This document shows, in pieces, positions 1 to 49,766 of a stretch of DNA of 49,766 nucleotides. The position numbers and the translations under genes are program-made. The stretch covers positions 1 through 49,766 of the IMG/VR virus record IMGVR_UViG_3300038441_000163, one strand, 5' to 3'. The notes under the pieces were generated by a model. It worked only from the letters and a program-made list of their open reading frames with translations. It ran no database searches and was not told where the DNA came from. The DNA comes from a virus. Position 1 is the first letter of the stretch. Each line of letters begins with the position of its first letter.

Positions 1-70
1 ATACCGGGGTTTGCCGGGGTTTGTTGTTCAACAACCTTCCGCGTCACCGTTGGTTCAAAGATGACGTAAT
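1..70. repeat. Left copy of the 70-bp terminal direct repeat
   Basis: These 70 bases are identical to 49697-49766. A gene reads in frame across the join, so the repeat most likely marks overlap from closing a circular assembly of a circularly permuted or circular genome. It could also be a very short physical terminal repeat. The sequence alone cannot separate the two. Confidence 0.95.
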
Positions 71-287
71 AGGCTTCCATTGGATCGGGAGGTTGTTCCC
101 AATACAGTTCCCGCGTCTGCCAGTCGGTTTGCAAACGCCCAATTGGCTGGCCGCTGGCTCGCTCCTGTTCAGCAATAGACCGGTTCCAGCTAATTGCAGC
201 TAGCCGGTCGTACTCGGCTTGGGATACTCCCTGCCGAACGCCTTCGTATTTGCGCTGCCTATTCCGTACCGTGATTTGGTTTGCCAT
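1..287 (-). CDS. Tail-tip accessory protein, N-terminal part (gene spans the contig junction)
   Basis: This is the first part of a gene that continues at 49696 and ends at 49525; joined, it encodes about 152 aa. It starts with ATG at 287, overlapping the stop of the DUF2163 gene as TAATG, which implies translational coupling. The N-terminus begins MANQITVRNRQRKYEGV and is polar and charged with no membrane segment. It sits between the DUF2163 hub-type gene and the large J-like tail-tip gene. In GTA-like tails a small assembly or peptidase-type gene often lies here, but I see no NlpC/P60 catalytic motif. Function is unassigned. Confidence 0.8.
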   Translation of the reverse strand, partial: MANQITVRNRQRKYEGVRQGVSQAEYDRLAAISWNRSIAEQERASGQPIGRLQTDWQTRELYWEQPPDPMEAYYVIFEPTVTRKVVEQQTPANPG

Positions 288-1114
288 TAAGTAAGCGCCT
301 CATTGCCGGGCACGTATGGTTCGCCCCGGAAGTTGGGTTTGTTGCCATAGCCAACACAAGCGGCAACGGTCTTGAAGCAACCGCGCGTAATCTGGCCGGT
401 GTCACCAACCTCAACCGGGAGCTTGCAAGGCAACAGTGTGAACACCTGCCCGGCGCTGTTGCGAACAACCTCGATACGTGTACCTGTATTGGTCCCGGTA
501 AGCCATGTCACCGTGCCCTGTGCGTAGTAGTCAGTTGCCCGCGCCGCGACTTCCGGCGAGGTGAACACCTGATTAGATGCAACCGCGCTCACTGCAAACG
601 GCTCAGTGTGGGCAGCTAGATCAACCTTGCAGCGATGATCCCCAAACCCTGCCCGGCAGTATGCGGTATAGGTTTCAGTAATGCTCTTGGCGATCTTGTC
701 GAGCTTCGGACCAACCGTAAAGTTTGCTGCATACTGATTGGTCAGTCGTACCGAATTGATTGCACCCAACAGCAATGATACGCTACCAGCGCTCAAATCC
801 TTGTAGGAGATCGCAAGCAACTGAACTATGGCGTTGTCGTAAATGCCGCGCTCTACCTTCTGGTAAGTAAAGACGGTATCATCCAACAGCACAGAAATAT
901 CAACGTCTGAACTTAGGTTGTTCGCGACCAGCGCCGTTGCTGACGCGCTGAAAGCTTCCGAAGCGGAGTAGTTGTTGCCTTCAAACACCAGATCAGAATG
1001 GTGATCGGTAAAACGCAAAACAGTGCCGTCCGGGGCGGTAACTGCCCACAGTCGGCAGAGCGATGTAAGATCAGCGCTAAGGGCAGCAATCAGGGCAGGG
1101 CTTGCGTTCTTCAC
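287..1114 (-). CDS. DUF2163/BR0599-family tail hub protein
   Basis: A 275-aa tail-tip protein. The C-terminal pattern GCFKT-x4-C followed by NFRGEPYVPG is the hallmark of the BR0599/DUF2163 family, the family of gene transfer agent gp13. In the Rhodobacter GTA the homologous hub protein is reported to bind an iron-sulfur cluster. Cysteines are present here in comparable places (YCRAG, HRCK, RGC and AAC), so a metal site is plausible. The start is GTG at 1114, overlapping the upstream stop as GTGA. Its place between DUF2460 and the J-like protein is the usual GTA-like order. Confidence 0.88.
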   Translation of the reverse strand: MKNASPALIAALSADLTSLCRLWAVTAPDGTVLRFTDHHSDLVFEGNNYSASEAFSASATALVANNLSSDVDISVLLDDTVFTYQKVERGIYDNAIVQLLAISYKDLSAGSVSLLLGAINSVRLTNQYAANFTVGPKLDKIAKSITETYTAYCRAGFGDHRCKVDLAAHTEPFAVSAVASNQVFTSPEVAARATDYYAQGTVTWLTGTNTGTRIEVVRNSAGQVFTLLPCKLPVEVGDTGQITRGCFKTVAACVGYGNKPNFRGEPYVPGNEALT

Positions 1115-1695
1115 GGGCGCAACTCGACAATTTGAATGGAAGGCTGTTCACCTTCCCTAAACGTGTTGAGCTTGGTGTTCAATTGGTCAGTGTCGAACCT
1201 TACCGGAATGTCGTATTCAAACGACGCCAGCACGTCTAGGCCGGGATCGGTCGGGAACTCCAGCACGCCGTTAGCTTGCAACAGGTAATCAGTCGTCAGC
1301 ACTTGGTTGACATAAACCTTTAGTGTTGCTTCCAGTGGATAGGCCACAATACGCAGTTGCGGGTTGACCGTGTCAGCATAGACGCGGATAAGCTGGCGCT
1401 TCGTTGGTTCCCCGGCGATAGTGCCGACCGGGTCAAGCTCGACCTTGAAGTCAAGCCAATTCTTGAACCTAAAGCCGCGTGCCCGGCCACCGCGTGCGAT
1501 GAAGAATGAATAGACTGCTTCCATCTCCGAACGCTTGCGAATGCCGTAACCGATGTTAAACGACGACAAGGGCACGTCCCATTCTTGGTTGCGCCGTTCC
1601 CGCCCGCTGACCATGGTTACAACCGTCGTCCGGAACTCAGGCCCGCCCATGGCACCGCGCTCAATATCGACGGGCAACCGTACGTCATCAATCAT
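1111..1695 (-). CDS. DUF2460 distal-tail-type protein
   Basis: A 194-aa protein matching the DUF2460 (GTA gp12) pattern. It has an N-terminal LPVDIERGAMGGPEF strand region, a central ARGGRARGFRFKNWLDF motif and a C-terminal EYDIPVRFDTDQL, all typical of the family. These proteins act as distal tail proteins linking the tube to the hub. It follows the tape measure gene by 10 bp and overlaps the next gene by 4 bp, so it belongs to the tail-tip translational unit. Confidence 0.9.
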   Translation of the reverse strand: MIDDVRLPVDIERGAMGGPEFRTTVVTMVSGRERRNQEWDVPLSSFNIGYGIRKRSEMEAVYSFFIARGGRARGFRFKNWLDFKVELDPVGTIAGEPTKRQLIRVYADTVNPQLRIVAYPLEATLKVYVNQVLTTDYLLQANGVLEFPTDPGLDVLASFEYDIPVRFDTDQLNTKLNTFREGEQPSIQIVELRP

Positions 1696-1705
1696 GACTT
1701 GTTCC

Positions 1706-3826
1706 TTATGCTAGCGCCGCGTGCGTCGTTGACGCGAGTTGCTGACGCGACAGGCGGAAGCTATCGGCATCCGGTGTCTGAATGTTGAAGATGAAGATCG
1801 GGGAACCTGACGGCGCGGATTGATTGCCCTGCATTGCCGCCGCCTGTTCTCGCTGTTGTGCCGGGGTGAGAATGTCAACCCGTTCGCCCTTGGTAGCCCG
1901 GAACCCGACATAGTTTTTATCAACGCCGCTTTTGCCGTTGACCATCATTGAGCCGCCCTTATAAAAGCCGGGAGTTTGGTCCTTGCTACCTGCGCCGGGG
2001 CGTGCTCCTGTGAAATTGTCAACTGCGTCTGCTACCGAATTTGAAGCGCTAATAGCTGCCGAGATAACCGACCCGATAGCAGACAATGCCGAGCTAGCCC
2101 AATCAACGATTGACTGAAGCGTGCTGATGACGGCGTTAGACTGGCTTTCGGTTTCAACCAGTGCGTTGGTCAGTTCACCTGCCGCGCTAGCACCTTCGCT
2201 AAACGCTGACGTTGCCGTGCTGCCAAGTGCCTGAACGCTTCCCGTTGCCGTACTTGCTGAATTGTCAACCTGAATTAACGCGTCTGAAACCTGCAACGCT
2301 GCCGCGTTACCTTGTTGACCAAACTGGACAAAGCTATTGGCACTTTGTTGTGTCTGCGCGTTGAGGCCGATAAAACTACCGGATAGACCTTCAACACTAG
2401 TTTTTGTTGCTCCTGCTTCGGTGTTTGCTTCACCAAACATCTTAACCAAGCCTTCACCGGTCGCCGTAGCTACGTCCTTTGTCGAAGCAAGCGAGGTGTT
2501 AAGGCCGTCATTGGCTGTACTGGCTTCACCGATCTTACCAATCCAACCGCCGATAGCCTTGGGGAGATCGTCGGACAACCATTTAACAAACGGTTCAAGC
2601 TGACCGGTGACAGCAAGGAACACCGCCCCGAGAGCGATGACGCTGCCCACAATTAGCAGCAGCGGGGCGTTGGCCGCTGTGATAGCCCCCGCAAGCGAAA
2701 TAAGCGCCCCGGCGAACTGGACGACCTCGCCAACCAGTTTGACCAACTGGACGGTCGCCCATGCCGCACCAAACGCCGCGATAAGCGGCAGGATGATATT
2801 GAGGTTGTTGGCAATGAACATGATCGCCTGCGACAGCATTGCTGCCGCACCCGACGACTGTTGCGTAAACGCAATGAACTGGTTGTTTAGAACCGTAAGC
2901 GCTTGGCTGATTGTGGGAATAGTCCGGTTAAATTGTTCATCCATAGACGTCGCCAGTTCAGCAAACGCCGTGCGCAAAACTTCCGTGGTGATAACACCCT
3001 GCGAAGACAGTTCCTTAAGCTGGTCAACACCAACGCCCAACTGGTCGGCAATCGCTTGCAAAGCTTCCCTTGGCAGGTTTTCCGACAGCGAGCGGAACTC
3101 GTCGCCCATGAGACGGCCAGACGTGAGCGCCTGACCCAACTGGATCACGATAGAGTTGACTTCAGCAGTAGACCGGCCCGCCGAGATAAGGGACTTGTTC
3201 AGCGTTTCGACAAAACGCAATACCTCGTCATCACTAGCCGTCTGCATAGCCTTGCTGAAACGAACAAAACCGTCCGTCGTTGCCTCGACACCTGACCGGG
3301 TGCGATTGGCAATTTCGAATAGTTTTTGCTGTACGTTGGCTTGCCGTTCCATGTCATCGGTAAGCGAACGGATTTTGTTCTGAATACCGGTAAGCGCGTC
3401 CTGCGCCTGCACATAGCCTTGGAAGACGAAGATACCACCGAACAACGCCGTAACGTTGCCAATCAGGCCGCTAAGCGTCTTGAAGCTAGCCCCGGTCGCC
3501 GCGTTGGCACTGACAACCTTGCGGCTTTCGGTATTGTACTTGACCAGCGCAGTAGACGCACTGGTTGTTGAAGACGTGACCGCGTCCGTCGCCGTAGCAA
3601 AAGCTTTTTGGGTCGTTGCTGCCCGGTTGACTTCGTTGCGGAACTCATGTACATCAGACGTAGCCGAGCGGAAAGCGTTCGCTGCCGAGAACTGGCGCAG
3701 AGTATTACGCAGCGTGTCTAGCGCAGTATCAGCGGATAGGGCTTGCGTTGCAATCTCGCGCAATGAACCGGCAATCTTGCCGTCAATCGCGCCTTTGATT
3801 GTGATTGTAATTGTCTCGTCAGCCAT
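1706..3826 (-). CDS. Tape measure protein
   Basis: A 706-aa protein that sets tail length. The stretch at about residues 165-295 (VEATTDGFVRFSKAM, then GRLMGDEFRSLSENLP) is the tape-measure N-terminal domain (TIGR02675 type). It is followed by hydrophobic membrane-like segments at about 325-410 and a long Ser/Thr/Ala/Gln-rich region. At roughly 0.15 nm per residue it would specify a tail of about 100 nm. The start codon directly follows a hairpin (3827-3852) that contains the presumed ribosome-binding site, so translation may be controlled. Context: tail chaperones upstream, DUF2460 downstream. Confidence 0.95.
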   Translation of the reverse strand: MADETITITIKGAIDGKIAGSLREIATQALSADTALDTLRNTLRQFSAANAFRSATSDVHEFRNEVNRAATTQKAFATATDAVTSSTTSASTALVKYNTESRKVVSANAATGASFKTLSGLIGNVTALFGGIFVFQGYVQAQDALTGIQNKIRSLTDDMERQANVQQKLFEIANRTRSGVEATTDGFVRFSKAMQTASDDEVLRFVETLNKSLISAGRSTAEVNSIVIQLGQALTSGRLMGDEFRSLSENLPREALQAIADQLGVGVDQLKELSSQGVITTEVLRTAFAELATSMDEQFNRTIPTISQALTVLNNQFIAFTQQSSGAAAMLSQAIMFIANNLNIILPLIAAFGAAWATVQLVKLVGEVVQFAGALISLAGAITAANAPLLLIVGSVIALGAVFLAVTGQLEPFVKWLSDDLPKAIGGWIGKIGEASTANDGLNTSLASTKDVATATGEGLVKMFGEANTEAGATKTSVEGLSGSFIGLNAQTQQSANSFVQFGQQGNAAALQVSDALIQVDNSASTATGSVQALGSTATSAFSEGASAAGELTNALVETESQSNAVISTLQSIVDWASSALSAIGSVISAAISASNSVADAVDNFTGARPGAGSKDQTPGFYKGGSMMVNGKSGVDKNYVGFRATKGERVDILTPAQQREQAAAMQGNQSAPSGSPIFIFNIQTPDADSFRLSRQQLASTTHAALA

Positions 3827-3852
3827 TGACCCCGCCTATATAACCGGGGTCA
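3827..3852 (-). promoter_or_regulatory. Hairpin filling the gap before the tape measure start
   Basis: A perfect 8-bp inverted repeat (TGACCCCG / CGGGGTCA, 10-nt loop) occupies the whole 26-bp gap between the upstream stop and the tape measure ATG. The only Shine-Dalgarno-like bases (GGCGGGG) lie in the right arm, so the folded RNA would hide the start region. I see no -35 box upstream, so I read it as translational control rather than a promoter. Confidence 0.6.
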
Positions 3853-4263
3853 TTATCCCCGTGCCGCCAGCTTACCGGCCAATATAGCCCGCTCAACAAA
3901 CCCGGCAGGCGCTTGCGACGAACTGCCTTCGTTAAGCTTGCGAATATACGGGACGCTATTGAAAATGACTAGGGCGTTTGAGAGCTTGCCCGCCTTAATG
4001 GCGCGCTCAGCGTCGGCTAGGGCAGTCGCGAGGCTAGCGGCGCGAGAGGAGCCCTCCGAGCCCACAGAATGCGGCTCAATGGGTGCGCTGGGGTCGCCAA
4101 TGCGCCAGTTGGACAGGGCGCGCGTGGTATCGACCGGCGTTGACAGCAGTAGTTCCCGGATGACGGCGCGAGCGATCCTATCCCGGCGCTCACGGTACAG
4201 GTCTTGCCCCGCGCTGTCAGCTAGGCGGTTGAGCCGCCTAGCCAAAGACTGAAGTGTTGCCAC
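3853..4263 (-). CDS. HK97 gp10-like minor tail/neck protein
   Basis: A 136-aa protein with an Arg-rich N-terminal helix, then STPVDTTRALSNW and a C-terminal VPYIRKLNEG plus APAGFVERAI. This is the layout of the HK97 gp10-like family (tail completion or neck proteins). The start is GTG at 4263, directly after the TAG that ends the frameshifted chaperone. Its position between chaperone and tape measure, rather than beside the head-tail connectors, is unusual for this family. It could therefore be a distinct minor tail protein with the same fold. Confidence 0.65.
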   Translation of the reverse strand: MATLQSLARRLNRLADSAGQDLYRERRDRIARAVIRELLLSTPVDTTRALSNWRIGDPSAPIEPHSVGSEGSSRAASLATALADAERAIKAGKLSNALVIFNSVPYIRKLNEGSSSQAPAGFVERAILAGKLAARG

Positions 4264-4264
4264 C

Positions 4265-5016
4265 CTAAGCTTTCGCCTTTTTCAATCGTTCCGGGACAAT
4301 AGCATTGTCAACCCGGAACCCGATTTCAACTAGCCAGTCTATTTGATCCATGGTGAAGCCGTAGTGTCTGCCGTAAGCAACAAAGGCACTCCATGGGATA
4401 TAGGAGGTATGCTCCCGTTCACGATCAAGCATGACATAAGCCGTTGCATAGATCGTGTATTCTTCCGGCAGGTCTACCGTGACTGGCTGCCCGTACTCTT
4501 CAATAAAGGCAGTATCCCCGGCTTGAATGGCCTGCTTTAGTGCCGCCGTTAGGTGTCGGTTTGTTCCGAATGACGCTTGTACGGCGGCGACGACTTTTTT
4601 GCTGCCGCATCAAGCTCCACCGCGCGGAAGTTCGCCAGCTTCTTGGCTTCCTCAACCAAGATAAGGTAAAGGTCGCCAAGGTCTTCGAACAGAGTTTCCG
4701 CGTTCTCCACGGTGAACGGGATTTCCTTGCCGGTTTCGTCCTGCACGTGTTCCCATTCCAGCAGAACGGTTGTGCAGAAAACCTTGCGCATTACCGGCCC
4801 GGCGACAGCGTCGGTCAGTGTGTCAAGCTCCATAGCCTGACGCAGTTCCTTGGACTGCTTTTCCATTGCCGCTTGGTACGCCGGGTTATTCTTGCCCATG
4901 CGGGCCATCTTGAACCGGGGCACGGTGCCGTTTTCGTTGATAACGCCGGAAATGTCGAACCACTTGCCGTCACGCTCGGCATTCTTGTTGGTTTTGAACG
5001 TATCGTACAAACCCAT
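4265..5016 (-). CDS. Tail assembly chaperone, -1 frameshift product (G-T-like)
   Basis: About 250 aa made by programmed -1 frameshifting. Ribosomes read the upstream frame for 141 codons to A-AAA-AAG (4600-4594). They then slip back one base and continue for 109 codons in an otherwise unassigned frame to TAG at 4265. The second part starts VVAAVQASFGTNRH and continues with TVDLPEEYTIYATAY; it has no start codon of its own at the junction. A long G-T form beside a short G form immediately before the tape measure gene is the classic lambda-like arrangement, in which both forms chaperone tape measure and tail tube assembly. The frameshift is inferred from sequence and context. Confidence 0.85.
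4549..5016 (-). CDS. Tail assembly chaperone, short form (G-like)
   Basis: A 155-aa product of normal termination at 4549. It starts MGLYDTFKTNKNAERDGKWF and is mostly alpha-helical and charged. It lies between the tail tube and tape measure genes, as expected of the abundant G-like chaperone. The last 14 residues after the AAAAAAG slip site differ from the frameshifted form. A leaky terminator precedes it at 5032-5064. Confidence 0.85.
   Translation of the reverse strand: MGLYDTFKTNKNAERDGKWFDISGVINENGTVPRFKMARMGKNNPAYQAAMEKQSKELRQAMELDTLTDAVAGPVMRKVFCTTVLLEWEHVQDETGKEIPFTVENAETLFEDLGDLYLILVEEAKKLANFRAVELDAAAKKSSPPYKRHSEQTDT
4594..4600 (-). other. Programmed -1 ribosomal frameshift site A AAA AAG
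   Basis: The minus strand reads GCA GCA AAA AAG TCG in the upstream frame, giving the canonical X-XXY-YYZ heptamer A-AAA-AAG. The -1 frame beyond it stays open for 109 codons and ends 2 bp before the next gene. AAAAAAG is among the most efficient bacterial slip sites. Confidence 0.88.
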
Positions 5017-5031
5017 GTACTAAACTCCATG

Positions 5032-5064
5032 AAAAAGAGGGGCCACCGCTAGATGGTCCCTCTT
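5032..5064 (-). terminator. Terminator between tail tube and tail chaperone genes
   Basis: On the minus strand, AAGAGGGACC and GGCCCCTCTT form a 10-bp stem with one mismatch, followed by TTT. A leaky terminator here would keep tail tube mRNA high and chaperone and tape measure mRNA low, which fits the needed stoichiometry. Confidence 0.7.
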
Positions 5065-5091
5065 TATGCCTTACTGTGGAGAGCAAAGCAA

Positions 5092-7005
5092 TTAGTATTC
5101 GGTCGCCTGCTTCGGCATTGCCACTGTGGGCAGGTAAGACCAGTTGGTATAAAGCAGGGTATAGCCGTTAGTGTTCTCAGCGCCGAGCATTTCCAGCGGA
5201 ACACGGATTTCCTGCCCGGCCTCGACCTCGACACTGCCGCCACCAAGTGTCAGCAGCGGGAAGTCATAGACGAACCCGGCATTGCCAGCCGCGAAGATGA
5301 AATCACAGGTAACGTCCGCGTTGTCACGCACTGCCTTGGTTGCCGCGACCGTCGAGAAAATGGCCGTAAGCTCGCCGCCAGCATCGAAGTCACCAACGTT
5401 AACGTCGATAGCGCCGAACGTGCCCACAGCCTTAGTCGGCGTGACGTTGTTGTTGATCGAAATAGTTGCTTCCGTCACATAGGCAAAAAGCGGGGTCGGG
5501 CGGGTCGTGGCCGGGTCAACGATAGCCATACGCAGACGAACCACGTTGTTTGCCGTGTTGATAGCTGCCTCGCCGGGTGCCGCGATGAACGTGCCGGGCT
5601 TGCGACCGACTGCACCTGAACGTTGCTCGCTGTCACCCGACACAAACGATACGTCTGCATTCAGCTTGGCTTCCTCGCCTTCCGGCAGCGGAATGTTCAA
5701 GGTGAACTCGTTGGCAACCGACCGGGTCAGGTATTCCGATTGCGTGCCGTCCGCATCCTTGCCGAGAGTACGCTCAAACTCGAAATAGCGAGTAACGACA
5801 AGTTCGTCCTCTTTCTCGTTTTTGATCGTGTCGCCGGTATAGATGCGAATGGTCTTGCCGGTGCCGACTTCAGCAACCGGGGTCCACGTCGTCTTGTCCA
5901 GCGTAATCACGGTATCCGTGATGCTGGCAACGCGAGCGTAACCGCCGTTGTTAGCAAAGGCGTTGGCCGTGACGTCATCGCCAAGGTAGAACCATTCGCC
6001 TGCAATCAGTTCGGTTTCCAGCCAGCTAAAGCCGGTGCCGCCTGCCGAAGTTGCGCCGCCAAAGGTAACATCAGCATCAGACGTGAACGAAACGCCGTTG
6101 CTGTTGGTGCCCTTTATGCGCGCCGTAAACGTGACGTCGTCAGCCAGCGCCGAAGCAATGAAGCGTGGATGCGCCGGGGTGCCGATGACATTGCCGTTGA
6201 TGGATGCCGCAACGTTCGTCGCCGTAGCGTTGACGTCCGCACCAATCAGAATGTCATACGGGTTAACGACAGCCGCCGCATAGGTGTATTCCACGCCGCC
6301 AATCGTCAGGATTTCACCCGCTGTGGGCAGAGTGTTGATTGCCATGGTGTTGGTGGCCGCAACGGGAGTAGCCGCAAGCACAAGCTGGGGGATCAACCCG
6401 GCCATAGTGATGGACACCGCCGCCGCGCCAAGCTGCCAGCCGACGCCCTTGATTTCGACGCCAGCCGGGGCAACTTCGGTTGCGAGATTGTCCGTAACCG
6501 TGATGGCTGTATCTGACACCGCCGTGATAAGGCGATTGCCGTTGTTCAGTGCGTTGACGAACCCGGCGACTGACACAAGCATGCCTGTACGGAAACGAGA
6601 CAGGCCCGACGCCGCTGTATAGGTGTCGCCCGTGGTATCCGCCCCGGTAATAACGACCGGGTCGCCATTGAACGGATTGGTTTGCGGCTTCTGCCGGGCG
6701 TCGGCAAAAAAGAAGCCCTGCAACAGCCGGTCGAAGTTGGACTTGGTGTAGTCCTGATTGAACCCGCCGCCTGCCGTGAGATCGGTAGGAGTGCCCTTCT
6801 TCCGCTGCCGGGACGCCGAAAGCGGCGAACGCGCCGTAGTCGTCAGGGTCGCGCCGAAGTCGTCAAAGCTGTTCGGTTCCAGTTCAAACCACGTCGGGTT
6901 GTAACCGTCATCAATCAGATTGGGGAGCCGTCCGCAAATGGTTTCCGCGAAGGAAAGGCCAACACGGTTACTGTCAATCTTGCGGGGTTCGCAATTGTCG
7001 GCCAT
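5092..7005 (-). CDS. Major tail tube protein with inserted domain
   Basis: A 637-aa protein. The N-terminus has the tail-tube pattern (phage_tube_2 type): SNRVGLSFAE, then PTWFELEPNSFDDFG, SPLSASRQRKKGT and GGFNQDYT. The C-terminus (about 560-637) returns to a tube-like strand pattern. At twice the usual ~300 aa it carries extra material in the middle. That includes a segment near residues 220-330 (ILTIGGVEYTYAAAV, then NATATNVAASING) resembling a repeat domain seen in other phage tail and surface proteins. It is followed by a terminator, as expected for a highly expressed gene. Confidence 0.87.
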   Translation of the reverse strand: MADNCEPRKIDSNRVGLSFAETICGRLPNLIDDGYNPTWFELEPNSFDDFGATLTTTARSPLSASRQRKKGTPTDLTAGGGFNQDYTKSNFDRLLQGFFFADARQKPQTNPFNGDPVVITGADTTGDTYTAASGLSRFRTGMLVSVAGFVNALNNGNRLITAVSDTAITVTDNLATEVAPAGVEIKGVGWQLGAAAVSITMAGLIPQLVLAATPVAATNTMAINTLPTAGEILTIGGVEYTYAAAVVNPYDILIGADVNATATNVAASINGNVIGTPAHPRFIASALADDVTFTARIKGTNSNGVSFTSDADVTFGGATSAGGTGFSWLETELIAGEWFYLGDDVTANAFANNGGYARVASITDTVITLDKTTWTPVAEVGTGKTIRIYTGDTIKNEKEDELVVTRYFEFERTLGKDADGTQSEYLTRSVANEFTLNIPLPEGEEAKLNADVSFVSGDSEQRSGAVGRKPGTFIAAPGEAAINTANNVVRLRMAIVDPATTRPTPLFAYVTEATISINNNVTPTKAVGTFGAIDVNVGDFDAGGELTAIFSTVAATKAVRDNADVTCDFIFAAGNAGFVYDFPLLTLGGGSVEVEAGQEIRVPLEMLGAENTNGYTLLYTNWSYLPTVAMPKQATEY

Positions 7006-7018
7006 GGCCGTTTCCTTC

Positions 7019-7465
7019 TTAGGTTATCTCGTCAAACTGGTATTCAAGGGCCACGTTGCGCCGGTAAAAGTTCGCCTCGGGCTCTAGCCTGTTTATACGC
7101 ACATTGCGGAAAATAAAACAGCCGGGGAAGGCTGGATCACGAAAAATACTCTGCACATACTCAGCGAGTTTTTGCGCCCGGTCATTATCTTCGACACTAG
7201 TACGCAAAACCAAACACTGAACTATAATGATCCCGTTATTTTCATAACGTTGACCATGTTCCCCATTACGCAGGGAAGCTTGCGGGTTGGTGACGCTATC
7301 CATTACGAACCGTGCGCCAGTCTTTTCAAACTTCTTCGCAAGTTCAATGTCCTGATACCGCAAATCAGGGTCAGGAATGCCCACAATTGCCGGGACGTTC
7401 GCGTCCCATAGCGATTGCAGGTGATCGGTGATGATGACGTACGCTTCAGTAAAGGTCAGGGCCAT
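7019..7465 (-). CDS. Tail terminator protein
   Basis: A 148-aa protein directly upstream of the tail tube gene, the usual place of the gpU-like tail terminator that caps the tube at the neck. N-terminal TFTEAYVIITDHLQSLWDAN and later GIIIVQCLVLRTSVEDNDRA fit the alpha/beta fold of the family (long first helix, central strands, then a helix). The preceding gene stops one base away, indicating co-translation. Confidence 0.78.
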   Translation of the reverse strand: MALTFTEAYVIITDHLQSLWDANVPAIVGIPDPDLRYQDIELAKKFEKTGARFVMDSVTNPQASLRNGEHGQRYENNGIIIVQCLVLRTSVEDNDRAQKLAEYVQSIFRDPAFPGCFIFRNVRINRLEPEANFYRRNVALEYQFDEIT

Positions 7466-7864
7466 TTATCCGGCGAACCTCAGATAGTATAAGATCGGCT
7501 CGACCTGATTTGGGGCCAACAGGTCAATTCCGTTCTTTGGAAGAATGCGCAAGGCCGGTTCCGCGAACACATTGCCAACGGCAACAAGGCCCGACAACGA
7601 CGGCGTGAAACTAATGTTCCCGGCCATCAGCCCGCGCTTACCGCCTGACGGCAATTCCGTGTCGGCAATCATGGATAGCAGCGAGGCAAGGCTTTCCCGA
7701 CTGGTGTTGGTCAGGAACAGGATTTTCACTGCCGCGTCGGACGGCGTACCGGCCACAGGCCGCGCCGGGGAGCCTGTAGGGGTGCCGGGCTCGCGCCAGA
7801 CGCAGTCAGCCCCATATTGGGCGATCAGGCGGCTGGCGGTGGCAATCTGGCGTTCGAAGGTCAT
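7466..7864 (-). CDS. Putative neck / head-tail joining protein
   Basis: A 132-aa protein starting MTFERQIATASRLIAQYGA. It has a Pro/Gly-rich loop (GTPTGSPARP) and a beta-rich second half ending ILPKNGIDLLAP then EPILYYLRFAG. I recognise no specific family. Its position between the DnaT-like connector and the tail terminator, with 1-bp gaps, points to a head-tail joining role; this is contextual inference. Confidence 0.65.
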   Translation of the reverse strand: MTFERQIATASRLIAQYGADCVWREPGTPTGSPARPVAGTPSDAAVKILFLTNTSRESLASLLSMIADTELPSGGKRGLMAGNISFTPSLSGLVAVGNVFAEPALRILPKNGIDLLAPNQVEPILYYLRFAG

Positions 7865-7865
7865 G

Positions 7866-8387
7866 TCAAACCCGGTAGGTGCGCAGGGACATGCCGCCGC
7901 CAGCCATCCACGGCGCTAGCAGGGCGTCAACCAACGGAACTTTCGGCAACTGGCCGAACGTCTGCAAAGCTACCGCTTCGGAATATTCCGTTTCGATAAC
8001 GTCAACCTTTTCACGGGTCACAAAGCCCGTAGCCGGGTTGGTTGTGGGCAACAGGTCAACGCCGCTGTTCGCGACCAAGGCCAGTTCCATTTGAGCCTTG
8101 ACGATGTTGCCCGGAATTTCATCGTCAGGGAAAGCCGTTTTGCCGCCTTGCGGGATTGCTCCCGTTCGCGGCCATGCCAGCGTTTGCACGCCGGGTTCGA
8201 CCAGATCGCCAGCCCATTTGCTGTCATACATGGTCAGGTAGTCCATGGCCTTGATCGCCAAAACATCGGTGGCATCGGTATCGGCCAGCGTCACGCCGCG
8301 TGCTATCGCATAAGCGATAAGTTCTGCCCGCGTAACATAACTGTTAGCGCTGCTTACAATGCTGCCGTCTTCTTTAATCAAGGCCAT
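7866..8387 (-). CDS. DnaT-like head-tail connector protein
   Basis: A 173-aa protein with the pattern of the phage DnaT_2 family: N-terminal NSYVTRAELIAYAIARG, central VLAIKAMDYLTMYDSKWAG, TLAWPRTGA, and C-terminal LPKVPLVDALLAPWM. These proteins are gp6-like adaptors docking on the portal, despite the replication-derived family name. The gene lies in the neck gene block between head and tail genes, which supports the structural role. Confidence 0.82.
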   Translation of the reverse strand: MALIKEDGSIVSSANSYVTRAELIAYAIARGVTLADTDATDVLAIKAMDYLTMYDSKWAGDLVEPGVQTLAWPRTGAIPQGGKTAFPDDEIPGNIVKAQMELALVANSGVDLLPTTNPATGFVTREKVDVIETEYSEAVALQTFGQLPKVPLVDALLAPWMAGGGMSLRTYRV

Positions 8388-8397
8388 GGTTTAATCC

Positions 8398-8787
8398 TTA
8401 CCAGCCGGTCGCCGGGGCGCGGTTGGCGTCAAGCCAATCCTGCTTTTCGACAACCTTCATGGTTGCCCAACCTTCCGGCGCTTCGCGACCGTTAAGGCCC
8501 TTTTCGCCGTCAAGGTCGGCATGGGTGGCAAGGGTCTTGTAGTCGAACGGCGTGTTGCCGTCGTCGTCTTCGGCGGTGCCTTCGGCGGTGCCTTCGGTCT
8601 TAGCCTTGGCCTTGTCACGGGAGGCGTCGAAACCCTTGGGCGCGGTGTCGGCAACGGGCTTGCCGTTGTCTCCGAGAACGTTGCCTTTGTCATCGGTGCC
8701 GTGCTGTGCAGCATAGTCGATGACTTCACCGGCATTAACCTTGCGCAGGTGTTCGCGAACAGCACGACGCTTATCGAGTTTGAACAT
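8398..8787 (-). CDS. Small acidic head-associated protein
   Basis: A 129-aa protein starting MFKLDKRRAVREHLRKVN. The start at 8787 is chosen because AAGGACG lies just upstream. The middle is disordered and rich in Ala, Lys, Glu, Asp and Gly (KAKAKTEGTAEGTAEDDDG), and the end is WATMKVVEKQDWLDANRAP. Its place between the capsid/Ig-like genes and the connector suggests a minor head or neck component. No family recognised. Confidence 0.68.
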   Translation of the reverse strand: MFKLDKRRAVREHLRKVNAGEVIDYAAQHGTDDKGNVLGDNGKPVADTAPKGFDASRDKAKAKTEGTAEGTAEDDDGNTPFDYKTLATHADLDGEKGLNGREAPEGWATMKVVEKQDWLDANRAPATGW

Positions 8788-8812
8788 TGTAGTTCGTCCT
8801 TTTGGTTGTGCC

Positions 8813-9160
8813 TTATGCTGCCGCAATGGCCAGCGTATAGGCGTTGGTTTTGGAGTTACCAAAGTCGTCGGTGCCGATGACACTGAACGACGCGGTAGCA
8901 GCGGGACCGGTCGGAGTACCAGACAGCACACCAGCCGACGAGAGCGACAGGCCAGCGGGCAGAGCGCCGGTAGCAACGGAATACTTGGCACTGCCCACAG
9001 GTGCCGACAGGGCAAACGTGACCCCGGCATGCGGGGTTCCGATGGTGCCACCGGTCAGCGCGCCAGCGCTGGGGGTCATGGTCTGCGTGACCGTGTTTTC
9101 GGTGGTGATTGCCCGCAACCGGCGATGGTCTTTGCGGGTCTTGATCAGGCGTTTAGTCAT
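8813..9160 (-). CDS. Ig-like capsid decoration protein
   Basis: A 115-aa protein: a basic N-terminal tail (MTKRLIKTRKDHRRLR), then one Ig-like putative domain (He_PIG type). The signature is ATGALPAGLSLSSAGVLSG, followed by TPTGPAATASFSVIGTDDFG. Such domains decorate capsids or tails and bind weakly to carbohydrates. It lies immediately after the major capsid gene and its terminator, the usual place for a head decoration protein. Confidence 0.78.
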   Translation of the reverse strand: MTKRLIKTRKDHRRLRAITTENTVTQTMTPSAGALTGGTIGTPHAGVTFALSAPVGSAKYSVATGALPAGLSLSSAGVLSGTPTGPAATASFSVIGTDDFGNSKTNAYTLAIAAA

Positions 9161-9175
9161 TTGGCTTTCCCTTCG

Positions 9176-9206
9176 AAAAAGCCCGCCGCCGTTTCCGACG
9201 ACGGGC
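9176..9206 (-). terminator. Terminator after the major capsid gene
   Basis: Minus strand: GCCCGTCGTC / GGCGGCGGGC forms a 10-bp stem with two G-U pairs and a 6-nt loop, followed by TTTTT. This is a strong intrinsic terminator directly downstream of the capsid gene, probably partial so that downstream tail genes are still read. Confidence 0.85.
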
Positions 9207-9241
9207 CAGCCGTTACAATAGTGCCGTAGCGGTAGCTACCG

Positions 9242-10264
9242 TTACGCCTTCGACTTGATGAAAGCGAACGGTGCCGACTTGCGGGGAACCACGCGGTTCC
9301 AGTGAGCGGCAAGGCGAAGGTCTGCCAGCGTCGGGGAGAACTCAGCCAGCGCCGCACCGCCTTCAACCCACGAGAACCCAAACGGGTGCAGGAGCCAAGT
9401 CTTGCGCTCCCAAAGGGTTTCTTGACCACCGCCGTTACCCGCAGCCGGGGTGCGGTCAACTTCGGAAGCGACACGCGGCACGCCCTCACCGTAGGCAAAG
9501 GCATGGCCTTCAAGACCGCCGAAGGCAAAGGCACCGGCACCAAACAGAATGGACGTGTAGACGCCGCCGCTGACCGGCATCATATCGTCAACGATGACGA
9601 CACGGCCCTTGTAGGTCGGGACGGTAAGCGCGCCTTCGCTGTCCGGAATATAGACGATTTCGTCATTCTTGACCATGCGAGCCATGATCATGGAATGGAC
9701 GGCAATTGCCCGGAACTGTTCGGCACGGTCGCCAGCGGTGTAAGCCGCATCAACGAACGCATCGGAACCGAACAAGGCATCGTCACCGGCATTGCCGGAA
9801 ATATCAACGACCATGTCGCTGCCGTCGTTGGCAACGTTGTCGTTGAGAACGCCGACCGCCGCCGCAATCACACGACGTTCAAACTGGCGGGTCCAGTATA
9901 CGCCGAAGCGGTTGCGGATATGCTGCATGGGCGAGGAGCCGGTAAGCTCCTGCACAAGGTCCATGTCAGAGTAACCCTGATTGAGCCATGCCTTGCGGTA
10001 AAGCATTTCGCCCGCATCGACCTTGTTCGGGGTCGCCATGTCGGCGGGGTCGTCGTTGGACATGTTCGGTTCAATCTCGGGGTCAAGATCGTTCCAGAAC
10101 GGGAGGTGCCCAATCTTGCCGCCGCCCGTGGCGACGGTGTTGAACACTTCCGACACGGAAACAATGCCCGATGTTACCAGCGCGCTGGTTTCGGGATTAT
10201 CGACGGATGCGTACCCGTCGTAGATATCGTAAACGATGGTATCGGAAAGGCGAACGGTCGCCAT
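9242..10264 (-). CDS. Major capsid protein (HK97-like fold)
   Basis: A 340-aa protein. N-terminus MATVRLSDTIVYDIYDGYAS; middle KIGHLPFWNDLDPEIEP, YRKAWLNQGYSDMDLVQEL and WTRQFERRVIAAAVGVL; late DAAYTAGDRAEQFRAIAVHS (spine-type helix region) and GRVVIVDDMMPVSGG. This matches the gp13-like major capsid family, which has the HK97 fold and uses a separate scaffold. AAGGAT lies upstream of the start. The scaffold gene precedes it and a terminator follows. Confidence 0.92.
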   Translation of the reverse strand: MATVRLSDTIVYDIYDGYASVDNPETSALVTSGIVSVSEVFNTVATGGGKIGHLPFWNDLDPEIEPNMSNDDPADMATPNKVDAGEMLYRKAWLNQGYSDMDLVQELTGSSPMQHIRNRFGVYWTRQFERRVIAAAVGVLNDNVANDGSDMVVDISGNAGDDALFGSDAFVDAAYTAGDRAEQFRAIAVHSMIMARMVKNDEIVYIPDSEGALTVPTYKGRVVIVDDMMPVSGGVYTSILFGAGAFAFGGLEGHAFAYGEGVPRVASEVDRTPAAGNGGGQETLWERKTWLLHPFGFSWVEGGAALAEFSPTLADLRLAAHWNRVVPRKSAPFAFIKSKA

Positions 10265-10282
10265 GGTTAAGTATCCTTGCGG

Positions 10283-11032
10283 TTAGCCGCGAACAGCGAT
10301 GCCTTCACTGCGAGCCTGCGCCTTATAGGCTTCAGGGCTTTCGCGGTGAAACTTCACGCGTTCAGCTTCGGTCATTTCGGAGATTTTTTTACCAGCGGCA
10401 CCGCCGCCCGAACCGCCCCCGTTGCCACCGGCACCCGATGCGTTCGACCCCTTGACAATAGCCGCAAATTTCGGGTTGTCAACGAACTCTTTCTTAAGAA
10501 TATCGATTGTCATAGTAGCCGACACGTTGCCTGCCGCATCCTTGATCCGGGTCACACCAACCGCCCCGGAAATGTCCGCGTCAAGACGGGCGGCGATCAG
10601 CGGAACCAGCAGTTCCGGAACCGTCGAAATCTCAGCGGCCAGAGCTTCAGCCTTGCCGTTGATCAGCGAGTTGACAGCCAAAGCCTTCAGGCGTTCGACT
10701 TCGGCATTGACCGTTGCCAATGCTGCCGTGTGTTGTGCCGCAAGGGTATCTTCCAGCGTCTTCATGTCGCCGGCCTTGCGAGCGGCGGCACGGTCGGCTT
10801 CATCCTTGGCGGCCTGCTCGCGCCGGGTTGCTTCGTCCTTTTCGGTCTGCAACCGGTTGCGTTCAGCTTCAAGGGTGTCCGCGCGCTGCTTCTCGCGTTC
10901 CTTGGCCGTACGCAACTCAGTTGCTTCGTCAGACTGCAAGAGCCAAACGCCGTTTTCTTCCTTATAGTGCGCCTTGTCGGCGTCGGGCAGGGTGTCGAAC
11001 TCGTTTTTGACCGTGATACGTGACTTGAGCAT
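10283..11032 (-). CDS. Capsid scaffolding protein
   Basis: A 249-aa protein dominated by a long coiled coil (about residues 38-115, rich in Glu, Arg, Lys and Ala; for example TAKEREKQRADTLEAE). A folded middle follows, then a Gly/Ser linker near 195-212 and a basic C-terminal helix (MTEAERVKFHRESPEAY). This is the usual plan of a scaffold that binds the capsid protein through its C-terminus. It sits directly upstream of the capsid gene. Confidence 0.87.
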   Translation of the reverse strand: MLKSRITVKNEFDTLPDADKAHYKEENGVWLLQSDEATELRTAKEREKQRADTLEAERNRLQTEKDEATRREQAAKDEADRAAARKAGDMKTLEDTLAAQHTAALATVNAEVERLKALAVNSLINGKAEALAAEISTVPELLVPLIAARLDADISGAVGVTRIKDAAGNVSATMTIDILKKEFVDNPKFAAIVKGSNASGAGGNGGGSGGGAAGKKISEMTEAERVKFHRESPEAYKAQARSEGIAVRG

Positions 11033-12018
11033 TATGCTACCTCAGCTAGAATTTTATTCAACTTATCGCCGTATTCGGAAACCGTCAACGGGCGAGCGCG
11101 ATCAAAGCCGGGAAGCTGATCGGCCTTTATCCTGCCGTCTCGAAGCTCCCGGCCTCGCGTCGGTCCTAGCACATCATCTTGGACGCCGGAAGGCTGACGC
11201 TTGATCCAAGTATAGAATGTGGGGATTTCCTCGACGTTAACGATTGTGGCCGGTATGGTAAACGAACGACAATTCCAGTGTGCCGGGGGCCGTGGTCCGC
11301 TGCCGTACTCATAGGAAACGCCATTACGCGACCGACAAATTTCGGTTGTGCGACTGTCAAGGATCGAGCACCAGACATAATGTGAGGCCGTCAACCGCCC
11401 AAGCTGGAACTGTACCCCGGTCGTGACATGTTGAATGCCTGTCTCGATTGCCGTAGCAAACCGCCGCCGTTGTCGGGCAAGTAGACCGTCCTTGAACAGC
11501 AGCGCCCTAGTGCCCACAAGTGAGCGGATGAAGGCCGCTAGCTCGACATTGTCAGCCCATGCCGCACGGATTGCCGCGACCACTGCCGCGATGGCCGCTG
11601 TCTGCGCTTCTAGGAACGCATCGCCCGGCGTGACACCGGTTGCGCCCATGGGGTCGTTGAAAATGCGGCTCCATAGCGTATCGCGGTTCATAGTGTTAAC
11701 CGGGAACGGCTTACCGCTGGCGTCTTGCGTAAGTGCGGCCATGATCCGCAAATCAACGTTCATGAACGCCTTGATTGCTTCCGTAGTCAACTCGATTTGT
11801 TTGCCGAAAAGCTTCTTCATTCGCGCCGTTACGTCACGGGTAAGCGCAAGTAAGGCTTTCTTGGTAAGCTCACCCATGTTGTTTAGGGCAAGCTTGTTCA
11901 GGCTGATGATGATTGCTGCCGTAATCTCTTCATAGAGAGTTTCGGCGTCTTGGGCTTGCCCGTTCTTATACCCTTCAACATAGACTTGATGACGGGTATA
12001 GGCGTCAAAAGTGGTCAT
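11032..12018 (-). CDS. MuF-like head morphogenesis protein
   Basis: A 328-aa minor capsid protein. The conserved Mu gpF-like signature is near residues 210-250: YVWCSILDSRTTEICRSRNG, then RPPAHWNCRS. The N-terminal two thirds are helical. MuF proteins associate with the portal inside the head and aid morphogenesis or DNA ejection. The start overlaps the portal stop by 4 bp (ATGA). Confidence 0.92.
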   Translation of the reverse strand: MTTFDAYTRHQVYVEGYKNGQAQDAETLYEEITAAIIISLNKLALNNMGELTKKALLALTRDVTARMKKLFGKQIELTTEAIKAFMNVDLRIMAALTQDASGKPFPVNTMNRDTLWSRIFNDPMGATGVTPGDAFLEAQTAAIAAVVAAIRAAWADNVELAAFIRSLVGTRALLFKDGLLARQRRRFATAIETGIQHVTTGVQFQLGRLTASHYVWCSILDSRTTEICRSRNGVSYEYGSGPRPPAHWNCRSFTIPATIVNVEEIPTFYTWIKRQPSGVQDDVLGPTRGRELRDGRIKADQLPGFDRARPLTVSEYGDKLNKILAEVA

Positions 12019-13634
12019 TCGTCAGTGCCACCGGTCTTGTCACCTGCCGTGACAACTGGTGCCTGTCGCGGAATTGGGTTGCCCATTTCATCCGTCGTTT
12101 CGCCGTCGTCCATTCGCATGGACTGGATTTCCGACTTGGCGGTGTCGTCTGACTGGAATGCCATTTTCGCCCGCTTGGCAACAACACGCATTTCGGTATA
12201 GGAAATAGCTTCCTTCTGCCATGCATTGATTGCAGAGTTCAGTTCTTCAGCCGACGCCGTTGCAATGTTGAAATCGGTGTTCAGGGAAAACACGATAGCA
12301 TCTTTGTTGTCCCCTGCCGTCTTGGCGTCAACGAAGACAGTACGTTCCCCGGCGAAGATCGTGCACCATTCCAATGCAAAGCGGTACGCGGCGGAAACGT
12401 TGTCCGTAACCGTACGCAAGGTGCTGGTTTCGTTGGCCGTGTCTGCACTGGTTTCAGTGGCTGTGCGCTGTACCTGCTTGGTTTCCACCAGCTTAGCGCC
12501 AAGCGCGACCATCTGTTTTTCTTTGTGCTCCATGGCCGCGAACCCCGCCGTTCGCTCTTCCATCTGCAACAGATCAGCAGTGGCGTCAGCCGGTAGTGGT
12601 ATGCCACCACGTGAACCAAAGTTGATCCGTTTGTTCAGAACCTTTTCATACCAAACTTCAGTCAACCCGGAAACAACAGGGGTCGCCTGCCCGGTGATAT
12701 AAACGCTTTCTTCGTAATCTGCACTGTTGCGATAATGGGCAAGGTTTAGGTCACACAGTGCGAACATAGGCGGTTCGTCAACTGTGGGGTCGTTATTGAT
12801 TGCGCCGATAAACGTAAACGGCAATTCGTCAAGCGGCTGACCTTTACTGTCAACCGGGTTGAACGTTTTTGACGGTGCCGTTGGCAGCATGTTGTAAGAA
12901 GTTTCCTTCCAAAGCTCTTGCACATATTTGTTGTCCACCAGCCGCAAAACGCGATACTGGTTCGACTTTACAACACCAAAGCCGCCTTCGTCGTATTCCT
13001 CGTTGTCCTCTCGGAGAACGACCAACGACAAAATGGTTTTACTGCCGCGCTTGGTCGTGCGCCAGTTGATAATATCGGCAGGGTGGTAATGGTGAATGGT
13101 TGGGCGCACAAGCCCATCCATTTGGTCCTTACGGGTCACCGTACCCTTTGTTTCCGGGTAATCGATCAACAGCCCGGCACGACCCTTTGACAAGACCTCG
13201 CCTTCCGACTTCTGGCAAAGCTGCACCAGTGACACGCCCGAACCGTCCGCATCCTTCACGACTGGTTCAATGATCGTCGGTACACGAATAATGGGATCAA
13301 CCTCAAAGACGCTGCCCACAAATCCCTGTAGCGTCACCTGACTGACGTTGTAAAAGACGGCGCGCGTCAAATACGCCGTATAGCGCAATCCGTTTTCGGC
13401 GCTGGTATCTTCCGGGTTTGGTTTCGGGAGATATGTTTCCCGCTTATCCTTAACGGCAACACTACCCTTAATGCAGTCGTCAATAAGGTCATACTGTTTC
13501 TTCATGTTCGCGACTTCAGGTCGCGACCAGTTGACCAGCGCCGGGGGCACCGTTGATACAGGTACACGCGGGTCGCGCTGTGCCCGTGTGCGGAAATCCG
13601 GGTTCTTCTGTTGCTGTACTGGCTTGCGTGCCAT
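12015..13634 (-). CDS. Portal protein (DUF4055 family)
   Basis: A 539-aa protein forming the DNA channel at the capsid vertex. Family features: an early WSRPEVANMKKQYDLIDDCI, then TYLPKPNPEDTSAENGLRY, GRAGLLIDYPE, DIINWRTTKRG and a helical C-terminal region. It lies between large terminase and MuF, the canonical position. Overlaps MuF by 4 bp. Confidence 0.92.
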   Translation of the reverse strand: MARKPVQQQKNPDFRTRAQRDPRVPVSTVPPALVNWSRPEVANMKKQYDLIDDCIKGSVAVKDKRETYLPKPNPEDTSAENGLRYTAYLTRAVFYNVSQVTLQGFVGSVFEVDPIIRVPTIIEPVVKDADGSGVSLVQLCQKSEGEVLSKGRAGLLIDYPETKGTVTRKDQMDGLVRPTIHHYHPADIINWRTTKRGSKTILSLVVLREDNEEYDEGGFGVVKSNQYRVLRLVDNKYVQELWKETSYNMLPTAPSKTFNPVDSKGQPLDELPFTFIGAINNDPTVDEPPMFALCDLNLAHYRNSADYEESVYITGQATPVVSGLTEVWYEKVLNKRINFGSRGGIPLPADATADLLQMEERTAGFAAMEHKEKQMVALGAKLVETKQVQRTATETSADTANETSTLRTVTDNVSAAYRFALEWCTIFAGERTVFVDAKTAGDNKDAIVFSLNTDFNIATASAEELNSAINAWQKEAISYTEMRVVAKRAKMAFQSDDTAKSEIQSMRMDDGETTDEMGNPIPRQAPVVTAGDKTGGTDE

Positions 13635-13638
13635 GCCG

Positions 13639-15231
13639 TTACCTCGGGAAGTTGATTTTGATTACCGTTGCCGTGCGGTTATTGCCCTTGAGCACGCGAT
13701 AGCGGACCATATCATAGGCGTGATCCTCGGCACTAGTATCGACGTCGTCTATTTTCTTCTCATCTCGGGGCAAGATAGGAATGGTCGCGATTGAAGCCCG
13801 GCAATTATCCATGAAGTAAATCGCGGGAGCTTCTTTCTTTACTGCCGCTTCCATACGACCACGAACCAGTTCAAGGCCGTTTACGCGGGAGCCCGGCGAC
13901 TTGATCGAACCTTCCCAATTTATGCCATTGTCTTCAAATATCTTGCCTATGGTGTCCGTGTCCTTTTCAGTCACGTTCCAAATCTGGTTATCAGCCGGGC
14001 CGGGCCATACCGTCGATACGATCCAACCTTCCTTGTGCAACTCGGTTTCAATTTCCTTGATCGCGGTAGCAACCTTTTTGGCACCCCATTTCTTACCGGT
14101 GTTGGTGCCGATCTTGTCGGAACCGTAGCACTCGGCAATCTGGATAAGGGAACCCGGTTGTGGGCAAAAAGTCGAACCATCTGGCAAGGTTACTTCTTCG
14201 CCGTTCGCCTCGGCAAACCAGCCCACAGAGAATGGATGCGTTGACCCCCAATCAAGGGCGCGATCAATATGCCAGTTGGCCGGAACTTTGAACCGGGGCA
14301 CAACGTGCACGGCCTTTTTCCATACGTCGTCAAACGCGCCACCGGCAACAATGTCCCAATCCCCGGTGAGCCATGCCTTTAGAATGTTCTCGTCAGTCTC
14401 TTCGTAGAGCTTGGCGATATACAGCGGCGACAAGTATGGGTTTTCACGGAACGTCCCGAACAAGGTAACCTGAGTTCGGGTAACGTCAATCTCTTCCTGT
14501 GTCTTAGGATCAAAAATGCGGGTAGTTCGCCGGACAATTTTTCCGTACGGTGCCGGGTCAATGTACTCTTGCTTTACCCAATTATGGCCGGGACCATACG
14601 GGTTAGTTGTCGATACCAGTTCAAGCGGGATCGGCGGCAATGGCTGGCCGTCAGGTGTGTCATAGTCCCCAACCTTGACCTCACGTCCCCATTCATGCGA
14701 CATGACAGCGGCATAGTTGTCACTGGTAATGCGTGGAGTATGTTCGAAGGGATCAAAACCACTACGGTTAGTGGATTGGATCATATTATAAAACTTGTTG
14801 TTGGAATACTTCGTTAGTTCATTAAAACCAATGAAGGGGTATTCGTGGCCGTGATAATCCCAATAGTCGGTTTCATCAGAGGCAGCACGAAACAACAACT
14901 CTTCGCCAGTATCCCAAACCCATTTGAAGGCGGACACACTAGCGAGAAAGTTCGCGTGACCCTTGTCAAGGTTTGAGAAAATACGGCGAGACTTGACGAC
15001 CAAGTCATCAAGGTTTTTGTATTCTTTATCGAAGATGATACCGCGCCAATGGGAACCGTAGCCTAAGCCCACACGGGAGCGAAAGCGCATTAGCTGTGCT
15101 TCGGTCTTGCCGTAACCGCGACCACCCGTTAGCAACAAGCTTTGGACCGGCGCGGTTAGCGCCAGTGCTTGGCTAGAGTTCGGGATAGGTTGCCAAACTA
15201 CGTTAACGGTTGGCGAGGGTACGGGAAGCAT
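13639..15231 (-). CDS. terL: Terminase large subunit
   Basis: A 530-aa packaging motor. Walker A is GGRGYGKT (residues 36-43). The Walker B-like segment is FIGFNE (133-138), where Asn137 stands in the usual Asp place and Glu138 is the catalytic Glu. The RNase H-like nuclease starts at RALDWGSTHPFSVGW (about 337) and ends with a late Asp in HAYDMVRYR (about 506-514). The start overlaps the small terminase gene by 29 bp. Confidence 0.95.
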   Translation of the reverse strand: MLPVPSPTVNVVWQPIPNSSQALALTAPVQSLLLTGGRGYGKTEAQLMRFRSRVGLGYGSHWRGIIFDKEYKNLDDLVVKSRRIFSNLDKGHANFLASVSAFKWVWDTGEELLFRAASDETDYWDYHGHEYPFIGFNELTKYSNNKFYNMIQSTNRSGFDPFEHTPRITSDNYAAVMSHEWGREVKVGDYDTPDGQPLPPIPLELVSTTNPYGPGHNWVKQEYIDPAPYGKIVRRTTRIFDPKTQEEIDVTRTQVTLFGTFRENPYLSPLYIAKLYEETDENILKAWLTGDWDIVAGGAFDDVWKKAVHVVPRFKVPANWHIDRALDWGSTHPFSVGWFAEANGEEVTLPDGSTFCPQPGSLIQIAECYGSDKIGTNTGKKWGAKKVATAIKEIETELHKEGWIVSTVWPGPADNQIWNVTEKDTDTIGKIFEDNGINWEGSIKSPGSRVNGLELVRGRMEAAVKKEAPAIYFMDNCRASIATIPILPRDEKKIDDVDTSAEDHAYDMVRYRVLKGNNRTATVIKINFPR

Positions 15232-15712
15232 CTACAACCAAACCCGCTTGATGCTTCGTCGCGGTAGCTTCCCAATCATCCATTGAGTTCGCGGCGGGGG
15301 GCATCATCATCACGCGCCGGTTATCGATGTATACGTTCGCCCCGGCGTCGGGCTTGGTTACGTGGCCCATAAGGTCAGCATAGAGCTTGTGAGCCTTAAG
15401 ACGGTCGTCAACTGATTTGGTCGTGTCGGCAGCAAGCCGGTACACGTCGCGAGCCTGTTGATCCCGGCCCGGCAACTCGGCAGCGTTCTCAGCCTTGGCG
15501 AGCCGGGCAAGCTCTTCGATTACGATAGGATCGCGGGGCCATTCGTTCATGGCCTTTAGGCAAAGCTGTGCGTCAGCCTCGTCAGGGAACGACAGGCAAG
15601 CAGCCTCAAACCGGGCATTGTCGTTGTCGGGACGCTCACGCAAAAGCGCCGCAAACTTGCGCTTGCGGTCGGGGTCGCCAAACATCTGCCAAGGGGTTTG
15701 CTTCTGTTCCAT
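15203..15712 (-). CDS. terS: Terminase small subunit
   Basis: A 169-aa protein from the ATG at 15712 (preceded by GGTGGCGG); in-frame starts at 15724 (ATG) and 15739 (TTG) are possible. Helical protein: MEQKQTPWQMFGDPDRKRKF, then DEADAQLCLKAMNEWPRDP and a middle oligomerisation-type helix region (DDRLKAHKLYADLMGHVTK). That last segment is typical of small terminases that recognise pac or cos DNA. Position directly before terL supports the call. Confidence 0.82.
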   Translation of the reverse strand: MEQKQTPWQMFGDPDRKRKFAALLRERPDNDNARFEAACLSFPDEADAQLCLKAMNEWPRDPIVIEELARLAKAENAAELPGRDQQARDVYRLAADTTKSVDDRLKAHKLYADLMGHVTKPDAGANVYIDNRRVMMMPPAANSMDDWEATATKHQAGLVVDASRTLANR

Positions 15713-15749
15713 GACCGCCACCATAACGGCGACGGCCAAGCCACGTCAA

Positions 15750-15995
15750 CTAGTTAGCGCGTACTTCGTTCAGGATTTCGTTAAGCAAGGTTTCAACCCT
15801 TACCATGCGGGTGTTGTCGTCGTAACGAAAGCCCTTAAGGTCTTCGACGTCACTTTTTACCCCGGCGACTTCCCTAGAAGTCTGTTCCGCCTGAGTGGTA
15901 ACGATACCCCAAGTGATACCAATCGTCACTAGCACGGTAGCGATGGTAAGGAGACCACCGAAAGTGATTTTCTGTTCTAGCGCCACTTTGAACAT
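15750..15995 (-). CDS. Single-pass membrane protein with coiled coil (lysis region)
   Basis: An 81-aa protein from the ATG at 15995, which overlaps the o-spanin stop (TAATG). Residues about 10-32 (FGGLLTIATVLVTIGITWGI) form one membrane helix. The rest is a charged coiled coil (SREVAGVKSDVEDLKGF, then RVETLLNEILNEV). Placed between the spanins and terminase, it may be a holin-type or antiholin-type protein, but nothing diagnostic is visible. Confidence 0.72.
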   Translation of the reverse strand: MFKVALEQKITFGGLLTIATVLVTIGITWGIVTTQAEQTSREVAGVKSDVEDLKGFRYDDNTRMVRVETLLNEILNEVRAN

Positions 15996-16282
15996 TATTC
16001 CGGCTTCTTCCAACCGCACAACCGAACACCAGTTTCATTGTGGGCAAGGATTTGGTCATCTGTAGAAGGCAGGCCACCCGTAGGTGGCCCGAACACGTCA
16101 GCTATGGAAGGGTTGATAGTTTTGAACCCGGAACACGGGTCAGTCGTCGCGCATCCAGCCGTCAAGACGCTTACGGCGCTCAGCAGGGCTAAGGTTAGCC
16201 AAGTCTTGCTCGACTTGATTACGAGCATCACGGGCGCGCTGTTCGCGTTCCCTTTGCTCACGTTCATGATGCTCGCGTTCAT
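15995..16282 (-). CDS. Outer-membrane spanin (Rz1-like lipoprotein)
   Basis: About 95 aa from the ATG at 16282, which follows AAGGGG by 7 nt (an alternative start is ATG at 16228). Signal sequence WLTLALLSAVSVLTA, then lipobox LTAGC with the lipidated Cys. The mature part is short (CATTDPCSGF, then DDQILAHNETGVRLCGWKKP), the common o-spanin pattern of alphaproteobacterial phages. Its first part lies inside the i-spanin gene in another frame, the classic Rz/Rz1 overlap. Together they fuse inner and outer membranes at the end of lysis. Confidence 0.85.
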   Translation of the reverse strand: MNASIMNVSKGNANSAPVMLVIKSSKTWLTLALLSAVSVLTAGCATTDPCSGFKTINPSIADVFGPPTGGLPSTDDQILAHNETGVRLCGWKKPE

Positions 16283-16427
16283 CGCGTTTCCCCTTGGTAT
16301 AGACGCCACCGATCAAGCCGAAGGTGACGACTGCCAAGAGCCCGCGCCACCCTAGAAACCGGTACGCCAGAACGCCCGCGCCCGCAAGAGGCACAAGCCA
16401 CCAATAGTCTAGGAAAACCCCTTGCAT
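16140..16427 (-). CDS. Inner-membrane spanin (Rz-like)
   Basis: A 95-aa protein: N-terminal membrane segments (WWLVPLAGAGVLAYRFL and LLAVVTFGLIGGVY), then a strongly charged periplasmic coiled coil (EREHHEREQREREQRARDAR). This matches an i-spanin. The out-of-frame overlap with the downstream lipoprotein gene over about 140 bp strongly supports a spanin pair. It starts 6 bp after the endolysin stop. Confidence 0.85.
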   Translation of the reverse strand: MQGVFLDYWWLVPLAGAGVLAYRFLGWRGLLAVVTFGLIGGVYTKGKRDEREHHEREQREREQRARDARNQVEQDLANLSPAERRKRLDGWMRDD

Positions 16428-16432
16428 AGCGC

Positions 16433-17413
16433 TTAGTTCCCGATCCCGAAAGCTTTGATCGCTGATTTGATCCGCGAGGCCACAAGCTCCGCTTTCCAGA
16501 CCAACACGCCGAAGGCCACAGCGCTGCCCACAGCTAGCCCGACCTTGAGTTCCGGGGGCAGATCGGCAAAGAACCCAAGCAGCATGGACAGGAAGCCACC
16601 AGCGCCGAATATACGGGTCATTGCTGTCTTGTCGCCACCCTGTGGCGCAACCGCGACGTTCTCCGTGACCGGGGCCGGTTTAGTTTCCGATACCGGTATC
16701 GTGCCTTCACGCACCAAGGCTTGGTGAATGGCCGCGCGAGTGCCGGGGCCATCCTCACCGTCAACGCCGCGCGTGTACCAGCCGTTAGCAGTAGCCACGG
16801 TTTGGAACGCACGGATACCTGATGGAGTATAGTCATAGCCGAGATATGCGAGCCCGAGCCGTGAATATTTCTCAAGTCGGTCGTCAAGGCCATTCGTACC
16901 CCCGTTGATCTTCCGCGTAATCATTTCGTTGTCGCCCTGATCGGCGTAAACGTTAAGCGATTTGCCGGTAGCGACGTCCCAATACCAAATCGGAACCAAA
17001 CCTTCCCATGGGTCGGTATTCACCAGATCGGGAAATTCAACGAAGTCGGGCGGGTTGAGGCCCTTGCTCACACACCACTGGTAGAACTTGAGATAGTTGC
17101 GGCGACCGGTAAGCTGCATAGCCGTGCGACCGCGATACTTGTAACCGTCGCCATCAGCTTCGGGCGTATTGCCAAGATCGGTTCGCGTGTCGTAGCGCTT
17201 CTGTGCCGCCGTCGGTCCCCATAGCTCCTGATCGTAACGGAAGCCGCCGCTTTCGTGCGCAATCTGCGCTAAGAACTGAATAAGTCGGTGCGGTTGATCC
17301 AGCCCAACTAGTTTTGCGTACTTGTTCAGGCTATCGACAACGGATTTAATATTCGCGTTGTCAGCCCTAACGTCTGCTACCGTGACCAGTAGCGCGGCAG
17401 TGATTTGCTTCAT
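16433..17413 (-). CDS. GH19-type endolysin with C-terminal membrane segments
   Basis: 326 aa from the ATG at 17413 (CGAGG upstream). Residues about 10-180 are a GH19 chitinase/lysozyme-like domain (RLIQFLAQIAHESGGF with the catalytic-type Glu, then YKYRGRTAMQLTGRRNY). About 190-230 resembles a peptidoglycan-binding repeat (YTPSGIRAFQTVATANGWY, then GVDGEDGPGTRAAI). The C-terminus (about 275-326) has two hydrophobic stretches (GGFLSMLLGFFADLP; VGLAVGSAVAFGVLVW) and a basic tail. No separate clear holin lies nearby, so the tail may provide membrane targeting or a holin function. Confidence 0.88.
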   Translation of the reverse strand: MKQITAALLVTVADVRADNANIKSVVDSLNKYAKLVGLDQPHRLIQFLAQIAHESGGFRYDQELWGPTAAQKRYDTRTDLGNTPEADGDGYKYRGRTAMQLTGRRNYLKFYQWCVSKGLNPPDFVEFPDLVNTDPWEGLVPIWYWDVATGKSLNVYADQGDNEMITRKINGGTNGLDDRLEKYSRLGLAYLGYDYTPSGIRAFQTVATANGWYTRGVDGEDGPGTRAAIHQALVREGTIPVSETKPAPVTENVAVAPQGGDKTAMTRIFGAGGFLSMLLGFFADLPPELKVGLAVGSAVAFGVLVWKAELVASRIKSAIKAFGIGN

Positions 17414-17460
17414 GATATTGCCTCGGGTGATGGTGCCCACAGGCTAACTGAGCGCCGGGC

Positions 17461-17493
17461 AAAAGAAAAGGGCCGGAACCTGTGTTCCGACCC
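17461..17493 (-). terminator. Terminator before the lysis cassette
   Basis: Minus strand: GGGTCGGAAC / GTTCCGGCCC, a 10-bp stem with one G-U pair and a 4-nt loop, then TTTTCTTTT. A strong intrinsic terminator closing the 17542-18195 gene and separating it from lysis genes. Confidence 0.9.
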
Positions 17494-17541
17494 CTTCCCG
17501 GCCTAGCCTGTCCTTCCCGCGTGCGGCAGGGGTGTCAAGCG

Positions 17542-18195
17542 TTATGCAGTCTGCGTGCCCTGCTCGCCGGACGCCGGGGGGGCAGCCTTGGGGGCGCGGA
17601 CCTTCTTCTCCGAAACCGGACGATGGTAGATCGCAATGCCGGCGATACCGGCGTAAGCTTCCGGGTTCGGCGTGCCGTCTTCGTTCTGCCCGACAAAGCC
17701 AGCCTTGGCACCGTCTTCGATGGTGCGCGAGGTCATATACTTGTCGCTGTTGTTCTGGTTGAACGTTGCGACAGTGGAGCCGAACTGCTTGGACAGTTTC
17801 TTCAGACCTTCGGCGTCAATGCCGGGGTGCGGAATGAAGGCAGCGCCGCCGAGCGGAATAGTGCCGAGCGGGTACTTGCTTTCACGCGGGGACTTGTTGC
17901 CGCCGCCGCGCTTGATATCGGGCAGCGCCGCGACCTGCGCAATGATAAAGGAAACCTTGGGGGTTTCAGCCGGGGCAGCAGCCGGGACGTTGGCGCGGCC
18001 AAGGTCGGTCAGGACAGCAGCGACATTGCCGTTGGCGTCCTTCAGGTTCTGGTTGACCTGAATATAGCCGTTTTCGGCCAGCGGGCGCGCATCAGCGCCG
18101 ACATAGAGCGGATTGGTTTCAGTGGCCGAAACCAGCGACGTCAGGATTGCGACATGAGCAGCGGTAAGGGCGAATGCGGTGGTCTTGGGTGCCAT
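17542..18195 (-). CDS. Unknown protein in its own transcription unit
   Basis: A 217-aa protein: N-terminal helix (FALTAAHVAILTSLVSATE), a strand region, then LGTIPLGGAAFIPHPGI and LKKLSKQFGSTVATFNQ. The latter resembles a small domain seen in other phage proteins, where a Gly-x-x-(Phe/Ala)-Phe-(Ile/Val)-Pro strand precedes a helix. The C-terminal tail is Lys/Pro/Ala-rich and disordered. It has its own promoter (18249-18277), a leader hairpin and a strong terminator, so it is probably made at a level of its own. No function can be assigned. Confidence 0.8.
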   Translation of the reverse strand: MAPKTTAFALTAAHVAILTSLVSATETNPLYVGADARPLAENGYIQVNQNLKDANGNVAAVLTDLGRANVPAAAPAETPKVSFIIAQVAALPDIKRGGGNKSPRESKYPLGTIPLGGAAFIPHPGIDAEGLKKLSKQFGSTVATFNQNNSDKYMTSRTIEDGAKAGFVGQNEDGTPNPEAYAGIAGIAIYHRPVSEKKVRAPKAAPPASGEQGTQTA

Positions 18196-18223
18196 GGTAG
18201 TTGTTTTCCTCAGAAATGAAATC

Positions 18224-18248
18224 GGGGTCAGCCGTTGAAGCTGACCCC
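18224..18248 (-). terminator. Hairpin directly downstream of the P18.3 -10 box
   Basis: A perfect 9-bp stem GGGGTCAGC / GCTGACCCC with a 7-nt loop, followed on the minus strand by GATTTCATTT. The left arm touches the -10 box, so RNA begun at this promoter would lack much of it. The complete hairpin forms only in read-through RNA and probably terminates it. The U-tract is imperfect. Confidence 0.6.
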
Positions 18249-18277
18249 AATCTAGTCACCCGTTTTATTGCCGTCAA
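18249..18277 (-). promoter_or_regulatory. Promoter P18.3 (sigma70 type)
   Basis: TTGACG, a 17-bp spacer (GCAATAAAACGGGTGAC) and TAGATT. It drives the gene at 17542-18195. It shares the -35 box and exact spacing with the early promoters found at six other minus-strand sites and two plus-strand sites. Confidence 0.8.
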
Positions 18278-18297
18278 GCGATTAAAACGTGTTTTCG

Positions 18298-18693
18298 TTA
18301 ATTGAAGTTGAAGTTCAGGTCACCGATGGGGATAACCACCGGATCACCTGCCGTGACAGCGCGGGTCGTATCCAGCGGTGTAAAGCCGAGCTTGTTGCCA
18401 GCGCTGGCCGCGTCAAACAGGGCAAGGTGAGTGACCGTTGCGCCGCCAGCGGCAACGCCGAAGTCAACAGCCGCACTGTTTTCCGTGGCACGACCGGCGA
18501 CGGCACCCCAAGTCACAGCCACACGGCCAGCGGCACGAATGGTGGTCGTGACTTCAGTACCGCCCGACGCTGCCGCTGTGGGATCGCCGTTGAAGAGGCC
18601 AACATAAACGTCAGCCGGGGCGGTTGGCATGGCATCACCATCCAACCAGTTAAGAATGGCATTTGCGAGGTAGTCAGAAAGTTCCGAAGCCAT
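18298..18693 (-). CDS. Tail fibre-type virion protein
   Basis: A 131-aa protein matching a widespread small tail-fibre family: MASELSDYLANAILNWL, then PADVYVGLFNGDPTA, TEVTTTIRAAGRVAVTW, ATENSAAVDFGVAAGG and VTHLALFDAASAG. It is beta-rich and probably trimeric or part of the adhesion apparatus. It follows the large fibre gene and is preceded by AAAGGAAC. Confidence 0.8.
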   Translation of the reverse strand: MASELSDYLANAILNWLDGDAMPTAPADVYVGLFNGDPTAAASGGTEVTTTIRAAGRVAVTWGAVAGRATENSAAVDFGVAAGGATVTHLALFDAASAGNKLGFTPLDTTRAVTAGDPVVIPIGDLNFNFN

Positions 18694-18724
18694 GATTTGT
18701 TCCTTTCGTTGGCTTTTCGTCTAA

Positions 18725-21703
18725 TCAACCGGTAACGACCAGATTACCGCTTGATGTAAAGGTATGGACGGTATCGCTGCCCACAGTTGTAATCGTGCCG
18801 CCCGTGGCCTTGGGTGCGCCGGGGTAACGGATGATGACGACGCCAGAGCTACCTGCGCCACCTGTACCCGCGCCTGCACCAGCACCGCCACCACCGCCGC
18901 CACGGTTAGCAGTTCCTGCACCACCTGCACCATTCGTGACGCCGCCGTTACCGGCACCTGACCCACCAACACCACCAGCGCCACCGTTATTACCACCGCC
19001 ACCGCCGCCACCGTAGTTTGTTGCCGTGCCGCTGATAGATGAAGACTTAGCGCCACCACCCGCGCCACCCGCCGAGCTAGCACCGTTGCCGCCGTTGCCG
19101 CCTACGCTATTAGCACCGCCACCACCAGCACCCGCGCTAATTGCTACAGTACCACCCGTGCCGCCTTGGTTGCCCTGCCCAGCCGTACCTACCGCCCCAA
19201 CTGAGTTAGGCTGTGTGCCTACTGTTGTCAGGCCAACACCGCCGCCACCCGAACCACCTATAGCCGGGGCAGTGTTGCCGGAAATGGTTGCACTACCTCC
19301 AGAGCCGCCGCCAATAGCTGTTTGCCCCTTGAAGGATGAATTGCTACCACTAGTTTGTGCGGCACCGCCTCCACCAACAACGATTGGGTACGTACCCAAA
19401 GCAAGACTAAACGAACTAAGCTCTATGACACCGCCACCGCCGCCACCACCAGCGCCACCGCGACCGTTAGTAGTCGTACCACCGCCACCGCCACCAGCAA
19501 CAACAAGCGCGGTTGCTCCCGTAATTGGTACAGCAACCGGCGGAACCAGTCGTTCAATGGCCGCCTTGATTGCCGTCATTTGTGTGGTTGTCAGCGCCGA
19601 TCCCCACATTGCAGCCTGAAGCTTACGCGAGGAGCCGTTAAACACGCCAGTTGCGCCAGCAGCACCGCAAACGCCCATATCGAGAGCGTCGGCACCGCCT
19701 GCCGTGTTATTGACGTCACCAGCCACGCCGTTCTGGTACATGGTGCGGGTGATACCCGAACGAACAGCCCCGAGCAGGCCCATGGCCATATCCAGAGTAC
19801 TGTTGTTGCCGTGCACCGTACCCATATAGAACGCGTAGACGCCTGCCGTTGACTGAGCACCACCACGCCAAACCGGTGTAGGTGAGCGTCCGATATCGTT
19901 AGCAGCAACTACGGCTTGGTCGTTGGTGTACAAGAACATACTTGCATCAGCGACCTTGAACTTATTCCAGCCGACAGCATCCACACGAAGACCGTTAGCG
20001 CCGGAAGCGCCTGCATAGCTATCGTTAGCGGTAAACGTCGGAGTACCGACTTCGACAAGATTGGTCGACCCGGTCGGGTTCTTCCAATTCAGGCGGGCGG
20101 CCTGTGCCGAATGGGCGTAGAGCATATAGAACGTGTCAAGTCGCCGCCATGCGTCGGTGTCGTACAGGTCTTTGACGATTGCCCTGATTGCGGTCTGACG
20201 CGTGCTGTCTGGCGTGGGCACCATGGCGTCAATGACGGCCTGTGCGCTTTCAATCCACGGGTTGACCGCCGCACGCACACCGCCTTCACCGCCGATGGTA
20301 GCTGACAAGGTGATAGGTGCCGCAGGCGGGGCATAAGCTAGAATAACGTCGCGTAGTGCAATCTGGTCAACTTGTTCCAGATACGCACCATAACCCATCG
20401 CCTGCAATGGACGCGACGACGCCGTAACCGTCGTTGGTGCCGTAGAGGCACCACCCATTGTCATCGGATTTGTTGTTATACGCGAGCCTGAAGCGGCACT
20501 AACAGTTTCTGCAAGCTTAACCCCGTTTTCCCACAGGGAAATTGCTGACGGGATCGAATTGCCAACAATAAGTCGGGGCGCTTCATTCGGTGTTGGGTCC
20601 GACGCAATTGACACCAACCGCGTGCGGTCTTGTAGCTGCATCGGAGAAACACTCTCCGAGCTAACCAATAGTCTGAACTGTGTGTTAGACCCAAAGACAC
20701 CTGCAACACTAAGTGAGTTTTCAGAAGCCGACGCCTTTTGTCTCGTAAAGATAAACAGGGACGCACTAGTGAGTGTGCACTGTGCGGCTGTTGCTAGTGT
20801 AAGGTTGGTAGTTAGTGCACTTGCCGGGGAGCGATTGCCACGATAATAGCGATCCGCAACAAATTCAGCATCGGTTGTTCCGATCTTAGATGCCTTAACG
20901 CCAGCCGGAGCTTTCCAGTTGATGCGTGCCGCTTGCTCATCGTGGGCATACAGCATATAAAACGCGTCAAGCTTGGACCAAACACCCGTAGCTTTAAGCT
21001 CGATAACAGCCGTATTAATCGCCGCCTTGCGCGTATCGTCCGGTTCGACGGTCATTTCATCAATGATCGCCTGAGCATCAGGGTCATAACCCGCGTTCAG
21101 GTTGACCGTGACAATGCCACCAGCAGCAATGGTGCCTGCAAGTTCAATCTTGGGTGGCACGTAAACGTCGGAAATCAGTTCGCCGCCACCGTCAATAGTG
21201 CCGCCAAGGCCGATGGACGCGACAATGTCAACCCCAAGTAGACCGCCGCCGTCAATAGAAGCTTTAAGCCGGTTTTCAACCGTGATACTGGCCGTAAACT
21301 CACCGCCGCCGTCGATAGTGCCTTCAACACGATGCGGCGGGAACAAGTGACCAAAGAAGTCACCGCCACCGTCAACAATACCAGCCAGATTTTGGGTAAT
21401 GCCAAGGAAGCCTTCAAGCTCACCACCTGCACCGATATCCGCTGCAATAGACCGTAGGACGCCGATATGCGCTTGCAATGCGCCGCCTGCATCAATGCTG
21501 CCCTGTAGGCCGATGCTAACAAGAACGTTCGCCGTAAGCAAACCACCTGCCGCAATAGTCGCTTTCATCTGGCCGGGCGGAATGGGTGCCTCGCCGCCAT
21601 TGTCAGCGCCGCTTTGCAGATAGGTGATGTAATCAAGCCGGGCCTTGGCGCTCGACTTCAAGCGGCGACCAAGACGATAGGACGAACGGCGTCCAAAGAC
21701 CAT
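18725..21703 (-). CDS. Large tail fibre / receptor-binding protein with polyglycine tip
   Basis: About 992 aa from the ATG at 21703 (AGGTTAG upstream). Order: a basic N-terminus (FGRRSSYRLGRRLKSS); seven or eight short beta repeats of about 20-30 aa built on IDGGGEL/IAAGG (about 45-205); two tandem copies of a LamG-like module, each beginning AQ(A)xID-M and including LDxFYMLYAH, QAAR(I/L)NWK; then a Gly-rich domain (about 745-990: VVAGGGGGG, VVGGGG and many GG(A/N) runs). The last is like polyglycine-sandwich adhesin tips. Probably the main host-recognition fibre. The Gly region has extreme codon repetition. Confidence 0.82.
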   Translation of the reverse strand: MVFGRRSSYRLGRRLKSSAKARLDYITYLQSGADNGGEAPIPPGQMKATIAAGGLLTANVLVSIGLQGSIDAGGALQAHIGVLRSIAADIGAGGELEGFLGITQNLAGIVDGGGDFFGHLFPPHRVEGTIDGGGEFTASITVENRLKASIDGGGLLGVDIVASIGLGGTIDGGGELISDVYVPPKIELAGTIAAGGIVTVNLNAGYDPDAQAIIDEMTVEPDDTRKAAINTAVIELKATGVWSKLDAFYMLYAHDEQAARINWKAPAGVKASKIGTTDAEFVADRYYRGNRSPASALTTNLTLATAAQCTLTSASLFIFTRQKASASENSLSVAGVFGSNTQFRLLVSSESVSPMQLQDRTRLVSIASDPTPNEAPRLIVGNSIPSAISLWENGVKLAETVSAASGSRITTNPMTMGGASTAPTTVTASSRPLQAMGYGAYLEQVDQIALRDVILAYAPPAAPITLSATIGGEGGVRAAVNPWIESAQAVIDAMVPTPDSTRQTAIRAIVKDLYDTDAWRRLDTFYMLYAHSAQAARLNWKNPTGSTNLVEVGTPTFTANDSYAGASGANGLRVDAVGWNKFKVADASMFLYTNDQAVVAANDIGRSPTPVWRGGAQSTAGVYAFYMGTVHGNNSTLDMAMGLLGAVRSGITRTMYQNGVAGDVNNTAGGADALDMGVCGAAGATGVFNGSSRKLQAAMWGSALTTTQMTAIKAAIERLVPPVAVPITGATALVVAGGGGGGTTTNGRGGAGGGGGGGVIELSSFSLALGTYPIVVGGGGAAQTSGSNSSFKGQTAIGGGSGGSATISGNTAPAIGGSGGGGVGLTTVGTQPNSVGAVGTAGQGNQGGTGGTVAISAGAGGGGANSVGGNGGNGASSAGGAGGGAKSSSISGTATNYGGGGGGGNNGGAGGVGGSGAGNGGVTNGAGGAGTANRGGGGGGAGAGAGTGGAGSSGVVIIRYPGAPKATGGTITTVGSDTVHTFTSSGNLVVTG

Positions 21704-21776
21704 TTCTAACCTGCCCACAGGTTGCCGGGGTTTGGCCGGTATGCGGCAGGTAGGCCCTGCACGTCGCATTAGGGTA

Positions 21777-21822
21777 CAGGGGGCGGGCCTAGCGTAGCGT
21801 CAACCAGTAGACCCGCCCCCTG
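21777..21822 (-). repeat. 11-bp inverted repeat upstream of the fibre gene
   Basis: CAGGGGGCGGG and CCCGCCCCCTG are perfect complements separated by 24 nt. No U-tract follows, so it is not a typical terminator. The loop contains TTGACG, but no convincing -10 lies at 17 bp. It may be a structured leader or boundary between early and fibre genes. Confidence 0.5.
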
Positions 21823-21882
21823 GCGCTCGCGCGGCGAGCACAAAGGCACCATAGGCAGGCGAAAGGCGATTTGGCAAGGGTG

Positions 21883-22128
21883 TCAGTAACCGAAACGGTC
21901 GCAATGCGCTGCCTGACGCGCGGCGGCGTATTCCGGCGAGGTCGGAAGGGCCGGGCAAAGCACATCAGCTTGGTTCTTCAGCATGCCGTTCACGACGTCG
22001 GCATGATACTGGACGATTGCCGGTTTCTGGTTAGCCGTTTCGGTTTCAATATAGGTATTGATTGCCATAACCGAGGCAATCGAGATAGCGGCGGTTGCGA
22101 TTGCACCAACGAAAACCGTGTTAAACAT
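21883..22128 (-). CDS. Small membrane or exported protein
   Basis: An 81-aa protein starting MFNTVFVGAIATAAISIASV, one N-terminal membrane anchor or signal segment, followed by a helical domain with two Cys (VLCPALPTSPEY; AAHCDRFGY). It has its own weak promoter and a 9-bp hairpin covering the ribosome-binding site. Last gene of the early block. Function unknown. Confidence 0.72.
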   Translation of the reverse strand: MFNTVFVGAIATAAISIASVMAINTYIETETANQKPAIVQYHADVVNGMLKNQADVLCPALPTSPEYAAARQAAHCDRFGY

Positions 22129-22130
22129 TT

Positions 22131-22159
22131 AGGGTCACTCCTGTTGTTGAAGTGACCCT
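22131..22159 (-). promoter_or_regulatory. RBS-masking hairpin at P22.2
   Basis: Minus strand AGGGTCACT, an 11-nt loop, then AGTGACCCT, a perfect 9-bp stem. The right arm contains most of the Shine-Dalgarno (AGGAGTGA) and ends 3 nt before ATG. The left arm overlaps the proposed -10 box, so only RNA entering from upstream would contain both arms. Confidence 0.7.
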
Positions 22160-22183
22160 AGAACATCGCCGTATTCGTTGCAA
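22155..22183 (-). promoter_or_regulatory. Putative promoter P22.2
   Basis: TTGCAA, 17 bp, TAGGGT. A weaker match than the other early promoters, but with the same spacing. The surrounding ACGGTTGCAACG resembles the CGGTAGCAATG element of the others. Drives 21883-22128. Confidence 0.45.
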
Positions 22184-22189
22184 CCGTGT

Positions 22190-22492
22190 TTAGACAAAAC
22201 GGTTACTGAATACTTTACGCCGTTCTGCATGAACCGGGAACCCCATTGCCATTCCATCGGCAAATTCAAGGTGCATGAACATGCCGTGTTGTGTGAACGT
22301 CACAACAGGCAACTCCCCGTAAAGGTATGGCGCAGTCTTGTGCAGGCCGTTAGTTGACCCGACAAGATGGCTGGTACGGTTAGCAACGACAAGTGTATTG
22401 CCCTGCTTATCATCGTATTCGGTAAACGGCGCAATCTTCTGCACGCCGTTCCGAAAAAACTGCCTAATGCTTTGGCATGCCTTGCATGACAT
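22190..22492 (-). CDS. Unknown early protein with CxxC
   Basis: A 100-aa protein beginning MSCKACQSIRQFFRNG, then beta-rich (GNTLVVANRTSHLVG; ELPVVTFTQHGMFMHLEFAD). It starts inside the previous gene (29-bp overlap) after AAGG. The N-terminal CxxC could bind metal. No family recognised. Confidence 0.65.
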   Translation of the reverse strand: MSCKACQSIRQFFRNGVQKIAPFTEYDDKQGNTLVVANRTSHLVGSTNGLHKTAPYLYGELPVVTFTQHGMFMHLEFADGMAMGFPVHAERRKVFSNRFV

Positions 22493-22778
22493 TGAGGATA
22501 CCTTTCTTTTGACTAGCCGTCATGAACCGTTCAGCAAAGTTAGCCTTTTCGATCCAGTGCGCCTCACACTTGGCAGCAAATGCCGTGATCCGTCCGACGT
22601 TGATTGTGTTGTGGGCAACGTCAACGCCGACCTTGATTGCCCAATGTCCGACCGTGATGTTATCGTAAAGGTCGATTGGGCGAAGCATCTGGAACGGGGT
22701 CAAGTCTGCCACGATATCCGCGAATAGACAGTGATCCCCGTTCGCATAGTAAGGCTTGACCTTACGTGAACTTTTCAA
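22464..22778 (-). CDS. Unknown early protein (start uncertain)
   Basis: About 104 aa if translation begins at the TTG at 22778; no ATG or GTG lies near the expected start. Sequence: PYYANGDHCLFADIVADLTP, then VGHWAIKVGVDVAHNTINVG and a C-terminal ERFMTASQKKGILNVM. The frame is open and overlaps both neighbours in the compact early style. No function visible. Confidence 0.5.
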   Translation of the reverse strand: MKSSRKVKPYYANGDHCLFADIVADLTPFQMLRPIDLYDNITVGHWAIKVGVDVAHNTINVGRITAFAAKCEAHWIEKANFAERFMTASQKKGILNVMQGMPKH

Positions 22779-23040
22779 TGCGCTCAACAAGTGCGTTCCT
22801 CTGGTCATAGCGTTCCGCGTCTTCTGCCCGGTGCAACAGGTCCGCGACAGCCCGAAACTGCAAGGCGACCTCGCGCCGGTCGGCCTGATACTTGGAAAGC
22901 CGTTCGTTGGCTTCCTGCAACGCCTTTTCGATTGCCGCAACGTTCGCCTGTTCGGCCTTGACGAGATCGTCATGAGCCGTCATCTGGCCGTCAAGCTGAT
23001 TGGACAGGTGCGCCAGATCGGCATGATTGGGAATAGTCAT
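22762..23040 (-). CDS. Small coiled-coil early protein
   Basis: 92 aa from the ATG at 23040 (AAAGGA, 9 nt spacing). Almost entirely helical with heptad character (QANVAAIEKALQEANERLSK). Likely an oligomer or adaptor. A TGCCCACA-family site (GCCCACA at 23080-23086) lies upstream, in the short gap. Confidence 0.7.
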   Translation of the reverse strand: MTIPNHADLAHLSNQLDGQMTAHDDLVKAEQANVAAIEKALQEANERLSKYQADRREVALQFRAVADLLHRAEDAERYDQRNALVERIEKFT

Positions 23041-23087
23041 TTGGTGTAGTCCTTTCACCGCTGTTGATGGTTTGGTTTAGCCCACAG

Positions 23088-23369
23088 TTACGAAGGCGTC
23101 AACCCTTTCGCCCGATCCTTGGACACGACCACGAACTCGCCAGAACGCAACGCTTCAAGCGTTTCTCGTTCTTCCGGGGAAAGGTCACGAAGCGACACCG
23201 GGGCCAAAGGGTCCGGGTTCTTTTCGACCAGCTTCGAAACCGCATTGGCAATGATCGCCAGATTGATCGCCGCGCCACCAAGCAGGAGCGCACCTATTGT
23301 TTCATCGCCGCCGTCAGTTGCCGCAACCAAACGGTGCGCGTTGTCCTTCACGCTATCAATATCGTTCAT
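23088..23369 (-). CDS. Unknown early protein
   Basis: A 93-aa protein: MNDIDSVKDNAHRLVAATDG, then a moderately hydrophobic helix (IGALLLGGAAINLAIIANAV) and an acidic/basic C-terminal half (SPEERETLEALRSGEF). The hydrophobic helix could be a membrane segment or buried. Overlaps the VRR-NUC gene by 4 bp (ATGA). Confidence 0.68.
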   Translation of the reverse strand: MNDIDSVKDNAHRLVAATDGGDETIGALLLGGAAINLAIIANAVSKLVEKNPDPLAPVSLRDLSPEERETLEALRSGEFVVVSKDRAKGLTPS

Positions 23370-23851
23370 TCGTCCAACCCTTTCCCGGTTAGATATAGTT
23401 TGATTTCACTTGCCGCCGCGTACCAGTCATAGCACACGACAACCTTGTATCCCTGCCCCTCAAGGGCATTTAGCCATTCGACTTGAACGTCAGATACGCC
23501 GCCCGTATCCCACTTGTGTTCAGGTCGCCGCTTAAGCCGGGCGCTTGGCCGTTTCATCTCGACGTAGAGCCCGCAGTATATCGATGCAATCCTAACAAGA
23601 GGATCATTGATTTCGTGGCGGGGCGCTGGCACCGGCAAGAATATGTCAGGGACACCCGAGCGCGTACCTTCCGCTTTCATTCGGGCCGCGACGATCTTGT
23701 TGCGCTCGCCGCCGTTGGGGATCGCATGCAAGAGCCGTAGCCGTTCATCGTTGCGGAAATTCATCGCCGCCCAACAGAACAACGCACATTGGTGCGTATG
23801 TTCGTCGGCTTCGTTAAACGGGACTTTCTTGAAGTAGTCGTCCGGGGTCAT
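23366..23851 (-). CDS. VRR-NUC domain nuclease
   Basis: 161 aa from the ATG at 23851 (ATGA overlap with the previous stop). VRR-NUC motifs are clear: HAIPNGGERNKIVAARMKAE, GTRSGVPDIFLPV (catalytic-type Asp) and LYVEMKRP (catalytic Glu-x-Lys). SDVQVEWLNALEGQGYKVVV (Gln) and AAASEIKLYL follow. Stand-alone VRR-NUC proteins in phages act as PD-(D/E)xK endonucleases, for example on branched DNA. Role here: recombination, packaging-related trimming or host DNA attack. Confidence 0.88.
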   Translation of the reverse strand: MTPDDYFKKVPFNEADEHTHQCALFCWAAMNFRNDERLRLLHAIPNGGERNKIVAARMKAEGTRSGVPDIFLPVPAPRHEINDPLVRIASIYCGLYVEMKRPSARLKRRPEHKWDTGGVSDVQVEWLNALEGQGYKVVVCYDWYAAASEIKLYLTGKGLDE

Positions 23852-24222
23852 GGCATAAACAATGAGGTAATGGCCGGGAGCATAAAGACCAGCCAAAGAA
23901 ACTTATATCCCTTGGCGCGGTGTTCTGCCTTGTCGCCGCGATGTTTTTGATCAAGGTACTGTTCCCGCCAGTAATCGACCTGTTCAACCGTAGCAGCCAA
24001 AGCCTTACGATCTTCTGCCCGGTTCTTACGCGCCTGTTCCAGATAGTCGGAATTAGCCTTCTGCAAGTCGTTGCGCATCTTGACTAGGCCGTCAATCCGG
24101 TTCGCGTATTCGCTGTTGGTCTTAGCTAGTTCCGTTACCTTGTCGGCAAGACCTTTGTTGATCGCCTCAAGCTCTACCGCCTTAGCGGTAAGCGTCACGA
24201 AATCCTGTGCCATATCACCCAT
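23848..24222 (-). CDS. Coiled-coil protein with C-terminal membrane anchor
   Basis: 124 aa from the ATG at 24222 (AGGTGA just upstream). Residues about 12-100 are one long coiled coil (LEAINKGLADKVTELAKTNS; LQKANSDYLEQARKNRAED). The end, FLWLVFMLPAITSLFMP, is a tail anchor. Such early proteins may tether host or phage factors to the membrane. Function unknown. Confidence 0.7.
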   Translation of the reverse strand: MGDMAQDFVTLTAKAVELEAINKGLADKVTELAKTNSEYANRIDGLVKMRNDLQKANSDYLEQARKNRAEDRKALAATVEQVDYWREQYLDQKHRGDKAEHRAKGYKFLWLVFMLPAITSLFMP

Positions 24223-24226
24223 GTTG

Positions 24227-24421
24227 TCACCTGTCGTTGAGTGTGTCGTAACGGTCGTAACCGGTATCCGTGATGAACACCCGGTTGTTCTCGACACGAA
24301 CATAGCCATCAGACAACGCCTTGTCTATAGCTGCCGCAAGATCAAGAGTGACCGGGATTTCCAGATTATCGACCAGCTTTTGCAAGAGCCGATATTCAGC
24401 CGTTTGAGTTATCGGTGCCAT
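24227..24421 (-). CDS. Small unknown early protein
   Basis: 64 aa from the ATG at 24421, preceded by AAGGAG with TGCCCACA lying between ribosome-binding site and start. Helical first half (TAEYRLLQKLVDNLEIPVT), then a winged-helix-like ending (DKALSDGYVRVENNRVFITD, then TGYDRY). It could be a small DNA- or protein-binding domain. Confidence 0.65.
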   Translation of the reverse strand: MAPITQTAEYRLLQKLVDNLEIPVTLDLAAAIDKALSDGYVRVENNRVFITDTGYDRYDTLNDR

Positions 24422-24809
24422 TGTGGGCAGTCTCCTTATTTGGGACGATCTCGATATGATAGCCCAAGACCGCGAGCATGGCATCAACTTCGCCCGTCTT
24501 AGACATATAGCCACGAAACCGCATATCGTAAAACCGGTTTTGGTTTATCCCTGCCTTGGTTAAGAAAGATTTAACCTCAAGTTTTTGGTGCTCGATTTCG
24601 TCGCAAATCCACTGAATTATCGTGTCAGTATCCGCGTCGTAACCGACTGCTTTCTTTACGATCCGTTGTTCAACAATGCGCCGCCGTATCGCGAAGGTTG
24701 ACCGATGAAACATGTATGCAATATCAGCTACGCTAACGCCGTCTGCCCACAGTCGGGCTAGGCGTGCGTCATCTGCCGCACTCCAACGTTTCCAGCGGTT
24801 ATCGTGCAT
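24396..24809 (-). CDS. GcrA/SANT-like DNA-binding protein
   Basis: A 137-aa protein. The N-terminal 45 residues (RWKRWSAADDARLARLWAD, GVSVADIAYMFHRSTFAIRR) have the helix-turn-helix pattern of GcrA/Myb-type domains, where a Trp-containing first helix precedes an IA-x-(M/L) turn. The C-terminal half is unlike GcrA and contains another helical domain (KLEVKSFLTKAGINQNRFYD). Likely a regulator of phage or host promoters. GcrA itself is restricted to alphaproteobacteria, which supports the host guess. Confidence 0.72.
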   Translation of the reverse strand: MHDNRWKRWSAADDARLARLWADGVSVADIAYMFHRSTFAIRRRIVEQRIVKKAVGYDADTDTIIQWICDEIEHQKLEVKSFLTKAGINQNRFYDMRFRGYMSKTGEVDAMLAVLGYHIEIVPNKETAHNGTDNSNG

Positions 24810-24990
24810 TGATCGGGAACCGGATATAGCGTTTCAAGCCAGCGTCAGGAGCTTCCTGCCGGGCGCGCATGCGGGTCTTGACCGCTGCAACACTGAAGTC
24901 GCCCCCGCCGCTCAGATCGCCTGCCAGCTTGACGCGAGGTGCGCCGGGTTTGTTCTTGGTTGGGCGAAAGCCACCGCGTTTAGTTCTCAT
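24799..24990 (-). CDS. Small basic protein
   Basis: 63 aa, very basic and Gly/Pro-rich (MRTKRGGFRPTKNKPGAPRV), ending AGLKRYIRFPINAR. Probably disordered and able to bind nucleic acid. It overlaps both neighbours (ATGA upstream, 11 bp downstream), so it is surely co-translated. Confidence 0.65.
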   Translation of the reverse strand: MRTKRGGFRPTKNKPGAPRVKLAGDLSGGGDFSVAAVKTRMRARQEAPDAGLKRYIRFPINAR

Positions 24991-25253
24991 GGATGGTTCC
25001 TAAGTACGATTGCTGCAATTTCATCGTCGGTTGTTTCCAACGTTGCAAGCAATGCCGCCGCTTCAGCTTCAGTAGCGTAATAATCGCTATCACGCGAACC
25101 CGGTTCGGTAAACAGGAGCTTGCCGTTTTCATCACGGTTTTCGTAAACCGTACCAACGTACCACCCAGCCGCCGAACGCAAAACTCGTAAGTCAGAGTAA
25201 CCCGACTTGTCTTTGATATACCCGGCATTTGTTACCATTGGGCTTTTCATCAT
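24987..25253 (-). CDS. Unknown early protein, first gene after P25.3
   Basis: 88 aa; the start at 25253 is chosen for GGAGGG 4 nt upstream (an ATG at 25250 follows directly). Sequence MMKSPMVTNAGYIKDKSGYS, then a beta-hairpin-like SAAGWYVGTVYENRDENG and a helix TEAEAAALLATLE. No family recognised. Confidence 0.7.
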   Translation of the reverse strand: MMKSPMVTNAGYIKDKSGYSDLRVLRSAAGWYVGTVYENRDENGKLLFTEPGSRDSDYYATEAEAAALLATLETTDDEIAAIVLRNHP

Positions 25254-25263
25254 ATCACCCTCC

Positions 25264-25296
25264 ATAAAAGAACACCCCGACCATAAGGCCGGGGTG
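25264..25296 (-). terminator. Terminator nested in promoter P25.3
   Basis: Minus strand CACCCCGGCC / GGTCGGGGTG (10-bp stem with one G-U, 4-nt loop), then TTCTTTT: a strong intrinsic terminator after the MazG-like gene. The -10 box of P25.3 lies in its loop and right arm, so RNA begun there escapes termination while incoming RNA is stopped. Confidence 0.8.
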
Positions 25297-25308
25297 CTAC
25301 CATGTCAA
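25280..25308 (-). promoter_or_regulatory. Promoter P25.3
   Basis: TTGACA, 17 bp (TGGTAGCACCCCGGCCT), TATGGT. Upstream flank CACGGCAGCTA and spacer GGTAGCA match the other early promoters. Drives the 25253-to-22190 gene block. Confidence 0.75.
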
Positions 25309-25323
25309 TAGCTGCCGTGAAGT

Positions 25324-25926
25324 TTAAAACTTCTTCCCGCCCGGCTTGGCACGGTTTGCAATATCATGGTCCGGACGTGCCGCGTTGACGGGGGTCTTAA
25401 GCAGGAACGCTTTGCCCATGTCGTAAAGCTCGCGATAGTTCTCAACGCCTAAGTCGAGATAGGACGGTGGAACCTCGATATAGTCCATAGCGGTTGCAAT
25501 CTGAAGACAACCAAGCAAGTCACCGATACGGATAACCGCGTCGGTGAGTTCGGCAGTAATGCCGGGCATTGGTATCTTGTCGTCAACCGCATCGACGCGG
25601 TAGGCTTCCAACGCTTCCGAAATTTCGGAGTGGATCAAAGCAATCTTAGTACCCACAACGTAGGGGAACCACGCCTTGACAAGGTCGGGTTCTGCCGGGC
25701 GCTGTTCGAAATAGCCGCGTTCGCCGTTGGTATCGAGCACACCGGGAATAAGCGACAGTCCGGTAATGGGGTCGTGCCACCAACCGCGATTAAAGCTGGC
25801 GGCGTGCGTGTTCCAGACAAGCAGGCTCATAGCCTTCGCCAAGATTTCGCCGTTGGTATACGGCATGGTCGTGTTCAGGTCGTCAAGGCCATGCAATGCA
25901 AGCTGGGGGAAGTTGGTATCAGTCAT
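25324..25926 (-). CDS. MazG-like nucleotide pyrophosphohydrolase
   Basis: A 200-aa protein. The MazG-type signature is IALIHSEISEALEAYRVD (E-x-x-E/A metal ligands), followed by GITAELTDAVIRIGDLLG (E-x-x-D). These enzymes hydrolyse NTPs or (p)ppGpp-related nucleotides; phage versions are thought to adjust host nucleotide or stress-signal pools. Followed by a strong terminator. The start overlaps the previous stop by 1 bp. Confidence 0.82.
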   Translation of the reverse strand: MTDTNFPQLALHGLDDLNTTMPYTNGEILAKAMSLLVWNTHAASFNRGWWHDPITGLSLIPGVLDTNGERGYFEQRPAEPDLVKAWFPYVVGTKIALIHSEISEALEAYRVDAVDDKIPMPGITAELTDAVIRIGDLLGCLQIATAMDYIEVPPSYLDLGVENYRELYDMGKAFLLKTPVNAARPDHDIANRAKPGGKKF

Positions 25927-26204
25927 TATTCAATCCTTTCGCCCCGTTCATGGAGCATCATGCAGAAGTTTGCCACGTCAACAGGATCACCCTTTTCAAC
26001 GTGTTCGCGCAACATACGCGATAGTTCAGCCGCGCTTACACGGTCTTTATCTTGCCAACCACCCCGCCCCATACTCCGAGCATGTGCCATCTTGGTAGCC
26101 ATGGCACGGGCAAAGTTAGTTACTGCTTTGCTATCCGGGTGCGGTTCCTTTGGACCAACCCAAGCAAATAGTCCGTCGCGGTCTTGATCCATTGAACTAC
26201 CCAT
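25926..26204 (-). CDS. Conserved phage early protein (WQDK / DPVDVANFCMML motif)
   Basis: A 92-aa protein with ATKMAHARSMGRGGWQDKDR, then LSRMLREHVEKGDPVDVANF and CMMLHERG. This motif set is common in phages as a short domain, often near or fused to MazG-like or nucleotide metabolism proteins. Its location directly before the MazG-like gene fits. Molecular role unknown. Confidence 0.75.
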   Translation of the reverse strand: MGSSMDQDRDGLFAWVGPKEPHPDSKAVTNFARAMATKMAHARSMGRGGWQDKDRVSAAELSRMLREHVEKGDPVDVANFCMMLHERGERIE

Positions 26205-26207
26205 AGT

Positions 26208-26690
26208 TCAGTCTTTCGGTTCGTTGGGGTTTGGAGGGAATGCCGCGTTCAAAACTTCCGCGACGAGCTTAGCAGTAACTGTGTTGGTAGCATAGACAAC
26301 CGGCCCGCCAAGGCTGATTGCCTTGCCCTTGGCCGTGCTGACAGTTGTAACCGACCGTTTCATGATCGGGTAAAACTCAGGATCACCCTGATTGTCATAG
26401 GTTACATCGTCAACGTAAAACAATGGTTCCAACGGTTCGACCGGGACAGCGTTATCCCCAAACGACCGGTGCCAGTCATCCAGCCGCCGCGACCATTCGT
26501 TTCCGCTGTCAACCTGAGTATAGTTGACCATAACCGGGAACTTGTCGCTGACGTGCGCCGTGTTGCGCAAACCGTCGATACGATAAAGGCGGCCGGAATG
26601 ATGTTTCCAGACTTCGCCCTTAGCCGGGATCGAAAGGCCGCGCATGCCGTAGCTCTCAGCGATTTGCTGCATAGTCATATCTTGGGACAT
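26208..26690 (-). CDS. DUF1653-like domain protein
   Basis: 160 aa from the ATG at 26690. Residues about 25-75 (GEVWKHHSGRLYRIDGLRN, then VNYTQVDSGNEWSRRLDDWH) match the DUF1653 beta-barrel pattern of K-H-x-x-G-x-x-Y followed by a W-x-R-x-L region. The C-terminal half is unrelated (ISLGGPVVYATNTVTAKLVA). Function of DUF1653 is not established. Confidence 0.7.
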   Translation of the reverse strand: MSQDMTMQQIAESYGMRGLSIPAKGEVWKHHSGRLYRIDGLRNTAHVSDKFPVMVNYTQVDSGNEWSRRLDDWHRSFGDNAVPVEPLEPLFYVDDVTYDNQGDPEFYPIMKRSVTTVSTAKGKAISLGGPVVYATNTVTAKLVAEVLNAAFPPNPNEPKD

Positions 26691-26694
26691 TGTT

Positions 26695-27066
26695 TCACCA
26701 CTTGGAACTGTCAAAGACCAACCGTACACCGCCCGGTGTGGGCTCGCAATCTAGATCGTCGTCAGGGTTAACGCCCACAGTCTCAGCCGCGTGCAAGACA
26801 CCCATGACGATAGGGAACCGTTGGCTTACATCGCGAGCTAGTAGTTTGAAATCAAGCCGGGGCGGTTCTGCCAAGCCTAGTTCGACTTCAAGATTGCCCC
26901 CGGTCGGCAGTTCGCACATAGCAACCCAAAGCATATACGCCGCTTTACGATCCCATGACGGGTTATCAATGCCCGGCACTACAACGTTTTCAAGTATCCG
27001 TTGCCAGTCGCCTGCGAAGAAGGCCGCAAACTCGGGGTCGGGTTGGTCGCCGGGCTTATAGGTCAT
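26695..27066 (-). CDS. Unknown early protein
   Basis: 123 aa from the ATG at 27066, which overlaps the upstream stop (ATGA) and follows AAGGAG. Sequence MTYKPGDQPDPEFAAFFAGD, then KAAYMLWVAMCELPTGG and VSQRFPIVMGVLHAAETVG. Folded, mixed helix/strand, no recognised family. Confidence 0.68.
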   Translation of the reverse strand: MTYKPGDQPDPEFAAFFAGDWQRILENVVVPGIDNPSWDRKAAYMLWVAMCELPTGGNLEVELGLAEPPRLDFKLLARDVSQRFPIVMGVLHAAETVGVNPDDDLDCEPTPGGVRLVFDSSKW

Positions 27067-27302
27067 GTTAGCCACTCCTTTAGCCGGGCTTCATGATCCA
27101 ACTGGCAAATGGTCTTAGCATCCGCCAGAATGTAGTATTGGGCATCATGTCCGGGGTTATTGCAACCCAAAACTAGGTGAGCGTCACCTATGGTTATGAT
27201 ATAGTAAACCTTGTTGATACCTACTGCCTGATAAACGACGTTTGGCTCAAGGTGCACCGTCCCCCATTTGAGAGGCTTAAACCTCGGATCGCGCTTGCTC
27301 AT
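27063..27302 (-). CDS. Small unknown early protein
   Basis: 79 aa: a basic N-terminus (MSKRDPRFKPLKWG), then beta strands (NVVYQAVGINKVYYIITIGD; HLVLGCNNPGHDAQYYI) and a C-terminal helix. ATGA overlaps on both sides. No family recognised. Confidence 0.68.
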   Translation of the reverse strand: MSKRDPRFKPLKWGTVHLEPNVVYQAVGINKVYYIITIGDAHLVLGCNNPGHDAQYYILADAKTICQLDHEARLKEWLT

Positions 27303-27463
27303 TTCGTACGCACCTTGTTATAGGCGCTGTGCAACTTATCCGAAACCTTCGTTGCAAGTTCATTGCCGGGGCCGGGTGTAAACGCAAGATCAAAGTTGCT
27401 CATAAGCTCCCAAAGCTCCGCCTTGGTAAGCGTGATTGAAATCTTTGGTTCTTTCACCGTCAT
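27299..27463 (-). CDS. Small unknown early protein (54 aa)
   Basis: Starts MTVKEPKISITLTKAELWEL and ends HSAYNKVRTK. The frame has ATGA overlaps with both neighbours (start 27463 in the upstream stop; stop 27299 in the next start), which makes it convincing despite its size. One short strand followed by helices. Confidence 0.72.
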   Translation of the reverse strand: MTVKEPKISITLTKAELWELMSNFDLAFTPGPGNELATKVSDKLHSAYNKVRTK

Positions 27464-27681
27464 GATATGCACCTAAACATTCCACCACCCAACCGCCTGA
27501 AGTTGCGGTGTACATTTTCCAGAAACTCGACGCAATCGGCACAAGTGACGGTTTCGTCAAACTTGGCGAACACGACCGGGGGCTTACCGTCGCTGTCACC
27601 GCTAGCATGATCGTCAAAAGCCCGACCACATAGCGTATACTCGCCACCTGTATTCGGTTGTTCACCACAACGTTTAGCCAT
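27460..27681 (-). CDS. Small Cys-containing early protein
   Basis: 73 aa from the ATG at 27681 (8-bp overlap with the previous gene). Cysteines at positions 5 and 17, a CxxC in ETVTCADCVEFLENV and one near the end (MFRCIS) suggest a small zinc-binding fold. A preceding polar loop (HASGDSDGKPPV) separates the pairs. Confidence 0.68.
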   Translation of the reverse strand: MAKRCGEQPNTGGEYTLCGRAFDDHASGDSDGKPPVVFAKFDETVTCADCVEFLENVHRNFRRLGGGMFRCIS

Positions 27682-28150
27682 GACGCCGCGCCTTTCGTGC
27701 TGCCTTGTTTTTCGCCCGGCGCTTGGCGAGACGGTTCGACGCTCCACCCTTGGGGCCGCGCCCGCCCTTACCGCTGCCGTGCCGCACCTTGTAAATGCCT
27801 AGCATGTCTTCGGCAGTGATCGGGATGCGTTCATTGGCGTAATAGTCAATGATACGCTGTTCAAGAGTCTTGTAGTCGCCCGGCTCATTGTTGGTAAGCT
27901 GTGCCATTTCGTCAAGGGTTTCAGCCGCGTCAATGGTATAGGTAATGACGTGCTCGTCGCTACCGGCGTCAACGCCCGCGACCTTCACCGGAATAACGCC
28001 CTGTTCAAGAGCAATCCGGCCTGTAATCGTTTTGCCGATGTTGCGCCCGCCGCCCATTATAACCTTGTGATCGCCAACCGTCACATAGGCTTGCTGGAAC
28101 TCGCGCAAGGTATCATCAAACGCTGTCACTTCGACTTTGTCGTCAGTCAT
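27674..28150 (-). CDS. Early protein with P-loop-like motif and basic tail
   Basis: 158 aa from the ATG at 28150 (8-bp overlap). GGGRNIGKT near residues 33-41 matches the Walker A pattern G-x4-GK(S/T), preceded by a strand (DHKVIM). No clear Walker B or other NTPase motif follows. The C-terminus is strongly basic (RLAKRRAKNKAARKARRHG), typical of nucleic-acid binding. It could bind RNA or DNA; NTP binding is uncertain. Confidence 0.65.
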   Translation of the reverse strand: MTDDKVEVTAFDDTLREFQQAYVTVGDHKVIMGGGRNIGKTITGRIALEQGVIPVKVAGVDAGSDEHVITYTIDAAETLDEMAQLTNNEPGDYKTLEQRIIDYYANERIPITAEDMLGIYKVRHGSGKGGRGPKGGASNRLAKRRAKNKAARKARRHG

Positions 28151-28373
28151 CGTCCATTTCCTTCTTACCGTTGTTATAGGCTTCCAGCGCCATCTTAATA
28201 TCTTTGCGAACCTTAGACCAAGCGTGAACTTGCGTCTCGTCGTCAACGTCTACCAGAAGCCAAGGCCCGACCGTTTCGGCCCGGAAGTGTCGCCCCTGTT
28301 GAATTAGAGCCAACTTAATCTTGTTGGCCATCTTAGGGCTGTACTTGATCCGTAGTGTAGGGAATGCGGCCAT
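28143..28373 (-). CDS. Small unknown early protein
   Basis: 76 aa: MAAFPTLRIKYSPKMANKIK, then strands (FRAETVGPWLLVDVDD) and a C-terminal acidic helix. The start overlaps the previous stop by one base (TGATG). No family recognised. Confidence 0.65.
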   Translation of the reverse strand: MAAFPTLRIKYSPKMANKIKLALIQQGRHFRAETVGPWLLVDVDDETQVHAWSKVRKDIKMALEAYNNGKKEMDDD

Positions 28374-28573
28374 CAGGGCAATCGCGCCTTGCGGAAATCG
28401 TTAGGATGATAGATGCCTGCATTAACCCGAGCAATCCGCATGTTCTCAATCGCCTTGCGAATGTGGGCTTTGCGTTGGGTATGAGAAAGAACACCAGCAA
28501 GGCCACCACGAACAAAGAATGAAGCCGCAGCCATGTGGGTGGCGACGACGCCTAGATGAGACTGCTTTGCCAT
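28373..28573 (-). CDS. Small unknown early protein, first gene after P28.6
   Basis: 66 aa: MAKQSHLGVVATHMAAASFF then a basic second half (SHTQRKAHIRKAIENMRIAR). The leader AGGAGATACCA-ATG is almost identical to the leaders at 31916 and 32200. Likely a small helical protein. Confidence 0.68.
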   Translation of the reverse strand: MAKQSHLGVVATHMAAASFFVRGGLAGVLSHTQRKAHIRKAIENMRIARVNAGIYHPNDFRKARLP

Positions 28574-28591
28574 TGGTATCTCCTGTTGTTA

Positions 28592-28623
28592 AAAACAGAA
28601 TAGACGGGACCATTGGCCCCGTC
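28592..28623 (-). terminator. Terminator-like hairpin nested in promoter P28.6
   Basis: Minus strand GACGGGGCC / GGTCCCGTC (9-bp stem with one G-U, 3-nt loop), then TATTCTGTTTTT. The stem exactly fills the promoter spacer and the U-rich tract includes the -10 box. Incoming RNA could end here; RNA starting at the promoter lacks the stem. Confidence 0.65.
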
Positions 28624-28625
28624 AA
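28597..28625 (-). promoter_or_regulatory. Promoter P28.6
   Basis: TTGACG, 17 bp, TATTCT. A copy of CGGTAGCAATG lies just upstream of the -35 (28635-28645, within CACGGTAGCAATG) rather than in the spacer. CTGTT at the -10 edge pairs with AACAG beside the ribosome-binding site (5 bp). Drives 28573 and the genes below. Confidence 0.78.
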
Positions 28626-28653
28626 CACCTTTTTCATTGCTACCGTGTTTTAA

Positions 28654-29472
28654 TTAGCTGGTCGTTACGACCTTGATGTAACCGCCCGTTTCGGTCGGGT
28701 TGTGAATTGTCTTGTGTATGAAGGTATCCACGAACAAATCCCAATTGTCTCGCGCCCATTCGAACGTGCATTCAAAGACCGCCTTGCCCACAGGATCGGC
28801 AGGGTGTTCGAACACTTCGGTTTTCGTGACTTCCCCGACCTTATGAACGACAGCGACCGGTTCGCGGGTCAGTTCCAATTCAACCGGGTCGGTATGGTTG
28901 AACTTTATCGCCATGGCCTGAATGACGTGATAGATGCTATCCAGAGCGTCGCCGCTATCCATACCGATCAGGTTGCAGACCTGCGCCTTGAAGTCATCGG
29001 CAAAATAGAGCCGGGTCTTAAGTTCAATGACTGCGTCACGGGCCTTGTTGGGATCGATAGTTCCAGCCGGTATGTCTGTCACGTTATCCAGCACGTCGGC
29101 CATGTATCCGCGCCAGCGCTCAATTTCTTCCTGTCGAGCCGCGATTGACTGGTTGGCCGTGGCGAGGTCTTCGGCCATCTTGGCCAACGCTTCCGTGGCC
29201 GCTTTCAGGTCGTCGCCAAGAGCAGCAAAAGCCTTTGCCAAGTCGTCGTACTCACTGAACGGAACCCACGTAACTCCGATCATATCGACGCGGTTGACGT
29301 CGTACGTCGTTTCAGTGAAGAGCTTGCTTTCCGTGTCGTAGTTACCGGTAAATTCCGGTTCCATGCACGGAGCCGTAAGAAGCTCCCGAGCGGCTTGGTG
29401 CATCGCTTCCATATTGAACGACGTTGCGCCGTCAATTGTGTAAATGCGACCGTTTAGGAACTGAATTTGCAT
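28654..29472 (-). CDS. Unknown protein with central coiled coil
   Basis: A 272-aa protein, the longest of the unknown early genes. N-terminal beta region (MQIQFLNGRIYTIDGATSFN), a central coiled coil at about 75-120 (LAKAFAALGDDLKAATEALA; ANQSIAARQEEIERW), then a helical and strand-rich C-terminal half ending TETGGYIKVVTTS. Followed by the P28.6 terminator-like hairpin. No family recognised. Confidence 0.7.
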   Translation of the reverse strand: MQIQFLNGRIYTIDGATSFNMEAMHQAARELLTAPCMEPEFTGNYDTESKLFTETTYDVNRVDMIGVTWVPFSEYDDLAKAFAALGDDLKAATEALAKMAEDLATANQSIAARQEEIERWRGYMADVLDNVTDIPAGTIDPNKARDAVIELKTRLYFADDFKAQVCNLIGMDSGDALDSIYHVIQAMAIKFNHTDPVELELTREPVAVVHKVGEVTKTEVFEHPADPVGKAVFECTFEWARDNWDLFVDTFIHKTIHNPTETGGYIKVVTTS

Positions 29473-29510
29473 TTGTTTTAACTTTCACCGTTGTTGATTA
29501 GACCGTTAGC

Positions 29511-29885
29511 TTAGTCGCGTTTTTGCGCCCTTTCAAGCGACGCATTAAACGCCGCCCGACGTGTTGCCAATTCTTCGTCGCTGATAACTTCCATCACGCT
29601 CGGCTGGCCGGGGCCAGCCTTGAACGTCACCCTTGACGGCCCATGCCGTTCTTTGCGTTGCGTCTCAATCTCAGCATGCTCTTTGGTAATCTTGGTCATA
29701 TTGGCCTTAGCCGCTTCCTTGCATTCTTCGACCCCAACGCCGCCCATCATGGCCGTACGCAACCGGGTTTCGACTTCTTCAGGCTTTGGCATACTAAAGA
29801 CCGAGCGCATCGCCACCCTGATATGCTCCCGCATTTCATCGATTTCGGCAAGGGTGTAGGCACGCGCCGCAATTTGGGTTGTCAT
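29511..29885 (-). CDS. Unknown helical early protein
   Basis: 124 aa from the ATG at 29885 (ATGA overlap). Mostly helical: YTLAEIDEMREHIRVAMRSV, then CKEAAKANMTKITKEHAEIE, and a C-terminal DEELATRRAAFNASLERA. No motif of known function. Confidence 0.66.
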   Translation of the reverse strand: MTTQIAARAYTLAEIDEMREHIRVAMRSVFSMPKPEEVETRLRTAMMGGVGVEECKEAAKANMTKITKEHAEIETQRKERHGPSRVTFKAGPGQPSVMEVISDEELATRRAAFNASLERAQKRD

Positions 29886-30115
29886 TTCGGCATATCCTTT
29901 ACGCTGTTCCAGATCGGTCGCCAACCAGTGCCCTTGCGCTGATAAACCGTGTATTCCCAACCGGGATGGTTAGCAGGGAAATTGGCACAGTCGATTGCAT
30001 ACCCGATAGCGATGGTATCGACATTAAACGCCGCAATGGTCTGGTCAAAGTGTTGACCGGGCAAACGACAGTCGACCCGATATTGCAGATCGAAGTAAGG
30101 GTTTGTCCGTTTCAT
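29882..30115 (-). CDS. Small unknown early protein
   Basis: 77 aa, aromatic-rich: MKRTNPYFDLQYRVDCRLPG, then NFPANHPGWEYTVYQRKGTG and WRPIWNSVKDMPK. Start is 1 nt after the previous stop (TGACATG). No family recognised. Confidence 0.66.
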   Translation of the reverse strand: MKRTNPYFDLQYRVDCRLPGQHFDQTIAAFNVDTIAIGYAIDCANFPANHPGWEYTVYQRKGTGWRPIWNSVKDMPK

Positions 30116-30116
30116 G

Positions 30117-30362
30117 TCAGTTCCCCTTGTTCAGAAGCTTGACTTCATCAATCAGCACATCATGAGCAAAATCGCGGTTCACTTCGCGAACCTTGCCACC
30201 CTTGCCGTCGAGATAATAAGAAAAGTTACCACCACCGTTATAGACAACCCGCAACCAGTTCACATTAGGCTTAAACGTGATTTTGACGTTTGCGGTCTGG
30301 TCGGCTTCGTACTGTGCCGTCATTTCCAAACCGTTAAGATTGTACTTGTTAAAACCGGCCAT
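30117..30362 (-). CDS. Small unknown early protein
   Basis: 81 aa from the ATG at 30362 (GGGGGT upstream). Beta-rich: TAQYEADQTANVKITFKPNV, then WLRVVYNGGGNFSYYLDG, ending with a helix. Its predicted all-beta character resembles the other early cassettes around 31.7-32.2 kb. Confidence 0.65.
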   Translation of the reverse strand: MAGFNKYNLNGLEMTAQYEADQTANVKITFKPNVNWLRVVYNGGGNFSYYLDGKGGKVREVNRDFAHDVLIDEVKLLNKGN

Positions 30363-30375
30363 CGCTGTTACCCCC

Positions 30376-30594
30376 TTAATCAATGTTGTTGCGGGCAAGA
30401 TCGCCGCTATCATGGGCAGCGTGCACAAGGTTATGGGCAACGCGGTATTCGCGGCCACTAACTTCAACCAAGCACGTCTTGGGCGAAACCTTCTTCACGA
30501 CGCCGGTATGTGGCACATAGTCGTGGCGGTGATCCGGCATAGCTACGCGGAAGTATGCGACAACGATTTCGCCTTCTTTACATTCGGTAGTCAT
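30376..30594 (-). CDS. Small beta-rich early protein, first gene after P30.6
   Basis: 72 aa: EGEIVVAYFRVAMPDHRHDY, then TGVVKKVSPKTCLVEVSGRE. This is a KOW/SH3-like barrel pattern. Strong ribosome-binding site AAGGAG, which pairs with sequence at the -10 edge of its promoter. Confidence 0.68.
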   Translation of the reverse strand: MTTECKEGEIVVAYFRVAMPDHRHDYVPHTGVVKKVSPKTCLVEVSGREYRVAHNLVHAAHDSGDLARNNID

Positions 30595-30605
30595 AACGAA
30601 AATCT

Positions 30606-30624
30606 CCTTGGTTGTTATCCAAGG
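30606..30624 (-). promoter_or_regulatory. RBS-masking inverted repeat at P30.6
   Basis: CCTTGG directly at the -10 edge is the perfect complement of CCAAGG, which overlaps the AAGGAG ribosome-binding site; loop 7 nt. The left arm lies upstream of the expected transcription start. Confidence 0.6.
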
Positions 30625-30652
30625 TTATAAACGTGACCATTGCTGCCGTCAA
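30624..30652 (-). promoter_or_regulatory. Promoter P30.6
   Basis: TTGACG, 17 bp (GCAGCAATGGTCACGTT), TATAAC. The best -10 of the minus-strand set; its -35/-10 pair is the same as that of the plus-strand promoter at 44383-44411. Confidence 0.85.
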
Positions 30653-30656
30653 TAGG

Positions 30657-30884
30657 CTATCCGAACTTTCTTTGCAGATTTGCAATCACGCCTTCGATGG
30701 TATCGGCAACGCAATACAGGGTGTAGGCTGTAGCCGCCGACGATCATGGTTCTGGCCATCCTTCATGTTTGTATAGTTTATGCCAATAGCGCCACTTGAT
30801 CGCTGTGAAGCGATCCCAAGCAAGACCAACCTTGCGATTAGCAATGCGTTGGAACCGCCGATATTTGGTTTCAGCAGAGGTCAA
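30657..30884 (-). pseudogene. Small gene interrupted by one in-frame UGA
   Basis: A TTG start at 30884 follows GAGGA and the upstream stop. The frame encodes 46 aa (AETKYRRFQRIANRKVGLAW, ending KLYKHEGWPEP), meets TGA at 30746-30744, then stays open for 29 more protein-like codons (SSAATAYTLYCVADTIEGVI, ending QRKFG) to TAG at 30657. The second half has no suitable start of its own and ends 4 bp before the -35 of P30.6. So it is either a nonsense-mutated gene, leaky UGA read-through, or a sequencing error. The 46-aa product alone may be made. Confidence 0.55.
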
Positions 30885-31484
30885 CTAATCCTCGCCGTAG
30901 TCATCGGCATAGCCGGGGTTAATGCCACGCTCTTTTGCTTCCTTGACCGTGAGGCCGGGTTGCGACTTGTTGCCCCGATAGCCGCTATCAAGCGGTACGT
31001 CGTGCAAGCCAATGAAAGCACCTTCAATGGTGCCCTTGCCTGACATAGCCTTGAATTGCTCTTCACCCATGCCGGGCGTCTCAGCCTTGAGGCGAGCCGT
31101 AACGACCTCGTCATAGCCGGGCATGCCCTTGGGAGCTTCCAAGCCTGTCGCGACCGCCATATCAGCGAATGCCGACGCTGCCCGGTTCTTATACTCTAGG
31201 GCGATCCCCGCAAGGATACGGTATGCCGAACCAAACGCGCCGTCCTCGGCATAGGTCATTGCCAGTTCGAATTGCTCCCGTGCTTGTTCATGGATGGTCG
31301 GCTCGTAAGCCTTCAAGTCTTCAGGCCAAGCCCATGTCTGAACGCCGTTGGGCAACGTTACCAACGTCGCCGCCCTTGCGTTTGTCTGGTCAGCATCGAC
31401 AACCCCGACGTACTTGACCTTGCCAGCCGTGTACGTGACCTTGTCACCCATTATCCAAAGCCGGGTTTCTGTGATCTTTGGCAT
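30885..31484 (-). CDS. Unknown early protein with KOW-like N-terminus
   Basis: A 199-aa protein. N-terminal GDKVTYTAGKVKYVGVVDAD resembles a KOW/SH3-like barrel. A helical middle follows (REQFELAMTYAEDGAFGSAY; AGIALEYKNRAASAFADMAV), with a C-terminal extension ending GINPGYADDYGED. AAAGGAT precedes the start. No function visible. Confidence 0.68.
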   Translation of the reverse strand: MPKITETRLWIMGDKVTYTAGKVKYVGVVDADQTNARAATLVTLPNGVQTWAWPEDLKAYEPTIHEQAREQFELAMTYAEDGAFGSAYRILAGIALEYKNRAASAFADMAVATGLEAPKGMPGYDEVVTARLKAETPGMGEEQFKAMSGKGTIEGAFIGLHDVPLDSGYRGNKSQPGLTVKEAKERGINPGYADDYGED

Positions 31485-31489
31485 TGTCG

Positions 31490-31669
31490 TTATCCTTTCA
31501 CCGTTTTAAAACGTTCCCGCGTGGCAATGGCCTTGACGATGAAGTCATGGGCCGTGCGCTTGCATCCTTCCTTATCATAACCGGGCTTGGATGCACAGCG
31601 CGTTGCATATGCCGCGCTATTGATGAACCGGGCTTGTTCCCGACGAAGCCATACACGCTCACTAACCAT
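31490..31669 (-). CDS. Small basic early protein
   Basis: 59 aa from the ATG at 31669 (GGAG 8 nt upstream). Sequence MVSERVWLRREQARFINSAA, then a short Cys pair (TRCASKPGYDKEGCKR) and a helix. Probably a small helical nucleic-acid or protein binder. Confidence 0.66.
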   Translation of the reverse strand: MVSERVWLRREQARFINSAAYATRCASKPGYDKEGCKRTAHDFIVKAIATRERFKTVKG

Positions 31670-31706
31670 TGTAACCGCTCCTTTGTTGAGAAAGGTTAAC
31701 CGGGAA

Positions 31707-31916
31707 TTACTCCCCGGTCTTATCTTCAATAACCGCTGTGTACCCTTCGTAAACCTCACCAGTTACCTTGTTCTTACCGGCAGGATAGCTAACCCACTTA
31801 TGAACCGCAGCAATCGCGGTTGCCTTGGTCTTGTGGTAAGATACACGCCCCGACTTAAAAGTAACGACATACTGCATCTTGAGTGCTTCGTTCTTGGTAA
31901 TCGTTGCGTTGGTCAT
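31707..31916 (-). CDS. Small early protein, cassette with P31.9
   Basis: 69 aa from the ATG at 31916 (leader CAGGAGATACCAA). Beta strands MQYVVTFKSGRVSYHKTKA, then a helix and a GYTAVIEDKTGE ending. It shares leader, promoter and a loosely similar fold pattern with the gene at 32000-32200, suggesting duplication of a promoter-leader-gene cassette. Confidence 0.7.
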   Translation of the reverse strand: MTNATITKNEALKMQYVVTFKSGRVSYHKTKATAIAAVHKWVSYPAGKNKVTGEVYEGYTAVIEDKTGE

Positions 31917-31942
31917 TTGGTATCTCCTGTTCAATGACTACT

Positions 31943-31971
31943 CTTTTACAGGGTCATTGCTACCGCGTCAA
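31943..31971 (-). promoter_or_regulatory. Promoter P31.9
   Basis: TTGACG, 17 bp (CGGTAGCAATGACCCTG), TAAAAG; preceded by TTCACGGACCCTA. GTCATT (31938-31933) near the transcription start is the perfect complement of AATGAC (31917-31912), which includes the start codon of the gene it drives. Confidence 0.8.
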
Positions 31972-31999
31972 TAGGGTCCGTGAAAATAGCTGCCGGGGA

Positions 32000-32200
32000 T
32001 TACTCCCCGGCGAAAACTGCCGTACCGGCACCATCATACTTATTCTTGATTGCAATCAAGTGCGCTGCCGACTTAAGTGCGTTTTCTTCCGTAGCACATG
32101 CGCCGACCGTTTCAACCTTGCCGCTCTCAAGTTGGCAAAGAACCTTCCACTCACGCTTGCCACCGGCCTTAAACTCAACGCTGTAAGTGAACTTGGTCAT
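32000..32200 (-). CDS. Small early protein, cassette with P32.2
   Basis: 66 aa: MTKFTYSVEFKAGGKREWKV, strands, then a helix (EENALKSAAHLIAIKNKYDG) and AGTAVFAGE. Leader ACGGAGATACCAA-ATG matches those at 31916 and 28573. Compare the neighbour at 31707-31916. Confidence 0.7.
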   Translation of the reverse strand: MTKFTYSVEFKAGGKREWKVLCQLESGKVETVGACATEENALKSAAHLIAIKNKYDGAGTAVFAGE

Positions 32201-32225
32201 TTGGTATCTCCGTTTTGTTGATACC

Positions 32226-32254
32226 CTTGTACGCCCCCATTGCTACCGTGTCAA
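32226..32254 (-). promoter_or_regulatory. Promoter P32.2
   Basis: TTGACA, 17 bp (CGGTAGCAATGGGGGCG), TACAAG; preceded by ATCACGGAAGCAA. GGTATC directly after the -10 (32225-32220) is the perfect complement of GATACC between ribosome-binding site and start codon. Confidence 0.78.
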
Positions 32255-32310
32255 TTGCTTCCGTGATTTATTTTGCGATTATCTTTGCCCATGCTTGCCC
32301 ACAGTGAGCC

Positions 32311-32553
32311 CTAATTCAAACCCTTAACGTCTTCGAAATCATCCACAATGATTGTGCACCAAGCCAACCCGCTCGGATGCTTCACCACTATCACCGCAAT
32401 ATCTTTGACCTCGCAATCAGCCGTGATTTCATCGCCGTCGTAATCAATACACTGGTCAAAGGCCCAAACGGTGCCGTCATCTTCGACCGCGATTTGTTCC
32501 CGGAAGTTGATAAACGTGAACGTGGTTTCGGTCTTGACCTTATCAATCGGCAT
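32311..32553 (-). CDS. Small acidic early protein
   Basis: 80 aa from the ATG at 32553 (AAGGAG 8 nt upstream). MPIDKVKTETTFTFINFREQ, then VWAFDQCIDYDGDEITADCE and a C-terminal SGLAWCTIIVDDFEDV. Three Cys and many acidic residues; beta-rich. First gene below the AT-rich region. Function unknown. Confidence 0.68.
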   Translation of the reverse strand: MPIDKVKTETTFTFINFREQIAVEDDGTVWAFDQCIDYDGDEITADCEVKDIAVIVVKHPSGLAWCTIIVDDFEDVKGLN

Positions 32554-32562
32554 TCTTTTCAC

Positions 32563-32883
32563 TCCTTATTTCGTGTATGGGGTGTTTGATCCCACCCTAA
32601 AACACCGGAAACCCCCGGAAACCCTGACTTTCTTACTCTCTGTATTATATGTATTAGTGTATTAGGTTATGAGAGATATTAATTAATTCTGATTTCCAAT
32701 CCGTTAATTAATTTCGTCCAATTCCCGAGAATGAATTAAAAGAATAAGAATTAATTAATTTGGAGAGAGAAAGAGAGAGAGACCCCCTAAAACTCTAATA
32801 CGACGGCTAACACATTGAAAACACTAGCTTTTCACCTAAAACACGCCGAATACACCCGAATACACGGAATTAAGCGCTAAATA
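32563..32883. other. AT-rich, repeat-rich gene-free region; candidate replication origin
   Basis: 321 bases with no credible gene. It has three copies of TTAATTAATT (32689-32698, 32704-32713, 32751-32760), a GA-dinucleotide tract (32762-32781), and three CCTAAAAC copies (near 32596, 32786 and 32835). Tandem CCGGAAACCC (near 32605) and CCGAATACAC (near 32846) pairs are also present. The AT-rich core with flanking short direct repeats, beside the primase gene, resembles an iteron-type origin. It may also carry a promoter for the early genes, but I find no clear -35/-10. Confidence 0.5.
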
Positions 32884-35289
32884 TCAATCCTCAAGCCATA
32901 CCGCCGACAAAACCATATAGAACCGGCCAGCACTTACACCGTATTTCTGTGCAAGCTGTGACGGCGGAACAATCTGGATCATACCGCCATCCATCAACGA
33001 CTGCAAAGTTGTCTGAAAAGCTCGCGGCGCACCTTCACGGGCATTCTTGAACGAGGCAATGTTCGCAATAGCCTGTTGCAAACCACGATGCGAAATAAGG
33101 CGATCCCGGCACATATCCGGCGACATGTTCAACTTGCGAGCACGTTCGGGGGTCAAGTTCAGCATTTGCTTTATAGCTTTGCGCATGTCACCGGTTTGTT
33201 TAGCCATGCCCTCACCAATCTCACCCTTGGCAAACTTGGCCACGATCCGATTAGTGGAATGATCGATTAGGCTAATGGCCCATTCGGCGCAATTACGGTC
33301 AATAACCGGATTGAACGGATTGATACCAACGGCCACGGTTGCGGCGAGTTTAAGCACCTTGAGATGGGCGCGGTTCCAAAGCTGTTCAATAGTATCATTG
33401 TGGGCAGCGTTGATTACGTCGTCGCATTTCTGGTCGTAAGCCCGGACAAGCTCTTGAGCATCGGCGGTAAGTTCGACGTCAACCGGTTTGCCCTGTTGAT
33501 TGAGCATCAGCGCTTGCCCACAGAACTGAGCGAGCTTTTTGACCAACCAGTCCGGGGGCTGGCTATTGGCGCGGGCTTCATTGAGCCCTACTCGTCTACC
33601 GTCATACTCGATAACGTTGAAACGGGGCAAAAGACCGTCACTAACCATGGCTTCATCAAGCAGGTTATAGAAACGTTCCGGGGTGCCTTCACCGATCATG
33701 GAGAATGCCGGGGAAGCGATGGCAGCGGTGTTCTTATCACGGTCACTATAGATCGTGGAGCCGAGCACGTTACCACGGCCTGACAGGGAATAAGCTGACA
33801 GGTACATTTGACGCAGTTTCAAAAGTGCGGCGTTAGCATTCTTGCTGGTCATGTTCTTCATGGTCACGTCAACTTCACCGACGACGGACAGGAACGACTT
33901 AGAGACGTTGGCAAGATGCTTGCCGAGAGCCTGACCGGAAGCAATGTCACCGGGACCAACAAATTCGGTAGCGGCTGGGCAACCACCATAGTTCATGTCA
34001 GTTACGCGGGACATGAGCTTAGAGATACCCGACTGAATAGCTTCTTTACCGCGACCGGTGCCGGTCAGAAGCAGAGTGTATTGGTTAAGGCCGGTGCCTG
34101 ACACATTGAAGGCCCGCCCGGCGATCCCCGCCATGAGGCCAATAGCGCCTGCTAGGGCGATCTCGGGCACCGGACGCGGGGCCTGATCATAAATATAGTG
34201 CGCAAGCTCCCCGAGGAGCCCCGGCACGGGGCGCAAATAGGGGTTGCTGCCGTCGCTAGGCTGTGGCATGGATGGTGCCGGGGTACTCCCCGTGCTCCCG
34301 CCTTCCGGGCTTTGGTGCACGGGTTGAGATGGTGCCGGTGATGTTGTCACCGCTACGTTACCGGCACCGCCCTGCCATTCCCCAAACTCATCATTGAGCA
34401 TGTTGCGTACGGCGTCGATATCCACGGGCGAAGGGTGCCGGTCAAACGCGCGATCAATCATGCTCAGCACGTAATTATCACGCTGTGCTTTATCACGTTG
34501 ACCTAGGCCAGACATGCGGAACAACCGCATAATCTGCCAACGGCTACGGCTATAATATGCGATGATATCGATAAGGGCGAAGTCGGCTTCTGACTGGCTG
34601 GTGTAATGCAACTGCCAATTGCCGTTGACGAGGTCGCGGACCTTATCACCGTTGGCGGCATTGAGGCACTTCTTAATGATTACGTCGTCGGGTTCACGGT
34701 CGAAGTTCTCGGCAACGTCAACGCCCACAGTTGGTGCGCCGCCCATTTCATCGTACAGCCATTGTACGGCAGCTTGGCGCTCGACAATTGGCGCGTCGGT
34801 ATAGACATTCCCGGTCATGGTCATGAACCGGCCAGTTGAATAAAGCTCTACCGCGTGACGACGACGCCCTTTACCGGGAGAGGCACCAACACAAATGATA
34901 TGGAGACCCTTACCGCTGGGGGAGAACTCCGAATAGGTTCCGGCGAACCGGTCAAAGACCTCTCGTTGAACGGCTTGGATGGCACCGGGATTGTCATGCT
35001 TGGGCGACCCATCGGGCAATACGGCGTACGGGTCGTCAAGGTCGATAAAGGTATACGGGTCATTCTCTGATAGAACAAATCCGATACCGTCCCACCCACC
35101 GGAATTGTAAGCGGCAACTGCGTTGTCATATGTCACCCATGTGTTAGGGTCAGTTGAACTAGCCGCGCTGAACGTGACAGGATTATATGGCACCTTGGTA
35201 GGGCGTCCGTTATCGGTCAGTTCTTCTTTCCATACCACCCAAGCAGGGATAGCACGCAACGGCAGCGGGATACGATTGAAATTAGTCAT
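32884..35289 (-). CDS. PrimPol-type primase fused to DUF3987 helicase-like domain
   Basis: An 801-aa protein. Residues about 15-165 form a PrimPol domain: WVVWKEEL, WDGIGFVLSENDPYTFIDLD (metal-binding Asp83 and Asp85), FSPSGKGLHII (123-132) and ELYSTGRFMTMTGN. About 190-290 is a helical-bundle accessory domain. From about 345 a DUF3987-type domain carries the nucleotide-binding-like TGTGRGKE near 409-415 and runs to about 690. The C-terminal region has a wing-like domain (LAQKYGVSAGRFYMVL). Likely makes primers and may unwind DNA. Overlaps the HTH gene by 8 bp and is encoded opposite to the polymerase operon. Confidence 0.87.
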   Translation of the reverse strand: MTNFNRIPLPLRAIPAWVVWKEELTDNGRPTKVPYNPVTFSAASSTDPNTWVTYDNAVAAYNSGGWDGIGFVLSENDPYTFIDLDDPYAVLPDGSPKHDNPGAIQAVQREVFDRFAGTYSEFSPSGKGLHIICVGASPGKGRRRHAVELYSTGRFMTMTGNVYTDAPIVERQAAVQWLYDEMGGAPTVGVDVAENFDREPDDVIIKKCLNAANGDKVRDLVNGNWQLHYTSQSEADFALIDIIAYYSRSRWQIMRLFRMSGLGQRDKAQRDNYVLSMIDRAFDRHPSPVDIDAVRNMLNDEFGEWQGGAGNVAVTTSPAPSQPVHQSPEGGSTGSTPAPSMPQPSDGSNPYLRPVPGLLGELAHYIYDQAPRPVPEIALAGAIGLMAGIAGRAFNVSGTGLNQYTLLLTGTGRGKEAIQSGISKLMSRVTDMNYGGCPAATEFVGPGDIASGQALGKHLANVSKSFLSVVGEVDVTMKNMTSKNANAALLKLRQMYLSAYSLSGRGNVLGSTIYSDRDKNTAAIASPAFSMIGEGTPERFYNLLDEAMVSDGLLPRFNVIEYDGRRVGLNEARANSQPPDWLVKKLAQFCGQALMLNQQGKPVDVELTADAQELVRAYDQKCDDVINAAHNDTIEQLWNRAHLKVLKLAATVAVGINPFNPVIDRNCAEWAISLIDHSTNRIVAKFAKGEIGEGMAKQTGDMRKAIKQMLNLTPERARKLNMSPDMCRDRLISHRGLQQAIANIASFKNAREGAPRAFQTTLQSLMDGGMIQIVPPSQLAQKYGVSAGRFYMVLSAVWLED

Positions 35290-35500
35290 TGATAAGCTGC
35301 TTACCGGTCAAACGCACATACAGCTTTTCAATGGCCATGGCAGAGGGGTTATTGTAACGGCCATTAGCGAAACCCGACAACCATACGTTCGTAACGCCAC
35401 AGTCTTCTGCGAGGTCAATCATGGTAAGGGATCGGGGGCGCTCAAGAACAAGCTTTCGTACTCGCTCGATGAGCGGGCTACTATAGGTAGTGTCGGGCAT
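35282..35500 (-). CDS. Small HTH transcriptional regulator
   Basis: A 72-aa helix-turn-helix protein: VRKLVLERPRSLTMIDLAED, then CGVTNVWLSGFANGRYNNPS, matching the Cro/CI-like scaffold where a recognition helix (NVWLSGFANGR) follows the turn. First gene of the leftward operon and next to the divergent control region, so it probably regulates the early promoters. GCCCACA lies at its start codon (35500-35506). Confidence 0.75.
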   Translation of the reverse strand: MPDTTYSSPLIERVRKLVLERPRSLTMIDLAEDCGVTNVWLSGFANGRYNNPSAMAIEKLYVRLTGKQLIND

Positions 35501-35581
35501 GTGGGCACCACTAGGGGAGTTTCACGGCAACGTAATGAACGTGTACGATTTGCACAACCAATAATTTGTTTTTAATTCGTG

Positions 35582-35610
35582 TTGACAGGCATTTGCCCAC
35601 AGCATAGGGT
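35582..35610 (+). promoter_or_regulatory. Promoter P35.6 of the replication operon
   Basis: TTGACA, 17 bp (GGCATTTGCCCACAGCA), TAGGGT. The spacer contains the over-represented TGCCCACA octamer. Only this promoter and P44.4 point rightwards. Drives 35784-44376. Confidence 0.75.
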
Positions 35611-35652
35611 TCGGGTGTTCCAAATCACAGCTTGGGTGCTCTTCAGCATAGA

Positions 35653-35736
35653 CCCCGGTTTTGGGAAACGGGGCAAGCGGTGATAGTGTAGCGTTTACCA
35701 TTGCGCTGGTTTTAGGCTACTAAACCGTTTGCCCCG
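35653..35736 (+). promoter_or_regulatory. Leader with two mutually exclusive stems
   Basis: Hairpin A: CCCCG-bulge-TTT pairs AAACGGGG (35653-35673). Stem B: CGGGGCAAGCGGT (35669-35681) pairs ACCGTTTGCCCCG (35724-35736), 12 of 13 positions plus one G-U, loop 42 nt. Both need the bases 35669-35673, so only one can form. No U-tract follows stem B. Confidence 0.5.
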
Positions 35737-35783
35737 GTAGTAATGATAGCGGTGAACAACTCTTCAGCGGTGAAGGAAAGACA

Positions 35784-36248
35784 ATGCAGCAGAACAACGT
35801 TTCGCCCCGTGACCAGAAGATTATGAACTGGCAGCGGGCTAAGGCCAGTCTGGACGGCGCGAAGGAACTCGAAATGCAGCTTCGCAAGGAAGTTGTTGCC
35901 GAGAACTTCCCCGATGCCAAGGTCGGGGTCAACAACCTCGACATTACGGGCGGCTGGAAGCTCAAGGGCACGGTCAAGCAGAATTATTCGCTCGACAAGT
36001 CCGACGACTGCGCCCGCACCGATGCGGTTTGCGAAGCGATTGCCGACATTGGCAACGAAGGCCCGTTCATCATTGAACGGCTTGTCAAGTGGAAGCCCGA
36101 AATTTCGGTTGGCGAATACAAAAAGCTTCAGGAACGTGCTAAAGGCGGCGACCAATTCGCGGTCAACGTTCTGGAAAAGATCAACACGGTCTTGACAATC
36201 ACGGACGGTTCGCCTGAACTTGAAGTTATACCGCCCAAGGGCGCGTAA
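35784..36248 (+). CDS. DUF7173-like phage protein
   Basis: A 154-aa protein typical of the gene just before Sak4-like ATPases: an N-terminal helix (NWQRAKASLDGAKELEMQLR), a VNNLDITGGWKLKGTVKQNY hairpin, then LVKWKPEISVGEYKKLQE and the ending TVLTITDGSPELEVIP. This matches the DUF7173 layout of helix, beta hairpin, WKPE motif and short C-terminal strand. Likely a recombination or replication accessory. AAGGAAA precedes the start. Confidence 0.75.
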   Translation: MQQNNVSPRDQKIMNWQRAKASLDGAKELEMQLRKEVVAENFPDAKVGVNNLDITGGWKLKGTVKQNYSLDKSDDCARTDAVCEAIADIGNEGPFIIERLVKWKPEISVGEYKKLQERAKGGDQFAVNVLEKINTVLTITDGSPELEVIPPKGA

Positions 36249-36254
36249 CGAAAT

Positions 36255-36372
36255 CTCCCGACGACAACGGCCTGCGCCCCACAAAGGCCGGGGTTGGCGG
36301 GGATCACGGCGCGGTTAGGTATCGCTTAATGGTCTACATTATAGACCGCCGTGCAACGAACATCGTCGGGAG
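36255..36372 (+). ncRNA. Candidate structured RNA element with multi-stem fold
   Basis: A perfect 10-bp closing stem (CTCCCGACGA 36255-36264 / TCGTCGGGAG 36363-36372) encloses CGGCC/GGCCG (36268-36272 / 36286-36290) and CACGGCG/CGCCGTG (36305-36311 / 36347-36353). The last holds GGTCTA/TAGACC (36331-36336 / 36342-36347). The four nested or adjacent stems form a branched fold. It begins 6 bp after a stop codon and lies before the Sak4-like gene. It may be a 5' UTR element, a small RNA or a DNA structure at an origin. No known family recognised. Confidence 0.5.
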
Positions 36373-36396
36373 GCTCCACAGGAAGCCCGGCGACTA

Positions 36397-36450
36397 GGGG
36401 CGGTTGACGGCAACGGGTCTTGTGTACCTGTCCAGCTAGTTATCCGCCCC
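36397..36450 (+). repeat. Inverted repeat upstream of the Sak4-like gene
   Basis: GGGGCGG (36397-36403) and CCGCCCC (36444-36450), 7 bp with a 40-nt loop, lie 21 bp before the ATG at 36472. Adds to the structured intergenic region starting at 36255. The loop contains TTGACG but no good -10. Confidence 0.5.
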
Positions 36451-36471
36451 GACTAAACCACAAGAGGAACC

Positions 36472-37164
36472 ATGGCGTACCAACCACCTGCCCAAATACG
36501 AATTGAAACCACACGCGGCGCGAGTGCAAACGACGGCGTCAAGATGATGGTTTACGGTCTGGCAGGTACAGGCAAAACCCGTCTGTGCGCCACGGCTCCC
36601 CGGCCAATTATTATGTCGGCTGAAAAGGGTCTGTTGTCCCTTAACGACGTCGATATACCATTCATCCGTATCAACTCTTTGGCAGACCTGACAGCAGCGC
36701 GGCAATTCATTCAGAACGATAATCGTTTCTGGACAGCATGCCTTGATAGTGCCTCGGAAATTGCTGAAGTGTGCCTACAGGATTTGAAGGCCAATAATCG
36801 CGATCCGCGTAAGGCTTACGGGGATATGGCGCAAGACGTTTTGAACGAGGTGAGGGCATGGCGCGATATGCGACAAAAGCACGTCCTGTTCATTATGAAG
36901 CAGGGCCGAATTAAGGACGAGCAAACCGGGGTTCTGATGAACGGCCCGCTTATGCCCGGCCAGCAACTCGACCAGCATATGCCGTACATGTTTGACGAGT
37001 GTTTCCAACTCGTTGTGCAGAACTTCAACGGCAATCTACAGTCTGCGTTGCGCACGCAACGGGACAACCAAAACGAGGCCAAAGACCGGTCTGGACGCCT
37101 CGATATGTGGGAACCGCCGAACCTCACCCACATCATAAATAAGATCACGGCACCACGTAACTAA
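36472..37164 (+). CDS. Sak4-like RecA-fold ATPase (AAA_24)
   Basis: A 230-aa protein with Walker A GLAGTGKT (residues 29-36) preceded by KMMVYG and followed by PIIMSAEKGLLSLND. A Walker B-like FWTACLDSASEIAEV then KHVLFIMKQGRIKD and a C-terminal LRTQRDNQNEAKDRSGRLDM complete the phage Sak4/AAA_24 pattern. Sak4 proteins promote single-strand annealing with phage SSB; the SSB-like gene follows 12 bp later, as is usual. Confidence 0.87.
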   Translation: MAYQPPAQIRIETTRGASANDGVKMMVYGLAGTGKTRLCATAPRPIIMSAEKGLLSLNDVDIPFIRINSLADLTAARQFIQNDNRFWTACLDSASEIAEVCLQDLKANNRDPRKAYGDMAQDVLNEVRAWRDMRQKHVLFIMKQGRIKDEQTGVLMNGPLMPGQQLDQHMPYMFDECFQLVVQNFNGNLQSALRTQRDNQNEAKDRSGRLDMWEPPNLTHIINKITAPRN

Positions 37165-37176
37165 GGAACTTATACC

Positions 37177-38190
37177 ATGGATCAGGGCGTTAGTCTCCCG
37201 TTCTCCTCGCAGGGCATCGACGATGTTTTGTTCGGCCTTGCCACCTTTGCCGATGGCTGGAAAAAGCTCGTAATCACCGGCTCTAGCCAGAAGGCTTTGC
37301 AGTCGAACAACGGCGGGCGGCTCTTGCTGAACGTCAAATGTATCGAAGACCCCGCCAACGTTGACACCGGCAAGGAACACTTGATCGGCCTCAACCTTTG
37401 GCACAACAACCTAGAGACCAAGGCCCGCGCCGAAAGCGAAATGGCAACGCTCATTCGCGTGATCTTCGGCGGTGATCGTCAGATCAATAGCACGGCTGAA
37501 CTCTACAACCATCCGTTCTATGCCAAGGCGTCAACGCAGACGTCGGCACCATCGCCGCAGTACCCGAACCCGTCGCCGCAAACCAACTGGCGCGGTTATG
37601 CCGACCGCAACGGTTGGATTAACGGCAAGCAGGGCGGCGAAAACGTTCTTGGCGGCAATGGCGGTGGTCAGGGTGGCTTCGGCGGCGGCAATGGCGGCAA
37701 CAACGGTCAGCAGCAACAGAACAACCAAAACAACCAGCAGAACAACGGTTTTGGCAACGCTGGCGGCGGCTTCGACCAGAACAACAACAACAACAATGGT
37801 CAGGGCCAGAATAACGGCTTTGGTAACAACAATAACGGCGGGGGTGGTTTCGGCAATAACGGCGGGAACAACAACGGCGGCGGTTTTGGCCAGAACAACG
37901 GTGGCCAGAACAATAATAACAATGGCGGAAACGGCGGCAACGGCGGTTTCGGCAATGGCAACAACAATGGTGGTGGCAACAACAATGGGGGCGGCGGAAA
38001 CGGCGGCTTCAACGGTGGCGGCAACAACCAGCAGCAGAACGGCGGCAACAACAATAACAATTGGCAGCCGCAGGGCGACCAGAACAACGGTGGCAACGGC
38101 CAGAACAACAACGGCGGCAATAATGGCGGCTGGGGTGGCAATGGCGGCGGCAACAATAACAACAATGGTGGCGGAGGCGGCTGGGGCTAA
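37177..38190 (+). CDS. SSB-like protein with long Gly/Asn/Gln-rich tail
   Basis: A 337-aa protein. The N-terminal ~115 residues (KLVITGSSQKALQSNNGGRL, then CIEDPANVDTGKEHLIGLNL) resemble the DUF669/OB-like phage ssDNA-binding family. Residues about 158-337 are almost only Gly, Asn and Gln with scattered Phe and Trp, ending GGGGGWG instead of the acidic tip of bacterial SSB. Such tails are disordered and prone to condense. The tail DNA is highly repetitive (GGN and AAC codons). A strong terminator follows, suggesting high expression. Confidence 0.8.
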   Translation: MDQGVSLPFSSQGIDDVLFGLATFADGWKKLVITGSSQKALQSNNGGRLLLNVKCIEDPANVDTGKEHLIGLNLWHNNLETKARAESEMATLIRVIFGGDRQINSTAELYNHPFYAKASTQTSAPSPQYPNPSPQTNWRGYADRNGWINGKQGGENVLGGNGGGQGGFGGGNGGNNGQQQQNNQNNQQNNGFGNAGGGFDQNNNNNNGQGQNNGFGNNNNGGGGFGNNGGNNNGGGFGQNNGGQNNNNNGGNGGNGGFGNGNNNGGGNNNGGGGNGGFNGGGNNQQQNGGNNNNNWQPQGDQNNGGNGQNNNGGNNGGWGGNGGGNNNNNGGGGGWG

Positions 38191-38215
38191 TACCCCGGCT
38201 AACTGCCGACCCAAC

Positions 38216-38246
38216 AAGGCGCGGCTAATCCCCGCGCCTTTCTTTT
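38216..38246 (+). terminator. Terminator after the SSB-like gene
   Basis: AAGGCGCGG / CCGCGCCTT, a perfect 9-bp stem with a 7-nt loop, followed by TCTTTTC. A strong intrinsic terminator inside the replication operon; it should lower expression of the downstream enzymes relative to Sak4 and SSB. Confidence 0.9.
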
Positions 38247-38267
38247 CTCAACTGCTTAGCGGTAGCC

Positions 38268-39167
38268 ATGACCCGAGTACTATACCCACACGAACGCACA
38301 GCGATTGCCAAGCAGATCAAAGACGCGGTGAACGAATATTGCGCTGTCACATACGACGACGGCCACCGTACGCACCTCGGCGCATCGCTGATCGGACACG
38401 AGTGCAGGCGCTACCTTTGGTACGTCTGGCGTTGGGTCAAGCAGGCTGATTTCATCAACGATAAAGGCGAGAACCATAAAGGCCGTATGCAACGGCTGTT
38501 CAATCGTGGCCATCGTGAAGAGGAACGGTTTATCGAGTGGTTGCGCGGGATCGGGTTCACCATTTGGGACATTGACCCGGAAACCGGCAATCAAATCCGG
38601 GTCAGCGGTGTTGAAAAGCATTACGGCGGTTCACTGGATAGTGTGGGCAAGGCCCCGGCATGGTTGCACCTGCTGGCAGAGGTCGGCCCCTTTCTGGTCG
38701 AATACAAGACACACAATGCCAAGAGCTTCGCTAAGCTCGTCAAGGATGGCGTCAAGGTAACAAAGCCCCAGCATTGGGCGCAAATGTGCACTTACGGCAG
38801 CTACTACAAGTTCAAATATGCCTTATACTGTGCCATCAACAAAGATGATGACGACATTGATTTCCAGATTGTGGAACTCGATTGGGCGTTGGGTATGGAG
38901 AAATACCGGCTTGCGGAAGAGGTCATTCAGGCCGTTCGCCCGCCGCCGCGCCTGTCGGAACTGCCGTCATACTTCAAGTGCAAGACCTGTGACTTTCGCG
39001 GCATATGCCACAAGAGCGAACAGTACGAAAAGAACTGTCGTTCGTGTGCATTCGCGACACCAGTTAAAGACGGTCAATGGTTTTGCGGTGTGAACAACGA
39101 TGTTATCCCGAAAGACTTCATCCCCAAGGGGTGCGGCCAGTGGAAGCCGGTAGGCCGTAATGGTTGA
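38268..39167 (+). CDS. Cas4/AddB-like Fe-S PD-(D/E)xK nuclease
   Basis: A 299-aa protein. Nuclease core: GGSLDS (Asp124), VEYKTH (Glu145, Lys147), QHWAQM (Gln168). Four cysteines fit the Cas4/AddB iron-sulfur staple: Cys46 before the core (LIGHECRRYLW) and Cys238, Cys241, Cys247 after it (CKTCDFRGIC). Further Cys257, 260, 273 and 289 suggest an added zinc site. Probably a single-strand exonuclease that makes ends for Sak4/SSB annealing. Overlaps the helicase gene by 8 bp. Confidence 0.85.
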   Translation: MTRVLYPHERTAIAKQIKDAVNEYCAVTYDDGHRTHLGASLIGHECRRYLWYVWRWVKQADFINDKGENHKGRMQRLFNRGHREEERFIEWLRGIGFTIWDIDPETGNQIRVSGVEKHYGGSLDSVGKAPAWLHLLAEVGPFLVEYKTHNAKSFAKLVKDGVKVTKPQHWAQMCTYGSYYKFKYALYCAINKDDDDIDFQIVELDWALGMEKYRLAEEVIQAVRPPPRLSELPSYFKCKTCDFRGICHKSEQYEKNCRSCAFATPVKDGQWFCGVNNDVIPKDFIPKGCGQWKPVGRNG

Positions 39168-40857
39168 ACGCGAATACCAAACCGCTGCAATCGATAAGAC
39201 GTTCGAATACCTGAACGCGACGACAGGTGACGGTCTTGTGCTAATGCCCACAGGCACTGGCAAGTCACATGTCATCGGCGGCATTATTAAGCGCGCCTTG
39301 ATGCACGGGCCGAACCGTCGCATTCAAATGTTGGTCAACTCGAAAGAGATTATCCAGCAGAACTATGACAAGTTGTTGGAGACTTGGCCGGGTGCGCCGG
39401 TCGGCATCTACTCGGCTGGTCTGAACACCAAACAAGCATACATGCCGGTCACCATGGCCGGGATCAAGTCGGTTAAGTCAAAAGCCCAAATGTTCGGGCA
39501 TACCGATCTTTGTTTGATTGACGAGGCGCACCGCGTTCCGCAGGACGACGAAACCGAATACCGGGCATACATCAACGAGCTACGGGAAATCAACCCATAC
39601 ATGCGCGTCGTCGGCTTCACGGCGACCGGCTGGCGTATGGGTCAGGGCAAGCTTACCGATCCGGGCGGCTTGTTCACTGATACCATTATCGACCAGACGC
39701 AACTACATATCTTCAATCGGTTCTTTGATGAAGGTTATCTAGTGCGGCTAGTGTCGCGCCCTATGCAAACCAAGCTGGACGTTTCCGGCATTGGCATGTC
39801 GGGCGGCGACCTGAATATGGCACAGGTGCAAAAGCGCGTTGATAAAGCCGAGATAACTTGGCAGGCGCTTCAAGAATTGGTCAGCTACGGCATACACCGC
39901 CGCAAGTGGCTGATCTTCGCCAGCGGTGTAGAACATGCCGACCATATCGCGGAAATGCTCAACCGCATGGGCTTCCCGACTACGGTTGTGCATAAGGGTG
40001 TCAAGAAAAAAGACCGTGACCAGCGCATTGCCGAGTTCAAGGCCGGGGGTAAGTGGCGCTGTATCGTCAACAACAACATTCTGACTACCGGCTTTGATGA
40101 CCCCGGTATTGATCTAATCGGCGTGTTGCGCCCGTCAATGTCATCGTCACTGTGGGTACAGATGTTAGGTCGGGGTACGCGCCCGCTCTATGCAAAAGGT
40201 TTCGACCTCTCGACCATTGAGGGACGATTGCTCGCAATTGCCAATAGCTACAAGCAAAACTGTCTGGTGCTCGACTTTGCCCACAATACCAGCAATTTAG
40301 GGCCGATCAACGACCCGGTATTGCCACGGGCGGCAGGAGGTGGCGGCGGTGGTCCGCCTATCAAGATTTGCGAAACGCAACGGCTTAAGCACCGCGATAA
40401 GGGTGTGCAGGGTTGTGGCTGGTATAACCATCCGTCTTATAGGTTCTGCGAGGAATGCAGCGCTGAATTTGACTTTGCGGTCAAGTTCGGTTCCGAGAGT
40501 AGCAACGTTAGTCTCATCAGCGACGGGGAAGACAACTTCGAATGGTTTGATATCCAGTTTGTAGGGTACAGCCGCCAAATCGGCGCGTCAGGTGTCCCAT
40601 ACCTTCGCGTTGACTACTGGTATACGGATAAGAAGAAATGGACGGATTACGTAAACCTTGAACATACGGGGTTCGTTCAGCATAGAGCACACCAATGGTT
40701 TCTAGCCCGGTTTAAACACCCGGAATGGGGACCACCACCAACGGTTGCGGAAGCGCTCAAATACTGCAATAATAAGTACATGCGCGAACCAGTTAAAATA
40801 CGGGTTTGGAAAAACAAGGAACCCTTACCCGAAATCGTCAACTATGAATACGAGTGA
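39160..40857 (+). CDS. SF2 DEAH-box helicase (RadD-like)
   Basis: A 565-aa protein: Walker A MPTGTGKS (residues 29-36), DEAH (121-124), motif III-like GFTATGW, motif IV-like KWLIFASGVEHADHIAEMLN and motif V TTGFDDPGIDLIG. Motif VI is QMLGRGTRP. After about 400 a four-Cys zinc finger (GCGWYNHPSYRFCEECSAEF) and a C-terminal domain follow, an arrangement seen in RadD/phage UvsW-like helicases that act on branched recombination intermediates. Confidence 0.9.
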   Translation: MVEREYQTAAIDKTFEYLNATTGDGLVLMPTGTGKSHVIGGIIKRALMHGPNRRIQMLVNSKEIIQQNYDKLLETWPGAPVGIYSAGLNTKQAYMPVTMAGIKSVKSKAQMFGHTDLCLIDEAHRVPQDDETEYRAYINELREINPYMRVVGFTATGWRMGQGKLTDPGGLFTDTIIDQTQLHIFNRFFDEGYLVRLVSRPMQTKLDVSGIGMSGGDLNMAQVQKRVDKAEITWQALQELVSYGIHRRKWLIFASGVEHADHIAEMLNRMGFPTTVVHKGVKKKDRDQRIAEFKAGGKWRCIVNNNILTTGFDDPGIDLIGVLRPSMSSSLWVQMLGRGTRPLYAKGFDLSTIEGRLLAIANSYKQNCLVLDFAHNTSNLGPINDPVLPRAAGGGGGGPPIKICETQRLKHRDKGVQGCGWYNHPSYRFCEECSAEFDFAVKFGSESSNVSLISDGEDNFEWFDIQFVGYSRQIGASGVPYLRVDYWYTDKKKWTDYVNLEHTGFVQHRAHQWFLARFKHPEWGPPPTVAEALKYCNNKYMREPVKIRVWKNKEPLPEIVNYEYE

Positions 40858-40871
40858 AAAGGAAAACTCAA

Positions 40872-42305
40872 ATGGCACGTAGACCCGGCGCGGGCCGTAA
40901 ATCCGCAAAGAATGAAGCCGCAACAGCTTTGCTTGCGGCGTTGAAGTTCGGTTCCGTTCTCAAGACGGCAACCACTACGTCAATGGTACAGGCGCACTAC
41001 GTGTTCATGAACACGGGCACTGCCATCATGTTCGACGGCGTCGTTGCGGCTGGTCATCCGATCCCGGCTGACATTGCCGGTTATCCCCATGCCAAGTTGT
41101 TGGCGGAAGCGCTCGACAACACCGACAAGACGTTTACCCTGACCGTTCATGATAACGGCAATTTCGAAATCGGGTCAGACAAGTACAGCGCCCTTGTCCC
41201 GGCGTTGGAATACTCGCAGGTAATTCCGACCTTCCCGGATAACCAGCAGGTGCCAATTCGTTCGCCCGATCTATTCTTGGCGGCCATGAATAACGCACTA
41301 AAGGTCACAGTTGAAACCGGCGACGTGGTTCTTTACTCGTCCGTGCGGTTCACGGGCGGCAGCATCATGGGCACCAACGGTGCGGCAATGCTTGAAACCC
41401 GCGTCGAAGACCAGTTGCCGGAAATCATCGTTCCCCGGCAATTCGTGGCGTCAGTGGTCAAAGCGGCAGCAACGCTGAAACCTATTGGCATGGGTCTGTC
41501 AAACGACTGGACGTCATTCACGGTCTGGTTCGAAAACGGCGCGTGGCTGCGTACCAACCTATACGACAACGACACGTGGCCAACCGACGCGTTGGACCTG
41601 TTCTATCAGGCGATCAATGCCAGTCGTCCCGACATGCAACCGCTCGACCCCAAGTTGTGGGCAGCTATAAACGCGGTGTTGCCATTCACCGATACCGATC
41701 AGCGGGTTATAATCCGCCCCGGCATCGTGCGCACGCATCCCGACCGACACCATGGCGCGGCACTTGAAGTCAAGGAATGTACAACCACGTTTGACGTTGA
41801 CGGCAAGCGCTTCGCGGCACTGGCAGAAGTCGCAAAGAACGGCAGCGTTCTGAACGGCTTTGAAGTTCCGCTTATGGTTGTGTTCGGTGACAACTGCCGA
41901 GGCATCGTCGCCGGGCTTCAGCCTCTCCCCGAGCCTGAGACTTCGACCGGACCAACGTCAGGTTGGGGAAGTGGTCAGCCAAGCCCACAGGAGCCCGCTA
42001 GCAAGCCGGGCGGGTCTTGGTCCATTCAGGGTAGTGTTGAGCCGCCCCCGGAAGGCAGCGCCGAGAAGCAAACGGAATGGAAGGGTGGTCCCCAGCCGGG
42101 TAATGGGTACGATCCTGAATTTCTGAGCGCGGCGCTCGACCAGCCGGAAAGCGATTTCCGCGATGACGATAACTTCATTCTGGTCAACCCCGGCGATACC
42201 GGCATTGTGCTCAACAACAGCCAGTTTAAACCGTCAACTTGGGTTGATAACTTGACCGACGAAGACGGCGGGTTTAATACCGACAATAACACTAACGGTT
42301 GGTAA
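40872..42305 (+). CDS. Sliding-clamp-like protein
   Basis: 477 aa from the ATG at 40872 (AAGGA 8 nt upstream); an in-frame GTG at 40854 would add 6 residues. N-terminal ALKFGSVLKTATTTSMVQAH, MFDGVVAAGHPIPADIAGYP and LTVHDNGNFEIGSDKYSALV match phage proteins with the DNA-polymerase-III-beta fold. The core ends near 355 (FEVPLMVVFGDNCRGIVAGL). A disordered Pro/Gly/Ser tail follows, then an acidic C-terminus. Located directly before the polymerase gene, it probably provides processivity. Confidence 0.75.
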   Translation: MARRPGAGRKSAKNEAATALLAALKFGSVLKTATTTSMVQAHYVFMNTGTAIMFDGVVAAGHPIPADIAGYPHAKLLAEALDNTDKTFTLTVHDNGNFEIGSDKYSALVPALEYSQVIPTFPDNQQVPIRSPDLFLAAMNNALKVTVETGDVVLYSSVRFTGGSIMGTNGAAMLETRVEDQLPEIIVPRQFVASVVKAAATLKPIGMGLSNDWTSFTVWFENGAWLRTNLYDNDTWPTDALDLFYQAINASRPDMQPLDPKLWAAINAVLPFTDTDQRVIIRPGIVRTHPDRHHGAALEVKECTTTFDVDGKRFAALAEVAKNGSVLNGFEVPLMVVFGDNCRGIVAGLQPLPEPETSTGPTSGWGSGQPSPQEPASKPGGSWSIQGSVEPPPEGSAEKQTEWKGGPQPGNGYDPEFLSAALDQPESDFRDDDNFILVNPGDTGIVLNNSQFKPSTWVDNLTDEDGGFNTDNNTNGW

Positions 42306-42309
42306 GACT

Positions 42310-44376
42310 ATGGGGCTTTTCGACGGCATAGCAATGGTATCGAAAAAGGAAGCGCATATTAAGGCGCTTCCCCCGATACCGTATACAGGTTGGAAAGCCC
42401 CATCCACGTTTCCCAATCTCTCGGCAGCGGTTAGGCTGTCGTTTGACTGTGAAACGAAAGACCCGGAACTAACGCAGGCGGGCCCCGGTTGGGCGCGAGG
42501 TCGCGGCCATATGGTCGGCTGGTCGCTGTCTGCACAAGATCGCCAAGGCAACATTGGGGAATGGTATTTCCCGATGCGCCATGAGGTCAACCCGGAAGAG
42601 AACCTAGACCCTATCAGGTGCCTACAGTTCGCACAGCACGCCCTAGGCGACAACACGTTGCCGAAGATCGGCGCGAACCTGCTTTACGATATTGGTTGGA
42701 TGGCAGAAGAAGGGGTCAGCGTTCGCGGCCCCTTCCACGATATCCAGTTTGCCGAAGCTATCCTAGACAACAATGCGGAAGGCGTTGCGCTCGATACGCT
42801 GGCAGTCAAATACCTTGGTGAGCACAAGCGCACGGACAAGCTCAAGGAATGGGCCAAGCTCGCGTACGGCACGACTGACAAGACATGGCGCAGGGACATT
42901 TACCGGTGCCCGCCGTCGCTGGTCGGGTTCTATGGTGAAGGTGACGCCAACCAGCCTTTGCGCATCATTCAAAAGCAATGGCAGATTATTGCCAACGACG
43001 ACCTAGGCGAGATTTACGACCTAGAACACGGCATCATTCCGCTGCTGATAGCTATGCGCCGGGGCGGCGTTTACGTTGATGTTGCTGGGGCGCACCGGTT
43101 CCGTGCCGAGCTAGAGAACGACATTACCGAACTATACCACAAGGTTGAACATGAGTTCGGTTATCGACTGGTCAACACGAAGGGCGATGAAAGCAGCGAC
43201 AGCCGCCAGATTGGCAAGCTGTTCGACCATATCGGCATTACCTACCCCCGAACCAAGCCGACCCGGACAGCGCCGAACGGCAACCCGTCCATTCAAAAAG
43301 AATTTCTTGAGGCACTTAAACACCCGGTAGCCGACGCGGTATTAGCTATCCGGGAACACGAAAAGATTAAGGGCACGTTCGTTGAGAGCTACATTCTCGA
43401 CAAGAATGTCAACGGCTACATTTACCCGCTATTCCACCCACTAAAAGGTGAGAGCAACGGAACCATGTTGGGTCGGTTCTCGTCATCCGATCCCAACTTC
43501 CAGAACATTCCGAGCCGTACCGAACTCGGCAAGCGCATCCGCAAACTGGTGCCTAAGCGCCCCGGTCATGCGCTATACCGAAAGAACGACTATTCACAAA
43601 TCCATTACCGCATCTTGGCGCACTACGCGGTTGACGATCCCAACGGCCCATATGGGGGCGCTGAAGCGCTACGGCAGTCTTACATTACCAATCCCGACAT
43701 GGATTATCACCGCAAGGTGTACATGGAAGTCGCACCGCTCATGTCGTGGTCAACGACTGACGAAGAAATAATCGCGGTCAAACGCCGCCCGATTAAGAAC
43801 GTCAACTTTTCATTGCTCTATGGTGTGGGCAAGGAAACAATGGTCTATAAGTATCTCAAGGGAATGAGTGACGCCGAAGTTACGAACTTCTTTGACGCAT
43901 ACTATACCGGCGCACCATACGTTAAGCCCACAATGAAAGCGATTGCTGATGAGGCCGAAATGTTCGGCTACATTCGCACGTTGCGCGGGCGCAAGGTTCG
44001 GTTCAACCTTTGGGAGCAACGCGGCTTCAACAAGGAAAAGCAACCGGCGCTCAAGTACGAAGAGGCGATTAAGCGCTACGGCAGCTTCATTCAACTGGCA
44101 TACCTTTACCGTGCAGTGAACTACAAGTTCCAAGGTTCCGAACCCGATATCATGAAAGCCGGGATGCTGGCTTGCTGGAATAGTGGCGTGTTCGACTATA
44201 CCGGTGTTCCGCAGATTACCGTTCACGACGAACTAGGGTGGAGCCAACGCGACGAGAGCCCCGAAATGAACGAAGCGTTCCGGTTTATACAACATACTAT
44301 GGAAACAACCACAAGAATGCGGGTTCCGATCAAGGTAGATAGCACTACGGGCGATACTTGGGGTGATTGTGCGTAA
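42310..44376 (+). CDS. Family A DNA polymerase with 3'-5' exonuclease
   Basis: A 688-aa protein. Exonuclease: SFDCET (Asp46, Glu48), LLYDIGWM, and YGEGDANQPL. Polymerase: motif A NDYSQIHYRILAHYA (Asp427), motif B RRPIKNVNFSLLYG (Arg492, Lys496, Tyr504), motif C VHDELGW (His639, Asp640, Glu641). In motif A the usual steric-gate Glu is His432 (CAT codon), which could weaken discrimination against ribonucleotides. All catalytic acids are intact, so the enzyme should proofread and polymerise. Confidence 0.93.
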   Translation: MGLFDGIAMVSKKEAHIKALPPIPYTGWKAPSTFPNLSAAVRLSFDCETKDPELTQAGPGWARGRGHMVGWSLSAQDRQGNIGEWYFPMRHEVNPEENLDPIRCLQFAQHALGDNTLPKIGANLLYDIGWMAEEGVSVRGPFHDIQFAEAILDNNAEGVALDTLAVKYLGEHKRTDKLKEWAKLAYGTTDKTWRRDIYRCPPSLVGFYGEGDANQPLRIIQKQWQIIANDDLGEIYDLEHGIIPLLIAMRRGGVYVDVAGAHRFRAELENDITELYHKVEHEFGYRLVNTKGDESSDSRQIGKLFDHIGITYPRTKPTRTAPNGNPSIQKEFLEALKHPVADAVLAIREHEKIKGTFVESYILDKNVNGYIYPLFHPLKGESNGTMLGRFSSSDPNFQNIPSRTELGKRIRKLVPKRPGHALYRKNDYSQIHYRILAHYAVDDPNGPYGGAEALRQSYITNPDMDYHRKVYMEVAPLMSWSTTDEEIIAVKRRPIKNVNFSLLYGVGKETMVYKYLKGMSDAEVTNFFDAYYTGAPYVKPTMKAIADEAEMFGYIRTLRGRKVRFNLWEQRGFNKEKQPALKYEEAIKRYGSFIQLAYLYRAVNYKFQGSEPDIMKAGMLACWNSGVFDYTGVPQITVHDELGWSQRDESPEMNEAFRFIQHTMETTTRMRVPIKVDSTTGDTWGDCA

Positions 44377-44382
44377 TAGGTG

Positions 44383-44411
44383 TTGACGGGAGCAACGAAG
44401 CCGTTTATAAC
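44383..44411 (+). promoter_or_regulatory. Promoter P44.4
   Basis: TTGACG, 17 bp (GGAGCAACGAAGCCGTT), TATAAC; the same -35/-10 pair as P30.6. Drives two small genes before the terminator. Confidence 0.85.
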
Positions 44412-44435
44412 TCTAGTCAACGAAACAGGAGTTAT
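44407..44435 (+). promoter_or_regulatory. RBS-masking inverted repeat at P44.4
   Basis: ATAACTC (44407-44413), overlapping the -10, is the perfect complement of GAGTTAT (44429-44435), which overlaps the AGGAG ribosome-binding site; 15-nt loop. The left arm lies wholly upstream of the expected start of transcription, so only read-through RNA from the polymerase gene can fold. Confidence 0.65.
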
Positions 44436-44440
44436 CGGCT

Positions 44441-44680
44441 ATGACCTACCGCCTCGTTCTCAATGAAATAACTTTCCCCGCAGCTCCTGTCGGCAAGCGT
44501 ACCATTAAAACCAATATTTACGGCAACGTAGTCGGTTATGTCAGTGGTCGTCGCTTTTGGGAATTTGGTGCCGACAGCATCACTGTACAACGCGAGGCGG
44601 ATATGTGGGCCAACAAGGGTTATTCCCTTGAAGCCATCCACAGCGGTGAAGCGTACGAAAAGGAAGGGCTGTTCGACTGA
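44441..44680 (+). CDS. Small unknown early protein
   Basis: 79 aa: MTYRLVLNEITFPAAPVGKR, beta-rich start, then READMWANKGYSLEAIHSGE and an acidic end. It has its own promoter and resembles in style the minus-strand early cassettes, although on the other strand. No family recognised. Confidence 0.7.
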   Translation: MTYRLVLNEITFPAAPVGKRTIKTNIYGNVVGYVSGRRFWEFGADSITVQREADMWANKGYSLEAIHSGEAYEKEGLFD

Positions 44681-44859
44681 TGCACAGAACCAATGGTGAC
44701 TTGCGCTACAACCTGTTGGAAGCGGCACACAAACGCCGCACCCAATTGCGGTATGATTGGACTGACGATCTAATTGACATAGACGAGTGGTTTGACCGCA
44801 AACAGCGGCTAGAACGCTGGGTCAATTACCGGCTAGCCAAACTTACACGGCAGGCATAG
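44680..44859 (+). CDS. Small unknown protein (59 aa)
   Basis: Starts at the TGATG overlap with the previous stop. MHRTNGDLRYNLLEAAHKRR, then WTDDLIDIDEWFDRKQRLER and a basic end. Helical and charged. The stop immediately precedes the shared terminator. Confidence 0.68.
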   Translation: MHRTNGDLRYNLLEAAHKRRTQLRYDWTDDLIDIDEWFDRKQRLERWVNYRLAKLTRQA

Positions 44860-44891
44860 AAAAACCCCCGGCGCGGCCCTGCCGGGGGTTT
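44860..44891. terminator. Bidirectional terminator where the two operons converge
   Basis: AAAAA-CCCCCGGC, 8-nt loop, GCCGGGGG-TTT. The perfect 8-bp G+C stem has a U-tract on the minus strand (TTTTTCT) and a short one on the plus strand (TTTCC). It closes the replication operon and the leftward late operon. Confidence 0.9.
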
Positions 44892-44942
44892 CCTTGCTGT
44901 CCCCGAGGGGTTGCCCACACTAGGCGAGCGCCCGGCCCGGGG

Positions 44943-45368
44943 TCAAGCGAACTCGGCAGAGAAATAGGAGTTGTTGCCTGACAAGACCGATGTAGGTGAC
45001 CCGAGGCCGGTAACGTTGCACCTGACCGTGAAATCATCGCCGGGGCTACAGGGTTGCCACGGTGCCGAGGTGAAAGCCACATTGTTGGAATAGCCTGCCG
45101 AGTTGTTGCGGCGCACGTCGGTGCCGCAAATAGTTTCCGCACCGTTCTTGTAGATGCTAGGAAGGAGCGTACCAGTTGTGCCGCTATCCGGCACGCGTAC
45201 CGCCGCTTCAAGCCTGACCATAGTCACACCAGACGGTGCGATGATATGGCCGGGGGAACCTGCGCTAAAGGCTCCCGCCGTATCAATAACCTCATTGTCA
45301 AAGGCAACAGGATTGACCGGGAATGTAAGCCCGGTCAGGTTAGCTGAAAGATTGATCGTTGTTTTCAT
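44943..45368 (-). CDS. Short receptor-binding/fibre protein, paralogue of the J-like C-terminus
   Basis: 141 aa from the ATG at 45368 (ATGA overlap with the J-like stop). The whole protein aligns with the last ~150 residues of the J-like protein: IIAPSGVTMVRLEAAV versus VIVPAGVTFIDIEASV, and DVRRNNSAGYSNNVAFTS versus TNTTRNNSSGGFTSNMLT. C1q/fibre-type beta fold. Likely a tail-tip adhesin that arose by duplication and varies independently. Confidence 0.8.
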   Translation of the reverse strand: MKTTINLSANLTGLTFPVNPVAFDNEVIDTAGAFSAGSPGHIIAPSGVTMVRLEAAVRVPDSGTTGTLLPSIYKNGAETICGTDVRRNNSAGYSNNVAFTSAPWQPCSPGDDFTVRCNVTGLGSPTSVLSGNNSYFSAEFA

Positions 45369-48300
45369 CCTACTGCCTTTACTGACAGGTACGTGTTGTC
45401 TTTCAGCGGGCCTAGCGCCGTAGCCGAAATCTTTTGCCAATTGAGTGTAATAACGTCGCCAGCGGTAACCGGTATGTCGCGACGATGCACAGTGAGCATG
45501 TTAGACGTGAACCCGCCCGAGCTGTTGTTACGGGTGGTGTTGGTCGCAACAGGTGTACCATTGATACGAACCTGTACGCTCAACCCGGTAAGGGCAACTG
45601 CCGCCGTAATAGCTACCGATGCTTCTATGTCGATAAACGTAACACCGGCCGGAACAATAACCTCACCCGAACCGTTAGGCGCTGACCATGCGCCGGTTGC
45701 CATGACGGTATCGTCTAGCACAACTGCCAGTACCGTTGTTGCCGTCGTGGTACTCATGTCGGCTGTCAGGCCGTACAGGGCAACGCCGGTAGCTGCCGAC
45801 ACGTTCGTAAGATTGGCAACGACCTCGCCGCCCCCGGCCACACCCCCGGCAATCTCGCGCGTGATGGCCAGCGAGGCGGTCAGGGTGCCCCCGGCAGCGA
45901 TTTCCCCGGCCAAGGTCCATGGAGAGACGATTACGCCCGCCAGAGCCCCGCCGCCGTCGATTGTTCCAGTGAACGGATAGCCCGCCTCGATACGCCCCGA
46001 GAGCGCGCCCCCGCCGTCCACGGCACCGGCAAGCGAATGCGTCACGGCTTCGATGTGGGCACCCATGGAACCGCCACCATCGATCGTTCCAACGACCGGG
46101 GGAATTTCAACGATTTCAGCCGCGCCATAGACCTCACCACCGGCACCAATCCGGGCAGACATACGAACCGAGTTCGGCTCGATAATGCCGACCTGTTCAA
46201 TGGCTGGGAAGCCGTAAAGATCACGTTCAGGGCTGTATTGTTCAAGCTTGATGTATAAGCGATCATCAATGACGATCCCGTCTTCAGCAATTAGGGACGT
46301 GGTATAAATCCATTCCGTGCTGCCAAAAATTTCGATGTTATCAACCACCCTGACCGGTGTTTCAAACGTGTCGTCGGGATAGATAGACAGCCGCCAAACA
46401 CTGGACGCCTCGTCCAGTGTTGGAACCGGCACAAAGTCAGTTGGCGGGTTGTTGTAGAAGCGAGCGCGCCGCGTCCATTTGATCGTATATTCACCGCCGA
46501 TATCTTCGGCGTACAAGTCAACTGGCGAATATGGTTTGCGGCTATTGCCCACAGGGCGCATGCGGCTGGTCGAAACCTGCCATGGCGATTGCTTAGAGCC
46601 CCGAGCGCGGTAACGCAACTCGCGTTCCTGCAATGCGATTTCATCCGGATACTGGAAAACCTTGAACGCCTCAAAGAATGCAAAATTGCCGTTGGGTTCC
46701 ATGGTCTGACCCATGGTGTTAGTCCCGTAACGACCGCGAAGCAGATTGTACAGGCGGTAGTTGTTGTCTCCTAGAGCTTCGAAATTGCCGAAGCAAAGGA
46801 TTTCGCAATTTGTAGCCGAACCAATAATTACCGTGTTCGCGCCGTTAATCATTTCCGCTTCTGTCGCCGTAACGAATTTGCCAGCGGGGATATTATCAGC
46901 GTGAATGGTGATGGTGTTCAGCGTGTCCAAAATGTCGAACCGATCCCATGGGCCGGGTGCCGCAATAACCGAACCAACATAACCTTGTTCGGTGCTATCG
47001 AATGCTAGCAGCGGGCTAACGTCGCTGGGGTCGTCGGTGTTGATGCCCTCAAGGATCGCCCCGGCGAACTGGTCGCGATCAAAAGCACCGGCTACGGCGA
47101 CGACGTTGAAGTATTCTGCGACCTCAGCAGTCTGACTAAGGTCAGGCACTTCGAACAGGATCACGCGCGCCGGGGTTCCCGAGGAGGGAACGACGCGGGG
47201 CGGCTGTACCTCGACCTTGACTGGATGAACTGCCCCGATGGTTTCAGTCAACGCAATGGACGTGCTGAAATCGGCATTGACGCGCGGTTGCGTCACTACA
47301 CCCGTATAGGAGTACCCATTGATTTCGAACTTGATGACGTCAACCGGGTTGACCAACAGGCCATTGGCCGGGATACGAATATTGTGTGCAACCTTGCCAG
47401 CCCAAGACCGCGCCAGCATGCCGTAAAGCAATTCTTGGGCCTGTTCTGCCGCCATGGTAATCGGCACAGTGAAATCGAGATAGGCCGTGCTCGCATGTGT
47501 GGGCAAAGGTTCCTGCCCGCGTGTGGCCTTGACGTTACCGGCCTTGTATTCGTTATCAATGTCGAAGTATGTGAACGACGACTTAGCTGGGGCTGACTGG
47601 TCGTTGCCGCGAACAAGGTTCAATGCTTCCGGCGAGTTGTTGGTAATAACCGCTAGGTCATCTTCGGTAAGCTCAAGGTCAATGACAAGTTCGCCGTCTT
47701 CGTCGTAAACTGACTTGAACGTTACTTGGTCGCCCGACGTGAACCAGTTGAACCCGTACAACCCGCCAATAGTACGCGCCAACGCCCCGAGGTCGTCGCT
47801 ATTGCTGACGACATAACCGTAAATCGGCATGTGGTCGATATTGACCGTAAACACGTCAGCGTCGTCAAAGCCCACATGATCAGCATAGGCGCGCATGACT
47901 TCGGCGGCAGTTGCGGCCCCGGCAAAATCCGGGGTGCTGCCATCAACGGTCGTTACGTTGGAACCGACGTCAACGAAGCTGTAATCCGCCAGCCAAAGAC
48001 GGTTGGTGCGGCTGTCCCAAATCGAGATTGAATTGACCGGGAACGTGGCCCCCGCTGCCACAACGTCAACGACGTCGCCCGTGTTGGTATCGATCTTTGT
48101 AAGGACGGTTGAGCCTTCCTGCCGCGTAAGCACTAACGTTCCCTTAGACAGATCGCTGGACCCTTCCGAACTGATCGTGCCGAGCTTCGGACTTGGTCGG
48201 GGGAAATCTGCCGAAGTCCAAGCCGTAGCCCCGCCATCGCTCAACGCCACAGCATAAGCCGTTACATCATCAGCCTTGATCAGGATCGCAATGACGCGAT

Positions 48301-49525
48301 TGTTGGTTACGTCATAGAACGTCTGATTAATTTTCTGACCAGCCGGGGCGACAAACAGGTTAGTTATAACCGAATGGTTGACTGCACCCGGATACGAGCT
48401 TGAACCTGCAAGCGGGGTCATCGTAATCCGACCAATTTCGGCGGGCGTGCTGATATATACGATTGTTTCGCCTTCGCTCACCCTACCCGGTGTTACACAG
48501 CACATGCGCCAGCCTGCTACGGTCGGATCGGTAAACCCGCCGTTGTTATGACCAGCCCAAAGCAACCGACCTGCCGCCGTGACCTCAAGAATGCCATAGC
48601 AAACAGGATATCCGGCGTTCCGTTGGTTAATCGTAACGACATAGTGTTTTGTCAGACCATTGCGGGTTAGCTTGGTCCGGGCCATAGCTCGCGCAACAGC
48701 AAACGCCGAAGCGTTATTTTCGTTAGCACCGTAAGTGATAGGGAACGTTGCTGTTACCGCGCTGTTTACCGCCGCCCATTCAGCAAACGTGCCAATGAAC
48801 CCATTAGCAATGATTGTCGGGTCGTACTGTGCCACTGCGAAAGCAATTTCCGGAACGAACACGACTTCCAACGTATTGACCGTTGACATGCCAAACGCGC
48901 CGGTTTTGAGTGTGGGCGACCCCGTAGCCGTATCAACCGTTACCAGTGGCACGAGGCCGGTAGGATTTGAACTTAAACGCGTTAAGTCTGTAAAACTTGC
49001 CCGGTGTACGCGATTGAGGCCAACGGACAATTGCATAGATAGCCCGCGTTCGCCGTCGTAGGCAAAGCTCTTGCGTTGGCTAGTATTAACCACCGATGTT
49101 TCGGCGTCGTAAAACTCGGCAGTAATCGCCGGGACGCCGTTGCCATAGTCGGTAAGGTTCATGTCACGGAATACGACGCAGATAAGGCCGCGATAATTCA
49201 TGTCCCGATAAACCGGGCCTTGATCTTCGCTACCGTCGAAATAGTCAAACGTAAGGCCGGGTTTAATGTTGCCGCTGAACGTGTTGTAAATTTCTTCGCC
49301 GTTTGCCCACAGTCGTGTTAATTGCGGGCGGCGACCGTCAACGGAAACGCCTTCACCGAATGACACAACGAACGTGCCGTAATAAACGTACTCACCGGGG
49401 AACTTGTGAACGGTTTCGATTATATCGTAACCAATCGGTTCGTTCTCAGTCTTCTTTTCAAGACCGTAAATACGGTCCCACATTTCGTTGAATGCTTGAC
49501 CAAACAACCCCGCAAATGCACTCAT
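45365..49525 (-). CDS. Tail-tip / host specificity protein (J-like, Phage-tail_3)
   Basis: A 1386-aa protein. N-terminal LFGQAFNEMWDRIYGLEKKT and RPQLTRLWANGEEIYNTFSG, then YRGLICVVFRDMNLTDYGNG, match the GTA gp15/Phage-tail_3 pattern. A large insert (about 150-560) of beta-propeller-like repeats follows, then the hub domain near 560-760 and fibronectin-like strands. About 1115-1240 holds five or six IDGGG/IAAGG repeats like those of the large fibre. The C-terminal ~150 residues form a C1q-like adhesin. Determines receptor binding and DNA ejection. Confidence 0.88.
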   Translation of the reverse strand: MSAFAGLFGQAFNEMWDRIYGLEKKTENEPIGYDIIETVHKFPGEYVYYGTFVVSFGEGVSVDGRRPQLTRLWANGEEIYNTFSGNIKPGLTFDYFDGSEDQGPVYRDMNYRGLICVVFRDMNLTDYGNGVPAITAEFYDAETSVVNTSQRKSFAYDGERGLSMQLSVGLNRVHRASFTDLTRLSSNPTGLVPLVTVDTATGSPTLKTGAFGMSTVNTLEVVFVPEIAFAVAQYDPTIIANGFIGTFAEWAAVNSAVTATFPITYGANENNASAFAVARAMARTKLTRNGLTKHYVVTINQRNAGYPVCYGILEVTAAGRLLWAGHNNGGFTDPTVAGWRMCCVTPGRVSEGETIVYISTPAEIGRITMTPLAGSSSYPGAVNHSVITNLFVAPAGQKINQTFYDVTNNRVIAILIKADDVTAYAVALSDGGATAWTSADFPRPSPKLGTISSEGSSDLSKGTLVLTRQEGSTVLTKIDTNTGDVVDVVAAGATFPVNSISIWDSRTNRLWLADYSFVDVGSNVTTVDGSTPDFAGAATAAEVMRAYADHVGFDDADVFTVNIDHMPIYGYVVSNSDDLGALARTIGGLYGFNWFTSGDQVTFKSVYDEDGELVIDLELTEDDLAVITNNSPEALNLVRGNDQSAPAKSSFTYFDIDNEYKAGNVKATRGQEPLPTHASTAYLDFTVPITMAAEQAQELLYGMLARSWAGKVAHNIRIPANGLLVNPVDVIKFEINGYSYTGVVTQPRVNADFSTSIALTETIGAVHPVKVEVQPPRVVPSSGTPARVILFEVPDLSQTAEVAEYFNVVAVAGAFDRDQFAGAILEGINTDDPSDVSPLLAFDSTEQGYVGSVIAAPGPWDRFDILDTLNTITIHADNIPAGKFVTATEAEMINGANTVIIGSATNCEILCFGNFEALGDNNYRLYNLLRGRYGTNTMGQTMEPNGNFAFFEAFKVFQYPDEIALQERELRYRARGSKQSPWQVSTSRMRPVGNSRKPYSPVDLYAEDIGGEYTIKWTRRARFYNNPPTDFVPVPTLDEASSVWRLSIYPDDTFETPVRVVDNIEIFGSTEWIYTTSLIAEDGIVIDDRLYIKLEQYSPERDLYGFPAIEQVGIIEPNSVRMSARIGAGGEVYGAAEIVEIPPVVGTIDGGGSMGAHIEAVTHSLAGAVDGGGALSGRIEAGYPFTGTIDGGGALAGVIVSPWTLAGEIAAGGTLTASLAITREIAGGVAGGGEVVANLTNVSAATGVALYGLTADMSTTTATTVLAVVLDDTVMATGAWSAPNGSGEVIVPAGVTFIDIEASVAITAAVALTGLSVQVRINGTPVATNTTRNNSSGGFTSNMLTVHRRDIPVTAGDVITLNWQKISATALGPLKDNTYLSVKAVG

Positions 49526-49766
49526 CAGGACGGCCCTACATCAGCGTAACGCGGTATCCGTTCGGTTACCGTGTATTCATATGCCCCTTCAAGCCGGGGC
49601 GTGATCGGCTCAGCGTCGATAATGTTGCCAGTAATCACCCGGCGACCAATCGAGACAGGCACCGTTGTGCCATAGGTCGAAGCGGCCACCAAGCGAATAC
49701 CGGGGTTTGCCGGGGTTTGTTGTTCAACAACCTTCCGCGTCACCGTTGGTTCAAAGATGACGTAAT
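49525..49766 (-). CDS. Tail-tip accessory protein, C-terminal part (gene spans the contig junction)
   Basis: Continuation of the gene that starts at 287 and runs off the left end; bases 49697-49766 repeat bases 1-70. Sequence here: TRKVVEQQTPANPGIRLVAA, then VSIGRRVITGNIIDAEPITP and the end YTVTERIPRYADVGPS. The stop overlaps the J-like start by one base (TGATG). Beta-rich; function unassigned. Confidence 0.82.
   Translation of the reverse strand, partial: YVIFEPTVTRKVVEQQTPANPGIRLVAASTYGTTVPVSIGRRVITGNIIDAEPITPRLEGAYEYTVTERIPRYADVGPS
49697..49766. repeat. Right copy of the 70-bp terminal direct repeat
   Basis: Identical to bases 1-70. Removing one copy gives a 49,696-bp circle in which the tail-tip accessory gene is intact. 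Confidence 0.95.

Follow-up and report, generated by a model that had tools for sequence, protein, structure and literature searches.

A short sequence at or just after the −10 box of several promoters in this phage genome is complementary to the ribosome-binding site (RBS) of the gene that each promoter drives, which raises the question of whether such promoters silence RNA arriving from upstream genes while leaving their own RNA open. The DNA analyzed, here called the window, is a 49,766-base IMG/VR virus record of an uncultured bacterial virus, a siphophage that carries terminase, portal, major head, tape measure, primase, Sak4 and SSB genes together with a Cas4-type exonuclease, a helicase and a family-A DNA polymerase, in an order resembling that of Septimatrevirus (Kakheti25). 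The preliminary description held that self-masking operates genome-wide, at six of nine promoters (P22.2, P28.6, P30.6, P31.9, P32.2 and P44.4), and proposed a comparison with shuffled sequences. Judged by DNA polymerase, the nearest named phages (about 54% identity) are Paracoccus phage vB_PmaS-R3 and Sphingomonas phages Kimi and Birtae; closer relatives are metagenomic, namely G003 (IMGVR 3300010042_000002; 83% polymerase identity to the window), G001 (76%), and G004 and G005 (65%). These were reached via alignments of the named relatives, the window primase as sole query having matched no close relative. The phage collection held no near DNA match to window bases 15000–39999, the GTDB genomes scanned yielded one distant relative only, and no Rfam family was matched.

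All six complementarities exist. The arm lengths given earlier for P44.4 (7 bp), P32.2, P30.6 and P31.9 (6 bp each) and P28.6 (5 bp) are present, and the 9-bp perfect complement at P22.2 lies in a longest run of 10 bp. Four of the promoters, as far as sequence can tell, are real masks: the RBS/start region has its complement in the stretch that runs from the −10 box to the predicted +1. With +1 predicted at the usual distance of 12 bases from where the −10 box begins, the left arms all fall within −12 to −1: −12 to −3 at P22.2, −11 to −5 at P44.4, −7 to −2 at P30.6, and −6 to −1 at P32.2. The elements are as follows.

22178 to 22183, minus strand: weak −35-like TTGCAA of P22.2, 17 bases from TAGGGT (TTGTAA-16-TAGGGT in G003)
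22151 to 22160, minus strand: P22.2 left arm TAGGGTCACT, opening with the hexamer TAGGGT, the proposed −10 box; complementary to the right arm over 10 bp without mismatch
22130 to 22139, minus strand: P22.2 right arm AGTGACCCTA, from the Shine-Dalgarno sequence (SD) toward the AUG of ORF 21883–22128
30647 to 30652, minus strand: P30.6 −35 box TTGACG, 17-base spacer to TATAAC at 30629–30624
30619 to 30624, minus strand: P30.6 left arm CCTTGG, 6 bp
30606 to 30611, minus strand: P30.6 right arm CCAAGG, overlapping the SD of ORF 30376–30594
32249 to 32254, minus strand: P32.2 −35 box TTGACA, 17-base spacer to TACAAG at 32231–32226
32220 to 32225, minus strand: P32.2 left arm GGTATC, 6 bp
32203 to 32208, minus strand: P32.2 right arm GATACC, overlapping and behind the SD of ORF 32000–32200
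44383 to 44388, plus strand: P44.4 −35 box TTGACG, 7 bases past the DNA polymerase stop codon, 17-base spacer to TATAAC at 44406–44411
44407 to 44413, plus strand: P44.4 left arm ATAACTC, 7 bp, beginning inside the −10 box
44429 to 44435, plus strand: P44.4 right arm GAGTTAT, overlapping the SD of ORF 44441–44680

We propose that the P22.2 promoter is TTGCAA-17-TAGGGT, so that the −10 box itself would be part of the left arm. The hexamer TAGGGT is the −10 box of a TTGACG-17 promoter in G005 and recurs as a −10 box in the relatives.

The predicted effect of the arms was expressed as the energy required to open the region from SD to AUG in read-through RNA compared with RNA begun at +1. The folding gave 17–21 kcal/mol (18.3) versus 3.1 at P22.2, 10.3 versus 3.0 at P30.6, 8.2 versus 1.4 at P32.2, and 8.9 versus 6.6 at P44.4, a small gap of about 2–3 kcal/mol. 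At the first three promoters, in both the window and G003, the RBS is predicted to be 3–15 kcal/mol harder to open in read-through RNA, and the best relatives require 15–20 kcal/mol versus 3–5 in their own RNA. Shifting the assumed +1 by 3 bases either way had little effect at the four masks of the window. Pairing of the SD/AUG in upstream-started RNA is predicted for P22.2, P30.6 and P32.2, and weakly for P44.4. The sequence supports a mask at P44.4, given that both phages are masked there with different arms (G003 has TGGATAAC/GTTATCCA at the same promoter, another left arm in another register), but the small predicted energy gap makes the case a weak one. The self-masking interpretation is thus well supported in silico at three promoters and weakly at P44.4, and it fails at P31.9 and P28.6; the count of six promoters in nine drops to four, including one weak case, and "genome-wide" was an overstatement.

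The two failures are better explained as promoters insulated by terminators, and a third promoter, P25.3, has a similar arrangement.

31933 to 31938, minus strand: P31.9 GTCATT, 6 bp with AATGAC at the start codon, probably chance
31992 to 32011, minus strand: terminator-like hairpin upstream of P31.9, GCCGGGGAGTAATCCCCGGC + AGCTATTTTC; G003 has GAGGGGCGAAAGCCCCTC at the same place
28603 to 28623, minus strand: terminator-like hairpin in the P28.6 spacer, between −35 and −10, GACGGGGCCAATGGTCCCGTC + TATTCTGTTTTT, 9-bp stem, conserved in G003
25271 to 25298, minus strand: terminator-like hairpin enclosing the P25.3 −10 box (TATGGT), 12 pairs including G-U, T-rich tail, conserved in G003

P31.9 was rejected as a mask because opening costs 2.3 kcal/mol in read-through RNA versus 1.4 in its own, and because its arms are unpaired in G003; P28.6 was rejected because its arms (CTGTT/AACAG) make 5 bp only and its spacer holds the 9-bp hairpin. 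The hairpins at all three promoters have T-rich tails in the window and in G003. The one upstream of P31.9 differs in its letters between the two phages and keeps its position; the one around the P25.3 −10 box retains its stem in G001, where the T tail is absent. No terminator was found at P22.2, P30.6, P32.2, P44.4 or an additional G003 socket. Here a socket is a promoter with a short leader beginning AACAA, an RBS and an ATG. In the window and G003, therefore, the supported mask promoters are all without a terminator and the terminator promoters are all without a supported mask, a post hoc pattern in about eight independent sockets. This alternation points to a shared purpose, that of keeping read-through out, and the absence of the device where a terminator does the job adds to the case for self-masking at P22.2, P30.6 and P32.2. 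Neither a mask nor a terminator was seen at P23.1 or at the promoter-like site at 11088, which may not be promoters.

The alternative that survives best, although we consider it improbable, is that AT- and purine-rich −10 and RBS motifs are complementary by chance and that one ancestral socket was then copied. P31.9 and P28.6 are probably such chance cases, and GGAGATACC is common to several sockets. We collected promoters mechanically and blind to the arms (TTGACN, 16–18 bases, a −10-like hexamer, a short leader, an SD and the ATG of an ORF, outside long ORFs), which gave nine in the window; P22.2 was left out because its −35 is TTGCAA. Complementarity of k ≥ 6 occurred at 4 of the 9, versus 11% for arms exchanged between promoters (p = 0.026), and pairing energy gave p = 0.02–0.06, so that the excess in the window alone is marginal and suggestive only. 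The four close relatives, with the window excluded, gave p = 0.0001 for energy by permutation and z = −5.4 against dinucleotide shuffles. When the five related genomes of the close clade were pooled, k ≥ 6 was reached in 36% versus 10%, and pairing energy had z = −6.4 against shuffles for a left window of −16 to +3; left windows from −56, −44 or −32 gave no signal. Related sequences are not independent, and these p-values serve as guides only. The shuffled-sequence comparison thus bears out the complementarity in the relatives and the clade, and only marginally in the window by itself. The confinement of the signal to −16 to +3, and arms that vary among sockets and change together, also argue against chance and copying.

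Outside the close clade the values were z = −3.3 for Kimi, Birtae and R3 together and z = −4.6 for other relatives; the same tests found no masking in Kakheti25, and unrelated IMG/VR loci gave z = −1.9 with no peak at −16 to +3. A scan by promoter, leader and SD with the arms left unspecified, which pools phages of differing base composition, retrieved the sockets already known, along with a few odd cases from other phages. Because the composition-controlled test has no peak in unrelated phages, we make no general claim for phages. IMG/VR pattern scans for GGTAGCAAYG and for TAGGGTCA..TGACCCTA returned mostly unrelated matches. By these statistics chance is excluded at the level of the clade, and the feature is a real one that belongs to the window's clade and leaves a fainter signal across the family at large.

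In the aligned sockets of the window and G003 it is the pairing that is kept and not the letters. One C-G pair of P22.2 becomes U-G in G003, a wobble that keeps the pairing, and CCTTGG/CCAAGG of P30.6 becomes CCTTAG/CTAAGG, a compensatory change from G-C to A-T; self-masking at these two promoters is strengthened accordingly by pairing maintained through changed letters. The arms of P32.2 are identical in G003, and 5 bp are retained in L089. Compensatory change, wobble and re-registering are thus the ways in which pairing persists at orthologous cassettes. A socket shared by G004 and G005, whose ORFs are 57% identical, has arms of its own (GGGGGTAAC/GTTACCCCC), as does one in G003 (GTGTCAC/GTGACAC), and a Birtae socket forms 13 pairs with one bulge across the −10 box (CTGCTAGCCTTCC/GGAAGGaCTAGCAG). 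The closely related G001 shows no clear mask, and across the wider family (R3, Kimi and others) orthologous genes do not retain their masks.

Palindromes across −10 and +1 stand at the usual position of a repressor, and the inverted repeats could be operators for a DNA-binding protein at −10/+1 and not RNA structures, the more so as the shared spacer motif GGTAGCAAYG suggests a regulator. An operator would conserve letters, not pairing alone; the arms share no sequence, and the loops differ in length from socket to socket. A common operator was rejected on the ground that the arms differ, and we regard the operator reading as quite unlikely.

We assign the same low likelihood to the possibility that transcription starts upstream of the left arm, in which case the gene's own mRNA would carry the hairpin as an ordinary RBS-occluding regulator (a thermosensor, or one opened by a protein or an RNA). 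The +1 start is a predicted one, and any transcript that includes both arms would have its RBS hidden in the hairpin. Against this, good TTGAC-17-TANNNN promoters overlap the left arm or end right before it, and AACAA, the conserved leader motif, begins at the predicted +1, which is an A in 17 of 28 sockets. The motif lends independent support to a start site that is itself deduced from the promoter.

Least likely of all, and by our estimate very improbable, is that the hairpins serve the upstream transcript as terminators or RNase sites, with RBS occlusion as a side effect, for although P30.6 was flagged as terminator-like and neighbouring sockets do have terminators, the mask hairpins were rejected as terminators on the ground that those of P22.2, P32.2 and P44.4 lead into AAATG or CGGCTATG and lack a T run, and their pairing reaches the start region, which termination does not need.

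Six sockets are common to the window and G003, and their DNA is 79–98% identical from −35 to ATG. The ORFs behind them encode unrelated proteins (local scores 16–31), with DNA similarity at the random level. This combination suggests that the insulated promoter is the unit for ORF exchange. The masked ORFs (66–81 aa) have no significant Pfam or PHROG family, and no IS10-type transposase or insertion sequence was recognized among them.

We favor, as the likely explanation, portable expression sockets, each of which would shield the small ORF behind it from read-through, either with a mask of the T4 gene e type or with a terminator. In the mask type (P22.2, P30.6, P32.2 and P44.4), the sequence that starts at the −10 box and ends one base short of +1 would be the complement of the RBS/start region; RNA arriving from an upstream gene would contain both arms and fold the RBS away, whereas RNA from the socket's own promoter would start at or just past the end of the left arm and leave the RBS open. 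In the terminator type (P31.9, P28.6 and P25.3), the incoming polymerase would be halted by a GC-rich hairpin and its T-rich tail, located within the promoter or immediately before it. The likely use is that expression of the gene would be limited to the time when its own host-type promoter is active, with no product from later transcripts that cross the early region toward downstream genes; the label "early" is itself suggested only by the sigma70-like promoters.

A broader proposal, to which we give about even chances, is that in a siphophage clade with relatives among the Sphingomonas and Paracoccus phages the portable masked promoter is an insulated socket for swapping small orphan genes, in which the 12 bases from −12 to −1 would serve as both promoter and RBS antisense and replace a terminator as the insulator; the weaker statistics for Kimi, Birtae, R3 and other relatives suggest a reach into the wider family. 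If this is true, the mask would be a compact way, with no extra DNA, of making a gene deaf to its neighbours' transcription, and a repeated module into which foreign small genes can plug safely. It would help account for the exchange of orphan small genes without expression from the surrounding operon, and would supply a design rule for insulated promoters. Inverted repeats near promoters should then be checked against the RBS too, and not as operators alone.

In IS10/Tn10 and IS200, RNA from outside promoters reportedly folds the transposase RBS away, guarding against fortuitous read-through. The sockets resemble these elements in having a predicted RBS-occluding structure against outside transcripts, but there a single transposase gene per element is protected and here a set of phage genes. 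Transposase protection in the two elements is the subject of Davis 1985 and Beuzon 1999, both among the references of PMC2965389. The nearer precedent is the late-promoter/RBS-hairpin switch of T4 genes e, soc, 49 and I-TevI and of mobE of phage Aeh1, which the preliminary description had cited correctly for e, soc and I-TevI; repression of gene e is about 100-fold, and the promoters of e and I-TevI lie inside the DNA of the 5′ arm (PMC3014915, PMC2988022). As in that switch, read-through RNA would hide the SD/AUG, and the gene's own promoter, as predicted, would lie within the 5′-arm DNA, so that its own RNA would be open. The T4 switch uses phage late promoters at individual genes that are silent early and on late, whereas here there are sigma70-type promoters, several sockets in one genome, and short arms of 6–10 bp in −12 to −1, and the timing is probably the opposite. 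A T4-type late promoter (TATAAATA) was not found at the window sockets, whose promoters are TTGAC-17-TANNNN in a genome of Septimatrevirus-like gene order; the sockets would work like the T4 switch and are not members of the T4 family. PeSL cassettes of T4-like phages, as outlined in one account, are units of promoter and stem-loop, many per genome, that are conserved while the ORFs between them shuffle (Arbiol 2010, Comeau 2014, via PMC4503421). P25.3, P28.6 and P31.9, each with a promoter beside a predicted intrinsic terminator stem-loop, are PeSL-like, as is the conservation of sockets while adjacent ORFs are exchanged; unlike PeSLs, the mask-type sockets have no terminator, form their stem-loop with the RBS, and occur in an unrelated phage family. 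The sockets differ from all of these systems in being used repeatedly at sigma70-type promoters, in having very short arms in −12 to −1, in the alternation of masks with terminators, and in their portability.

Six promoter-RBS sockets, each comprising a promoter, short leader, RBS and ATG ahead of a small ORF, were 79-98% identical on sequence comparison between the window and its closest metagenomic relative, G003 (loci L167/L169), whereas the small ORFs that follow them were unrelated in the two genomes. Judged from this comparison, the sockets are putative plug-in sites for orphan genes. The compared window sockets are as follows:

32254, (-), socket
31971, (-), socket
30652, (-), socket
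28625, (-), socket
25308, (-), socket
44383, (+), socket

A conserved GGTAGCAAYG motif lies immediately after the -35 box in most window sockets, P28.6 being an exception in which it is found just upstream of that box. It may be a site bound by a phage or host regulator.

32238-32247, (-), GGTAGCAAYG
31955-31964, (-), GGTAGCAAYG
28635-28644, (-), GGTAGCAAYG
30638-30647, (-), GGTAGCAAYG

In phage Kakheti25 (L007), too, a repeated spacer motif is common to the promoters (at 36134, 37876, 39822 and 41784), but it differs from that of the window and reads CTTCGAA / CGTCGAAG; the spacer signature seems, from the motifs themselves, particular to each phage.

Upstream of the window gene 17542-18195, a strong hairpin (GGGGTCAGC..GCTGACCCC) with a T-rich tail immediately follows a -10-like box. 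Relatives retain the hairpin with different letters.

18277, (-), window hairpin
L168 19162, (-), counterpart
L164, close to its homologue of the gene at 17542-18195, counterpart

In two other viral contigs (L465 9176 and L431 10118, both (-)), the start-codon region contains ACATGTTA, to which the -10 box TAACATGT is complementary; this is possibly an independent case of such pairing. At L170 13261 (+), where no promoter was recognised, a perfect 11-bp hairpin (AGTCCCCTGAT/ATCAGGGGACT), whose right arm contains SD-like purines, ends just ahead of an ATG. A socket of Paracoccus phage R3 (L006), at 11720 (+), has the hairpin TTGCTG-GCAA-CAGCAA, whose loop is of the GNRA type; the left arm of this hairpin begins where the -10 box ends, and the SD lies just downstream. 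The best case among named isolates is Sphingomonas phage Birtae (L005, 40024-40094), in which CTGCTAGCCTTCC at the -10 box pairs with the RBS of ORF 40094-41062 over 13 bp with one bulge.
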